DNA of 64,000 nt from Ulota crispa (taxonomy: Eukaryota > Streptophyta > Bryopsida > Orthotrichales > Orthotrichaceae), in the NCBI GenBank assembly GCA_963920765.1, contig OY987244.1, forward strand, positions 21,370,358 to 21,434,357, given 5' to 3'. Made by a program: the position numbers and the translations under genes. The notes below the pieces were generated by a model that was not told the DNA's origin, made no database searches, and worked only from the letters and a program-made list of their open reading frames with translations. Positions 1 through 64,000 of the stretch are shown here, in pieces; within the stretch, counting starts at the first letter, position 1, and every line of letters begins with the position of its first letter.

Positions 1-243
1 AAAGATATATCAAAGTTCATTCTCGGCCCAAATCCGTTCAAAACCTATTTCATTCTTATTTGAAGCCATCCTAGTTTCGCTCTTGTTAACATCTTTTGTG
101 CGTTTGAAGAAGACAAAAACTTACAAATTCTTCGAAACAATTCATAAAAATATCACTTATTTTAGCGCTGTACTAAGTACTTAATAGTTCATTTATCTAG
201 AAAAGTATGTCATGTAACCTTTGCATCTTTTGAAGAGGTGGTC

Positions 244-1183
244 TTAACCTCTAAAGGTCCAAGCCCTTTTTTTTTTGTGAAAGTCACTAATATCGTCACT
301 TCTAGGGCAATGAATAGAAAAGTAGAAAAATTGTTTTTTTGAAAAATCCAATCATAGGATCCTATCTTAGATTATGGGATATACTTGTAGAAAACAAATT
401 AGCTCACTCTAGATGTAGAGTGAGATGTTGACATCTAAAGTAGTTTTTTTTTTGTTTAATTTTCCATGTTACCCAAAATTTTCAAAAGCCTTTGGTTGCT
501 CCTATATCAAAAAAATTACTCTATGCAAAGTTCAAGTTTATTTTTTCCATGTAGGAGACCAAGTTAGGTAAGTGTGGGTGACTTTCCAAATGAATTGGAG
601 GTGTGAATCATACTTTGTAGAATCTTGCAATGCAATAAGGCCATGAAATTTGCATATACACTAGACAAATTTGGAGGATTTATGTAAAATTCAGAAATCT
701 GAATTACTTTTAATCCAAATGGTGAAAACCAAGGAATCTTAGTCTACTACAACTTGAAAAAAAATAAAAAAGAAAATCAAATCACCAAATTTTACAAGGG
801 GCAAAAGGAATGGAGGTTTGGGAGTCCCATTCCTACCTGCAAACTAAAACTTCTCACTCATCAATCAAAATTGAATGATTCGAAACTTACCACATATATA
901 AAAATCTAAAGAACCAATTTTTTATTTTTATTTTTTTAAATAAAAATTTTAAAAAAGTTTTTTGGGCTACCCAAACTACTTGCCCTCCCCTGCTGTTCAA
1001 AAACCCATGCATAACTTCCTCAATAAATGTCAGAATGAAGAAAAATTTAGATTTGCATATACACCTTTGAATTCCCCAACTTCCTCAAAAGTTTCAATTT
1101 TTTTATAAAAATGGATTTAGTTATAGGTACATGCCCGAGGTCTATTTGTCCCCAAAGGGAATAGTTGGGCCTTTAGGGGTAAA
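244..1183 (+). mobile_element. piggyBac-like non-autonomous element, copy 1
   Basis: The left end reads TTAA then CCTCTAAAGGTCCAAG, and the right end reads TTGGGCCTTTAGGGG followed by TAAA, a TTAA duplication with one mismatch. The interior matches the copy at 21076-22036 in the same order almost throughout, including the subterminal stretch ending in ATTTGTCCCC. No transposase reading frame is visible, so it is a non-autonomous derivative of about 0.94 kb. Strand + means that the CCAAG end is on the left. Confidence 0.75.
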
Positions 1184-2105
1184 GTGAATGAAATGTACAA
1201 AGGTAAGGTGAATAGTGGATACAAGAAAAACTTTGAGACATTGTCAAAGTGTCATTTGAATGTAATTGGCATGTTTATGGGTGTACAAGTATGCCTTGCA
1301 CGTTCTTTGTGATGTATCTCTCTAAAGTTCCTATGACTTTTTAGGTGACTCTTCACTCTACCTTTCCTTGCCTTTTATTCTCCCTCCCCACCTCAAATTT
1401 CCTATGGCTTTTCATTATCCCTATTCTTATCTTTTCTTCCCCTTCATTCTTTTTGAATTCCAATTTTTGGGTAATGCATAGACACCTAATGCTTGACAAT
1501 CAATACTTGACACCCAATGCTTCATAATATAGAGTTTTAAACTTATAATAGAGAATTTAGAGAAATAATCTAATAAATTTTACCCTCCCTTTGAATGCCT
1601 TTTCCTCTTCCTTCTCCTCTTTCTCACATAACTTGTGATGTTAGTAAAGAGTCATAACATGAGATAGTCAAACAACCCCCCTTTATAAATAGATATTATC
1701 ATATAAGATCAATTGTTTGGATGTGTTCAATATTTGGTAGAGAAGGTTATTGTGGCAGAAATCTTTTGGCAGTCTCAAAGATACTTGTGTATAGGCTATA
1801 GGTAAACTACATGAATATCAATTTCTAATGTTGATAACTCTAATTATGAAGCCTAGTACTAAATGTTTACAATCCTTTTAATGTTACCGACACTAAATGT
1901 CAATGTATACACTATTTGTGAACTACTATAATTTTTGGGGGTAATGTTTTTAACTAGTTTACATTTGGTGTTAGAAATCAGTTCATTTGGTTACAATAAA
2001 AAATGTAAATTTAAAAACTTCATTTAACAAATGTTATAACCTTTTGCAAATTGGCATTCTACATTATTTCAAAGAAGAAAATAAAACTAGAAAGAGGTTG
2101 TTTTT
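1184..2105. other. AT-rich intergenic DNA
   Basis: There is no gene or recognisable repeat boundary here. A 60-codon open frame at 1345-1527 lies in a pyrimidine-rich stretch and has no protein-like features. Confidence 0.5.
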
Positions 2106-2430
2106 AGGGAAAAATTTATGGATTTTCTTGAGGTTTGCCATATTTGCATAGATATTCCATGGTTTTTAGAAACCGCACAAATACCCTTGGACCATAATTT
2201 TCAAGCATTTGTTCTATTGTGCATGCCACTTCTTTCTCCCTTGTGCCCATTCTACTCCTTTCCATTATGTTGCACTATTTAAAATTGGTCATAATAGAAA
2301 TTAGCATGCATAACAAGACAAATACTTGAAAATTATGGTCCAAGAATATTTGTGCAATTTCTGAAAAACTAGGGGTATATAGTCTATAAAAGTATGGCAA
2401 ACTTGGGCGGTATCCAAAAAAAAGTTCCCT
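2106..2430. mobile_element. Foldback MITE, family E
   Basis: The ends are AGGGAAAA and TTCCCT. Both arms carry the same diverged block in opposite orientation: bases around 2140-2215 (GATATTCC, CTTGGACCATAATTTTCAAG) recur inverted around 2320-2390. Related copies are at 30433, 33104 and 54427. It is about 325 bp with long arms and no coding capacity. The target duplication is unclear. Confidence 0.65.
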
Positions 2431-4719
2431 TCTTTCTATACAACTAAAAATAAAATAATAAAATATTTTTTTTGGCTGAATTTACAAACTCTTCGTGTAG
2501 GAATATTCATTATAAGAATTGAGTATGCAAAACGCAGAATTGATACTACAAAATGTGTTACAAAGGCTTGTAAATTAGATAAACACTTTTCAAAACTTCT
2601 TGTTTGTATACAATGCAAAGAGAACAAAACTGATATTTAAGTTGGCCTAGTTTATTAAGTTACATCTTGCTCATAAGAATAAATTTTATGCATCGCAGTT
2701 ATTTTTTGAAAATGTAAAAAATAATTGGTTCAAACTCCAAGAGTTATCAACATTTGGTGCCATCCCACAATTGAATATGGTCTTTGTAGCGTAAGACGTA
2801 TTGTTGCAATTTGCTTGTTTACTGATATTTCTGATACTATCAATAATCAAATTTTTTCTCTCCCAAAGTTGGTAAAATTACCAAACTATTGACTATCACT
2901 ATAAGTAGAATTTTGCCAAATATTGGCTTTAATTAATTTTGAATTCTTTTGCTTTTCATTGCTTAGTTTAAGTTTTATTTATTTTTGAAATGATAAATGT
3001 ATAAACAAATGGATAATAATGAATTAAACTAAATAGTAAATACTAAAACAGTTAGGTTTCTAGCTAAAACAATTTCAAATCTTGATATTTTATAATTAGT
3101 ACAATTCTTAATCTAAACTGTTTTATTTTGTTGTTGCACATCAACAATAAAAACTCTTCAAAGTATTGAGAAAAAAATGTAAATCAATCCAACTTTTTTT
3201 ATTCCCTTTTATGAGTTACTTTAAAAATAGTATTGTTAAAACCACCACTAAAATAATAATTATTTGTATTAGTAAATGTTAGCATAGGAGCTTTTATTGG
3301 AATCCAATGTCCTCCTAAGATTTTGCCAACTATAATCCTAGAACCTTTTTTTGAAATGATTTCAGCATATTTAATAGTATAGTCTCTTCAAAATCCCAAG
3401 ATACAATTGATGTTAACTCTTAAAGATATGTGCATCCAGGAAGTGAATGCGCCTTGGTCAACCCTAATTGTAACTTTCAAAATATCAATTTTTGGTACGT
3501 GGTTCAATTTAAGAAAATGAAACTTGACAAGTTTCCTTTCTATTCCATTTGTTTTTTTTGAAAAATGTCAAAAATCAAAAAAGTTATTGTCATTGAAAGC
3601 TCTAAGTGTTAGAATCCAAATAACACAATATGGTGTGTTTTTCATTCATATTTTCTACTCTTTAAATGCATTTGACATTTAAACTACAAAATTATGTTTC
3701 TCATTCTACCATTCATTTATAATAGAAGTTATAGATGATTTTAATATATATTCTAATTGATATGATTTAATTTCCACATTTAGCTTTAAAAAAACACAAT
3801 AATTTAAATTTTCCATCAAGCTTATAAAAAAAACGTAGATAGAAAATGAATGTGTCTTCCAACAAAAAATATCCAAATTTTATAAATTGATTAAATATAA
3901 GGATAAACTTGGTTTGATAGGCAAATTTGATTTTAGATTCTTTGTTGTGGCTGTTTTGGGTGTAAAAAATAAAATAACCAATTAAAATTTTTTCACACTT
4001 ATCTTTAATGCTACTTGTACCTCTTCAAAAAAATTCAAGTAATTTGGATTTCTTTTGCTATTTTAACTTATTTATGTTCATTTTTTGAAAAGAAAATGAT
4101 AACAATTACAATTTTTCATAAAACACATTGAAAATTCTTAGAGTGATATATCATCCATAGTTTCAAGTAATAAAAATAAAAATTTATTGTTTGGACACAC
4201 TTTAAAAGGCAAAATTGAGCTTAGACATGAAGCTTAACCATTTCAAAATGGATCAAGTCCTTTAGGAGTTAACATTGATAACAAAATGGATTTTCTCTTT
4301 ATTTTTTATAAGGTTTTTATTTTACTAATCAGCTTAAAATCTCCTTTTCAACAAAACCAAATGACAAGTCATTTGTATTTCAATTAGGTGTTCTTTATTT
4401 GTAATACGTGTCAATCTATCTTATTGAAACAATAAAGTAACGTTGCAAACATTCATATTTTATGACATCCAAACATGACATATTTTTTTGGTGAATAATA
4501 CATTTTTTTGAAGATCTCTATACTGTTTTGTGTATGTAAAACTTACAGCTAATAATACATAAAGTGCTAATTCAATTAGCACATCTGAAAATATTGACTT
4601 GAATTATTTTTTAATCCATTTAAATGCGTTAAAAAGTTTAGAAAAAAAATCATTGCACTCAATTAGAATGTTTGTGTCTATGTCAAGTAACATCCTTTAT
4701 ATGCAACTGATTTTGTATC
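2431..4719. other. AT-rich intergenic DNA
   Basis: This is more than 2 kb of AT-rich sequence with many homopolymer runs. I see no gene, tRNA or clear repeat ends. The short open frame at 2436-2627 (minus) has no recognisable motif. Confidence 0.5.
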
Positions 4720-5304
4720 TTAACCCTTTTGGGCCTAGGGCGCCCCGAATCAAGTTGCTCAGCGAGTCTTTTCTTTAGTGCCAATGCACAATTCTTTCTC
4801 ATAATCCTTGAGCTCAGGGTGTTTGTTTTGATTTTGTCACTATAGACTGGCTGGCACCCCATAATGTACACAGAGGTAAGGAGAAATTGGTTAAATTGGA
4901 ATGAACGAATGATTTGTGCATGTTCATCCAATAAATTTACTAATATAAGCTACTTTCATCCAAAATTTGATAAACAAGGTGTTTGGGTAAGGATGGAGGT
5001 GACAATTTCATCCACTTTTTCATACAAATTTCTTAGTTTATTAGTGGCCACATGCAAACTAAGGTAAGATTTAGGTGAAAATTTGCCAAAAAAAAGAACC
5101 TTGTTTGAGCTTGACTCATTTTAATTCAAACTTCTGAATTCATTACTCTTCCAATAATAGTGTACATGGGCTTGTTTGATCCAAAATTCCCGTGCCCTTT
5201 GACATCTTTCAAATGTCACTTACAACCATAGCATGGCCAAAAAACTATTTCAAAAAAATTGTTATAATTGACCAAAATTGGCTTCCTCAGGCCTACAGGG
5301 TTAA
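4720..5304. mobile_element. TTAA-flanked element, divergent piggyBac-like
   Basis: A TTAA precedes CCCTTTTGGGCCTAGGG. The other end is CCTCAGGCCTACAGGG followed by TTAA. The two ends are imperfect inverted repeats beginning CCCT and sharing GGCCT. The element is about 0.58 kb without coding capacity. Its right TTAA is also the left TTAA of the next element, so the two abut exactly. Confidence 0.5.
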
Positions 5305-6353
5305 TGCCTAAAGCCCTGTGGCCTTTATTTTGTCAAAAGACACTCAAAATTGCCATTTCTATTGCAAAGAGTAAAAAAGTTTGAAAATTGATCTTTCTAC
5401 CTATCTAACCATAGGATCTTGCACTAGATTAGTGTAGGAATGTGCACAAAAATATTTAAAAACTTTGACTGCACAGATTGCAAGATATTTGCGTTCAAAG
5501 TGTAAAAAACAAACTTTTTGCACCTTGCATGATTAGATTATTTGACTTTAAACTTTTTTAACTTAAAATTTTTGCACCATAGAGGTTTGGGGTTTATTTT
5601 TAAATGGTGGAAAATTGAGTTGAGAATCTTTGGAAAAAAATCAAAACAAAAAATACTTAATTTTCATTCTTAAAAAAAACATTAGGTAGAAGAAGGTGTG
5701 AGACTGAACACAAACTTAAATTGTTAATAACCCTGCAATGGAATTGAAATGCAATAATCCCAATGGTAAGATTGTTCCAAAAAGAAAACTTTGCCCTTTC
5801 TAGCAATTTTTTTGAAAAAATGTTAAAACTGCATTCAAAAATGGAATTTATAAGTTATTTTTTCAAGAAGATGCTTGAGTTGCCCAAAAAACAAGACTGT
5901 CCATAACTTTCTCATAACTAGTCCAATTGGAATGAATCAAAGCATTATATGTTGAAAAAACTATAATCTATGAGGAAAAATAATTTAAATTTTTTTTTTG
6001 AAGTTTTTGTAAAAAACATTTTGCTGCCCAATGTCCATAATTTTTTGCTTATCTAGGCATGACTTTTGCTTCTAGGCAGAGATCACTACAAGAAAATGCT
6101 GTCAATTTGGTCATTTTTTGTAGATTTGGACATGTCAATTTGGACGCTTTTTTGTCAAAAAGTTTAGTCAATTTGGACAAATTAACAATGGTTTCTTGTA
6201 GTGGATTGAAATAAAATTTAGATTCCTCAAAAGCTAGTGTGTTTTTCTATCTTGAAAAAAAGTTTCAAAAAATCAAGACAAAAATTGAGGCCGTAGGTAC
6301 CTACCCAAGATCTCATTTGTCCCCCAAAAGGACAATAGGGCTTGAGGGATTAA
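5301..6353 (+). mobile_element. piggyBac-like element, subfamily 2
   Basis: It is bounded by TTAA on both sides (5301-5304 and 6350-6353). The left end TGCCTAAAGCCC and right end GGGCTTGAGGGA are decayed versions of the family ends. The interior matches the copy at 26268-27188 collinearly (TATTTTGTCAAAAGACACTC near the left end, ATTTGTCCCCC near the right). A CACTA MITE interrupts it at 6084-6203. Confidence 0.75.
6084..6203. mobile_element. CACTA-superfamily MITE (120 bp)
   Basis: It begins CACTACAAGAAA and ends TTTCTTGTAGTG, a perfect 12-bp inverted repeat of the En/Spm (CACTA) type. A 3-bp GAT duplication flanks it (6081-6083 and 6204-6206), as expected for this superfamily. The related element at 26268-27188 has one GAT and no insertion at the equivalent site (27038-27040), so the empty site is visible. 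The motif GTCAATTTGG occurs three times inside. Confidence 0.92.
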
Positions 6354-6491
6354 GACAAATTTTGTTATAAAAAAGTGTCAAATTAAAATCTTCACTTTTG
6401 TCATTAAAAATTTTGTTTCACAAATTCTACTATTGTAATGCCTTCATAAGATTGACACTTATTTGTTCTTGAACTTGTTCTAAACAAGTTC

Positions 6492-6883
6492 TAAGGTAGG
6501 AACACTCATAACTGTGAGTGTACCCTTGGCCATGACCTACGTCTAACACAAGCTGTCACGCATTTGAAATTAATAAACTTGGTGGTTATGGGAACTTAAG
6601 TGATGATTTTGGGTGACAAAGTGATGGTTGTAGGTGACTTGCATGACGGTTTAGAGAACCCCGTCTTGTTGTTTTTAGCATCTCCTACTCACGGCCATGG
6701 ATTTTCAGTGATTTTGGACTTTGAAAAATCTTTGTGAACAAATGCTTGCAATTGGGACTTTGAAATTAATCCCAATATTTTTCATTCCTTCTTACTAATC
6801 TAGCAATATTATTTTCAAACTTGTTTGATTAGGGTATATACCCTATAATGCTTAAACTCACGCTTATGAGTGTTCCTACCTTA
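6492..6883. mobile_element. TAAGGTAGG-ended MITE
   Basis: The left end TAAGGTAGGAACACTCATAA recurs as its reverse complement at 6864-6883, with the match continuing through GTGAGT. The element is 392 bp without coding capacity. The terminal motif is shared with elements at 24057, 55567 and 58364. The target duplication is ambiguous. Confidence 0.75.
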
Positions 6884-7423
6884 ATTATGCATGCACAAAG
6901 GCTTTAACACTATGAAATGTTTCATTCTTAAACATTTCAGCAATGACGTTTTTACGTGTTGCAATAGTTAAAAAAAAATTTCCAAGGCACGTTGCCAAGT
7001 AGAGAGTAAAGCAAATTGCTTTAAAAAATAACTAGGATTCTAACTGCAATTTATCTTAACTCATTGGATATTGGATAGAAAGATACCATAATATGTGTTA
7101 CAAAAAATATGATTTGATAAACCAATCACATTTCATAGCCACCATATATAATTTGAAATATTCCTATGTATAACGCTTTGTACAATCATTTTTATAGTAC
7201 GTTATGTAATACTCCATACAGTTCTTTATATAATCTTTTGTATAATATTTTGTGTTCCATATAATATTTCGTATGATCTTTTGTATAGTATTTTATATGG
7301 TCATTTGTGTACATTTTGTGTATAGTCATTTGTATAATATTCCTTATATTATTTTATGATATTTTGTGAAACATGCGTATATTTGTGCACAAAATATGTG
7401 TGTATCTTTCTATAAAATATATA
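6884..7423. other. AT-rich DNA with cryptic simple repeat
   Basis: From about 7160 to 7380 the motif TTTTGTATAAT and close variants recur many times irregularly. No gene is seen. Confidence 0.5.
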
Positions 7424-7627
7424 TTAACCCCTAAAGGCCCAAGGAACCCACTTTGGGTTTTATGAGAACTCGGGCAGGCTCTATTGACTTCATAATTTGG
7501 AATTTTTTCACAAAACTTTTAGGATGGATGCTACTCATCATAATTTACATGTGAAGCTTTATTTCATGTCATTTGGATAAGTATTGCAAAAGTTAGAAGT
7601 TTTTTTCAATTTCAAAGTCAAATCGGG
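7424..7627 (+). mobile_element. piggyBac-like terminal fragment
   Basis: TTAA followed by CCCCTAAAGGCCCAAG matches the family end exactly. The rest runs into a TA microsatellite and an assembly gap, so the right end cannot be placed. Confidence 0.5.
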
Positions 7628-7985
<358 letters not shown>

Positions 7986-7989
<4 letters not shown>

Positions 7990-8808
7990 TTTAGAAATTG
8001 ATATCTACTCAAAAAAAATTGAATCACTCAATTCCAAATAATGAGGTAAGAGTTACAAGGCGTTTTCTTTTGCAGGCAATGAAGGTAGGAAGTGGGTAGA
8101 AAAAACATATAAAGTTATCTTTTACTCTCAATTTTGAAAAATTACAAATGAAAATGAAAAATAAAGTTACTAATTGTCTATTAGAGCATTCTCACTATTG
8201 GGATCAACAAGTTTCAAATTCTTCCAAAACTTATTAGCATATTAGTTATATCTTTCATTCATCAATACCTTTCACTTTACAATTTTTGTAAAAATGAATA
8301 CAATTTTTTTTTGGTTAATTTTTTTACATATTTTTTCAACCCATTTTCCAACATATTGCAAAAATTGCACAAGAAATACAACATGTGTGTTTTTTTCTAA
8401 AAAGTTTGAAAATCAAAACTTCACCTTTTGGAAGGACTAGAAAAACCTACATTTTGAAATTTAGGCACATTGATCTTGCAATTGGTGGGGATATTCATTC
8501 TGAAATTTTGGGACAATGTACTTGTGCAAGTCAACCAAAGGATCCTATGGTTGGATTTTTTAAAAAGTAAGTTTCAATGAAGATTTTGACCTTGGTTTGG
8601 GGACTAGTATTTTGAAGCAATTTTGGGCCTCTAAACACAAAAGAATTTTAGGATTAATATTTGTATAATACATAGAGTAAAAGGATTTGTATATATATCA
8701 AGTATTTATCTAGCCATGATTTCTCCACAAAACCCTTTTAGATTATAACTAACACTCAAATGAATGTCACAAATGCATTAAAGTTACAAATAGAGCGTGC
8801 TAAGACTC
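7986..8808. other. AT-rich intergenic DNA
   Basis: No gene is seen. The 61-codon open frame at 8385-8570 includes the phrase GGATCCTATGGTTGGATTTTT, which resembles interiors of the piggyBac-like family, so this may be a decayed piece of it. Confidence 0.4.
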
Positions 8809-9201
8809 TTAACCCTTTAAAGATCACACATATTTTCACAAAATCCATTAGAAACTGGGGTAGTTAACTTGGATGTGCATTTGAATGAATTATGGACCCA
8901 TCTTCAATAATCCAACTGTACAAATGAGAAGGACACCTTGTTTACTATAAAGCTTCAAAATCTCAATTAGACCTATCGTTGGAGATGAAATATCATAATG
9001 ATTGGGTGAGTTGTAGGTGGGAATTCTCTAGTTATCATGCTTGTGTGGTTTTTGATCTTACTACTTCATACAAGCTTTGCTTGAGAAGAGCCTTATATTT
9101 CTAAAAAGTTGGGTTTTCCACCTTTCCAATAAGACTAGTTTCACACAAAATGGATAAAAATAGCAATCACAAGGTGTAGCTAAGTGGACAAAAAGGGTTA
9201 A
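8809..9201. mobile_element. Possible TTAA-flanked element
   Basis: TTAA then CCCTTTAAAG on the left, and AAAAAGGG then TTAA on the right, enclose about 0.39 kb. The inverted match is only CCCTTT. It fits the TTAA group but is weaker than the other copies. Confidence 0.3.
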
Positions 9202-9790
9202 AAATCCCACTTTCTTTGCTACCCAAAAATATTTTTACAAGAAACTTGATAAATGCTATGGAAAATTTGATTGGTGAAAGCAATAAAGAATTGGCCTTAA
9301 ATATAGGATTTTTTTTTTAAAAGATGACATGATAGCATCATTTCAATAGATTTTCAAATACTACAATTATACTACTACTGTATAGGAAACCAAAACAAGC
9401 ATATTTCTTAATCAATCTCAAATTTTTTAGGATGGCATAATTGAAATTTGGCATTCTTCTTGGATGTTTGATGTATTGTGTTGTTGCTTTGATCCATCTT
9501 TGACCAAACATGAATACATATTTTGAGGCCATGCCAAATAAACACCATTATTTATGAACTCACATACGTGATTCCATTGTTGTTTTTTTGGTTGGATGCA
9601 AAATTCTTGTGATCACAAGCGTTCTTCAAGACCAATTTCCAAATTGTTGAGCGATTTTACTCAATCCGCCAAAAACCACCTTGATGAACCAAAATATGGT
9701 TTGGTGGTCTCTAAAGGATTAAAAAGCCAATAAAATGATGCACAAACTCAAAAGAACTCGATTGAAGAACTTATACTATTCAATAATTTT
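9202..9790. other. AT-rich intergenic DNA
   Basis: No gene, RNA or repeat boundary is seen. A 64-codon minus-strand open frame at 9338-9532 has no recognisable features. Confidence 0.45.
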
Positions 9791-10179
9791 AGGGAATTGA
9801 TATGTGCACATCGGGAGTTGATATATGCACACCCCCTAGGGTAAATTATAGATTTCTACCATGAAAAAGCTGAATTTGAGAATTTGAATTCAAATTTGGA
9901 CTAAGAGACCATGAATTAGTCTAGAACCATAAAAAAAGTTGCAATTGGACAGCACCCAATGAAAAAGGTTAACTTTTTTTACAAAAAAAAGTAAAAATAA
10001 TACTTTCATTGGGTGTTGTTCAATTGCAACAATTTTCATGATTTTAGATAAAATTATGGTCTCTAAATCCAAATCTGAATTCAAAATTCTCAAATTCAAC
10101 TTTTTCATGGTAGAAATCTAAAATTTACCCAAGGAGGGTGTGCGTATATCAACCGCCTATGTGCACATATCAATTCCCT
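9791..10179. mobile_element. Foldback MITE, family F
   Basis: It begins AGGGAATTGATATGTGCACA and ends with the exact inverse. Arms of more than 150 bp mirror each other through AGTCTAGAACCAT-like and CACCCAATG blocks. A TA lies directly outside GGG and CCC on each side, compatible with a TA duplication. Copies are at 50639-51017 and, partially, at 62028-62284. Confidence 0.8.
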
Positions 10180-11682
10180 AATTATAATGCTTTGAAGTTG
10201 ACATACCAAAATTTAGCGGCAGTTATACATTTCGTGGTTTCAGAGCATGTTTTGGTCTCAAAATGTTTCAAATTCATCAAGCTATATTTTTTCTAAAACC
10301 AAACTTTACTATTGATACCCTCTCTAGAATTCAACTTCAAAATCTCAAATACCATAAAGTATGACCTCTCAAAGTTGATGTTCTTAGATAGTATGACTAC
10401 TCCTCGTCCCCTTGCTTCAAAGGCCATAACTCTCACAATAGAAACTCAAACTAAGTTGATGTAGCTTTGTAAAAAGCTAACAACTAAACCCACATTTTTG
10501 CAAAATATTAGCACAAAATGATCCTTAAAAAAAATCTACAAGCGTTCGAAACCTCAACTCAAAATTCATATAACAACTAACCCTTTTCACCCCCATTTAG
10601 CACAACCATTTTACACAAACTCCAAATGAAGTGAGTAATACAGTTTTGAATCTACAAACAGTATAAAAATAATTTTACAAAATTTCATTACAATCCAAGC
10701 ACTACACAAATTGTGCTCCTTTCTCAAATACATAGAAAAAAAATACACAGGAAAATGAGGTGCATAAGGAGATGACTCCTCCTTATCCAATCTCATGAAG
10801 GTCATATCAACCCAAACTTTGGCCATGTGACACCTCCTATCCCATTGGTTGACCCTTTTTACTTCCCATCAACTCTTTTTATCTCTTTATTTTATTAGAA
10901 AATCCTCAAAATCAACAAGATGAGTAAATTAAACTTCACCATTCTTTTAACAACTATACAATTCAAATAACTGAAAATCATTCATAGAAAAAATAATTAG
11001 AGTATGGGTTTTGTAATTGGTTATCAAAGATTATAAAAGTCTTGTGAAAGTGGAAATAGCTGCCAAGTTGTAAACTTGGTTGGTTAATTGAAACTCCACC
11101 GCTTTGGTTAAGCTTAGTTTGGGTTTGAAACTTATTGAATTCGTTGAGCAACACAGACAGTTACTTGGCATTGCTAGCTAGAATATGCAATAAACCTTTA
11201 CAACCAACCAGCCACCTATCTCTTGAGTTGTAACAAGATATGGTACACACGAGATAAGCTAACAAATTCAAAAATTGTGGTTCTCATTACAATTGTTCTC
11301 CATTTCTCTACTCTTTTTTTAATTTAGATTCAATCAAAATCTATTATAACAAATTTCATTACATATTTTACATGCCGTGATTTGTATTGCTAAATATGAA
11401 ATGTCAATATTTGAAATTTAAATTGTAAAATAAATAGGAAAATGAAATTGTCATTTATGGTGCTAGAAGGAAAAACACTCTAATAAATAAAATGAAAAAT
11501 AAAACAAATTTTACAAAAAATCATGTTATTTTGGTTCCTATGGCATATTGCTATTTAAAACCACCACTATTGGCAAACTTGATGCATACAATTGGATATC
11601 AACACATAAGAGGTTGAAAGGTACTCTTGTGTGTACAACAATACATTGCAATAGAAGAACAAAAATTAAATTAAAAAATATA
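10180..11682. other. AT-rich intergenic DNA
   Basis: About 1.5 kb with no supportable gene. The minus-strand open frame at 10611-10826 shows no recognisable domain. Confidence 0.45.
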
Positions 11683-11935
11683 TCTATCTATATAAAAGAA
11701 TACAATTTATTGCATGACAATCCTTTTACCACATGGGTAAAAATTTCATGCCTAAAAATTTATGTGGGTATATAAAAAAGAATACGTTGATGGCAATCCT
11801 TTTACATGCAAAGGAATGTTTTGTAAACACAAGCAAATATCTTGTTGGCATGGGTAAAGTCTAAAATTGGATTGCATGAGTAATGGGGCTTGAATTTATT
11901 TTGTGTCTTGTTGGACCAACGGGTGCCTATACTAA
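11683..11935 (+). mobile_element. Helitron-like element, short copy
   Basis: The 5' end is TCTATCTATATAAAAGAA preceded by A. The 3' end is ACCAACGGGTGCCTATACTAA followed by T, that is a short hairpin, then CTAA (CTRR) and insertion between A and T. The interior has GGGTAAAA-type minisatellite units shared with the copies at 49889 and 58929. No Rep/helicase is encoded. Confidence 0.7.
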
Positions 11936-13037
11936 TAATCTAATACCAATATGATAATAGAAAAAAATCAACTTGTGTTTCAACTTCAATTCTTTAGGGG
12001 ATGAATTTGACTTTTTGATTTATCAACCTCACCAAATTCAAATAATCTCCTTTGATTGACTAAACTTCAATATTTAACATTGTCTTTATCAAAACATCAT
12101 ATATTTTTTTACTTGCAAGTTCAAGAAATGCTAATTACAACCAATAATATGATATATTGTAATTTATGGAATTAGTTTTTATTTATTTTGAGAACATCCA
12201 TTGACATAAACACTAATTGATTTTGAATGCAAACAACTAAGTTTGTTTACTATATGGCCAACTTTGGCCAGCTTTTAACAAATATCACATTTGAATGTGA
12301 TGGTTTTGTAAATACAATGATTTTCACAAAATCTTGCTTACCAATAATGAGCTATCAATGTCATGTATCCATTCAAACATCATAATGTGTCATTTGCTAT
12401 TCCATAATTGAATTGTTGCATAATAAAACAATTGATTAAAAACTTTAATAGCAATTATAACATTATCATTATTATTTTCTTCTCTATGATTGTTTCTTTA
12501 TTATAATTTTTATCCCTATATGGAAGTTAAATTCCCTCTATGATTTAGTTTTGTAAAGATTTGAGATTCTATTTGCACAACTTCTTCAAGTAAAATGTAC
12601 AAGATTTAATGTCATTTTCAAATGGAGGGAAATGAAGCTTGATAATAGAGCACTCTGAAACATCAACTTGCACAATTTCAATTATGAATGCTATAAACTT
12701 TAGTTGGATTTGCTACTAACTACTCTCACTCAATTATCTTTAAGAACCAGCTTGTAATTCATAATTCATAGACATTTATTAGTTGTGGTATGAAAAATGT
12801 GGTTGTACTTAAATTGATTGCACCTTATCACCCTAACAAAACTAAGTATGTTTCAGATTTCATAATATTGTAATATTGGTAAGTTATGAACAAAGGTGTT
12901 TATCCCTTAAAGCCCTAAGGTACAATTCAAAGTCATTTTTTAGTTTTGGACAAACCCTTCTAGGTTTAATATTTGTTGGGTTCTTTTTAATCTTTATTAG
13001 ACTTATAATTCACTACTACCCATATTCTTGATAAATT
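11936..13037. other. AT-rich intergenic DNA
   Basis: No gene is seen. The string TCCCTTAAAGCCCTAAGG near 12905 may be a decayed end of the TTAA family. Confidence 0.4.
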
Positions 13038-13475
13038 ATATAACAGTTGGGATTGTGCTTCAAAAGTGACATCTTAAAATGACTTTATTTTTGAATTAGG
13101 GCCAATTTGGGTATCTATGATTGATAATAGGTCCCATTAGCCTATAGTCTCACACACTTTATTATCACACTTATGCTACATGATTTTCAAAACTACAATG
13201 CAAACAAACACAAAACTTATAGTTGGAAGCTTTTGAAATAAGTTGTGTTATTTTTTGCAATGCCAAAGATTTAGAAAGCCCAATTTCAAGAAGTTCTAAA
13301 TGCACATATTGTGCTTGATTGCCTTGTAACTGTGGAAATCATGAGGCATGACTGTGCTATAAGAATGTATGAAATTATAGACTAATGGAACCTATTATCA
13401 ATCATGGTAGCCCAAATTGGCTTTCAAAATAAAGTCATATTGAGGTATAACTTTTGAAGCACAATCAGGACTATT
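13038..13475. mobile_element. Foldback element with ~110-bp arms
   Basis: The left arm runs from GGGATTGTGCTTCAAAAGT to GATTGATAATAGGTCCCATT, and it is repeated inverted from AATGGAACCTATTATCAATC to the matching GAAGCACAATC end. The spacer is about 200 bp. There is no coding capacity. No other full copy is in the window. Confidence 0.7.
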
Positions 13476-13488
13476 GTGAAATAACTAG

Positions 13489-13878
13489 AACACAATATTC
13501 ATTAAATTGGGAAAAAATGGACATTTTGGGAATTCTTGCCCTTTTTTGTCAGATGTGCACTTGACTATTTTTCAATGAAATGAGATATATGTCTTCCAAA
13601 AATAAGCTCTTTATTACCCAAGAATCCAAGAATCTTCCAAAAATATGTTCTTTATTACCCAAAAAGCTAAAAGTCTTTCAAAAATACGCTCTTTATTACC
13701 AAAAAGCCAAGAATGAGACATATTTGTTCCACAAAATAACAATATTTCTGAAATTTTGGACACAAAGTTCATTAACTATGTGTAAGTTGACCTCCTTAAA
13801 TGTTTTAGTTGACTTGAGAGATTTTAGGTGAAATACAGGTTGGGAATTTTTTTTTCCCAATTTAATGAATATTGTGTT
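13489..13878. mobile_element. CTAR-type MITE with internal triplication
   Basis: The ends AACACAATATTCATTAAATT and its inverse are flanked by CTAG on both sides (13485-13488 and 13879-13882). Inside, a unit of about 43-46 bp centred on CTCTTTATTACC is repeated three times (about 13585-13710) and accounts for the 83-codon open frame there. It belongs to the family at 15652, 20065, 22614, 44935, 46222 and 48040. Confidence 0.75.
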
Positions 13879-13997
13879 CTAGGCATCAAGGTAGTATTGA
13901 AACATTCAAATTTTAAAAGAGTCTAATAAATTTTAAATTTTATACATTGGAAGGCTTACCAAAAATTGAAAATGACTTAAAAAATTTCCTCATGGTT

Positions 13998-14920
13998 TTA
14001 ACCCCCAAAGACAAAAGGCCCAACTGTCCCTTTAGGGGACAAATGGATTTTGGGCATGTACCTATAGCTAAATTATTTTGTGTGATTTTTTGAAACTTGT
14101 ATTGAAGGTTGGGAATTCCATGACCTACATGGACATCTATATTTTTCTTCATTCTGACATTTGATGCAAAAGCTATCAAGAATTTTCTAAAACTAGGCGA
14201 GAAGGGGCAGTTTGGGGAGGGCCTCTTCTATGTAAGTGGGTGTTGACTCCAAAGAGGGTTCAACCCTTGTGGGCACAAGGTGTGGACACTTGGGCAAAGG
14301 GGAGTAGAGTGGTGGACTCCCAAACCTCCATTCCTTTTGCCCCTTGTAAAATTTAGTGCTTTACTTTTTTGAGTGGCTTATGTATTTATTTTTTGATTAA
14401 TTTTTTCCCAAGTTGTAGTAGGCTAAGAACCCTTTGTTTTGTCGTTTGGATCAGAGTGATTTAATTTTTTGAGTTCCACATAAATCCTCCAATTTTGCCT
14501 AGTATATATGCAAATTTCATGGCCTTAATTTTGACATTGCAAGATTTTACAAAGTATGATTAACACCTCCAATTCATTTGAAAATTCTTCCACACATACC
14601 TAACTTGGTCTTCTACATGGAAAAAATAAACCTCAACTTTGCGTAGAGCAAGTTTTTTGATATAGGAGCGATCAAAGGCTTCTGAAATTTTTGGGCAGCA
14701 AGGAAAAAACTTTTTTTTTCACTTCAAATGTCAACACATCACTCCTCTACATCTAGAATAAGCTAATCTTATTCCCACAACTACCTCACATAGTTTAGGG
14801 CAAGACCATATGGTTGGATTTTCAAAAAAATTGTTTTTCCTACTATTCTATTCACTCCCCCAAAAATGGCAAATTTTAGTGATTTTCAAAGAAAAAAAAG
14901 CTTGGGCCTTTAGGGGTTGA
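13998..14920 (-). mobile_element. piggyBac-like element, reversed copy
   Basis: It starts TTAA, then CCCCCAAAGACAAAAGGCCC, and ends CTTGGGCCTTTAGGGG followed by TTGA (one mismatch to TTAA). The outer thirds match 21076-22036 in reverse order. The centre (about 14205-14310) is replaced by unrelated, less AT-rich sequence. No transposase frame is present. Confidence 0.75.
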
Positions 14921-15651
14921 AGGTTAAATAATGGGCATTCTCCCAAAGGTACACATTTGAAAATCAAGACTTCTTTATTATTGAACATTTTGGGTAATTA
15001 TTATTTTCTTTGTATTGTATGTTTGTTTTTCCCCGGCTGACAAGTTTTGTATTTAGAAATAAGTGAGAAAATTTGTTCTTGTAAAATCTTAAAATTTTAT
15101 AAACCAAAACTTTCTTTTGAAATATTCAATACATTGTTGTGTCTTCACTTTTGAAAAACAGGTGTCCATTATTATATTTGTGTGATGTGTTATCTATTAA
15201 TCAACAAGTTTTAGTTTATATAATCCCAAATTATATGCTTCTTCTATGAATTGCTCAATACATTAAGCTCAATCATCAATTCCTTGATAAGTGATTCAGT
15301 GTTTATTAATAGGGCATGACAATCAGCCCTATCAATTTCATTTTTTGTTTTTATCTTTACTAGTTAAAAACGTGGGTTGTGTTGAATTTTTTGCAACTCA
15401 CTTTGAATTTTAGTAGTGGGCATGTTGCAATACTTTCTCATTTAGTTTAGTATTTTGTCTATAAGTTTTTTCATGCCTAAGAACTTTTAGCTACATGCAT
15501 GGTAGCTTATTATGTTATAAATGGCAACTTTTAAGTTTAGTTCATATATTCTTCAATTATGTGGATTGGTGATGACTAACATTAATCTTCATTATTTGTT
15601 TTATTTTATTAGTTATAATGATAAACTCGGACATTTGCAAAGTGTACACTA
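14921..15651. other. AT-rich intergenic DNA
   Basis: No gene or repeat boundary is recognised. Confidence 0.45.
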
Positions 15652-15908
15652 AACGTCATATTTGTTAATTTGGGAAAAACAAAGGTACCATTTTGTACTC
15701 CACCTCAATCCAAAATAGTCACCTCAAACTAGATTCAAAAGTATCACGTTTAGTCTGAGCCACTAAGATTTTTTCCTTCACAAATTCCTCCTCTCAGGTG
15801 AGGACATGTGTACCAAAGGGGCTTGGTTTGGGGTGATCACCCCAATTTTCTCAAATTCTCAAAAGTCCCAAAATGACTATTTTGATCCAAATTAACGAAT
15901 ATGACATT
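15652..15908. mobile_element. CTAR-type MITE
   Basis: The ends AACGTCATATTTGTTAATTT and the imperfect inverse AATTAACGAATATGACATT are flanked by ACTA on both sides (15648-15651 and 15909-15912). The interior (TGAGCCACTAAGATTTTTTC) is shared with copies at 46222 and 48040. It is 257 bp and non-coding. Confidence 0.8.
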
Positions 15909-16789
15909 ACTAGCACTTTTGTCAAGAAGTTGCTAAAAGACTATTTAGTACATTTGTACAAGCGCCAAACCCTACCATGACACAATAACTACAAGTAGTT
16001 GTTTGAGGGAGGGTAGGTGAATAAAAAGAGCATTTACACTTTCACATTATAGCTAGGTGGGGGGAAATCAAATTTGATTGATAGCTACTCAAGTTGTCTT
16101 AATCTGAAGTCCCATTAGCATCATGGCAACTGGTCAAATTGCACCTCACCTCAGAGACAATTTTGCATCTTGAGACTTTGACTACTTTTTAAAAAGTTCT
16201 CTTTGTTTTTACAATACAGTTTTAGGGGGACCAAGTTTGAGATAATTTTTTTGCAAAATTTAGCCAAATTATTACAGCAGATGACAATGTAAAGTGTAAC
16301 AATTTTGACAACAAGGGTTTTATTTATTTATTTATTCTTTACTTTTTAAATCCAATCAATTACATTGAAACAAATTGATACAATTTGAGTTCACCTTTTT
16401 TTAGTTTGAGTGTAATGGAAGAATTTCAAAATAGAAAGTTACTATGTACACATACATGCTTGCACTTGAAAGAATAAAAAGGACAAAAATAAACCTTAAT
16501 TATTGGGATCTTTAAGACGGCATGGATTAGACTCTAAAAGTTTTTGTACATTTTAAAAGAAAAATTAAAAAATGCCTTGTAAGTTGTAAGTGATTCAAAT
16601 AATATCTAATTGATTTTGAATAGTTGATTGTATGAATAATTTGTAATTATGAGACTTCCCTTTTCTTTTTATACAAATCTTAAAGAATCATAAAGCCTAC
16701 ATTTTGTAAATAAATATTTGCGTTTTATCAAAAGCTATTAGGCTTTTGAATAGCTTTTGAATGTTAAAAAAGATTATAAGGATTTGATG
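15909..16789. other. AT-rich intergenic DNA
   Basis: No gene is seen. Confidence 0.45.
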
Positions 16790-17135
16790 ACTAAGGGCAT
16801 CCTTAGTTTGGTTAAGATGAGGATGTAGTAATGATACAATGGAGGTGGGTTTGAGCATAATTAGAGAAATTGTTCCCAATTTGCTTGCAAAGCCAAACAA
16901 GAAACTCATGGCCTTAACATAGGAGTAATCTTGGCTAACACTTGGAGGAAACTTGCTAAGCTTGAAGAGCTAAACCTTATCAATCTTATTGGTAAGTGCA
17001 ACTAATTCTTTGACAAATCCTTCTATAATTCTTCCATCTCTCAGGTGATCAGCCCCTCCAACCATGTGTTTCCACATCCTTAATGACTTTAAAATTAATT
17101 GTGCATTAAAGCAGCAAAATCCTCAAGGAGGCTGC
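16790..17135 (-). pseudogene. Exon-like relic, unrecognised protein
   Basis: Read on the minus strand from about 17122, one frame gives a protein-like stretch of roughly 100 residues including HMVGGADHLRDGRIIEGF, then VKELVALTNKID, then a single stop (KV*LF), then KFPPSVSQDYSYVKAMSFLF. A splice-acceptor-like TTTCATTGCAG lies just upstream at about 17170. Another frame is open over the first part, so a frameshift is likely. I do not recognise the family. The composition is more protein-like than the neighbouring DNA, but this could still be chance. Confidence 0.3.
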
Positions 17136-17931
17136 TATTGGAATTGCACACATAACAAAGCTCTCTGCAATGAAAGCTAGATATTTGCAAGTTTTTTTAA
17201 AACCACAAAAGTGAGAAAAAATTATATAATCAAACTCCAATTTCTTTTAAGTGATAATGCACAAACATTTCTTTATAAATCTGAACCCGATTTCAAAGGA
17301 TTAACACAGTCATAAATGAATTGAGGGGGAGGGATTCTATGCCTTTATATCAATGTTTAAATTGGATTTTTGTGTTTGGTGCTAATTTGACAATTGCTTT
17401 TTTTTTGGGAGTGCAAATGTGGCTTCTTTCACATATTTTTTGGTGAAGTTCACATGCAATCCGCACTTTTCAGTGCAAAAAGACATCTAAAACAAATGAT
17501 TGTGACTTGACATGTGAGAAATGGGAGGCCAAAATAGTCCTCTGAAAGGAAAATTTTAGAAAAATTTGGCAAATAAATCTGAGAGAAAACAGTAGCTCTG
17601 GTGCTAATTTCAACCACCCTTTTCAAAATCGTTTTCTGACTTATTTCGCCAGGAACAAAAACACTGCTTTACTCACGGTTTCAGTTTTTTTTTTTTTTTT
17701 TTTTTTTAAGGAGAAAAACAAAAAACAAACAAAAAACAAAACAGTTTAGATTCTTTAACCAACAAATACATAACATGAGGGATTCAAACTAGTGCAAATT
17801 TTAGTTTGAAGTTAACTAATGAATACATAAACCACTTTGCAGGACAATATCCAAAAAGTTTTTGAATTAAAAGGATAAAACCAACATAAGAAATATAATT
17901 GACTGCCTCAATTCTGGACATTAAATGTTGG
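17136..17931. other. AT-rich DNA with 23-nt poly-T tract
   Basis: A run of 23 T occupies 17685-17707 and is followed by a run of AAAAAC repeats. No gene is seen. Confidence 0.5.
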
Positions 17932-18849
17932 TTAACCCTAAAGGACTAGATCCCCTTTTTTAGAAACATAGCAATTTTGGGTAGGTAACTGTGATTGGAG
18001 CTTTTCAAATTTATGTTGAAATTTTAATAGAACGTGGGGACGAGGTTTATCTTTCATGTGCACTAAATTTCATGACATTTGGAATTATGAGTAAAAAATT
18101 ATGGTTTTATATGTTGTTTTTTACATTTGTCAGGCAGCCTGGGCAAATTTTAAAAATCACCTTTTTCAAAAACAAATTTTTTAAATTGGTCTAAGAGATT
18201 TATATGAATATGGGAAGCGTTGAATCATTTCGTTTGGATCAACGGGATGAAACTTATGAGGATTTTTTGTTTGCGGGCAGTTTTTGATTCTCTTCTCTAA
18301 AATAAACTTTGAAGTCCTTTATTTTACTCAATTTTCAACATTTTGGAAAAAAACAAACCCAAAGGATGAAGATTGTTTATGACAACTTTATGACCATTGG
18401 ATTGGCATTTTTCATTTCCATAATTAAACTCTTAACAATTTAGTGTTTTGAATCAGTCTCTACTTCTTTTTACTTACTATTTTTTTTCCATATGTTATAC
18501 AACTCCAAATGATTTGAAACTTTTTTGACATGTACTTTACTTAAGTGGAATAAGTAATTTAGAGAAGCACCACCCACATGGCCTTTTTTCCTTAGGAATT
18601 TGACCTTCTGAAGGGTAGCTGCCCGATTTTTCACAAGACGTTTTTGAATATTCAAACCATTCTAACTTCCAATCCACGCGATGGAAAATTCTGAATTTTT
18701 TTCCACATCTTCTAAAACCATTCTTCTACAAGATCCTACGGTCATGTACGCATAAAAATGTTTTTGTTTTCAACTTTGGTTGATGCTCTAAAAATGACAG
18801 TTTTGAAGAGTTTTCTGGTGAAAACTTGACTTGGTCCTTTAGGTGTTAA
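17932..18849 (-). mobile_element. piggyBac-like element, subfamily 3, reversed
   Basis: Perfect TTAA duplications lie at 17932-17935 and 18846-18849. The ends are CCCTAAAGGACTAG and CTTGGTCCTTTAGGTG. The interior block with CTACTTCTTTTTACTTACTA is shared with copies at 43582 and 51993. It is 0.92 kb with no transposase. Confidence 0.75.
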
Positions 18850-20064
18850 TGTTGCCAGGTCAGCTTTCTACAAACCCATATTCACAAGTTTGCATAATTT
18901 GCGTATCTCCAAGTTGAACACAAGGACCCTTGCCTTTAAGGAAGATATAAAGGCAGGGCAACAAATAAACTTATAGAAGTTCGCGTCAACATGGTTTGGA
19001 TCCTCGACAAAATGTATTAATACTATTAATACGAAGGAGATGCTCTAAATGGCCATGTTTTTAAGAGTTTTTAAGGCTAATTGAGCTCATCAATAAATCT
19101 GAGGCAGGATTACTTGATGCAATCATGAATGGAATAAGTGTTGTTATTGGGTAATAAGGGTCCATTATGGCCCACTTAGTGATAGGCCCCAAGGTCAACT
19201 TAAAAACCCAAAACCCCATTGAAGCAGCTCTGCCTGCCATTTCATAAGTAAACCTTGTAAAACTAATGCAACTGCCCCTGCGTTTCCCTCAATTCTGCAG
19301 GTGTGATCAGTGATCCTCAATAGGATTTCCATAATTAGTTGAAGTAAGTTATAAAATCTGCAGAAACCCAACTTAACACCCAGGTATTAGCGTTCCTTAT
19401 GTAACTTCAAAAACAAAATCCCTAGTAGAAGTAGAACTTTTCACAATTATCCAAACAATATAACAGTATAAGTGATCCTAGGCTTTGCCATTTAAGAATA
19501 CAAAATATCAAAAAAAAGAAAGGAAAAGAGAGCTGCAAAATGGAACAAACCCATTACAGGTAGTTTGCCCTATTATCATTGGGCCTTAGAAGATCAATAA
19601 AAAAAACTAGTTAGAATATATCAAACGACATGGTTATGATCTCATTTGAAAGATAATTAAGTCAGGGTTTTGAATCAAGTTCCAAATTCCTAAATGAGTG
19701 AAGTATGAGTTAGTTAACAAGGGTGCAATGAGGTACTGTCAAAGTTCCACTCAAATTTGAAATTGTCCTGTTATCACTACCTTATCATTTCTTTAGAGGT
19801 TTTTATTGTCATACATGATAATATTTTTTCATTTTTATCTTTGAACTTCTTCTTCCTTTCCTTGACATCTGTGGTCATCCATAAGTGCTAACTTAGTTGA
19901 CAATTTTCATTTGTTTTTGGTATTTTGCAACTGATGTTGCTATAGCTAAGGAGTTGTGGCAGTAAATTGTATATCTAACTAAGGTTTTCATAGCTAATAT
20001 GCTATATCTTTTACAAATTTTGGTCAAATGGAACAAAAATTGCACTAGTAGTAAAGGAATCTAA
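18850..20064. other. Intergenic DNA
   Basis: It contains the exon-like relic described separately (19190-19395). The rest shows no gene. Confidence 0.4.
19190..19395 (-). pseudogene. Exon-like relic, unrecognised protein
   Basis: On the minus strand an acceptor-like GGGTTTCTGCAG at about 19360 is followed by an open frame of about 49 residues containing YNLLQLIMEILLRITDHT, then RIEGNAGAVALVLQGLL, then MKWQAELLQWGFGFLS and a stop. Hydrophobic spacing suggests amphipathic helices. Like the relic at 16790-17135, it begins with a GFC.F segment. Both are on the minus strand, in an order that would suit exons of one decayed gene. The family is not recognised. Confidence 0.3.
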
Positions 20065-20318
20065 GACACAATATTTGTTAATTTGGGAAAAACACTTTCC
20101 CAAAACAGATTTTGGGATATTGAATTTTACATTTATGAGAATATTTTGGTTATTTAAAGTGAAATTTTCAATAATTCCTTCAAAGTATTTCATCATTAAT
20201 GTAGGGCCTTGAAGAAACCATCATAGAATTCACTCTAAATCACCTAAAAACTCTTAAAATTGAAAAATTCAAAAGTCCCAAGATTAGAGTTTTTTCCCAA
20301 ACTAACAAATATCACATT
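20065..20318. mobile_element. CTAR-type MITE
   Basis: The ends GACACAATATTTGTTAATTT and AACTAACAAATATCACATT are flanked by CTAA on both sides (20061-20064 and 20319-20322). The interior (GATATTTTGGG-like and ACCATCATAGAATT blocks) is shared with 22614-22871. It is 254 bp and non-coding. Confidence 0.8.
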
Positions 20319-20439
20319 CTAAGGTCTTTCTTACAATACTTGTAAATATGGATTCGAAACTAAATAGATATGAATTTTTGAAAATAAAGAAGTGATAATA
20401 AGAGCTGAGTGATAACAGGGTAAACTACCTGTATGCATT

Positions 20440-20650
20440 GCAGATGCCCTAGCCTCGGCCCTCAAAAAGGGGGAAGGAGAAGGGGATAATCATTTCGTAG
20501 CCTGCCCAGGTTTGGCATGGCATAGAAGCGGGCCCCCATGAGGGCCCCAACTTTCATTGCAATGAGTACAATATCCTTTGAATACCAATGCGTGGTCGGC
20601 GCCTGTGCAGGAAATTGCGTGAAAGAACCATGGGTAGGAGACTAGGAGTG
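20440..20650. other. GC-richer island, possibly organelle-derived
   Basis: This stretch is abruptly richer in G and C than its flanks (for example CATGAGGGCCCCAAC and GTGGTCGGCGCCTGTGCAGG). There is no open frame or repeat structure. Composition resembles plant mitochondrial intergenic DNA. This is inference only. Confidence 0.3.
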
Positions 20651-21075
20651 CTCTAAATTGTGATTTTCACTATTAGCTCAAGTTTCTCAAAAGGTTTCAA
20701 AATATGCTACACACTATACTTCAACTACTATGACCAGCACTAATTATGCTAACTCGTATGAATCTAAGAAATTAGTGAGTTTGCTAGGCGCACAATGATT
20801 GAATTTCACTACAACTCACCGTGGACTTAATGACTCTGTCACCTTGTTTTTGGGGTCAGGGTGGAATAAATATGTTATTTTATGATCAAGGGTAAAAGTA
20901 AGAATGTGTCCCCTTCCGGGGTTCCTAGATTAAATGAGGGTTTTGAACTTAAATGTAAAAATAAATAAAAAACCAAATCCAATCTCCTAATAGTAATTTC
21001 TAAACGATTATATTTTTTGGCATGTGCAAAATGGAACTTTTTTGCTTTAGCCCTACAAACAAGATGTTATAGTTA
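20651..21075. other. Intergenic DNA
   Basis: No gene or repeat end is seen. Confidence 0.45.
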
Positions 21076-22036
21076 TTAACCCCTAAAGGATCAAGCCCTT
21101 TTTTCTTTGAAAATCACTAAACATTGCCATTTTTGGAGGAATGATTAGAAAGATAGGAATTTTTTTTTTTTGGAAAGTCAACCATAAGATCTTGCCCTAA
21201 ACTATGGGAGGTACTTGTGGGAAAAATTTCAGCTCATTCTAGAAGTAATGGAGTGAGATATTGACATCTGAAGTGAAACAAAAAGATTTTCCCCCTGTTG
21301 CCCAAAAACTTCAAAAGCCTTTGACTGCTCCTATATCAAAAAAATTGTTCAACACAAAGTTGAGGTGTACTTTTTCCATGCAGAAGATCAAGTTAGGTAA
21401 ATGTGGGAGAATTTTCAAATGAATTGGAGGTGTGGATCATACTTTGTAAAATCTTGCAATGCCGTAAGGCAATGAAATTTGCATATATACTAGGCAAAAT
21501 TGGAAAATTTATGTAAAATTTAGAAATCTGAATTATTGTGATCCAAATGGTAAAAACCAAGGAGTCTTAGTCTACTACAACCTAGAAGAAAAAAAGTAAA
21601 AAAAATAAAACACAAAGAGCTCAAAAAAGGGAAGCAACAAATTTTACAAGGGGCAAAAAGAATGGAGGTTTGGGAGTCCCATACCTACCCCAAACTAAAA
21701 CTTCTCATAACTTTCATCTCATCAACCAAAATTGAATGATTTAAAGATTCTCACATTTGTGTATATCTAAAGAACCAATTCCACATATCCATTTTTTTTA
21801 AATGAAATTTTGATTTTTTTGGGCTGCCTGCCCTCCCCTTTTTCAGAAATTCATGCATGATTTCTTCAATAAATGTTGGAATGAAGAAAAATTAGATGCC
21901 CACGTAAATTTTTGAATTCTTCACTTGCAATAAAAGTTTCAAAAAATTTCAAAAAATCACAAAATATAGATTAACTATAGGTACATGCCCAAATTCCATT
22001 TGTCTCGTGAGGGGACAACTGGTCCTTTAGGGTTAA
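21076..22036 (+). mobile_element. piggyBac-like element, reference full copy
   Basis: This is the best-preserved 0.96-kb copy. Perfect TTAA duplications lie at 21076-21079 and 22033-22036. The left end is CCCCTAAAGGATCAAGCCC and the right end is ACTGGTCCTTTAGGG. It carries the subterminal block TACATGCCCAAATTCCATTT next to the right end. No reading frame of transposase size exists in any frame. It serves as comparison for the other copies. Confidence 0.85.
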
Positions 22037-22556
22037 GCTCAATATGAGTTTTAGTGTGCTCCACAATGATTTAGGTAAGTTTAATATACTGTGGGCTACA
22101 ATATTTAAACACTACATCAACAATGACTATCGTGATGAATCTGATAAGTCTTTTGTACTGTTTGGAACTTCAAATGTGTGCATTGATGAAATTTAGCTAC
22201 ATTGAGGAGATTGTGCCGTCAAGCCATTGTATAAAGGGCAGCAAAAGTTTGTGGCCAAAGCCTTGATGGACAAGAATCATGCCACACTTTTGGTACAAAT
22301 TTGAAATTCACCCAAATTAGTGTGAAGAATTTTTGAATTGTTCAAAATTTTACATTAATTAAAAAATTTAAATGCAACATTTCAAAATGCGTTTAATTTT
22401 CTTGGGTTCCAATTCTTTCTGAGTTTAGCCAAATTTGTGAATTTTGTTGGGTGTGGTGGTTAGTAACGAGCAAGGACATCCAAAAAAATAATAGAAGTCA
22501 GCCAAATGAAATGTAAAAAAAACTAAATAGGTGAAAGTTAGTTGGATTTTGAAGAA
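22037..22556. other. AT-rich intergenic DNA
   Basis: No gene is seen. Confidence 0.45.
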
Positions 22557-22613
22557 TACACTAATTATTACATTTGGGTTGCTCCACACGAGTTTCTTGA
22601 CATTTTACACTAC

Positions 22614-22871
22614 ATCACAATATTCGTTAGTTTGGGAAAAATAATTTCCCAGAACAGATATTGGGATATATTTTGCATTTGTGAGAATGTTTTGGTGATT
22701 TGAAGTGAGTTTTTTGATAAATTCCTTCAAGATATTTCATCATTGATCATTGATGTAAGGTCTTGAAGAAATCATCATAAAATTTACTCTAAATGACTTG
22801 AAAACTCTCAAAAATTAAAAAATTCTGAAATCTCAAAGTGGGGGCTTTTTCCAATTAATGAATACTTCATT
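22614..22871. mobile_element. CTAR-type MITE inside another element
   Basis: The ends ATCACAATATTCGTTAGTTT and ATTAATGAATACTTCATT are flanked by CTAC and CTAT, a 4-bp duplication with one mismatch. The uninterrupted site ACACTATGTAAAT is seen (reversed) in the relative at 27274-27579, which confirms the boundaries to within a base or two. Confidence 0.8.
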
Positions 22872-23092
22872 CTATGTAAATATTTACTGGTACTACAATA
22901 GTTTTCATCAATAGTTATTGCAATAACTTTTTTTAAAGGGCATGGTAACAACAATGAAGTTGTGGAAAAAGAAGTTAGCAGCTTCCATGTTGTAAATCAT
23001 GTGAAATCTTAATATTTAAAAAATTACATCCGCCTCCAAGTGGTCAAGCAATGAGTCATGCGGTAACTTTGTAAGGTAAGAAAAACTAATTG

Positions 23093-23976
23093 TTAACCTC
23101 TAGATGACCAAGGCACTAAATTTTGGTGTTCAAGAAATTAAAACAAAACTATAAAACCATATTGAAGGCAGAGATTTGATTGTTTTAAGGTTTATTTTTG
23201 AAGAAGTTGCAACCTCAAGTTAGCTTCAACATACAATTTTAATGTTCTCTATAACTTTTTCAAATTGTTCTAGGTGGAAGCTAAATTGCAAGCATATCTT
23301 TTGCCCATCAAATAGTGTCACAGAGCTATGACAAGCTACCACATTGAAAAGATGGTCATCAAGTTGAGAATAAAGTGGAGATTTTCCTTGGGCACTCTCT
23401 TGGGTAGTGAGAGACCTTTCATTGACATTTAACAAAACCTAAATGTGTTTTGTTCTAATTTCACTTCGAATATTTTTGTCATACATATTAGATTTCATTC
23501 ATTGTTGACTTTTCTTTCATTCATAATACTTTTTGGTTAATTATTAGACTTAAAAAGATTCTTTGTATCAAGTGGCAGCTCTTTGATAGTTGCATTACAA
23601 GCTCATTTATGAAATTGTGATCATAGATTTGGAAGGGGGGTCATTAGTGTTCAAGTAACAACAACAAACACTAAATCATCATAAGGGGTTATTTCCCATT
23701 TTTGTGTACAAAAATGGCCATTTTTGCATTAGAAGTTTCAAGTGGCTAAAAAAATCAAAAAATCTATACTTAACCACATACAATCATAAATATCTTAAAA
23801 TCCTTTTGGCCTTTTGGAGGTTTTCTTGGTAGTACCATCTAAAAGCCTTGAAGTTGAAGATTTTACGATTACAAATTTGTTTTGATGTTTAATAATGATC
23901 ACATAGGAAAAATTTGAAAACTTCAAAATTGCCTTCTAAGAACAAGAAAAAACATCCTTGGGCATTTAGGGGTCAA
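23093..23976. mobile_element. TTAA element inside TACACTAA element
   Basis: The left flank is TTAA then CCTCTAGATGACCAAGG. The right end is CCTTGGGCATTTAGGGG then TCAA (one mismatch). It sits at the ATTG/TTAA/AGCAAC site of the host element. The interior differs from the main subfamilies. It is 0.88 kb and non-coding. Confidence 0.7.
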
Positions 23977-24056
23977 AGCAACATAAAATAAAATGTTAAA
24001 TGAAGGATTTTCTACCAAGAAAGCTCAAGATCTCCCAAGACATTGGTTGTAAGTTA

Positions 24057-24385
24057 TAAGGTAGGAGACTCTAATTTGGCTCAAGCTCTAAAATAGATCA
24101 CCTTCTTAAATGTATTATTGTTGTACATGTTGTTTTTTCATAGGCTTCAACAATGTACATGCAATATACATTCGAGGAGGTGATCCATTTTATAGCCCCA
24201 TGTCATTTCAACTTCAAATTTCATAATTAATTCCACAAAGCTCCAAAAAATATGAAACAACTTGAACTAGATGCCAATTCCTCTCACCTTTGAAGATAAA
24301 TTTGCTGAAAAATATTTCAAGAAGTTTCACCTCCCAAATTTCAGTTTCAGCCCTTAGATGGTCCATTCATGAGCCTCCTATCTTA
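24057..24385 (-). mobile_element. TAAGGTAGG-ended MITE, second type
   Basis: It begins TAAGGTAGGAGACTC and ends GAGCCTCCTATCTTA. It is collinear in reverse orientation with 58364-58689 over its whole 329 bp. The left half has its own inverted structure around TGTACATGTTGTTTTTTCAT. It is non-coding. Confidence 0.75.
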
Positions 24386-24800
24386 CTGCGGTATCGTTTC
24401 GCCGGGTCAACTTCATTAATGTGAAGTTCATAAACAACAAGAATGAGTCAAGAGGAGAACGGTGAGAAATACCTCCGGACTCCGGTGAAAAGGGGGAAAA
24501 CAAGGATATAAGATAATGAGATTCTATTGTAAGAAATAGTTTTTTCTTTTTGCCCTTTCGGGATCCCTGTGCATACAGTAGACACTCGACAGTGGTCTCT
24601 TGGACCTTATCTCTAAGAAAGAAGAAATCACTGAAATCAAAAGGGCAAGAATACGGAGAACCAAAAGCCGCAGAAATGCGCGAGCCCTGTGGTGACTAAT
24701 CAGGCGCTGTCACCAAGCCGATGGTGCCGCATAGCAGGAATCTTTGGCAGCAGGGAAGGCAAGATCCAAGCGACTCCAGAGTCCACAAAACTGGGGCTAG
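24386..24800. other. GC-richer island, possibly organelle-derived
   Basis: This is an abrupt change from AT-rich flanks to sequence such as TACCTCCGGACTCCGGTG, CCGATGGTGCCGCATAGCAG and CCCTTTCGGGATCCC. No long open frame is present. The texture is like plant mitochondrial non-coding DNA, so a nuclear copy of mitochondrial DNA is a reasonable guess. It directly abuts the MITE at 24057-24385. Confidence 0.35.
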
Positions 24801-24982
24801 CTAGGTAAGTTATATACTGAACTCACCACTTTTGTGTACCTGGAGTTAAAAGCTCAGAATTTTCACCTGCAGGAAAATCTATCGCTTAGAATATCGAAAT
24901 TTATGACTAGAGTACTGAAAGTCCAGATTTGCATTAGGATTTGAAAAGCTTGAATGAGGGTGAACTTTCATGCTGGTTTCAC

Positions 24983-26230
24983 TACACTGAATATTGCGTT
25001 TAGGTTGCCCCACATTACTTTCTTGAAATTCTATATTACATAAATATTTACTGCTGCTATAGTGATTTTCATTGAATTATTGCAACAATCAAACTTTGTA
25101 AGGATCTAGTAACAACAATGAAGCTGCAGAAAAAAAAATAAAAAATAAAATAGTGGCGTTCAAGTTATAAACCATGTGAAAATCCAAGAATATAGATAGT
25201 TACATGCACTTCCAAGTGACCAAGTGATGAGTCATGAGGTAACTTATCAAGGTAAGGCAACCTAATTGTTAAGGCAACTTAGCCCCTAAAGGCCCAAGCC
25301 CTTTTTTTTTGTGAAAGTCATTGAAAACTGCCATTTTGGGGGGAATGAGTAGAAAGTAGGAAATAAAGTTTGTTTTGCAAATCTAACCATAAGATCTTGC
25401 CTAAGACTAGAAGAGGTGCTTGTGGGAGAAAAATCAAGTCATTCTAAATGGAGAGGAGGGAGATATTTACATCTATGAAGTGAAAAAAAGGTTTTTTTTG
25501 TGTTGTCTAAAATATTCAAAAGCCTTTGACCACTCTTACATGAAAAGAATTGCTCTACACAAAGTTGAGGATTTTTTTTTCCATGTAGAAGACCAAGTTA
25601 GGTATGTGTGGGAGAATTTTCAAATCAATTGGAACTATACAATACATGGGAAAAAAATAGTAAGTAAAATGAAGTAGAGAATGAGTTAAAACCCAAAATT
25701 GTTAAGAATTTAATTATTGAAATGAAAAGATGCAAATCCGAAAGGTTATAATGTTGTGATAAATAATCTTCTTCCTTAGGTGTAGTTTTTTTTCTAAAAT
25801 ATTGAAAATTGTGGAAAATAAAGGACTTTAAAGTTTATTTTAGAGTAGAGGATCCATAATTGCCCACAAACTAAAACATCTCATAACTTTCATCTCATCG
25901 ATTGAAGTTGAATGATTCAAAGCTTCCCACATATAAAAAAATCTAAAGAACTAATTTCAGATTTTTATTTTTTAAAAACATAAATTTTAAAGAAGTTTTT
26001 GAGCTGCCCAGATTGCCCTCCCTCCCTTGGGTTGCAAAAATTCTTGCATAACTTCTTTGTCAAATGTCAAAATGAGGAAAAAATTAGATGCTTGCATAGG
26101 TCTTGGAATTCCCCACCTTCAATAAAAGGTTTGAAAAATCACAAAAACTTGATTAGCTATAGGTACATGCCCAAAATCCATTTGTCCCCTCGGGGGACAG
26201 TTAGGGCTTTAGAGGTTAAGTTAGGTGTAG
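24983..26230 (-). mobile_element. TACACTAA-ended element with TTAA insertion
   Basis: It starts TACACTGAATATTGCGTTTA and continues collinearly with 27274-27579 (reversed) to CTAATTGTTAAGGCAACT. It is then interrupted by the piggyBac-like copy at 25279-26218 and resumes as AGTTAGGTGTAG. The insertion lies a few bases from that in the sister element at 22557-24005. Confidence 0.65.
25279..26218 (+). mobile_element. piggyBac-like element, nested copy
   Basis: The left flank is TTAG then CCCCTAAAGGCCCAAGCCC. The right end is AGGGCTTTAGAGG then TTAA. The left half matches subfamily 1 and the middle matches subfamily 3 (AATTGTTAAGAATTTAATTA), so it is a mosaic. A GTCCCCTCGGGGGAC palindrome lies near the right end. 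Short open frames at 25420-25677 and 25999-26376 are repeat sequence, not genes. Confidence 0.75.
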
Positions 26231-26267
26231 CCTCATGCTGCAGTGGTCATTTCTTTGCAAAAAGCAA

Positions 26268-27188
26268 TTCACCCCTAAATCTATGGGGCCTTTATTTTGT
26301 CAAAAGACACTCAAAACTGCCACTTCTATTGCAAAGAGTAAAAAAGTTTGAAAAATTGGACTTTTTGCATATTTAACCATAGGATCTTGTACCAGACTAG
26401 TATAAGAACGTGGAAACAAAAATTCAAAAACTTTGACTGCATAGATTGCAAGATACTTGCGTTTAAAGTGTCAAAAACAAACTTTTTGCACCTTGAATGA
26501 CTAGATTATTTGACTTTGATCTTTTTTAACTTTAAATTTTTGCACCATAGAGCTATGGGGTTTATTTTTCAATGGTGAGAAATTGAGTTGAGAATCTTTG
26601 GAAAAAATCAAAACAAAAAATACTTAATTTTCATTCTTTCAAAAAACATTAGGTAGAAGAAGGTACAAGACTGAACAAAAACTTAAATTGTTTATAACCA
26701 TGCAATGGAATTGAAATGAAATAATCCCAATGGTAAGATTGTTCTAGAAAGCAAACTTCACCTTTTCCAACAATTTTTTTTGAAAAAATGTTAAAAGTTC
26801 ACTCAAAAATGAAGTTTATAAATTATTTTTTCAAAAAGATGCTTGAGGTGCCCGAAAAACAAGATTGTCCATAACTTTCTCTTAACTAGTCCAAATGGAA
26901 TGAATCAAAGCTTCAAATGTAGAAAAAACTATAAACTATGAGAAGAAAAAATAAAATATAAAAATATAAAAATAAAAATTCTGCTTGATTTCCATAAATT
27001 TTTGCTTATCTAGGCATAACTTTTGCTTTTGGTCATAGATTGGAATAAAAATTATATTCCCCAAAAGCTAATGTGCTTTTCTATCTACAAAAGAAGTTTC
27101 AAAAAATTAAGACAAAAATTGAGGTTGTAGGTACCTGCCTGAAATCCCATTTGTCCCCCGAGGGTACACTCATGGATTTAGGGGTTAA
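26268..27188 (+). mobile_element. piggyBac-like element, subfamily 2
   Basis: It is flanked by TTCA and TTAA, with ends CCCCTAAATCTATGGGGCC and GGATTTAGGGG. It is collinear with 5301-6353, except that it lacks the 120-bp CACTA insertion. Three diverged copies of a module starting (C)ATAACTTT or ATAACC lie at about 26691, 26870 and 27014. It is 0.92 kb without a transposase. Confidence 0.8.
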
Positions 27189-27273
27189 ACCAGTGCTAGG
27201 CCCACATTATTTGCATAACAAATGATGAGGCTAGAGACAACAAAGAGGATGAAGAAATATGCAATATTCAATG

Positions 27274-27579
27274 TACACTAAAACTTGCATTTATGTTGCT
27301 TAGACAATTAGGTTGTCTTAACTTGGAAAGTTACCTTACTTCTTATCACTTGGCCACTTGGAGGGACATGCAACTTTTATACTAGGATTGCATACAATTT
27401 ACAACTTGGATGTTACTAATTTGTTTTTTTTGGCAACTTTCTTATTTTTGCCTTGCCCTTTAAAGCAAAATTATTACAATAGTTATTAATGAAATTTATT
27501 ATAGTATCAATAAGTATTTACATAGTGTAAAATGTCAAGAAACTAGTGTGGGGCAAACTAAATGCAATATTTAGTGTAG
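27274..27579 (+). mobile_element. TACACTAA-ended MITE, uninterrupted copy
   Basis: The left end is TACACTAAAACTTGCATTTA and the right end is AAATGCAATATTTAGTGTA, an imperfect inverted repeat. It is 306 bp and non-coding. It provides the empty-site sequence for insertions in the copies at 22557 and 24983. The ends recall CACTA elements (CACTA...TAGTG), but a 3-bp duplication is not evident. Confidence 0.75.
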
Positions 27580-28772
27580 TAAAAATGCTACCTATGTAGA
27601 CTAAGCTTTAAGATCCATATTTAGTTAAAATTGTCATTTTATGATGAGGTAGACCAATTGTGGGTCTTAAATCTTAGTTTGAGTAAATATAATTTCTATT
27701 AATGTTTGGGAATAAAAAACCTAGAAATGAAAAACAAGTTTATATTCTTAAATTGTTTGTTATTTCTAAGTTCTACAAATAAAAACTAACAGTAATATTT
27801 GCTCCAGCCTACCTTGAAAGCATACCAATCTTTTTTTTGACGTACTACCAAATGGCTGGGACTAGATGGCATGCCATTTTATGGGGCTAGCCCGGCCAGA
27901 GTGAGAAATTCCATTTTTTTTCCCAAACAGGAACAAAAGTAATATTATACCTCGTATGTTGCAGTTGGTCAATTTTGTCCTCTGTGATTTCTGAGTGAAA
28001 TCAAGATCTTCAATCAGAAAGAAAATTCAAAATTCCCAAATTCAATCTCTCAATGATATATATCTAAATTTTTACATTTTTTGACAGGTAAAAGAGGTGA
28101 GGTTTTCCACCCTGACTCCACAAAATGGCATGTCATCCAACTCTAGCCTTGCCAAATAGGAGCATATTTGTAAATTTGCAGATTTTTATTTGTATTCTTG
28201 TTTGTAAGAAAGTCGGAGCTTTGTAACTCCCAGGTCTACAACCTATTATGTTCAATATATTGTGAATGACACTTATAACCCACAACGTCTAATTTTGAGC
28301 GGCCAGCTTACTATTTTGTTAAAAAAGAAACTATCCAGAGCCCACAATCACTAGGATGAAGCTTAGGTTTTGTTCTTCTTAGTGGTAGAATTGCTATTGA
28401 GTTAAGGTGGAGGCACTTATTGTCAACAATATTTCATACCCAATCAATAAGATGCACTATTTCCAATCTTAGCAAGGATAGTTGCTTTGGAATGGGTTCT
28501 TTTGTCCTTTTTAAGGTTAAGACCACTTAATTCATGTCACATGTCTCAAAATTAAGTAGGAAGTAATGAGCGGAAAAGTTTGGCTATCATTGGAATTGCA
28601 TGAGTGTAGAGGTTGGCAATGGCTTCAAAGCACTTTTTGACTTCCAAAATACACAATAATTTCAGTTTTGCAAAAAAATTATGAAAAATTTGTAATCCCA
28701 ATAAATCTTAACTTCCTACTTGGGAAAAATATTTGTTGCCTCAAACTCTTTGTAGTTTGTTGCAGAATTGCT
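27580..28772. other. AT-rich DNA with a foldback relic
   Basis: Around 27854-28150 the blocks GGCATGCCATTTTATGGGG and CCACAAAATGGCATGTCATC form inverted ends around an AGGTGAGGTTTTCCACCCTG segment. This is a foldback type (family G) also seen near 30050 and 55040-55560. No gene is seen. Confidence 0.45.
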
Positions 28773-28775
28773 TAA

Positions 28776-29088
28776 GAGCATCTCCACTGATGACTCCAAC
28801 ACGCTCAAAGTGGATGAAAGTGTTGAGGCCACTCTCCAAACCCTCTCAAGGCACTTGGTCCTATTGTGTCTAGCAAGGGCCCTTCAAACCATTATTTATT
28901 CACTATTCATCTTAAGTTTAGTGAGTTTTATTCTCTACTTTCCTTAATAAGTGGTCAACTGCTTATTTATGGGGTGTGTTGGAGTGTGAGGCCATCTTTT
29001 TGAAAAGCATGGGTGGAGATCAAGCTGCTTGAGGGCCGGCCAAAATAGATAGAAAAATCTAAAATGGCCCGGACCGGTGGAGATGCTC
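28776..29088. mobile_element. PIF/Harbinger-like MITE
   Basis: The ends GAGCATCTCCACTG and CGGTGGAGATGCTC are inverted repeats of a type common in plant MITEs. TAA lies directly outside on both sides (28773-28775 and 29089-29091), the 3-bp duplication expected for the PIF/Harbinger superfamily. It is 313 bp with no coding capacity. Confidence 0.85.
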
Positions 29089-29099
29089 TAAGTTATTGA

Positions 29100-29775
29100 G
29101 TATGATGCTTCCATCTTATATATGTTGGGCTTTAGTATTTCTTCGCGGGGCAATAGTTGTCGGTTATAAGAATCATGTACTATACGTATCTCAGGCTTGG
29201 TGACGTGGGCGCTACCTGATTTATTGTTGGCTCTCGCCACCAGAAAGATGTCCCCCAACACCCTCAAAAAGCAGCTATCATGAAGGACATGTCTCATCCT
29301 TTCGAAGGCTTGGAGCCTTGGATTATTTGTGACGGTCTCACTTGCCTGTTATTTGAAGGCATTTCGGTCCGGCCTTTACGATACTCGCACTTTGGTCCGG
29401 GACCCTCACCCTCCCACAGACCCACACCATACTTGATTCCCTTGGTAATTGGTGTTGAGCAACTCCAGTATTCCATTTTTTATTTCTTTGTTTATTCCTC
29501 TTTTCATTATTCCTTCGTTTATGAGCAACTTTGACCCAGTTGCAAGAAAATTCCAAGATTCCTTGGCCTGCAAATCGACCCGACCAATTTACCATACTAT
29601 CCTCCACCTTTTTAGTCTATCCTTGGGCCAATGCTTTTTCTTTGACCCTTCTGCTATGCCCGGGGTAAACTCACCCTCCTGATTGCCTCCCCCCTCGATG
29701 AACGGGGCCCTTGGGGGCTTTTGTCCACTGTACATCCATGATTTTACGCCAAGGTGGAACAGCTCTGTAATTCTC
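29100..29775. other. GC-richer island, possibly organelle-derived
   Basis: A sharply GC-richer block (for example TTTCTTCGCGGGGCAATAG, GGTCCGGGACCCTCACC and CCCCTCGATGAACGGGGCCC) has several overlapping short frames on both strands but no frame with protein-like motifs. It abuts the preceding MITE. A nuclear copy of mitochondrial DNA, or an old retroelement piece, are both possible. Confidence 0.3.
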
Positions 29776-30432
29776 AAGCAAGATTATAAGTGAGATAATT
29801 TGTCTGTTATTTTTGTAATGTTCAATTATATCCTTCTTCACAGCTCTAAAACAATAGCAAGGTTTTTGAATACATTTACAAAATCAAAATTTTCAAATTC
29901 AAAATCCTAATGATAGATTCTTGAATTTTTGGAATTTTTGAAATGTAAAAAAGTAAAGTTTTTGCACCCTAACCCCACAAATTTGTAAAGCAGTTGATTG
30001 AGTTCCCAACCTCATTCATCCAAGAAATGGGCAAGGAGGGGTCAGTTCACCTTGACCCTCTACAAAAGGAGCCAAGGTGGAAAAGCTTTAGTTTTTTCAC
30101 TAGCCAAAAAATGTAAGAATTTAGATTTACACCATCTAAAAGATTGAATTTGGGAATTTTGAATTCACAAAGAGACTATGTTTTGGTATAGAATCCTATA
30201 AGGGGATACCACTACACAACGCCAGGGGCATTTTTACTTTTACCATTACATGAAAAGAAAAGTTGAGATTTTAAACCCTAGCCCACTTCGTCATATGTCC
30301 AGTACATTGAGTCTGGGGAGAACGGATATTTATTGCAATGGTAGCCTGTTGATCTCTGTTTAAAATGGCAAAGTGAAAGAAGCAAAATTAGTGTGACAAC
30401 AAATATCATGGAATCAACCTGTGATTAGGAGA
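29776..30432. other. AT-rich DNA with family G relics
   Basis: Segments such as CCAAGGTGGAAAAGCTTTAG (about 30074) match family G foldbacks. No gene is seen. Confidence 0.4.
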
Positions 30433-30748
30433 TGGGAAATATTCATGGATACCTTGAAGTTTGCAATATTTTCATAGATCCCCTTGCTTTTTCAGAATAT
30501 TGCAAATATCCTTGGACCAAAAAAATTAAGCATTTGTTTTGTTGTACATGGCACTTCCCTTCTTCCTTTGTGCGCAAACTATTTCTTTCTTGCTACGGGG
30601 GTGTGCGCAAAGGAAGAAGGCCAAAGTGGCATGCACAACAAAACAAACGTCTAAAATTTTGATCCAAGAGTATTTGTGATATTTCTGAAAAAGCAGGGAT
30701 ATCTATGAAAATATTGCAAACTTCAAGGGTATCCATGAAATTTTCCCT
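30433..30748. mobile_element. Foldback MITE, family E
   Basis: The ends are GGGAAATATTCATGGATACC and GGTATCCATGAAATTTTCCC. Long inverted arms include TTTGCAATATTTTCATAGAT and GCATTTGTTTTGTTG, with a GC-richer loop near 30595. It is about 316 bp. The 76-codon open frame inside is a product of the arm sequence. Confidence 0.85.
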
Positions 30749-31694
30749 TAAAATTTTAGGGGTGAATATTATCTAAATAACTTTTTGTTAGGAAAGTATT
30801 ACCTAACCTACAAGGAATCTTGCTCAAGTACAAATCCCAAAATTTTGGTTTGGGTAACCACTAGTAAAAACATGGCCTTTCTAAATTAAGCTTTCAGACC
30901 TAAACTTTATTTAAATTAACACAAAATGATAAGTCAAACCAAGTGGATTGTAAAGCTTAGTTTAGGCAAACAACATTACTACTAATCCAAAGGGAGATTA
31001 GTGTGGTTTTTCAAAGAGTATGGAAAATATTTAGTTAGGTAGATGGACTTGCAATAGTTGTGCTAAACTTTATTTCATTCCATGATTTTTGGTGTACTAC
31101 TTTTAAATGCAAACTCTTTAAGATGGAAACAATGAAAAGTTAACCAAGTTAGGTTTGAGTGATTACTATTATAATCGCTTATAAAGCAGATTAAAGTTAG
31201 GCATGAGGTTGGATCTAGCCAAGTTTGATGGGTGGAGCATAACCAAAGATACCATATACTTGGTAGTGGGTGAAGAATTAGTGTGGTCTACCCAGCAAAT
31301 AATTTCAAGGAAGATGTAGATTACCTTGTAAATTTCCAAAGTGGTTGAAAGTGGTACATATCCTAGGTTTAAATGCATGTACCATTGTGGCTTCTTTTAG
31401 TCTATCATTGTTTACAACATATGGTTTATGCTTTATACCCATTAATTTTGGAATAACAGCATTACACCAAATACTCTTAGAAGGTTGTCTTACAATTTAG
31501 GTTGCCACGTGGGTATAAAATGAACCATTTTCTCAACACGTGGGTGAAGTGTAAAGTTGGTCAGAGGAACAGTATGGAATTAGGGTTTGTGAGATTGCTT
31601 AGCTTTGGTAACACCTTTCGAGTTAATGGCTCTTTCTTGACTCTTAGGTTTTGCTCTTCTCAATTGTTGCTGTTTTTATACAGAATTCTCAATA
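30749..31694. other. AT-rich intergenic DNA
   Basis: No gene is seen. Short frames at 31169-31378 (minus) and 31502-31705 (plus) lack recognisable features. Confidence 0.45.
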
Positions 31695-31928
31695 TTAACC
31701 CCTAAAGGACACATTGTGCTGTTGCAACCAGTAGAATATAAGGTGTTTTTCTTGTATTTGGACTAGATTCACATCTTTACTGCATTTGAGATCAACAAAG
31801 AAGTTGGAGAATAGATCAAAGCCGTTCTAGTGAGCTATTGGAGATTCCAAATTAAAACTTCTTTTTGGTAGCAAATGCCAATTACAAAGCAGCGTATATA
31901 CTATGCCCTATGGTCCTTTAAGGGTTAA
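31695..31928. mobile_element. piggyBac-like MITE (234 bp)
   Basis: Perfect TTAA flanks (31695-31698 and 31925-31928) surround CCCCTAAAGGACACATTG and TGGTCCTTTAAGGG. A collinear second copy lies at 55770-56011. Shared interior blocks include TTTTTCTTGTATTTGGA and TTTGAGATCAACAAAGAA. It is the short MITE form of the TTAA family. Confidence 0.85.
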
Positions 31929-32008
31929 AGTAGGTATTCAATTCAATGTGAATGTCAAAAGTCAAACAAAAAGAGTGGGCCACCTAATGAGCCTATTTGG
32001 TGTAGTTA

Positions 32009-32328
32009 GCACACTAAATAGTGCATTTAGGTTGTCTTACCCTCAAAAGTTACCTCATCATTCTTTGCTTGGCTAGTTGGCCACCTTGAGGAGCATGTCG
32101 CGCATGTAACTCTTTAGATATTAGGGTTTTGCATGGTTTGCGGCTTGGACCTTGCTAGTTTGTCTTACCGCAACGTCATTGTTGTTACCAAGCCCTTTAT
32201 GAATTGTTTACTGTAGTAAAAAAATTGATGAAAATTACTATAATATCAATAAATTTGTATATAATGTAAATGTTAGGAAATTAGTGTGAGACTGTGGGAC
32301 AACCTAAATGAACTTTTTAGTGTAGTGT
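32009..32328 (+). mobile_element. TACACTAA-ended MITE
   Basis: The ends CACTAAATAGTGCATTTAGG and CCTAAATGAACTTTTTAGTG are inverted repeats. The interior is collinear with 27274-27579 (for example TGGCCACCTTGAGGAGCATG). It is 0.32 kb and non-coding. Confidence 0.8.
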
Positions 32329-33103
32329 ACCTAATGTTTAATTTTTTGGCAAAAATTTGCCTAAATCTTATCTAAAAAACTAAGTGGCAAACATAACACT
32401 AGAAAATTTCTTGAATGAATGAATGAATTTGCCAAATCCCTCCCCAAATTTGCACTAAATTTGCGAACTTTTGGATGAAAGCTACTAATATTAATAGATT
32501 TCTTGGATTAAAATACACACTTTGTTGATTCTGTCCAACTCTGTGCAAATTTTCCTTACCTGCTGGCATGGTGGGGTGCGTGTAGCTCTACCAGGGAAAA
32601 ACCAAAAATAATACGCTGATTGTACCCGTTTGGAAATATTTGCAGAACTATTATGACCGATAAATTCTCGTTCGGATCCTGTAGGATCCTATTTTTAGAC
32701 CAACCGGAAGCTATTTCCAACTGAAATCATTCTGCCTGAAAATGAACTGTGCATGTTCTTCTTCCGCAATCATTTTCATTTGTATCCAGGAAAAAAACAA
32801 AAACACAAAAAATCGACCTTTTGGCAAGAACAATACGGCATGATCTCAGTTCACAGGTAATCTTTGGAACTACCCAGAAGTCTGCAACACTGCTCGGGAA
32901 GTTTGAGAGCTTCTTCGGCCGATATCCGTCATCCGACATTCAACAGGTATATACAAATCAGTTCCAGATTTCTCCTACTATTTATATTAATCGTAATTAG
33001 TGTCAGTACTGTAATTGGGCTTTTCTGGAATTTTCTACCTGATTTTTTTCCACTGTTTTTTTATTTTATTTTTTATTTTTTTATTTCTCATTTTCAGGGG
33101 TTG
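32329..33103. other. Transition DNA upstream of the genic island
   Basis: Base composition rises after about 32560. Overlapping short frames (32749-33000 and 32864-33139) show no protein motifs. There is no supportable gene. It may contain distal promoter sequence. Confidence 0.4.
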
Positions 33104-33413
33104 AGGATGATACCCCTGAAATTTGCAGTATTTACATAGATACCCCTGCTTTTTCAGAAATTGCACAAATACTCTTGTACCAAAATTTTTAAACATTTAT
33201 TTTGTTGTGCATGTCACTTCCCTCCTTCCTTTATGTCCATATTGCTTCTTTTTGTTTCATTACATTCCTTTCTTCAACATTGGTCATGAAGAAAATACAT
33301 CATAACAAATAAATGCCTAAAATTATGGTCCAAGGGTATTTGTGTAATTTCTGAAAAAGCTGGGGTATCTATGTAAATATTGCAAACTTCAGGGGTATCC
33401 ATGAAATTTTCCG
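33104..33413. mobile_element. Foldback MITE, family E, in the gene's upstream region
   Basis: Arms with ATACCCCTGAAATTTGCAGT and TGCAAACTTCAGGGGTATCC mirror each other across about 310 bp, as in the copies at 2106, 30433 and 54427. It is the last transposon before the LAS-like gene's island and lies less than 100 bp from a TATA-like box. Confidence 0.8.
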
Positions 33414-33498
33414 TACTAAAAATACTGAGAATACTAACAGGCGATTCTTCTCGAACATTGGTCTCCAAGGCTACCGAGCTTGGATTTTGGAAGTCTAG

Positions 33499-33505
33499 TA
33501 TAAAA
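33499..33505 (+). promoter_or_regulatory. Candidate TATA box
   Basis: TATAAAAAG at the upstream edge of the GC-rich leader could serve the LAS-like gene. A second candidate, TATTTATA, is at 33559-33566. If either is used, the primary transcript leader exceeds 2.4 kb. Nothing else supports the choice. Confidence 0.25.
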
Positions 33506-33649
33506 AGAAACCGGAATGACCAGTAACTATTAGTTATAGCAGGATCTTGGGAGGAACGTATTTATAGACCCACTCACTGGGACCTACAGGCTATTTTACC
33601 TTTGCAACTGAAATGGGGCAATAATCCGGTGACAAAAATATACTGACGG

Positions 33650-36058
33650 GTATCAGACGTTTCTAGCTAACGCGAGTGAAGGCCGGGAGGGAGGGAGCCA
33701 AAGAAAGCGCGTGCAACGCCAGGGACACATGCGGAGGGGGAATTTCCCAGGAGGAAGCAGATTCCCAGTCGCCGTGGCCTGCCGCGCGCAGACGGCGGTA
33801 GCTCGGGTGCGGCATCATCAGAGCCACAGCACCCGCCCACGGACTCGTCGCAGGCAAGGCCGCCAGTCAGGGTCAGGGCCAGTATCCACTGTGGGCGCAC
33901 CGGCACCAGCTTCCCTCACGAGACCGGGATCGGGATCAGGGCCGGCCGAGCCTGCCCGCCAGTCCGCCCAGCCTGCCCTGCTGTGGGACTCACTCATTCA
34001 CTCACTCAGGGTAGAAGAAGGAAGTGTCGGCCCCCGGTTCGACGGCCGCGATCATTATCACCAATTCACCACCACAATCACCTTGCTAGCTACAATAGTT
34101 AGTTGTGGACCAAGTTAGGCGGTAGAACGTTGGAACCAAACAGGGTCGAAGGAGGAAGACGACGCATGCAGGTACACGTATCTGGCCGCTTTCTATAGTC
34201 AGATAAGTTATACTACTACAACAACTTACTACAACAGCAGCAGCAGCAGCAACGACCAGCAAGGAGAGCTTATTGATCGGGTGCGTAGGTTCCTCTCCTT
34301 TTGACCCTCTCTCCCACGTGTCGGTGCGCTCTTTGTGTCCAGCGGAACCACGATGCACAACAATACTTCTCCTTCTTCTTCTTCTCCTCCTTCTTTCAGA
34401 GCGTGCAGGCTCTCTCAGGGTTTTGGAGGTACTCGAATTGCAGATCTGCTGCTGCTCCTCTGGCTCTAGCTCGCTCCTGGGAGAGATGAGATTAAGAGAC
34501 CACTGGGCGACCGACAGACCGACCGAGCTCGTTGTTGTGGTGGTCTTGAAATCATGTTCGGGGTGCATGCTAGTTAGCTAGTCGTGGGGCAGTCGTCGTC
34601 GTAGTAAAGGTCACCTTGAGGAGCAAGGCTTGTAGGGTTGTCGTATGGAGTCTTTCAAGCTCCGACAGGATGGAGGTTGGCTGGGGGATTGAAAGTGCGC
34701 ATTTGCAGAGGCTTTTGATTCGAGGAGAACGATGCAGAAAACCGACCTCGTACGTGGTTCATGTAAAAGAGTGCTGCTGGCATTAGTATTCTCTCGGCTG
34801 ATTAACGTCGGTCGCGGTGCCGAGTTGTCGCGTCCCGGTTGCAGTGGTGTCTCAGCAGCGCCTCTTGCTTATATTAGAAAGTGCTGGTGAGAGGCAGTTG
34901 AGCGGTTGGGCGGTTTTTAGTTGTCACCTGGGTGCTACTCTATTCTCGTGCTTACTCTGGTCCGCAATCAGGGAGCAGCTTATACGGGAACTTGGGGAAG
35001 AGTAGTAGTAGTCACCACTTCGTCTTCGCCTTCTTCGTCGTCGTCTTAGTCGTCGTGCCTCGTTTACCCTTTTTTGGCTTAGAAAAAACAGCGAGTGCAA
35101 CATCCAAAGGTCCCTCTTTGCCACAAAATGTCATGGCCTTAGAGTGGTGCTCGTTTCACAGAATTAGTGGAATATCCAAGCTTGTTTGTAGGTATTTCCA
35201 GTAGTTCACTTCGCTAGCTCTTTAGGCTGTCTGTGAAGAGGATAGATTCGCATCGTTTTGTTCTAAATCCTTTGGTTACAGAGAGGCTCAGGGCTTGCAC
35301 ATGCAAGTTGGGAATCGTCTTTGAGCAAATATGCAGTGACGTTGTTGTACCTGATGATCGAGCATTTTCCCCAGTATAAACCTTAGTCACTTTGAATACA
35401 GGTCGGCTAGTCTTGCTTAGAAGCGAAACCCATCTTATCGGTTTATTGATTGACATTACATTTTCCGTTCGGCTTTACTAAAGTGCACCGTTAGAGAGAA
35501 CAATTAGAATTTTCTTGTTCCAGTACGACTTGGCCTTGTGGTGTACGACTCTAAACGGGGGACCCTTCCGTTGGTTTCAGTTTGGTGAGGCAGCTCTTTG
35601 CTGTGGGATCGCGATCTCTTGGATGGATATCACAAATGCAAATTGTGTCTACCACGATTGCTCGCAGGCTTACGGAGGAGTACAGCCTGCCATTCCAACC
35701 CGGCTGACAAGGAGAATTGGAGGACCACAGACTTGTGACTTGATACGATGAGCCTCTTTCAAGCCTGGTACTCTAAAAGTTTTCATGGTTGGTAGCAGCG
35801 TATGGGGAAAGTAACCCAATAAACGTGTAAGGAGAGCTAAGCAGAATATGTCACTTGTGGGAGTGTCAAGGAGCATGGTTAATGGCCACCGGGAAATTGA
35901 TCCTAGCAACTCTGATGCTAGTGGTAGTGGTACAGCCGCGGTGATAGAGGAAGGCAGAGTGAGCCTTCTGAAACCGAGGGGGCCAATTGAGCGCCGATGT
36001 ACCAGGTGCAGAGATTGGAACAGGTTAGCCATCTCAACCTGCAGCTGCTGGTTCTGAG
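33650..36058 (+). promoter_or_regulatory. GC-rich promoter/5' leader region
   Basis: This is a strongly GC-richer stretch with CAG repeats (about 34236-34253), CTT/CTC pyrimidine repeats (34366-34398) and CGT/CTT repeats (35023-35056), all usual in plant promoters and leaders. Many short frames exist on both strands (for example from an ATG at 33729), but none shows domains. Possible leader splice sites include CAGGTACACG at 34168 and ATTGCAG at 34437. Exact transcript structure cannot be read from sequence alone. Confidence 0.5.
35848..36057 (+). promoter_or_regulatory. 69-codon upstream ORF, or alternative first exon
   Basis: An ATG at 35848 opens a 69-codon frame that stops with TGA at 36055-36057, one base before the main ATG at 36059. 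This spacing suits translational coupling or repression. Alternatively its first 37 codons could be the true N terminus: a donor-like GTGAGC at 35959 and a strong acceptor TTCTCCTTGCAG ending at 36085 would remove 127 bases in phase 0 and join residue 37 to residue 10 of the main frame, giving a protein of about 507 residues. Confidence 0.4.
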
Positions 36059-38110
36059 ATGCAATCTGTGCCGTTCTCCTTGCAGCAGCAGCGCTACGTC
36101 CACAGTCATCATCAATATCACACCAACGTTGCCGTCACTAGTCATCTGCAGCAGCACTGTTATAACTTGTACCATCACCTCCCTGCCGCCCTTCATGAAA
36201 TGCTTGGCTCTGTCGGTTCCAACCCCTCTGCCTCGACGAGTGAGCCGCCGGAAGCCAGCATCTCCCCAGGCATTTCCCCGGTTATCTCTCCGGCCATCTC
36301 TAGCCCCGTGCAACAACAACCGTATGGTCAAGCGGATCTCTCCCATTCCTCACGTGGACTAATGCAACTGCGCGACGTCCTGCTCGAGACCGCGCAATTC
36401 GTCTCTCAATGTGACTGGGACCGAGCTCGACCCCTGCTTGAATTGCTCAGCAGACGCGTGTCGGCCACGGGAGACTCCAGTGAGCGCGTAGCCGCCTGCT
36501 TTTTTGAAGCTTTGGCCACCCGGTACTCCATAGTTTCCGGCATCGAGGTAAACCTGCTTCACCACTTCTCCATCATTTCTCACAAGTACTGTCTTGTCAA
36601 CCCTGTTTGCTACCAATGATCTTCTGTTCGTTAAATATCCCGCTTCGCTTAGCGTATGAACATCAATTGTCTTAGTTTCTAAGCGTGTTAAACTTCCAGA
36701 CACCAGAACGTGTCAGCCATAACAGATACCTAACCAACTCCTAGGTGCTTGTGGAATATTTTTTTGTTTAGTTTTCCAACGGAGTAATGACCTATTCGAG
36801 GCTCTTTTATCACAACCAACGCCAAATCTGATGAAAAATCAGTTTATGAAATTTCGAAGAGTCAGAACTAATGCATTCACGTTACTACTACTACTACTTA
36901 CTACTGTTCTCTCATCATCTGATCAATCATCCTCATCATTTAGTACATTCTGGTCGGGAACCTTCCCAAGTAACTGTAGACCTGACAAGTCTGCAATAGC
37001 GCAGCAGCACCTGCCCCAGGTTATAACTTTTCTTTCTCGTGTGAAGGGATGATTGACTTTTGTCTCGGCACTTATGATAACGCCGATCATGTGGTTAGAA
37101 CTTGGTGAATATTATTATGGTTCGTTATTAATTATAACGTGGGATGCATGCACGCGTAGATTATCGATTTGGTACCAGCTCCGACACACGAACCGAGCAG
37201 CGAGGAGATTCTCTCAGCCTATCTGGCTCTGAATCAAGTCACGCCGTTCATGCGATTCGCACATCTGACGGCCAACCAAGCGCTTCTGGAGGCTTTAACT
37301 GGGGAAGATTTCGTGCACATCGTGGACCTGGACATCGGCCATGGGGTGCAGTGGCCGCCATTCCTGCAAGCGCTGGCAGATCTGCGAGGAGAGGAGGGGT
37401 TCAGCATCCAGCACATCCGCATCACAGGGATGAGCCAGAACAGAGAAATGCTCGATCGAACGGGATCTCGCCTGATGGACTTTGCGCAATCCGTTAATTT
37501 GTCGTTTGAGTTCATTCCATTGGTGCAACCTCTGGATAGTCTTGTCCCGAACATGCTGGACTTGAGGCGGGGAGAGGCTGTGGCTGTGAACTGTATGCTC
37601 CAGCTGCACCGCTTGCTAGCGAAGGGGCATGAGAAGCTGACTGCTTTTTTAACCATGTTGCAGTCTCTGTCTCCGAAAATGGTCACTCTGGCAGAGTTGG
37701 AAGCAAGCCACAACCAGTTCCATTTTCTGGACCGATTTGCTGAGGCGTTGAATCACTACTCCGTTTTGTTCGATTCCCTGGAGGCTTCACTCCCGCCAAC
37801 CAGCGCTGAGAGGACACGCATTGAGCAGACGTGGTGTAAGATGGAAATTGTGAACATTGTGGCCTGTGATGGCTCCGACCGCACGGTCAGGCACGAGCGC
37901 TTCGAGGAATGGCGCACTTTTTTCGAGTGGTCTAATTTCCAGTTGATGGCAACGAGTAGATTCGCCATAGCACAAGCGAAGTTGCTGCTACGACTTCACT
38001 ACCCTTCGGCAGGATACCAGCTTGTGGAGGATGAAGAAGGAGTGCTGCTGCTGGGGTGGCAAGACCACCCGCTATTTTGTGTTTCCGCTTGGCGCACTGT
38101 TAGCATGTGA
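36059..38110 (+). CDS. LAS-like: GRAS-family transcriptional regulator, LATERAL SUPPRESSOR (LAS/SCL18) clade
   Basis: Two exons, 36059-36547 and 37160-38110, join in phase 0 (GAG/gtaaac donor, acgcgtag/ATT acceptor) to give 479 residues. The N terminus is His/Gln-rich (residues 9-41), followed by a Ser/Pro stretch (68-83, with ISPVISPAISSP). The GRAS domain fills 101-476: leucine heptad region I (101-205), FMRFAHLTANQA, the VHIID motif as VHIVD at 215-219 followed by DIGHGVQWPP, heptad region II with NCMLQLHRLL, PFYRE-type region from about 335, RHERF (407-411) and the SAW end (GWQDHPLF, SAWR at 472-475). HYPSAGYQL and FDSLEASLPPTS are close to LAS proteins. GRAS proteins act in the nucleus, and LAS is known for axillary meristem formation in flowering plants. 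The intron inside heptad region I is notable because angiosperm LAS is usually intronless. The start is the first ATG after an in-frame stop at 36026. An upstream-exon start is possible. Confidence 0.9.
36548..37159 (+). other. Intron of the LAS-like gene (612 bp)
   Basis: The GT-AG intron is phase 0. Its 5' end GTAAAC follows codon 163, and its 3' end is CGCGTAG. It is AT-richer than the exons and contains in-frame stops, and its removal restores a continuous GRAS heptad region. Acceptors further downstream (37178, 37200) would shift the frame. Confidence 0.8.
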
Positions 38111-38642
38111 TGGATCAAGAAGCATCACGTCACCATAGACCATACTTCCTCTGGACTGGCAGTCAAACTCCAGTTTTGATAACATTTTTTTGGAGAATTT
38201 ATGCCGCCATACTGACATTTATTTTTTTTGACGGAGGCGTTACGTTAAGGTAGCTAAGTATTTTGTTAGTGAGAACTGAGAACTCACCCGGTTCATTTAC
38301 CTGGTCGGCTCATGGTTAGCGGTTAAGTAGCTCAGCTGGCAAACTCCGATGATTCAACCGTTGATATTGCAACACGGGGTGCGTACATTTGATTCGTTAA
38401 ATTTCTCTTCTGCACTGGAAGTTAGTTGTTTAGGGTGGGAGAGCTGTTCGGAGTGTTCAGAACTAGTTGTTTTTTTCCTAGATGTCCGATCACTGCATGC
38501 CAGAGTTCTAATTCCTACGTACTTTAAACAAACAAACAGATCGCTGTGATTCACTACACTCTTAACTGTCGCTATCGAAAGAAGGTGCTTATCGAATTTA
38601 AGTAATGAAGAGCTAGACCATTCACACTAGATGACACAATAG

Positions 38643-38648
38643 AATAAA
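38643..38648 (+). terminator. Candidate poly(A) signal
   Basis: AATAAA lies 0.53 kb past the LAS-like stop codon. Plant poly(A) signals are degenerate, so the real 3' end may differ. Confidence 0.35.
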
Positions 38649-41600
38649 CATGAGTTCAGTACTACTTGTTGACAGTCCTGATTCCTGGTTTCATAGGAGA
38701 ACAGTGTTACAGTGAACCGTCAAAGTTGCACATTGCATATGTTGTATGCATTTTTCGGGAGATTACATGAGTTCCATATTCATGTACTAAACTTCTCGAG
38801 TCTTATAATTAATTAATAGTGATCAAGATCTGCTTCCGTAAGAGCTAGACCCACTCAGGAGCCTGCATGCGCTGGATCGATCCTAGAAGCGTTCCTTGAT
38901 CAGGTTCCCGTCGAAACTAGATATTTTTCATCCATGCATGTTCGGGTCGCCCTCACACAGGCTTGCACTATCTAGGCTCACTATCTAGATAGTTGCACTA
39001 CTGGTGTGCTGAGTCTACTGATAGTGAAATACTGAATTATTGTAGGGACTACGTCTGGGCTCCAGTAGAACGGTCAGCAGTACCTCCCGGAGATTCGAAT
39101 ATCGAGCAGCAGCGATGCCAGAGTTCTCTGTTCTGTATTTTAATTCAACGTGGCTTTCCTTATCACACAGCTTTGTGGAGCAACAGATACCGGGCTGATT
39201 GGATCGGGCGACCGTATATGTACTGAGCGGACTTTCTAGCAGGGAGTCGTTGCTGGTAGAGAGCAATGTTATTAAATTCTGTGAGAGTGACTACTCCATC
39301 AACACGCATATTGTACTGGCTTGATTGCGACAAATTGCTTTCAAACGCATTTACGGTTGCCAAAAGGACTCTGCCACCTGAGGGAGGGAAACGCCTAGGC
39401 CACTTCAGCCCTTACACTTTGAAACTTGCATACTGAATGTGAGCCGTTGTTCAGAAATTTGAATTAACTTTCGACTTGATATCCAGCAAGCTTACTCACT
39501 CAGATATTAACTGCACAACTTGTCCTGATTATGAAAAAGAAAAATCAACGTATTCATGATTAATCTTGAAAAATGTGGATTGAAGCAATGAGTACCGGAT
39601 AAATGTGTTGGCTGGCACTTGCAGTGAACGACGTCTTTTAGTACAAGAATTTGCGGGTTTACGTTTTGACAAGGAAAATTCTGTTTTAATTTGTAATTTT
39701 GAAATCCAGAGACGAATGTATATGTATAACCCAGTGGAAGTACCAGGACAAAGAGCTTTCATATGAAAAACCTTGTGTGAGTACTGGTGATGACTATGCC
39801 CCCTCCATACCTTCTTGGTATAAGAATGATTGGCGCGACTTTCATTGAAGACCCGATTGCACATCCATAATCACTTTGATTTTATCAGGATCTTCTTTTA
39901 CTCCCGACTGATCATTGCGGTTTGAGCTCATGAATTTGCTCTATGACTCGTTTTTGAAATCATTACTAGCTGGTGTAGATTCCTTGCAAATGCTCGAGAA
40001 TCTCTAGCTAGGTCGTGGAGATATTCGCATGCTTTCGTGTATAATCTAGAGGTATTTCTTAAGGCACATCGGGCGGCTTCTGCTGTACATTAATTAGAAA
40101 TCCGTCTGCAACACCAGCATGGCCTTCTAGCAATTATCCAGCAGAGCAAGTCATTCTATTCGCGAACATCGACCTCAAATTCGACTTATCAACATAGATT
40201 ATTTAGTAGTAGTACCGCTATGAGCGCATTTGTCAGGAATTGAAAGTAGTCTGTGGGTAGTAGAGACCAACGCAGTTAAGTTAACAGTCTTCTCTAGCTC
40301 TAACTCTAATAAACAGATCAATATTTGAAAACTGTGAAGAAATTTACTCTGATTCTGAGTTTACTCAATCCTGGTCTGCGAGGGGCTCTTGAATTGAGCC
40401 TGCCCCTGGCTGAATCATTAATCAATTAATCGGCAGTCATGATGTAATGTTGAACTCCTACGTCCGCTACCATTTTCAAGGCAGCATGAAACGGAAGAGC
40501 CTAGTAGCTGCCCGCTCAGCGGACAATAACACTTTGCATCCGTTCAGAACTGAAAGATCATAGTTTTGCAGGGTACAGATCATACCCCTTTTATGGTCTG
40601 AAGTAAGCATTATGTGTACTGGCATACCCCATATAAATATTTCCTCGCTGCCTTTCGTTACTCAACAACTTTCTGGTGAACCCGCCCGTAATAGTGGTAT
40701 GTATCACTAACTTACTACCTCCAACATCGTACTCGCACAATTACAACTCTACGTATTACTCTCAGGTATTAATAAACTGTTCTTAATCGATGGTAGGAGA
40801 TTCGCTAACTTGGTCGGCCAGTTCTTCCTTCATAACACATTTGCGACTTAATTAATCACACCCCCACCACTTAATTAGACCACTAATTGTAACTTGATTC
40901 GCTACAGGAACTTCAGCACCTTGAGATCAGCTGACCAGCATAACATAACAGAGCATTGCTACCCACAGATCCTAATGGTAATCACGAGTTTGCAAATAGT
41001 ACCTTGAAAACGTTATACAAAGAAAAGACAATAAAAAAGTATAAAAACTAAAACGATCTGAATTTTCTCTTTCCAGGATTATCACTTCTTCATTCTGTCT
41101 CTCTCTCTTCTTTAAACAGTAAGTATACGCGGTCTTGGGTTCCCAATTTCAGGGGAACAGTAGTAGGATACTGTGTGAAATATTAATAGAGCAACCATGA
41201 AGATACCATTCCCCTATTTTCACAATACTGCTTATACATACACGTACCCTGGAAAAAGTCATCAAGTTGGTAAGTATTTCTATGATATAGCATCTTCGGA
41301 AGACAGCGAGCCCAGGTGAGATGTTCTCACCAGTAACTTAACAGTGACCTGCAAAAGGTTCCTTCTTTCAATCTGTCCAAAACTGAAACTGGCATTTGAT
41401 TCCACCGGCTCAATGGGGACCCCTTTAATTAAGGCAGCCCAGGTGCATGTTGTATACTGGTCACGAAAATAGACCATTGGTCAGACAGACACGGTATTAA
41501 ACTACGCTAGGGGCAGACAAACAGTACGTGACTTGAAAGAGTGCAAAAAACAAGGTTGCTGCTGCGTTGACGTGTCATTAACAAGGTGCCACTGTAGTCC

Positions 41601-41831
41601 TAATATAATAATAAATTAATACACCGGATTGGATTTCCTTCCTCCAGCAGGGGAGTTTTTCCCTCCTCCATTACAATACCCAGTTAACTTTAATTTAATA
41701 CGAAATTTAACTCGTAATCATCCGTCTTCATGCTAGCAAGCGTCAGACTATCAAATCGATCCTACTTTCATTGTCCTCCTTAAAGGTTATCAACCCCTCA
41801 TCATTCTCCAAGCTAAGCACTACTACTACTA

Positions 41832-41857
41832 CCCCCCCCCCCCTTCCCCCCCCCTCC
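41832..41857. repeat. C-run tract
   Basis: Twelve C, TT, nine C, T, CC. The complementary strand is G-run rich and could form unusual structures. Run lengths may be imprecise in the assembly. Confidence 0.8.
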
Positions 41858-42611
41858 AGGCTTCGATCCCGCCATGTCAACAACAAGAGCAGACAGCAGC
41901 AAGCCTAATTAAGCACGCAGACTGTGCTCAGTGTGCAAACCCTCCTCTTTCTTTAGACGGTGCTGGAATCGAAACAGGCTAGGATAGTACTGCTCAGATG
42001 TGCAATTAAAGTTCCAATTCACAAATTAGCCAGACAGTCTACGATTTGTACACTTTTAGTCACTAAAAACCCCTACTTAAAGTACCTGAATAACCTACCT
42101 CATACAAGCGGTACTCACATAAGATTACGTATTATTCTCTTGCATCAATTCCTCCTTCCCAAATCCCTAGCTTGCCATAGAATTTGCATTCGAATATACT
42201 GGTTCGCAGGCTTGCAGTTGATGAGGATGCCATAGTAATTATACAGTATTTCACCTCACTCCTGTGATCCTGTGTAATGTCACGCACTCTAGAGAGTGTA
42301 TCATACAATTTTCTACGCACTATTTTTCAACTGTGTATAATATGTATTTTTCTTAGTTTAGTACACACCTTCACTAATCTGCTCTAATCTTAGTAGTGTA
42401 ACATAAGCAGCTGAACAGGACTCTGGTATTTTGTATTTTGAACTGAAATTCAGGACAAAGAAACCACCTTGACAGTTGACGATTTAGACAGTCTGAAAAC
42501 TGTCTGTTGTGTGGGCACGAAAACTATTTTTTGCTGAGGTAAGTTGTGAATTCGGTTGAGGTAAGTAGTGTTTGCTGACCTGTGTGGAAATTTGGTACTA
42601 CTGAATTGAGA

Positions 42612-42643
42612 TGACAAGGTGACAAAGTGACAAGGTGACAAGC
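42612..42643. repeat. Octamer tandem repeat
   Basis: Four units of TGACAAGG or a one-base variant follow each other directly. Confidence 0.85.
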
Positions 42644-42825
42644 CGTGATTTGGGAACCCATAATTAAGGTCCAGCATGAAGAGCGGAGGATGTAACTTAA
42701 AATATGATATTCAAGTAAACTTGAGGGGAATGATAAGTATGATGAGAGGCGATGAAGAGGCCATCCCATCCAAGGCAGCCGAGGCAGCTGGACAGGCAAG
42801 ACGGGGGAGTACATGACAAGACTGG

Positions 42826-42833
42826 TATTTAAG
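42826..42833 (+). promoter_or_regulatory. Candidate TATA-like box
   Basis: TATTTAAG is followed, after about 100 bases, by a C/T-rich leader-like tract (42936-43020) and a strong-context ATG at 43035. Together these look like a promoter with 5' leader. This is inference. Confidence 0.25.
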
Positions 42834-43034
42834 GGAGTTTGCAGCGCTCAATCTAGTCATATTATCACCCTCCCCTCTGCTCACTTAGGGCTGATTATGG
42901 GTGCCCTTTATTTTCCCTGGGCAGGACACGACATCCTCTAATTCCACCCCCTCCCCCCTCCCTTCCCCATTATCATCTCAGCTCTTAAATCTCCTCCTGC
43001 CTGCCAGCCTCTTTATTGCTCTCCAAGGCCCACC

Positions 43035-43100
43035 ATGTCTTCAATTCAAGAATTCTCTTTACCCATTAACTCTCTTCTTGCTGTAGCTATGAAGGCTTGA
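43035..43100 (+). CDS. 21-residue small ORF with strong start context
   Basis: The ATG in GCCCACCATGTCT has an excellent start context and is preceded by a pyrimidine-rich leader-like tract. The frame encodes 21 residues beginning MSSIQEFSLPIN and stops with TGA. It could be a micropeptide, a leader ORF, or the first exon of a gene whose remainder was lost to repeats starting at 43.18 kb. No family is recognised. Confidence 0.25.
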   Translation: MSSIQEFSLPINSLLAVAMKA

Positions 43101-43180
43101 GACGTCAGTTTCGAGGGATTTTATTTCCGATTTTCCAAGGGACTGTGTTTTGCCATCTTCACTCAGCAGACGTTATTTTT

Positions 43181-43395
43181 ACATCCATGTACATGTAGAT
43201 TATGGATCGATCTCATTTAGTCATCCATATTTTTGTATGTTCATCCATATAGCTATTTACATCCATGTACATGTAGATTCTAGATTGACTCTCATTTAGT
43301 CATCCATATGAATTTGTGTTCATCCGTATAGCTATATACATCCATGTACCTATGGATTGACTCTCATTTAGTCATCCATATGCATGTATGTATGT
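43181..43395. repeat. 78-79-bp tandem repeat, 2.7 units
   Basis: Units start with ACATCCATGT at 43181, 43259 and 43338. Each contains CTCATTTAGTCATCCATAT, and the two complete units also TTCATCC(A/G)TATAGCTAT. The array sits at the boundary between the genic island and the transposon-rich DNA. Confidence 0.9.
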
Positions 43396-43581
43396 TTCAA
43401 GTATGCATGTGTTTTTTGTGTTTATTTACAAATGTGCATTTAGCAAAATATTACCACAGGGAGAAAAGGAATTTACAAAACATGACATGATTTGCCTGAA
43501 GCCACAAAATAACAAAAAGAGACGCAGTATTGGAGACACATAAAGTACATTGCACCACAGTACAAATGTATACAATGTAAC

Positions 43582-44540
43582 TTAATCTCTAAAGGCCCAA
43601 CTGTCCCCCTGCCCCTGGGGACACATGAATTTTGGGCATGTACCTATACTCCTATAGGCTATAGCTAATCTAGTTTTTGTGATTTTTTGAAATTTTATTG
43701 AAGGTGGGGAATTTCAAGACCTGTGCAAGCATCTAATTTTTTCTTCATTTTGACATTTGATGAAGAAGTTATGCAAAAAATTTTGCAACCCGAGGGAGGG
43801 AGGGCAATTCGGGCAGCCCAAAAACTTCTTTCAAATTTGTATTTTTTTAAAATAAAAATCTGAAATTGGTTCTTTAGATTTTTTTTATATGTGGGAAGCT
43901 TTTAATCATTCAATTTCAATCAATGAGATGAAAGTAATGAGATGTTTTAGTTTGTGGGCAGTTACGGATCATCTACTCTAAAATAAACTTTGAAGTCATT
44001 TATTTTCTACAATTTTAAATATTTTGGAAAAAAAACTAAACATTACATTGTTTATTACAATATTGTAACCATTGGGATTTGCATTTTTCATTTCAATAAT
44101 TAAATTCTTAACAATTTACTAATTTGAATCATTCTCTACTTCTTTTTACTTACTATTTTTTCTTATGTGTTGTATAGTTCCAATTGATTTGAAAATTCTC
44201 CCACACATACCTAACTTGGTCTTTTACATGGAAAAAATAAATCTCAACTTTGTGTAGAGCAATTTTTTTCATGTAAGAGTGGTCAAAGGCTTCTGAATTG
44301 TATGGACAGCACAGAAAAAAACCTTTGTTTTCACTTTAGATGTAAATATCTCCCTCCTCTCCATCTAGAATGACCTAATTTTTTTCCCACAAGCACCTCT
44401 TTTGGTCTAAGGCAAGATCCTATGGTTGGATTTGCAAAACAAACTTTATTTCCTACTTTTCTTCTCATTCCCTTGAAAGTGACCATTTTGAGTGACTTTC
44501 ACGGAAAAAAGACTTGGACCTTTAGGGAATTAGGGGTTGA
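43582..44540 (-). mobile_element. piggyBac-like element, subfamily 3, reversed
   Basis: TTAA then TCTCTAAAGGCCCAACTG on the left, and GACTTGGACCTTTAGGG with a small end duplication (AATTAGGGGTTGA) on the right. GTCCCCCTGCCCCTGGGGAC forms a subterminal palindrome. It is collinear with 17932-18849 and 51993-53888. It has no transposase. Confidence 0.75.
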
Positions 44541-44923
44541 GGTTGTCCTAATGGACTGTATGGACATGCATCTTTTTGTTTATTTGCCCAACTCTTGTTT
44601 AGCTCATGTACAACTCACTCACATCCATTCTAATGAATTCTTTTCTAGCCAATGCTGAACTATTCAAGAATACTTCAATGAATTCTAAGATTATTCAATG
44701 GTTTTCATAAAAGTCCTAATTTGACAAATCCTAAAAGATATGTTGGGCGTGTCTCTCTGTTTTTGCCCACCCCATCCATCATCCCATGCCCTTGTGTCAT
44801 GTGATCCCAACTTGCTCATTACTGATTTACAATAAACGAATACAAACTTTCATTGCTCACTACCAAATGACTTATGCCAAGAGGTTGTTGTTTATTGCCT
44901 AATGGCCCAACTTTTAAACATCA

Positions 44924-45580
44924 TTAACCTCTAAAACCTCATATTCATTAAAATGGGAGTTTTCATTGAAATGAGAGGTAATGTAAAGAAAATTTGATGA
45001 AAAGTTTTATGTCAATTCAACTCAATTTGAGCTGAATTGACATAAAACTTTTTAGATTTGACTTAAAATTAGAAAGTTTTATTGCAATTTAGCTTAATTC
45101 GAGCTAAATTGCAATATAACTTTTCAAAACTAACCTAAAATTAAAAGGTTTTATGTCTCATTTGGTTATTTTAGGAGGTGCCCAATCTCTCATTTTAATG
45201 AATATGGTGTTCTAAAGGCCTTTGACTATGTTTCACCAAAAGAACACTCAAAATGAGTTGTTTTGATAGCAAAAGCAAAAATAACTGAAAATGAAATCTT
45301 GGCACAATTTACCATAGGATTTTGTATTAGACTATTTCATTATGCTATACTACATTGATTAAAAAAATTGTATAAATCGTAAAATTATAAGGTTTGAAGT
45401 GAGAAATATATTTTTTTTGTGGGGGGCATTCAAATTATAGGCAGCTCTAATTAAGAGAGGCTTTTGCACCGATGAATTTTGCTATTTTTCTTGTAATTTT
45501 TCAAATTGACTCTTGTAATAGAGTTGGCCATATGCCTAAAAAATTCATGACATTTTGAATTGGTGAACACATACTAAATA
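44924..45580 (+). mobile_element. piggyBac-like element, subfamily 5, interrupted end
   Basis: TTAACCTCTAA is separated from AGGCCTTTGACTATG by the MITE at 44935-45211. Removing the MITE and one CTAA restores TTAACCTCTAAAGGCC, a canonical end. The downstream interior matches (reversed) the fragment at 62290-62623. The right end is not identified, so the end coordinate is approximate. Confidence 0.65.
44935..45211. mobile_element. CTAR-type MITE with two internal hairpins
   Basis: The ends AACCTCATATTCATTAAAAT and ATTTTAATGAATATGGTGTT are flanked by CTAA on both sides. The interior carries two successive inverted repeats: 20-bp arms AAAAGTTTTATGTCAATTCA (45000-45052) and arms of about 20 bp at 45072-45125. 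It is inserted inside a piggyBac-like terminus. Confidence 0.85.
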
Positions 45581-46221
45581 TGTAGTGTAGGAAATTAACT
45601 TCAAGGAAATTCTCATGCAAATCTGTTTTTACAACAATTTTTAGCTTCCACTTACAATAATCTCTTCAAAATGTGAATGGTGGAGTTTTTTTATTTTAGC
45701 TAGCTTTGAAGGAAGGCAAACAAAAGAAAGGAAATTAGCCAAAAATTGTGGCTTTGACAAGCTTGATCAATGTTGGGGCACTTCCAATAAAGGTGAAATA
45801 CAAGACAATAAGCAAAAACAATTGCCTTCATGGAATGAGGTTGGTCAAGGTCTTACAAGGAAACATGTTTGTCCCTTAACCTTTGGACAAGATCCCAAAA
45901 TTTTATAAGCAATGTGTATTGAGTTACTTCTTGCCACATTCTCCAAAATACACATAGTATTTTACTATAATTATTTGGTGGCTTTTAAACTTAAAACAAA
46001 CCTTTGGCCAGGTGATATGCCAAAGTCAAAAAAATGAACAACAAGGCATGAACCAAATGGTAGGGCCATCCGTGGTTGTAAATACTTTCAAAGTGAGCTC
46101 TATATGTAATTTGTTACCAACACATATTGATGTGTTAATTGTGTTTTGGATTAGAATTGGAATTGCAATTTCTTGAAGATGCAAGTTAGAATCTGCATTT
46201 TTACAAAATTTAATAGGTTTT
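45581..46221. other. AT-rich intergenic DNA
   Basis: No gene is seen. Confidence 0.45.
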
Positions 46222-46448
46222 AATGCCATATTTGTTAATTTGGGAAAACGGGTCATTTAGGGACTTTCAAATTTTGATATGAAAGTTTTAGGTGGCCTCC
46301 TAAAACCTACACATGTCCTCATCTGAGAGGAGGAATTTATGAGGGAAAAAATCTTACTGGCTCAGATTAAATTTGAAGTAACTTTTTGGGTTTAAGGTGG
46401 AGTACAAAGTGAGACACTTGTTTTTCCCAAATTAATGAATATGGTATT
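46222..46448 (-). mobile_element. CTAR-type MITE
   Basis: The ends AATGCCATATTTGTTAATTT and AATTAATGAATATGGTATT are flanked by GTTTT on both sides. The interior is the reverse of the copies at 15652 and 48040. It is 227 bp. Confidence 0.75.
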
Positions 46449-48039
46449 GTTTTCATTAAGAAAATTTCTCAAAAACAAAATAAAGTAATGAAAGTGTTAT
46501 GATTTGCATATAGAAATGCATGACAAATATCACATTAAATAGTTGTTGTATAAGTGATACCTACAAAGCTCTAAAGAAGCAAGCCAAGAAAGTCATTAGG
46601 ATGTATTACTCATTATATACCACACAAAATTTAATATCTAATCTTTATTTTGGAACTAACAAACGATGAAGCTCTTGTTTAAACAATGCATGTGAATTAT
46701 GTGTAAAACATTTTCCAACAATCATTCTTGTTCTTTAAATGTGATCATTTGAAAATACCTTTTCATCAATGACCTTTCAAATCTTATATGGTGATAAAGA
46801 ATTGAAGAACTTTATTAGAGTTTTAGCCAATCACAATGCTTCTTTGGGTACTGGCACAATCACGGTACCACTTTTAGGGCCTACCGGACCTTCGGACATG
46901 AATTTTTTTTCACTTGCACTAGTGAGTCCTAATTATTTTTGTTTAACTAAAAAACTAAACTTGTAAGTGATGAGACTTTTTTTTAAAGCTTTCCTTACAT
47001 TAAGACATTCATTTAGAAAGTGTTCCTTTCATCAAAAGGACTTTCTTGATTCTTTTTCACACCATAAAAGTGATTAGAACCCAAATGTCTTGATCAGAAC
47101 TTTTTTTGATTGGTAATTTGTAATGGCTCCCTAAAATCAATTATTAACATTTTAATAATTTTGACAATATGTGCACCTAGAAACAAATATATGTGCATGC
47201 TTTTGCCACTTTAAAAAAAAATTACGAATTTTTAATGTTCTTTATTGGACGTGGGAAATCTCGCATGAAATTGTCCCTAAAAGAGTTCATAACAACTAAT
47301 TTTAATAATGTATGGACTAATACACTTTAAATTCATGGACTATAGAAGTTTGCACAATTATAAATGCATTAACCTAATTCCTACTAACCAAATTTGTAGT
47401 CCAGATGAGTCCTTTACTTCATTTTGATGAAATGAGATAGTTCCGGAACTTCTCACAAAATCCCTCATTTGGACATGATAACATTTATCATTTGAAAAGT
47501 GTATTTTTTTTCAACTAATTTACAAGTATAAGCAACTTCTTGTCAAAAAATAAATAGCAAAGCACTATCTAGCAAAAGTATCATGGGTATGGCCAAATTA
47601 GGTCTAAGCAGTCCTTTTTGGTTACCCCAATCGTGCCATCACCCCTTTATATCTTGTTCATCTTCAATGAAATTGTTTGCTGAACTCCTTTATTTTAAAT
47701 ATTGTTTCGCAAATTTTGGACCTTGTATCTATATTTTCCTACATTCAATAAGCCATTCATTTTGCATCCAACGCTCAATTTTCTTATTTTGATTTTTTTT
47801 AAACTTTTTGGCCCCTCTTAAAAGAACACAAATGCTATTAATTATGTGGTCCATCAACTTGATCAAGGGGAAAAAGTATCAACAACATTTTCAAGACATT
47901 TTTAATTCCATGATTGCTTATGTGCCTAAGAAGTTTCTGGACAATAAGCCGTTGCATCTGAAGTAACACCTGCCAAACATTATGTCACTCACAAGAATGA
48001 TAGAACAAAAATTTCTTGTTTTGAAATACAAGTATATAG
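46449..48039. other. AT-rich intergenic DNA
   Basis: No supportable gene. The 65-codon frame at 46769-46966 looks mildly protein-like (NHNASLGTGTITVPLLGPTG) but matches no family I recognise and is probably a relic or chance. The 69-codon frame at 47583-47792 has no motif. Confidence 0.4.
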
Positions 48040-48277
48040 AACACCATATTTGTTAAATTGGGAAAAATGGAGGTATCATTTTGTACTCCAATTTAAACCC
48101 AAAAAGTTATTTTAAACCAAATTCAAAGGTATCAGATTCAATCTGAGCCACTAAGATTTTTTCCCTCGCAAATTCCTCCTCTCAAGTGAGGGCACGTGTA
48201 CCAAAAAAATGCTACAAGCTTGGTTTGAGGTGATTCCCAAAATCTACTCTTTTTCCCAATTTAACGAATATGGTGTT
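48040..48277 (+). mobile_element. CTAR-type MITE
   Basis: The ends AACACCATATTTGTTAAATT and AATTTAACGAATATGGTGTT are flanked by ATAG on both sides (48036-48039 and 48278-48281). The interior matches 15652-15908. It is 238 bp. Confidence 0.85.
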
Positions 48278-49800
48278 ATAGTTATAAAGTGATTGTTGAG
48301 TGAGGCATAATTTGAAGCTACTTACAAATAGGAACAAACTTACAACTGTTATTGCCCTATTACTTAATAAGTCAATCAATCAAAGAAAATTTGTCTCTAA
48401 AGATGTCAAAAATTTGTATTGTATTAGACAATCATGAGCATTGTAGAAAGTGTAGCAAAAAGGGACAGAATTCATATATATGTGTCACATTCAACTAAAC
48501 ACAAACTTTAAAAAGTTCATAAATAATCATTCAATTTTTTTAAAATTGTATGCAAAACATTAGTAGATTCCTCAATGTTTGTCTAAAGGTTGGGAGATCT
48601 TTGGATGATTTGTATAGTCCATATTTAGTTTAATATGGCATATACGCATTGTCTCTAGTTTTAAAGGTTGAACAATAAGTGGAAAAAGTAGGGTGTTTGC
48701 AATAAGCAATGAAGGATTTGTTTGCTTGTGCTTTCCATTATTTCGAATTGTATTTAGATTGTAGACATTCATTTATTTTGAAGATTTAACAGTAAAATGA
48801 TCAATAAAAAAGTTGTAAGCAAAGGTTGGTTATACAAAAATAATCACATCCATTTATATCCCAAAATATGCTTAAGGGTCTTGTTCAAAAGAATCATTGA
48901 GATTTAACTCCCTAAGATAGATTTTCATTTTTTTGTATCCAATTCTTGAAACAATTTTTTTCTTTATTTAGAGCAAAATCTTCTAAAGAATAATGATATG
49001 CAACCATTCTTGTAAACCAAAATTTAGAACTTGGCACATTTCAATTCTCAACATGTGGCCAATTGAGATCATGAAAATTCACTAACAATTGGAACATAGT
49101 GTGCACCAACCCCTCAACAATACATTGAGTGTAACATGCAATATAAGGTCTTGTGGAGAGTAGCCCCTTCAAAAGAACCACTCAAAACAACTCAATTTGC
49201 TATAGTGAAAAGATAGGTTAGAGGACTTGAAAGGATGGTATCCAATTTTTCTTCACATGATTGAGTGAAGGAGCATCACGGGCATGGGCTCATGTAAGAT
49301 ATATATTTGACTTGTTGCTTGCACTCCTCTTGGGTACCTTTCAACTAATTATTGCTTGTGACACCTTAGTGCTTACATGAATGGGGTTTACAAGAATTAA
49401 GGTGTCCATTTTCATAATAAAAAAGTCAAATAAAAAATTCCTAAAGAACTCTTTGACAATGATGTATTTACTTTTGGAAAATAAGAATTCAATTTTCTAT
49501 AATTGAAAAAAGGTTCAATAGTTAAGACAAAAAATTTCAAATTTCTTGGCAAAAATCCAAATAAATTTGGCAAAAACATTGTCACATAGCATGGCAACGT
49601 CAAAAGCTGTACACAAAACTTGAATGACAATGATTCATGATGTTTAGAAAATCCTATGTTTTGTCACTTCATTCAACTCTTAGACTCTCAAAACCAATTT
49701 CTTTCACCTTTTTAAAAATTATCTTTTAAATAAATAAAAAATGCAACAAACATGAAACATATCTCCACCTTGCCTCATTATTTTACATACATGTATGCAT
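48278..49800. other. AT-rich intergenic DNA
   Basis: No gene or clear repeat boundary over 1.5 kb. Confidence 0.45.
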
Positions 49801-49888
49801 ATGTAGGTAGGTAGGTATGTAGGTATGTATGTATGTATGTATGTATGTATGTATGTATGTATGTATGTATGTATGTATATATATATAC
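49801..49888. repeat. (GTAT)n microsatellite
   Basis: GTAG/GTAT tetranucleotides grade into a pure ATGT array and then TA repeats. Open frames across it are artefacts. Confidence 0.95.
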
Positions 49889-50287
49889 TAAAAGCAAAAT
49901 AATTTTAGGCCCAATTCCACAAAATGTTTCCCACAATATGAAATGCTTTTTGCTTTTTACCCACACAATCCAATTTCAAATACAATTACACAAAACATTT
50001 TTTTTGTTCTTTACCAATGCAATAAAACATGTTTCATTTTTACCCACGCAATAAAAGGATCCGTTTTTTGTTTTACCCATGCAATCTGATTCACCTATGC
50101 AATAAAAAATAATTGTTCTTACCCATACATTCTAGTTTACCCTAAGCAATCTAGTTTATCCACATAGTCTAGTTTACCCATGCAATCCACTTTACCCACA
50201 CAATAAAACATTTTTTTTGTTTTTACTCAAGCAAATTTTTACTCATGTAGTAAAAGGATTGCCACTGTTTTCTATTATATGAATAGA
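49889..50287 (-). mobile_element. Helitron-like element, reversed, 3' end damaged
   Basis: On the minus strand the 5' end is TCTATTCATATAATAG preceded by A. The 3' region AATAATTTTAGGCCC-like matches the copy at 58929-59609, but the hairpin is deleted and it runs into the microsatellite. The interior consists of units around TTTACCCA(T/C)GCAAT. Confidence 0.6.
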
Positions 50288-50638
50288 TTCATACATGTAT
50301 ATGTATATGTGAGAAAGGATGTAATGCGCAAGAGTACCCTCAAGTTTCTTATAAACAGTTTAGATTTTAACAATATCAATTTCTACATTGAAAACATGAA
50401 AAAACACTATATAATTTGCACAATTGTACCATTTCATGGTACTTAAATAAGAGGTCAATATATCCAAAACCCTTGTCCTTATCCAAAGAACATTTTTATT
50501 AATACACAAAGCTACCCTATTCTTTTGCGATTTTTACACAAATGAATTCCACCAAGCTTGAAACATATCTCTAATTTGGAAGAATAGTAAAAAGATATGA
50601 TGATATGTACCAGTCATAACTTTAAAGAGTAAATGAAG
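50288..50638. other. AT-rich intergenic DNA
   Basis: No gene is seen. Confidence 0.45.
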
Positions 50639-51017
50639 GGAATTGATATGTGCACACAAAGGGTTTGATATTTGCACACCGCAGGAGTAAATTTTTAGAT
50701 ATTTACCACAAACAAGTTGAATTTGGAATGTTTGAATTCAGATTTGGATTTAGAGATCTTGATTTAGTCTAGAACCAAGGAGGTTACAATCGAACAACAC
50801 CCAATGGAAAAAGCTTAGCTAGGGAGCAAATTATTACTTTCACCCTTGTTTATTAAAAAAAGTAAGCTTTTCCGTTGGGCACCCGCTTTTGTGGTTCTAG
50901 ACTAATTCAAGATCTCTAAATCCAAATCCAAATCCAAATTCAAACTTTTCAAGTTCAACTATTGATGATAAATATCTAAAATTTATCCCTCCCCACGGTG
51001 TGCACATATCAATTCCC
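50639..51017. mobile_element. Foldback MITE, family F
   Basis: The ends GGGAATTGATATGTGCACA and TGTGCACATATCAATTCCC, with long inverted arms as in 9791-10179. It is 379 bp and non-coding. Confidence 0.85.
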
Positions 51018-51992
51018 TAAATTAATAACATGCCAACACAGATGAAATCAACTGCTATTGCGCCCTTCACTAAATTCCTATTTTATTGGCACTGACATTT
51101 ATGAAGCATTTATGAAGCATAGGAATAGGCTGAACAAGTATAAATTTTGCAATGAGTTTTTAGAACCACCTTTCAACTTTTCAAAGTTGGAAAATATAAA
51201 CAAATATGGATTGGAGTAAGGCAAATACAGAGGAAGGGTCCATGCAAGTATTAAGAGTTGCTTAATGCCAAAGGAGCATCATAAGAAAAGTTTGATTGCT
51301 GCGGAGGCAAATGTGAATTGGAGTTCATGTACTGTACATGGAAAAATGTGCAAATGCAAAATAAAGATGCTCGTGGATGGAGTGCATTGAAGGATGCAAA
51401 ATGAAAGTGATTATATTAGATGCATGTTCCAACAAGGTTGGGAAAATATTTGGATAGGGTTATGGGGAAACCTATATAGGGTTTTGTGGGAATCCGGATA
51501 GGGGCATAGGACTAACAAATAGAGCGTTTAGTTACAAGACAAAACTACATTGTAAACAACACAACCATATTGGATCTTTTGCAACTTTGTATGATCCATT
51601 ATCTTTTATTCAAAACGAGTCTTGTAAACCCATTTACCAAGGTAAATGAGTAGTAGTGAGATTTTAAGTGGGGACTCAATGTATATGTTCTTTCATGTCA
51701 ATCTATACCTCTTTTAGTTTTAAATTTCAGATTTAAATTTAAAAACATTCAAAGGAGTCCATTTCAATTGTCTTTTTGTCTCCCTCTCCATCCCTTTGTG
51801 TTCATTTTAAAATACAAATTAAGAGTTATCTAATAAAGTTCATTGAGAATGTCCTTTCATCCCTCCCCACCCCCTTTCTATTCAAGGTGACACCGGTCAC
51901 ATAGACCAAACGTTTTTTGTTTTGTTTTTCCGGATGTAATAGAAAAAATAAGGTTGAAACGTTTTTTTTTAAAACAAGTAACACCGGTAGTA
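51018..51992. other. AT-rich intergenic DNA
   Basis: No gene is seen. Confidence 0.45.
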
Positions 51993-53888
51993 TTATCCCC
52001 TAAAGGACCATTGCCCATTTGGGGGATAAATGGGATTTTGGGCATGTACTTATGGCCAAACTACTTTGTGTGATTTCTTGAAACTTTTATTGAAGGTGAG
52101 GAATTCAAAGATCTACACAGGAATGTAACTTTTTCTTCATTCCGACATTTATTGAAGAAGTTATGCATGCAAATTTGGAAAAAGCTGCTCCCTGGGCAAC
52201 CAAAAACTTCTTTAAAAATTTCATTTTTTTCAAATAAAAATCTGAAATAGGTTCTTTAGACTTATATAGATGCTCCGGGGGGGTCACACACCGTTATGTT
52301 TGTATACCACGTGCAATAATGGGGTATTTAAAGGGAGGGTATTTATGTTCTCTAAGGGAATTTTTTCCTTCCTATCTTTAGATAAAAAGCTACTATGGTG
52401 TATTTTACACCACCCTAATTTTATTTGTAAATGGTTTAGAGAACAAATTTATGACACCCTATTTTATTTACAAATTGGAATTTACAATAATTGAGACAAT
52501 GAAAGCTAGGAGCATTCAAATTGCTAGAACACATGTCTGTAGAGAATCACTCTCTTCCTGCTCTAACATGCTTGCTTTCACATGTATGGTATTTAACACC
52601 TTCTAAACTATTCAATGAATTATGGACTAAGCATCTTCTGAGAAAAACATTAAGAGATCTCTCGATGGGTGCATACATCGGGAGATCTCCTGATGGCTAT
52701 GTAGATCTGGAGATCTCCCGTCAAAGGGAAAATAAGCCTAGTGGAGGAATCCAAGGGGCATGAAACCTTGTCAACAATCTAAACATCAAGCGCTTCAAGG
52801 CATCCAAAGCTAATGAACCTCAATAAGGGTAGGTTACTATTGTTACAGCCTAACTCTACACCTATTCCTATTGAGAGCGCCACCATGCAACAGCCACGTG
52901 TAACCCAAAACCCTTAAATCCTAACCCTTTTTCATCCACTTCATTTCCAAGCTGGATAGAAAGTGCAATCCCTTTCATCCAAATTGTTGAAACATTTAAA
53001 ATCAAACTCAACCTACTAAGCATTTTTTGGAGGATCATATTTCTCCTACCCTATTTTTCCCTAAAAAGGAGAAAAATGGACCAATATTCACAATCCTATT
53101 TTACTTATAATGGAGCAAAAGAAATATTTTCAATGCTATGGTAGATCTAATATATATATATATATTTTATCTCCAATGAATAAAATTGACCCTACTTTTT
53201 ATCTCACCTAGTTTTCTAAAATTTAAATGGTCACCCCCCCCCCCAAGTATAGACGTAGGGAGCTTTGAATCATTCAATTTTGATAGATGAGATGAAAGTT
53301 ATGAAGAGTTTTTGTTTACAAACAATTCTAGATTCTCTACTCTAATATAAACTTTGAAGTCCATTATTTTACTCAATTTTCAAAATTTTGAAAAAAAAAA
53401 CCAAAAGGATGTAGATTGTTTATCACAACATTATAACCATTGGGATTTTCATTTTTCATTTTAATAATTAAATTCTTAACAATTTGGTGTTTTGACCCAT
53501 TCTCTACTTCTTTTTACTTACTATTTTTTCCCATGTGCCAATTGATTTGAAAATTCTCCCACATATACCTAACTTGGTCTCCTACATGGGAAAAATAAAC
53601 CTCAACTTTGTGTAGAGTAAATTTTTTTATCTAAGAGTGGTCAAAGCCTTCTGAAATTTTTGGGCAGCAGCAAAAAAACTTTTTTTTGCAATTCAGATGT
53701 AAATACCTCACTCATTTTTGTGTAGATTGAGCTGATTTTTTTACCACGCATACATCTTGTAGTCTACTATAAGATCTTATAGTTGAATTCTTGTAAAAAA
53801 TATTTTTCTTACCATTGTACTTGCTTTCCCAAAAGTGGCAGTTTTCTGTGTTTTTCACAAAAAAATGGCTTGGTCCTTTAGGGGTTAA
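51993..53888 (-). mobile_element. piggyBac-like element, subfamily 3, interrupted
   Basis: The left flank TTAT precedes CCCCTAAAGGACCATTGCCC. The right end CTTGGTCCTTTAGGGG precedes TTAA. It is collinear with 43582-44540 once the insertion at 52273-53251 is removed. The join point lies in TTCTTTAGACTTATATAGA. Confidence 0.75.
52273..53251. mobile_element. Insertion with G/C-run ends, possibly hAT-like
   Basis: The ends CTCCGGGGGGGT and ACCCCCCCCCCCAAG are imperfect inverted repeats. Flanks TATAGATG and TATAGACG are an 8-bp duplication with one mismatch, as expected for hAT elements. Subterminal TATTTAAAGGG and ATTTAAATGG motifs also mirror. The 80-codon frame at 52521-52763 includes three GAGATCTC palindromes and has no transposase motifs. 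Confidence 0.6.
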
Positions 53889-54426
53889 CTTAATGGACAG
53901 GTCAAAAGCTTAGATATTTTATAGATTGTAGATAACACAAATTCCATCTTACCAAGATTATTTTGTTGTATTTCAAACATTTGTTTAAAAGAAAAATAAA
54001 TTTTATTCAGGTTTTATAACTTTAAAAGTACAAATATGTTTCATAGCAAAAATCAAATTTTCTCAATTCAAAAAATGACCTTCCAAATTCACTTTGAATT
54101 ACAAATTCATGTGAAGACAAACATTGTAAAAATCACTAATTATTCAATCCATAATGAGTTCCAAAATAGAAATTGAATGTTTTTCTCACATTTCATTGAA
54201 AAACATTGATTAGAGCTATAGAAATACCAACTGCATGGACATGAATAATAAGCCATAGTTTATAAGTGATTATATAAAAGTTATAAGTAAATTGCGCTAT
54301 AACAACACATCTTCACAAATCATAGTTTTTTAACTTTCATGTAAAAACCATTATTGAATTATCGTTTAAAATTGCACTTTAAAACACATTTGTATAAGTC
54401 AGAGTTCTCAATTTCTATTTGAAATA
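53889..54426. other. AT-rich intergenic DNA
   Basis: No gene is seen. Confidence 0.45.
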
Positions 54427-54736
54427 AGGGAAAATTTCATGGATCCCCCTGAAGTTTGCAATATTTTCATAGATACCCTGCATTTTCATAAATATCACAA
54501 ATACTCTTGGACCAAAAAATTTAGGCATTTGTTTTGTTATGTATGTCACTTCCTTCTCACTTTGTGCGCTCACTACTTCTTTCTTGTTATATGTGCACAC
54601 AAAGGAAGAAGGAGAGTGACATGCACAACAAAACAAATGTCTAAATTTTTTCCCAAGTATATTTGTGATATTTTTGAAAAAGGATGGGAATCTATGAAAA
54701 TATTGCAAACTTCAGGGGGTCCATGAAATTTTCCCT
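54427..54736. mobile_element. Foldback MITE, family E
   Basis: The ends AGGGAAAATTTCATGGATCC and GGTCCATGAAATTTTCCCT, with long arms containing GTTTGCAATATTTTCATAGA. TA lies outside each end. The overlapping open frames on both strands reflect the arm symmetry and are not genes. Confidence 0.85.
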
Positions 54737-54984
54737 TAAAATAACTAGACTGCTCTTTTTAATTTGTGTTATTGTTTTTATTCCTTTGGGAGTATCACTT
54801 CCAATAGATGGAAAGCAAGTGAAGCCTAGAGCTTAAATTGAAGTGTCTCAAAGTCTCATTTTACAAATACAAGTGAAGGAATAAAGCACTTCTACAAGTA
54901 AGGTAGGTTGCAACGCTTTCTAAGAAAAACATGCCTAAAATACACTTTTTACTTGCACTTTATAACATGTCATTCACAATTTTG

Positions 54985-55565
54985 AGATGTTGCGGATATT
55001 GTCACTGGCGTTTGGGGTTGAGGTTAGCTGGCATTCTGTTTTGTGGAGCCAAGGTGGAAAACCTCACTATTTTTTTCAAACAAGGGTAAAAGTAATTATC
55101 TACCCCCTATTTGAAATTGGTTGGTTTTGTCCCCCTCCATCATTCTAAGTCAAATCAAGGTTTCTAAATGCAAATGTGAATTCAAAATTCTCAAGCTCAA
55201 TCCCTTGATGGTAAGTGCTGGAAATTTGTACATTTTATGGCTAGTGAAAATTTTGAGATTTTCTACCTGGCCGGAGAAAACCCATGATGGCGTGATGGAC
55301 AATGGTGCCAACAAAAATAAAAAAGTAAGATGATTAAGGAGAGGCTTGGTTTACTGCATATAAGTCGATGTGAGGTCAAGGTGGAAGAACTCAGTAGTTT
55401 TTACAAACAAGGGCAAAATCTTTGTGCTCTTCAACTAAAACAGGGTCTCTGAATCCAATTTTGAATTCAAAGTTTCTTAATTTGAGTCCTTGAGTCCTTG
55501 ATGATGTATAAATGGATGAAAAAATCAAAGCTTTTCCACCCTAGCCCCACATTGACTTATGTGCA
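54985..55565. repeat. Family G foldback relics, two adjacent
   Basis: Blocks CCAAGGTGGAAAACCTCACT (about 55046) and TCAAGGTGGAAGAACTCAGT (about 55376), with paired TTCTACCTGGCC and TTTTCCACCCTAGCCCC ends, form two related diverged units. Boundaries are approximate. Confidence 0.45.
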
Positions 55566-55566
55566 A

Positions 55567-55772
55567 TAAGGTAGGTACACCCAAATCCAACCATGTACTT
55601 AAGGGAGTCACTATGTACACATGGTGGTCATTTTAGAACTCAAATCTACGTATACCATAGATAACTTATATTTTGTATCTATGGTATACCTAAATTTGAA
55701 TTCTTAAATGACCACCATGTGTACATAGTGACGCCCTCAAGTACATGGTTGGATTTGGGTATACCTACCTTA
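55567..55772. repeat. Near-perfect 206-bp palindrome, TAAGGTAGG ends
   Basis: The left arm, from TAAGGTAGGTACACCCAAAT through CACTATGTACACATGGTGGT to TATACCATAGATA, is repeated inverted up to ATACCTACCTTA. Arms are about 93 bp with a loop of about 20 bp. A transcript would form a long hairpin. Its right end overlaps the TTAA of the next element. Confidence 0.9.
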
Positions 55773-56011
55773 ACCCCTAAAGGATGAGGCAGCCTTTTGC
55801 AACTAATACAATACTAGGTATTTTTCTTGTATTTGGAGTGCATCCACACCTTTATTACATTTGAGATCAACAAAGAAAGTAGAATATAGATCAATGTTGT
55901 ACTAGTGAGGTAGTCGAGATCCCAAATTAAAACTTTTTGTTGGTAGCAAATGCCAGTTATACACTAGTGTACATAGTATGTATTATACTAGCTCCGTCCT
56001 TTAAGGGTTAA
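55770..56011. mobile_element. piggyBac-like MITE (242 bp)
   Basis: Perfect TTAA flanks (55770-55773 and 56008-56011) surround CCCCTAAAGGATGAGG and CGTCCTTTAAGGG. It is collinear with 31695-31928. Confidence 0.85.
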
Positions 56012-56250
56012 ACCGAGCCTTAACCTAAAGGACCAACTATCCCCTTGGGGGACAAATGGAATTTGAGCATGTACCTATAGCTAATCTACTTTTTGTGATT
56101 TTTTGAAACTTTTATTGAAAATGAGCAATTCAAAGATCTACATGGACATCTAGTTTTTTCTTCATTCCGACATTTATTGAAGAAGTTATACATGAATTTC
56201 TGAAAAAGGGAGAGGTCGGGCACCCCAAAAAAAACCAAAATTGCATTTTT

Positions 56251-56828
56251 TTAAACCCCTAAAAGACCAAGCCCCTTTTTTGGGGACAAATGGGATTTTG
56301 GGCATGTACCTATGGCTAAACTACTTGCGTGATTTTTTGAAACTTTTACGGATGATGGGGATTTCAAAGATTTACGTGGGCATCTAATTTTTTTCTTCAT
56401 TCTAATATTTATTGAAGAAGTTAAAAATGAATTTCCAAAAACAGGCGAGATTGGGCACCTGAAAAACTTTTTAAAATATTGCATTTAAAAAAAATAAAAA
56501 TATGAAATAGGTTCTTTAGACTTTTATATACATAAGGAGCTTTGAATCATTTAATTTTGATTGATGAGATGAAGGTTATGAAAAGTTTTTGTTTGCAAGT
56601 AGGTGTGGTTTCGAGAGTTTTTGGGCTGCCCAATCTTGCCCATTTTTGGAAATTTATTTTTAACTTCTTCAATAAACGTCAGAATGAAGAAAAATTTAGA
56701 TGCCCCCCGTAGATATTTGAATTCCACACCTTCAATAAAAGTTTCAAAAAATCACAAAAGGTGGATTAACTATACATGCCCAAAATCCATTTGTCCTTCA
56801 AGGGGATAGTTGGTCCTTTAGAGGTTAA
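56251..56828. mobile_element. piggyBac-like element, symmetric, nested
   Basis: TTAA flanks (56251-56254 and 56825-56828). Both ends are the same subfamily end in opposite orientation (CCCCTAAAAGACCAAGCCCC and TTGGTCCTTTAGAGG, each next to a GGGCATGTACC-type block or its inverse). It is therefore a palindrome-like composite of 578 bp. It lies inside the poly-T/AAATCTGAAAT junction of the outer copy. Confidence 0.8.
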
Positions 56829-57009
56829 CTAAAAATCTGAAATTGATTCTTTAGATTTATACAAATGTGCAAATCTTTGAATCATTCAATTTTGATTGAT
56901 GAGATGAATGTTATGAGAAGTTTTAGTTTGCAGGTAGGTATGGGGCTCCCAAACCTCCATTCTTTTTGCCCCTTGTAAAGTTTGTTACTTTACTTTATTG
57001 AGTTCTCTA

Positions 57010-57011
<2 letters not shown>

Positions 57012-57052
<41 letters not shown>
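57012..57052. repeat. Poly-T tract (41 nt)
   Basis: An uninterrupted T run inside a piggyBac-like copy. Length may be imprecise. Confidence 0.9.
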
Positions 57053-57577
57053 CAGATTGTAGAAACTAAGATTCCTTGGATTTTACCATTTGGATCAAAG
57101 TAATTTAGATCTCTCAATTTTACATAAATCCTCCAATTTTACATAAATCCTCCAATTTTGCCTAGTGTATATGCAAGTTTCATGGCCTTACGGCATTGCA
57201 AGACTTTACAAAGTATGATTCACACCTTCAATTCATTTGAAAATATTCCCACATTTACCTAACTTGGTTTTCTACATGGAAAAAATAATCCTCAACTTTG
57301 AGTAGAGCAATTTTTTTGATATAGGAGCAGTCAAAGGCTTCTAAAATTTTTGGACAGTAGGGAAAAAACTTGTTTTTTCACTTCAAATGTCAATATCTCA
57401 CTCCTTTACTTCTAGAATGAGCTGAAATTTTTCCCACAAGCACCTTCCATAGTCTGCAAGATCTTACGGTTGAATTTTTGAAAAAAATAATTCCTACTTT
57501 TCTACTCATTCCCCCAAAAGTATAATTCTCAGTGATTTTCAAAGAAAAATGGGCTTGGTCCTTCCTTTAGGGGTTAA

Positions 57578-58145
57578 AGAGATGGGAGAGCCAGAGACCA
57601 AGGGAGCCAAGGCATCTTGTCAATGAAAGCCTCATTACAAGCACCAATAATGGTAGGTTTAGAACCGCCAGATTTTTCATTGAGGCAGACGGTAATGTAA
57701 AAACCCTGGTCCTACTGAGGGTGGTTTTACAGCTGCTGAGGGAAATACGATTGACTCCTACTAATGAGGGTCATAGTGCTACATAAAAGCCACCATCCTT
57801 TTTGGTTTTCCCTTTAAGAAGTTGTAAAATAAAAAATTGTGCGCTCTATGATTGAGCTCTTTTTTCATTATGACTTTGTAGTTTCAATGCATTTTGGCCC
57901 CTTCAAGTCTGCCAGAACTCGACCTCATTTATATTTTTCCCTCCTCATTTGCCTACCCTTAAAAAACCCCGAGGCTTTTACAATCTCTGTTGGATAGACT
58001 GCTTCAGTTCCAATCAAGAATTGTATCAGCAATTAAGAATGCAGTAATTCCCAATGGAGCACAGTACTTTTATGGTCAACTGACTCAACTCTCCTTATTA
58101 GGAGCAAAGTAGTTTTGTAGGCCAAATTTCTGCCAGAATCTTACC
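57578..58145. other. Intergenic DNA
   Basis: No gene is seen. The sequence is slightly less AT-rich than its neighbours. Confidence 0.4.
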
Positions 58146-58225
58146 TCATTTTGACTCTAGTGTGTTCATTTTGACTCTAGTGTGTTCATTTTGACTCTAG
58201 TGTGTTCATTTTGACTCTAGTGTGT
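58146..58225. repeat. 20-bp tandem repeat, four perfect units
   Basis: The unit TCATTTTGACTCTAGTGTGT occurs four times without any mismatch. Confidence 0.97.
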
Positions 58226-58363
58226 TGACGTTGAAATCATTCAATTGAAACATGGATGAAAATGCCAAAACCCTCTCGAAAAAATATTATGTGCGTTTGA
58301 TTTTGTGGATTAGGGTGCCCAAAGGGATGACTCTGTCCAATTATTCCTCACTTGCATGCGCTA

Positions 58364-58689
58364 TAAGGTAGGAGGCTCATAAATGGAGCATCTAAGGGCT
58401 GAAACTGAATTTTGGGTAGGTGAAACTCCTTGAAATGATTTTCAATAAATTTTTCTTGAAAGGCAAGAAGAATTGCCATCTAATTCAAGTTGTTTCATAT
58501 TTTTTGGAACTTTGTGAAATTAGTTATAAATATTTGAAGTGGAAAGGCCATAGGGCTCTAAAATGGAACACCTCCTCAAATATACATGAACATTGTTGAA
58601 GGGTTATGAAAAACAACATGTACAAATAGAGTACACTTAAGAAGGTGCTCCATTTTAGAGCTTGCTCCGAATTAGATCCTCCTATCCTA
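58364..58689 (+). mobile_element. TAAGGTAGG-ended MITE, second type
   Basis: It begins TAAGGTAGGAGGCTC and ends GATCCTCCTATCCTA. It is collinear in reverse with 24057-24385 over 326 bp. Confidence 0.75.
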
Positions 58690-58928
58690 GGGTCTCTTCA
58701 GCCACAAATTGCTGTGAGATCTGAGTTTGAAGACCTTTCCGCTCAATCAATTTGAACACTTGGATTTCATTAACCCTTTCAAGACCAAAAGTGCACATCA
58801 TAAACAAAACTAAAAAATCCAAGCATGTCTCACACACCTTGTAGCATTTATTAATCAATGATTTAGAATAAAAAGTCTTCCATACTTCTATAAAATAAAT
58901 CAAATTTTCATCTTTTTCAAACAAAACA

Positions 58929-59609
58929 TCTATATATATATATAAGAATTTAGTTTTACCCTCTTGGCAAAACTTTTACTGCAATCATTTCACCCCGTGG
59001 ATTAATAAGCCTTCGTGGGTAAAACTTGCGTATGTGAATTTTTTTGTATAGGTAAACGAGGTAAATAAGCTTGCGTGTGTAAAAAATTGCGTATGTGGAA
59101 ATTTGTATAGGTAAAATTTTACATGAAAACAAAATGTATGAATAAAAATTTGTATGTGTAAATATACTTGCTTGGGTAAGAAATTTGTGTAGGTAAAAAT
59201 TTGCATGGGAAAAAAATGTACGGGTAAAATAAATACGAGTAAAAAATTGTGTGGATAAACTATAAAAATTGTAACGAAATTGCGTGGGTAAAAAACAAAA
59301 AACATATAAAAATTGCGTGAATAATTACTACATGTATAAAAAAATTGTTTAGGCAAAAAATAAATAACATTTTCTTGCGTGAGAAAATAATGATGTTCCT
59401 TTTATTGTGTGGGTAAAAAACTCTATGGGTACACAAAAAAGTGCTTTGTTGTAAGGGAATGTTTTGTAAACAAAGACAAATGTTTTATTGCATGGGCAAA
59501 ATAGTGCACAGATAAAAAGCAAGATTTGTTTTCTTGCAGGGTAAATATTTTGCATGATTGGGCCTGAAATTATTTTACTTCTGGTCACACCAATGGGTGC
59601 CTTTACTAG
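58929..59609 (+). mobile_element. Helitron-like element with minisatellite
   Basis: The 5' end is TCTATATATATATATAAG preceded by A. The 3' end is CACCAATGGGTGCCTTTACTAG followed by T, that is a CACC/GGTG hairpin, then CTAG (CTRR), with A^T insertion. The interior is built from about 20 loosely spaced units such as GCGTGGGTAAAA. Open frames inside (58985-59356, 59349-59588, minus) are translated minisatellite. No Rep/helicase is present. Confidence 0.75.
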
Positions 59610-59639
59610 TTGTACTATAATATATTACAATACGGTAAA

Positions 59640-60066
59640 GGGAATGGATATATGTACCACACCTTTACAACTATTCTATCACACTTACTATACATGGCCA
59701 ATATTTATGATATTATAGTAGGTATGGACAATGGGCAAAACGTCACTACAACTTGATATAGAAGTTGCAACTACAGGTATGTTTTTCAGCTCTAAATCTT
59801 GCATATAATCATAGTATCAATTCAAAAATCTAAATAAAACTTAGCGTGATTTAGTTTTTTAAATTTTTCATGTGAGCAAGATTTGGAGCTGTAAGACAAA
59901 GTTGAAGTTGGAACTGTTGAAGTTGGAACTTTTATGTGACATTGTATTTTCTAATCAATAGTGTTTTGTTTGTGGTTCATACCTATTATAATATCATAAA
60001 AATTGGCCATATATATAGTAAGTGTGGTAGAATACTTGAAAAGGTGTGGTACATATATCAACTCCC
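59640..60066. mobile_element. Foldback MITE, family F-related
   Basis: The left arm GGGAATGGATATATGTACCA through CACACTTACTATACATGGCC is mirrored by the right arm ending GGTACATATATCAACTCCC. Arms are about 95 bp within a 427-bp element. It is non-coding. Confidence 0.8.
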
Positions 60067-60184
60067 TATGATAAATTGTTATATATTATAGTACATTGCA
60101 TTATATCATATTGTATCACACAATGTTATAAAAATTATAGTACTCTATATTACAATACATTGCAACATCACAACACATCACAAC

Positions 60185-60265
<81 letters not shown>
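60185..60265. repeat. (AT)n microsatellite
   Basis: AT repeats with occasional AC. They are followed directly by AGGGAATTGCTAAAGCC, which resembles the left end of another GGGAATT-ended foldback. Its other end would lie in or beyond the gap. Confidence 0.95.
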
Positions 60266-60268
<3 letters not shown>

Positions 60269-60489
60269 AATTGCTAAAGCCACACCCAAAATTGCTAACG
60301 CCACACCCCTATAAGCATGTAATTTGAGAACTTAATGTTAATTTTTTAATCCAAATGATCCATCCTTCATTCAATCACGGTGTTAACACCTTCTTGGAAG
60401 AATGAAGAACAAATAAAAATGTTTGTTGAACTTTTATTGCACTATTGTTATTTTTTTGATTTATTTATGTTTTGAGTATTTCAAAAAGT

Positions 60490-60689
60490 NNNNNNNNNNN
60501 NNNNNNNNNNNNNNNNNNNNNNNNNNNNNNNNNNNNNNNNNNNNNNNNNNNNNNNNNNNNNNNNNNNNNNNNNNNNNNNNNNNNNNNNNNNNNNNNNNNN
60601 NNNNNNNNNNNNNNNNNNNNNNNNNNNNNNNNNNNNNNNNNNNNNNNNNNNNNNNNNNNNNNNNNNNNNNNNNNNNNNNNNNNNNNNNN
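60490..60689. other. Assembly gap (200 N)
   Basis: Exactly 200 N, the same size as the gap at 7739-7938. The real length is unknown. Confidence 0.99.
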
Positions 60690-62027
60690 AGTGTTCACAT
60701 TTCACAACGACTAGTAGTGGTGTAACGTGACGAGAATCAATAACTATGGACAACAAGAGAAAGTGCAACACGACGTGGCAACCTTGTTAGAAATGATGAG
60801 TGAGAATCTGCTTGACTAAAAGTAGTGCAATACTCACGAGTAGAGGTGCAATCTAGGATAGTAGATTAAAATCTATGAATACTTTTTTTTGAGATTTTTT
60901 TATATTTAGATACAAAATTTAGAATTTTAAAACATTTTTATAGAGTAGTAGTCTCTTCTTGCACCTACAACTTTGGGCTTAAAGCTCAAAAATATCTGCA
61001 TTGGTCTATATAGTTTTGAGATGTTGGAACAAAGCTCTACAAATTGAAAATCTATACTTAATTTTTATCTTCCATTTTTATTCTTAGTCTTACTTATAGT
61101 TGTAATCAAGTAAAACTAGCTTTAAAAAAAATGCTATATGGATTGATGCAATCACAGGTGTAACTATAGGATGCCGTTAGATTCACTTGAATTTTTAAAA
61201 GATGCAATATTCAAAGTATTATATATTGATATATTTTTGGAATTACTTTGATACTTGGTTTTTTTTAAGTCTTTCTAAATCAGAACAAAAAGAATATAGA
61301 TTTAGAAGAAATCAACCATGATTTTTTTTTTTCATTTTTTCTATATGTTTTTTTAGCTCATATTTAAAAACAAAAAATAGTCTTTTACAGTAAATATACG
61401 TTCACATTTTCAATACGACATGTTTTGAAAAGAAAAAAAAGGTAGAAGAAAGAGCAGAAATTATGTTGATGATGTTTGGTAATAGCATGGGTTACATCTT
61501 GTGAGAGAGAATTTGGAGTTAGAGAGTGTATCTTTGCAATGATTGTCAAAGCATTTTGTAGAATAATGCTTGTGAAAGATTTATTCCCTTAGAAGAACAA
61601 ATTGTGTTCTTAGCAATGAAATTTGAACATTTACAAGACATTCTTTATATAAAAAGAGATGTTGACAAATTGCACATTCTTGTATTAATTCCACTTACTG
61701 CCATGAAAGATTGGTATTGTGGCAAGTCCTGCAATTCATTATAAAGAATTGTAAAAGTCAAAAGCACTTTGAAGAATAATAAATTACGATGGGCAAGAAA
61801 TATGTAAGATTGGATTATACTCCAACAAAAAAGATTGAAAGCATTTGTATGGAAGGTAGATTTTATTATATAACAGAACTTGGATATGTTGCTCATTGGC
61901 AATACAACCTCAAATGTATTGTCTTCTTTGAGACAACAATGAGGGCCTTGAGCAATAGGAGGCATTGTAAAATTTTGTTTATTTTTCATTTCTGTATTTA
62001 TAAAACATGAGTTGGAAGGGGGTGGAT
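60690..62027. other. AT-rich intergenic DNA
   Basis: No supportable gene. The 73-codon frame at 61789-62010 (MGKKYVRLDYTPTKK start) and the minus-strand frame at 61645-61989 overlap and neither shows known motifs. Confidence 0.4.
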
Positions 62028-62284
62028 GAATATTGGAAAAGCTTAGCTAGGGGAAAACTACTTCTACCTTTGTAAAAAAAAGCAAAGCTTTTCCATTGGG
62101 CATTCTTCAATTGTATCCTTCTTTATAGTTCTAGAGTAAATTGAGGTCTCTAAATCCAAATGTAAATTCTAATTTCCCATATTCAACTTGTTAATGGTAA
62201 ATATCTAAATTTTTCACCCCTCCCAAGCCCCCCTCTAGTGTACATATAACAAACATTGGGTGTGCATATATATATCAATCCCCT
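62028..62284. mobile_element. Foldback MITE, family F, half copy
   Basis: It contains AAAGCTTTTCCATTGGGCA, GAGGTCTCTAAATCCAAAT and the terminal ATATATATCAATCCCCTT, matching the right half of 50639-51017. The left arm is missing. Confidence 0.6.
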
Positions 62285-62289
62285 TCAAA

Positions 62290-62623
62290 ACGTTATGAAA
62301 TTTTGGCATATGACCAACTCTAATAAAAAAGTCAATCTAAAAAAATACAAGCCAAAAATTGAAATTAACTAGTGCAAAAGCATCCCCAAATTAGAGCTGC
62401 CCAAAATTTGAATGCCCAAAAGAAAATCTATTTCTTACTTAAAACACTATAATTTCACAATCTATGAAGCAAATGTCTTTCATCTTTTACCATAGCACAA
62501 TGAAATAGTATACTAGATAAATTGCACCAAGCATTCATTTTCTATTATTTTTGCCTTTGCTATCAAAACAAATTGTTCTAAGTGTTTTTTGGTGAAACAT
62601 AGATAAACGTCTTTAAGGGTTAA
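62290..62623 (-). mobile_element. piggyBac-like fragment, subfamily 5
   Basis: It ends with GTCTTTAAGGG then TTAA (62620-62623) and matches the element at 44924-45580 in reverse, including TGGTGAAACATAG and TTTGCTATCAAAACAA. The other end is lost next to the foldback half copy. Confidence 0.6.
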
Positions 62624-64000
62624 TCTTGTTGTATTTTTATTTTATTTTTAAATTTTCACCTTAATACATCATCCTCCCGTATTTTTGTTATACTAACAAC
62701 AAAACATTTATAGCAATACGAATTTACAATGCACACCCATATCCATGCTTAAACAATGTTAATATGAACGTGCATTTTGTCACATATGGAAACTGGTGTT
62801 ATACGGAGGAAGAACTAACTTAGAGTTGAATAATCGTTTTTAATGTAGTGGTAAAAAATGCTAACAATTGGGATAAATTAAAGCCTATAAAGGGAAGGAC
62901 AGAGAAAATCAAATAGAGGCCACGCTATGAAAGTTTCAAAATCCAATGTGACAGAGTCATGGACATTAAGTCTTTGTCCTTTTTAAAACCCTTTTCACAT
63001 ATTCAATTTTTCATCAAATTCAAAAGTGATTACATATTTGAAAAGTTAGCTCAAGGGAATAAAATGTATTAGAATTTGAAAAGTAGATCATTCTTGTATC
63101 ATACTTTTAATCCATGTCAAATATGATTTTGCACAAATTAGTATGCCATTATCCACTTTTATCAACATCATCAATATCTTTGTGGCTTTTAACCCCCTTT
63201 TAGAACTTGAAATTGTCTCAACTCAAGCAAACCTATTGTACATTGAAAATAGATTGAGAATATACTATTGGTAAATTGTTGACAAACTTGTAGTGATTTT
63301 AAAAGCATTTAAATCATAACTAGATTTTCTTTTCAAATGTTTTTTTTCTAACACTTCTCTTTTTTAGATTTTTGTCAAACTTTAACCAAATTTGCTTATT
63401 TTTTTAAGCTTTTCAAACATGTAATTAATTTTAGATTTGGTAAAATATTGATTGTGTAAAAAAACTATAAAAAAGGACTACGACTTATTATCCAAGACTT
63501 TATTTGTAACCATAGTTTTTCTTTAGAAAAAAAAGACTGTGTTAAGATTATTCTAGAAAGTTTGAATGACGTCTTGGACCATTATTTGAGAAGATTTTGT
63601 GAATAGAACTATATTATTTTGGAATTTGTAATTAAATTTAAATGTTTAAAAATATTTTAAATAGATTTGAACATGGTAATCTGGAATAATAGATAACTAT
63701 TATAAGGCATTCGAGTTTATGTTTCTATAATAATGCTAAACAATTTAAATTTGTCTACCAAGTCAACTGTACATGTAGTAGTTTTCTGAAAACAAAAATA
63801 TCATGAAAATTAAAATCGTTTGAGTTACTAGAATGCATTTCTAAATTTACGAGGAAAATACCCATACTACATGACATGTCAATACTATTGATCCCTTATA
63901 TTTCAAGTTTTCTTGTGAAACGACCGTGTAAATCTGACATAATTAAAGAGAACAGTTTTTTTCTTAAATAATTGTAAACATATGGTATTAGCCATAATGT
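62624..64000. other. AT-rich intergenic DNA
   Basis: No gene or clear repeat boundary is seen. Confidence 0.45.

Follow-up and report, generated by a model that had tools for sequence, protein, structure and literature searches.

The piggyBac transposon is a workhorse tool for gene transfer, and in nature piggyBac is known chiefly from animals, with scattered occurrences elsewhere. The moth element is about 2.5 kb long and its ends start with CCC, like those described here. In the moth Trichoplusia ni, one end of piggyBac carries a palindrome at bp 17-33 that is bound by the cysteine-rich domain, according to PMC7351741. Among plants, a passage of a review labels some MITE families of angiosperms as PiggyBac (PMC10004981), and a passage on the fern Ceratopteris counts 1,230 copies of PiggyBac repeats totalling 122,417 bp (PMC6890710). 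An apparent mention in a moss genome paper was discarded, as the matching passage has the word "piggybacking" (PMC10619864). A search of open-access literature turned up no description of moss piggyBac transposases, which is consistent with the statement of an earlier, sequence-only reading of our locus that the superfamily has seldom, if ever, been described from land plants.

Here we analyze this locus, a stretch of 64,000 nucleotides that we call the window. We conclude that the repeated copies in it are almost certainly non-autonomous transposons of the piggyBac superfamily, and that those of type A derive, through loss of internal sequence, from elements of 8.3-8.8 kb that have the same ends and contain a DDD (DDE_Tnp_1_7) transposase.

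Copies in the window

The motif TTAACCCCTAAAGG, with up to two mismatches, occurs 24 times in the 64,000-nt window, against 0.75 times on average and never more than 4 times in 100 dinucleotide-preserving shuffles, which confirms the earlier observation of a transposon family. Using the interior CCCCTAAAGGACC with up to two substitutions, we found 25 ends in the window, 12 of them with TTAA outside and 18 with at least three of these four bases; the reversed control gave none. The accepted ends have a CCY start and short inverted repeats, in the form of CCCCTAAAGGACC and its relatives. Because ends were sought by this type of feature, it is their pairing alone that counts as independent evidence. 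The following features were annotated, using a ten-copy library built from contig C1 and the long elements X046, X047 and X048 that are described below.

244..1183, minus strand: type A non-autonomous copy, 940 bp; TTAA / TTTA outside; library match; matches the X047/X046 3' end from its first base and the X046 5' end to its last base
5301..6353, minus strand: decayed copy; TTAA / TTAA outside; each end at 3 edits from CCCCTAAAGG; library match; final ~105 bp match the X046/X047 5' end
7424..7437, plus strand: solitary TTAA-CCCCTAAAGG end from the motif search; only one end seen
13998..14920, plus strand: type A copy, 923 bp; TTAA / TCAA outside; library match; both X046/X047 ends matched, the 5' end from its base 17
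17932..18849, plus strand: copy of 918 bp with a different interior; TTAA on both sides; last 120 bp match the X047 3' end, with no 5' match
21076..22036, minus strand: type A copy, 961 bp; TTAA / TTAA outside; library match; X046 3' end matched from its first base, X046 5' end to its last base
25279..26219, minus strand: type A copy, 941 bp; TTAG / TTAA outside; library match; both X046 ends matched, first to last base
31695..31928, no strand assigned: short type, 234 bp; TTAA on both sides; ends CCCCTAAAGG / CCCTTAAAGG
36059..38110, plus strand: host GRAS-domain gene in two ORFs, from a Pfam scan; outside the transposon family
43582..44527, no strand assigned: copy known by homology; library match; ends in the motif search
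51993..53888, plus strand: type A copy, 1896 bp; ends match X046/X047, with other sequence in the middle; library match
55770..56011, no strand assigned: short type, 242 bp; TTAA on both sides
56020..57577, plus strand: type A copy enclosing the nested copy 56252-56828; TTAA on both sides; library match; homology to the long elements
56252..56828, no strand assigned: nested copy of the fold-back type, composed of two 5' ends; its host site has uninterrupted relatives

The sequence-only reading listed nine pairs of ends flanked by TTAA, and TTAA is indeed present on both sides of all nine. Six of these pairs have ends within two edits of CCCCTAAAGG (17932/18849, 21076/22036, 31695/31928, 55770/56011, 56020/57577 and 56251/56828), and 5301/6353 is a copy by homology, even though each of its ends has decayed by 3 edits. 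In contrast, 4720/5304 and 8809/9201 are unsupported as copies, since their ends are 3-5 edits off and they match neither the ten-copy library nor the long elements. The pair 56251/56828 is a copy, but its start was off by one, the better register being 56252 with TAAA outside. Likewise, neither the ten-copy library nor the long elements match the copies at 31695..31928 and 55770..56011, so the evidence for both of these ~240 bp copies consists of their ends and TTAA.

The ten-copy library covers 9,515 of the 64,000 window bases (14.9%), and the reversed library covers none. The description of the family as dominating the locus therefore holds in the sense of roughly 15% of the window by a small library. 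As had been proposed, there are several interior types: types A and B, at ~0.92-0.96 kb and ~0.95 kb respectively, the fold-back type with two 5' ends and the ~240 bp type. The GRAS gene, together with psaB of the plastid contig, supports the view that the host is a land plant. It is probably a moss; the PDB entries closest to the plastid psaB are, we presume, those of Physcomitrium patens photosystem I.

Transposases in the genome

A profile search of the genome with PF13843 (DDE_Tnp_1_7) gave at least 120 matches, with a best E-value of 1.3e-73; the number is a lower bound, as 116 of 528 first-look transposase candidates were scored. All 120 listed matches fall outside the window, in agreement with the claim that it holds no autonomous copy, and there were no PF13843 matches in any of 14 control genomes. 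Comparison with solved transposases gave sequence matches to piggyBac (6x67, E-value 3.6e-20) and piggyBat (9c0f, E-value 1.4e-16). Among 37 domains, the three positions of the catalytic DDD triad are occupied by D in 34, 28 and 31 cases, and 13 of the 18 exceptions are N.

A C-terminal cysteine-rich motif fits a strict pattern in two of the scanned loci (L033 and L028), and a looser version is visible by eye in L036; the pattern picked out none of the other scanned loci, where many frames are broken. Nine ORFs from transposase loci were scanned against Pfam and matched PF13843 or nothing, those upstream of the transposase domain being among the ORFs with no match. We regard these upstream ORFs as putative, unproven N-terminal exons of a transposase that is apparently split over exons.

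In the transposase tree, whose final version includes L028, L032 and L033, a clade of L017, L018, L026 and L030 has support of 98/95. This is the clade of the partner elements, and all four members have 2-6 stops in the transposase domain, so that no working source is seen.

Long partner elements and the origin of the short copies

The sequence-only reading proposed searching the genome for a DDD piggyBac transposase flanked by ends of the window's type. Such a transposase is present in three elements of 8.3-8.8 kb, each bounded at both edges by TTAA and window-type ends, with PF13843 inside:

X046, C5:24506226-24515054
X047, C8:11097229-11105483
X048, C9:12440860-12449389, minus strand

With a flank of only 1.5 kb, the 30 best transposase loci had no TTAA-CCCCTAAAGG ends, because the transposase elements are about 5-9 kb long and their ends are seen with longer flanks. 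Reading long flanks of 20 transposase loci gave both ends for 10, one end for 8 and none for 2. For L033 and L041, we preferred a nearer 3' end to a higher-scoring outer one; the outer candidate of L033 closes a neighboring short copy, and the choice for L041 follows its close relative L042. L034 and L036 were rejected as complete partners, as their apparent 5' ends are short copies inserted alongside.

Among 12 window copies compared with the long elements, six matched at both ends, two at one end and four at neither (4720/5304, 8809/9201, 31695/31928 and 55770/56011). Judged by these alignments, the six that match at both ends look like internally deleted derivatives of the long elements. 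The homology of short copies to the long elements runs inward from the termini, with 91.7% identity over 181 bp from base 1 for L060 and, starting at base 2, 93.9% over 180 bp for L057. Across three diverged transposase-bearing elements, it extends from the terminal bases, covering ~180 bp of one end and ~350-610 bp of the opposite one.

The alternative that survives best is that certain short types represent separate inverted-repeat families, whose similar ends arose by convergence and which have no transposase in common. Type B has only short stretches in common with the long elements, no long partner was seen for it among the elements compared, its interior aligns with that of type A at only ~50% identity, and the ~240 bp copies do not match the long elements at all. 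However, types A and B agree in their 12-15 bp ends, in the TTAA and in having a palindrome at bp 24-25 of the 5' end, and type A has matching long partners. We therefore consider convergence improbable overall, the likeliest cases being type B and the ~240 bp type.

It is less likely still that another TTAA-targeting superfamily mobilized the short copies, and that the piggyBac elements are unrelated neighbors. Kolobok and Sola3 likewise use TTAA, the ends are so common that proximity proves little, and L034 and L036 illustrate how a short copy beside an element can pass for its 5' end. However, the terminal homology to three diverged transposase-bearing elements argues against this explanation, as does the lack of inward-facing partner ends near the edges of X046-X048. 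Moreover, end type tracks the transposase tree, and one prediction made on this basis was successful: a window-type 3' end was predicted for L026 from its clade, and was found with TTAA, its first base being 1,762 bp downstream of the domain.

TTAA as the target

Of 11,594 exact CCCCTAAAGGAC ends genome-wide, 9,807 have TTAA directly outside, and X046, X047 and X048 have it on both sides. Losses at a single position affect the outermost T (VTAA, 384 ends) about as often as the innermost A (TTAB, 344 ends), so TTAA acts as a single target unit. A Tc1/mariner-type element with a TA duplication, an inverted repeat starting with A and a mere preference for T-TA-A is very improbable: TTAA-CCCC can arithmetically be read as T-TA-ACCCC, and single empty sites cannot separate TA from TTAA duplication, but the outermost T would then be expected to vary far more than the inner A, and the domain inside the partners is that of piggyBac, not Tc1/mariner.

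We queried 11 junctions, and uninterrupted paralogous sites came from only one, among 45 matches listed (the best 40 of 3,160 candidates scored). Each of the nine sites retrieved reads straight through the junction with a 4-bp unit, so that, relative to these nine paralogues, the insertion added the element plus 4 bp. As the empty sites read CCAA, not TTAA, they establish the size of the unit rather than a TTAA duplication in that repeat, where a TTAA prior to insertion is an inference. Identity is only 89-91% for the 39 best of the other copies of one element; nothing thus shows current movement, and this subfamily has the look of an older burst.

The piggyBac assignment made from the sequence alone is upheld by this TTAA unit and by PF13843 inside same-ended partners. 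Neither of the results that it had named as contrary appeared: genome-wide flanks do prefer TTAA, and the nine ORFs scanned from transposase loci matched no other transposase class.

A palindrome in the 5' end

The 5' ends of six transposase clades have a palindrome centered at bp 25, which none of 2,000 shuffles reached. Its sequence differs between clades, while its position is constant. The 3' ends have no fixed palindrome, as their peak at bp 29 was reached by 152 of 2,000 shuffles. The 5' palindrome of X048 is weak (2 of 6 pairs). L034 was kept out of the set of 5' ends, and L036 was counted in the first comparison and left out later. An unexpected observation is that the position at bp 25 coincides with the site bound by the cysteine-rich domain in moth piggyBac.

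The best explanation is that several transposase lineages, each with its own ends, coexist in the genome. By analogy with the moth element, the transposase would join one 5' end and one 3' end, and the 5' palindrome around bp 25 may be the binding site of its C-terminal cysteine-rich domains. It would cut at TTAA and insert the element at a new TTAA, so that each side is again flanked by TTAA, and the short copies would have been mobilized in trans in the past. A broader hypothesis, to which we give slightly less than an even chance, is that mosses house an old, diversified piggyBac radiation, with at least six clades in one genome, each with a rewritten 5' palindrome kept at about bp 25, the very site bound by the dimer of cysteine-rich domains in moth piggyBac, with mutually exclusive transposase-end pairs, and with one group spread to more than ten thousand ends.

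Comparison with known systems

The moss family belongs to a known superfamily, piggyBac, in an unusual host. With its ~10^4 ends, its variety of transposases and the non-autonomous copies that match them, this plant genome extends the range of piggyBac to land plants, and this extension rests on the transposase partner, and not on a label alone. The family also provides a natural test of how transposase-end specificity co-evolves, given that the position of the palindrome is kept and its sequence is not. For annotators of bryophyte genomes, it gives a name to a family covering ~15% of the window.

The moss elements resemble T. ni piggyBac (6x67/6x68; PMC7351741) in the TTAA outside, the DDD catalytic domain, and the asymmetric ends with a palindrome in one of them (bp 17-33 in the moth), and some moss copies also have the C-terminal cysteine-rich motif. 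They differ from it in their length of about 5-9 kb, their land-plant host and their apparently exon-split transposase. Moreover, their palindrome sequences vary by lineage. The catalytic domain is also like that of bat piggyBat (9c0f) over most of its length, although the sequence similarity is distant, and the host and ends are different. The angiosperm MITEs and Ceratopteris repeats have a plant host and the PiggyBac label in common with the moss family. However, the passages on them give a label or a repeat count, whereas the moss family has a same-ended partner that bears a transposase.

A piggyBac-like family with TTAA targets

Evidence from sequence indicates that the repeat family in the window is a piggyBac family in an unusual host, and that its main type has a transposase-bearing partner elsewhere in the genome. 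The sequence-only reading had reported this family and interpreted it as piggyBac; the finding is real and the interpretation correct. With at most two mismatches allowed, the window contains TTAACCCCTAAAGG 24 times, against 0.75 expected. Genome-wide there are 15,411 exact occurrences (7,719 + 7,692), compared to 1 for the reversed control, and CCCCTAAAGGAC is found exactly 11,594 times (control 11). A library of ten copies taken from contig C1 covers 9,515 of the 64,000 window bases, and the same copies reversed cover 0.

TTAA lies outside 9,807 of the 11,594 CCCCTAAAGGAC ends. If the elements instead duplicated TA, with the A belonging to the repeat, equal decay of the outer and inner positions of TTAA would not be expected. 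These positions decay alike: TAA is preceded by a non-T base at 384 of the ends, and TTA is followed by a non-A base at 344. This is what a target of all four bases, TTAA, would predict.

Nine coordinate pairs had been proposed as copies with TTAA on both sides, and TTAA is indeed present on both sides in all nine. As copies, six of them have good ends and 5301/6353 is decayed, though homologous, while 4720/5304 and 8809/9201 are unsupported; in addition, the start proposed at 56251 has a better register at 56252. At window positions 5301-5304, and at 6347-7315 of transposase locus L033, an element is inserted right at the edge of another, with one tetramer shared and the copies head to tail.

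Several opposed CCCCTAAAGGAC ends about 0.9 kb apart were among the matches listed, and we fetched ten opposed end pairs with spacings of 0.65-0.96 kb. Two of the fetched short copies, L057 (C1:177643-179058) and L058 (C1:193469-194884), are identical in opposite orientation, and both are flanked by AAAG / TTAC instead of TTAA, so they are a local inverted duplication and not two insertions.

Transposase genes

The piggyBac transposase domain, PF13843 (DDE_Tnp_1_7), has at least 120 matches in the genome (best E-value 1.3e-73; 116 of 528 candidates scored) and none in 14 control genomes. The reading frame of locus L031 matches the solved transposases of moth piggyBac (E-value 3.6e-20, over the first two aspartate motifs) and bat piggyBat (1.4e-16, over all three). 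A cysteine-rich tail motif lies 207 bp past the domain in L033 and L028, and the tail is also visible in L036.

Most transposase copies are damaged, since the matched stretch is free of stops in just 10 of 120 matches, several of them partial. We read the catalytic triad in 37 of the 120 domains, taken from those with fetched DNA and an unbroken match: the three positions are D in 34, 28 and 31 cases, and 13 of the 18 exceptions are N. The glutamate after the first D has become K in 6 of the 37. Such D-to-N and E-to-K losses are what deamination of cytosines would be expected to leave in copies that are silenced and methylated.

Elements linking transposase and ends

No ends were found around transposase loci within 1.5 kb of flank. 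By our reading of 20 loci of 7-10 kb, the transposase lies between two CCC-type ends in 10, has one such end in 8 and none in 2, each end counted having TTAA outside with at most one mismatch. Three long elements, X046 (8,829 bp), X047 (8,255 bp) and X048 (8,530 bp), are bounded at either side by TTAA and by ends of the window family. In common they have a 5' end (274-316 bp, 74-77% identity), the transposase region (65%) and a 3' end (366-506 bp, 72-75%). Upstream of the domain they also carry a loosely conserved reading frame with a DFLDSQ motif, which has no Pfam match in X048; it is perhaps an acidic N-terminal exon, set apart from the domain by a long intron containing other repeats.

Type A copies, non-autonomous and about 0.92-0.96 kb long, match both ends of these elements, running inward from the terminal bases. 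Against the 5' end of X046, L060 is 91.7% identical over 181 bp starting at base 1, and L057 93.9% over 180 bp starting at base 2; the 3' match extends for about 350-610 bp at 70-84%. Because both ends match in this way, the anatomy of type A points to internal-deletion derivatives of such long elements. Among 12 window copies, six match at both ends (four from first to last base), two at one end (17932 and 5301) and four at neither (31695, 55770, 4720 and 8809). Type B copies (L054, L056 and L062) have short stretches only in common with the long elements, and L063 and the nested window copy at 56252-56828 are fold-back copies, each built from two 5' ends.

In the transposase tree, the domains of the three long elements (L017, L018 and L030) group with L026 at 98/95. 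A window-type 3' end was predicted for L026 from this clade, and in a check that covered the 3' end only, such an end (CCCCTAAAGGACCGAGCC...) was found next to TTAA; it starts 1,762 bp downstream of the domain. In L017, L018 and L030, the distance from the domain to the outer TTAA edge is 1,632-1,756 bp.

Insertion sites and age

We searched the genome with 11 joined flanks in one query (45 matches listed; 40 of 3,160 candidates scored). In nine other places, the genome matches the joined flanks of the L054 element without a break at the junction, with 81-84% identity. Each of the nine empty sites, when fetched, had exactly four bases, CCAA, in place of the TTAA-element-TTAA of the filled site, and thus the element arrived with four extra bases. 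Either the copy of the host repeat in L054 had already gained TTAA when the element came in, or the element used an imperfect site. Among the matches listed, none crosses any of the other 10 junctions by 25 bases on both sides. For the nested copy, 14 local matches span the joined flanks, and at the site the 11 that were aligned have TTAA (1), TAAA (3) or other A-rich tetramers (7).

The best 39 other copies of one 925-bp element (40 of 9,400 candidates scored) are 89-91% identical to it, which fits one older burst, and these 39 show no sign of current movement.

Genome and host

The assembly comprises 275 Mb in 157 contigs, and the window, at C3:21370358-21434357, has a GC content of 33.9%. 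It contains:
36059-38110, GRAS-domain gene
Two runs of exactly 200 N (7739-7938 and 60490-60689) are probably scaffold gaps or masked stretches. A 169-nt inverted repeat at 7670-8007 straddles the first run, of which it is probably an artefact.

Contig C157 (112.5 kb), where both psaA and psaB are intact, is regarded as the plastid contig. The 400 residues of its psaB that were read best match 7ksq, 6l35 and 8htu, PDB entries for Physcomitrium patens photosystem I, and the host is probably a moss. Plastid DNA is frequently transferred to the nucleus, given that 46 of 48 matches to the psaA/psaB family are outside C157, on contigs C1-C10 and mostly as fragments.

Among the papers listed in our search of open-access literature, none reports piggyBac transposases in a moss. 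A table from a fern genome paper gives 1,230 PiggyBac-labelled repeats (PMC6890710), and passages in two reviews count PiggyBac among angiosperm MITE superfamilies (PMC10004981) and plant DNA transposon superfamilies (PMC10794571). The moth piggyBac tool is described, in a passage of a moss paper, as yet to be tried in P. patens (PMC5505980).

A palindrome in the 5' ends

Beyond the sequence-only reading, the analysis adds the partner elements, several coexisting lineages and a palindrome near bp 25. In twelve 5' ends this palindrome is centred at bp 25, with a sequence that differs by lineage. Its mean arm complementarity is 0.72, a value attained by 0 of 2,000 shuffles (largest 0.49); the next best centre has 0.40. 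Ten 5' ends give 0.72 (next 0.42, background 0.26; 0 of 2,000), and when six separate clades of the tree are represented by one 5' end each, the value is 0.81 (0 of 2,000). Nothing comparable was seen in thirteen 3' ends, where 152 of 2,000 shuffles attain the peak value. The ends were picked by TTAA and their first 15 bases (for two 3' ends, a neighbour or relative also guided the pick), so the palindrome does not depend on how they were selected. In window-type 5' ends it is centred at bp 24, with 6 of 6 pairs in X046, 5 of 6 in X047 and only 2 of 6 in X048, and short copies are centred likewise.

In moth piggyBac, the left end has a palindrome at bp 17-33 that is bound, asymmetrically, by a dimer of the cysteine-rich domain (PMC7351741). 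From the corresponding position of the moss palindrome, at bp 25, we infer that the moss and moth elements have a common binding geometry.
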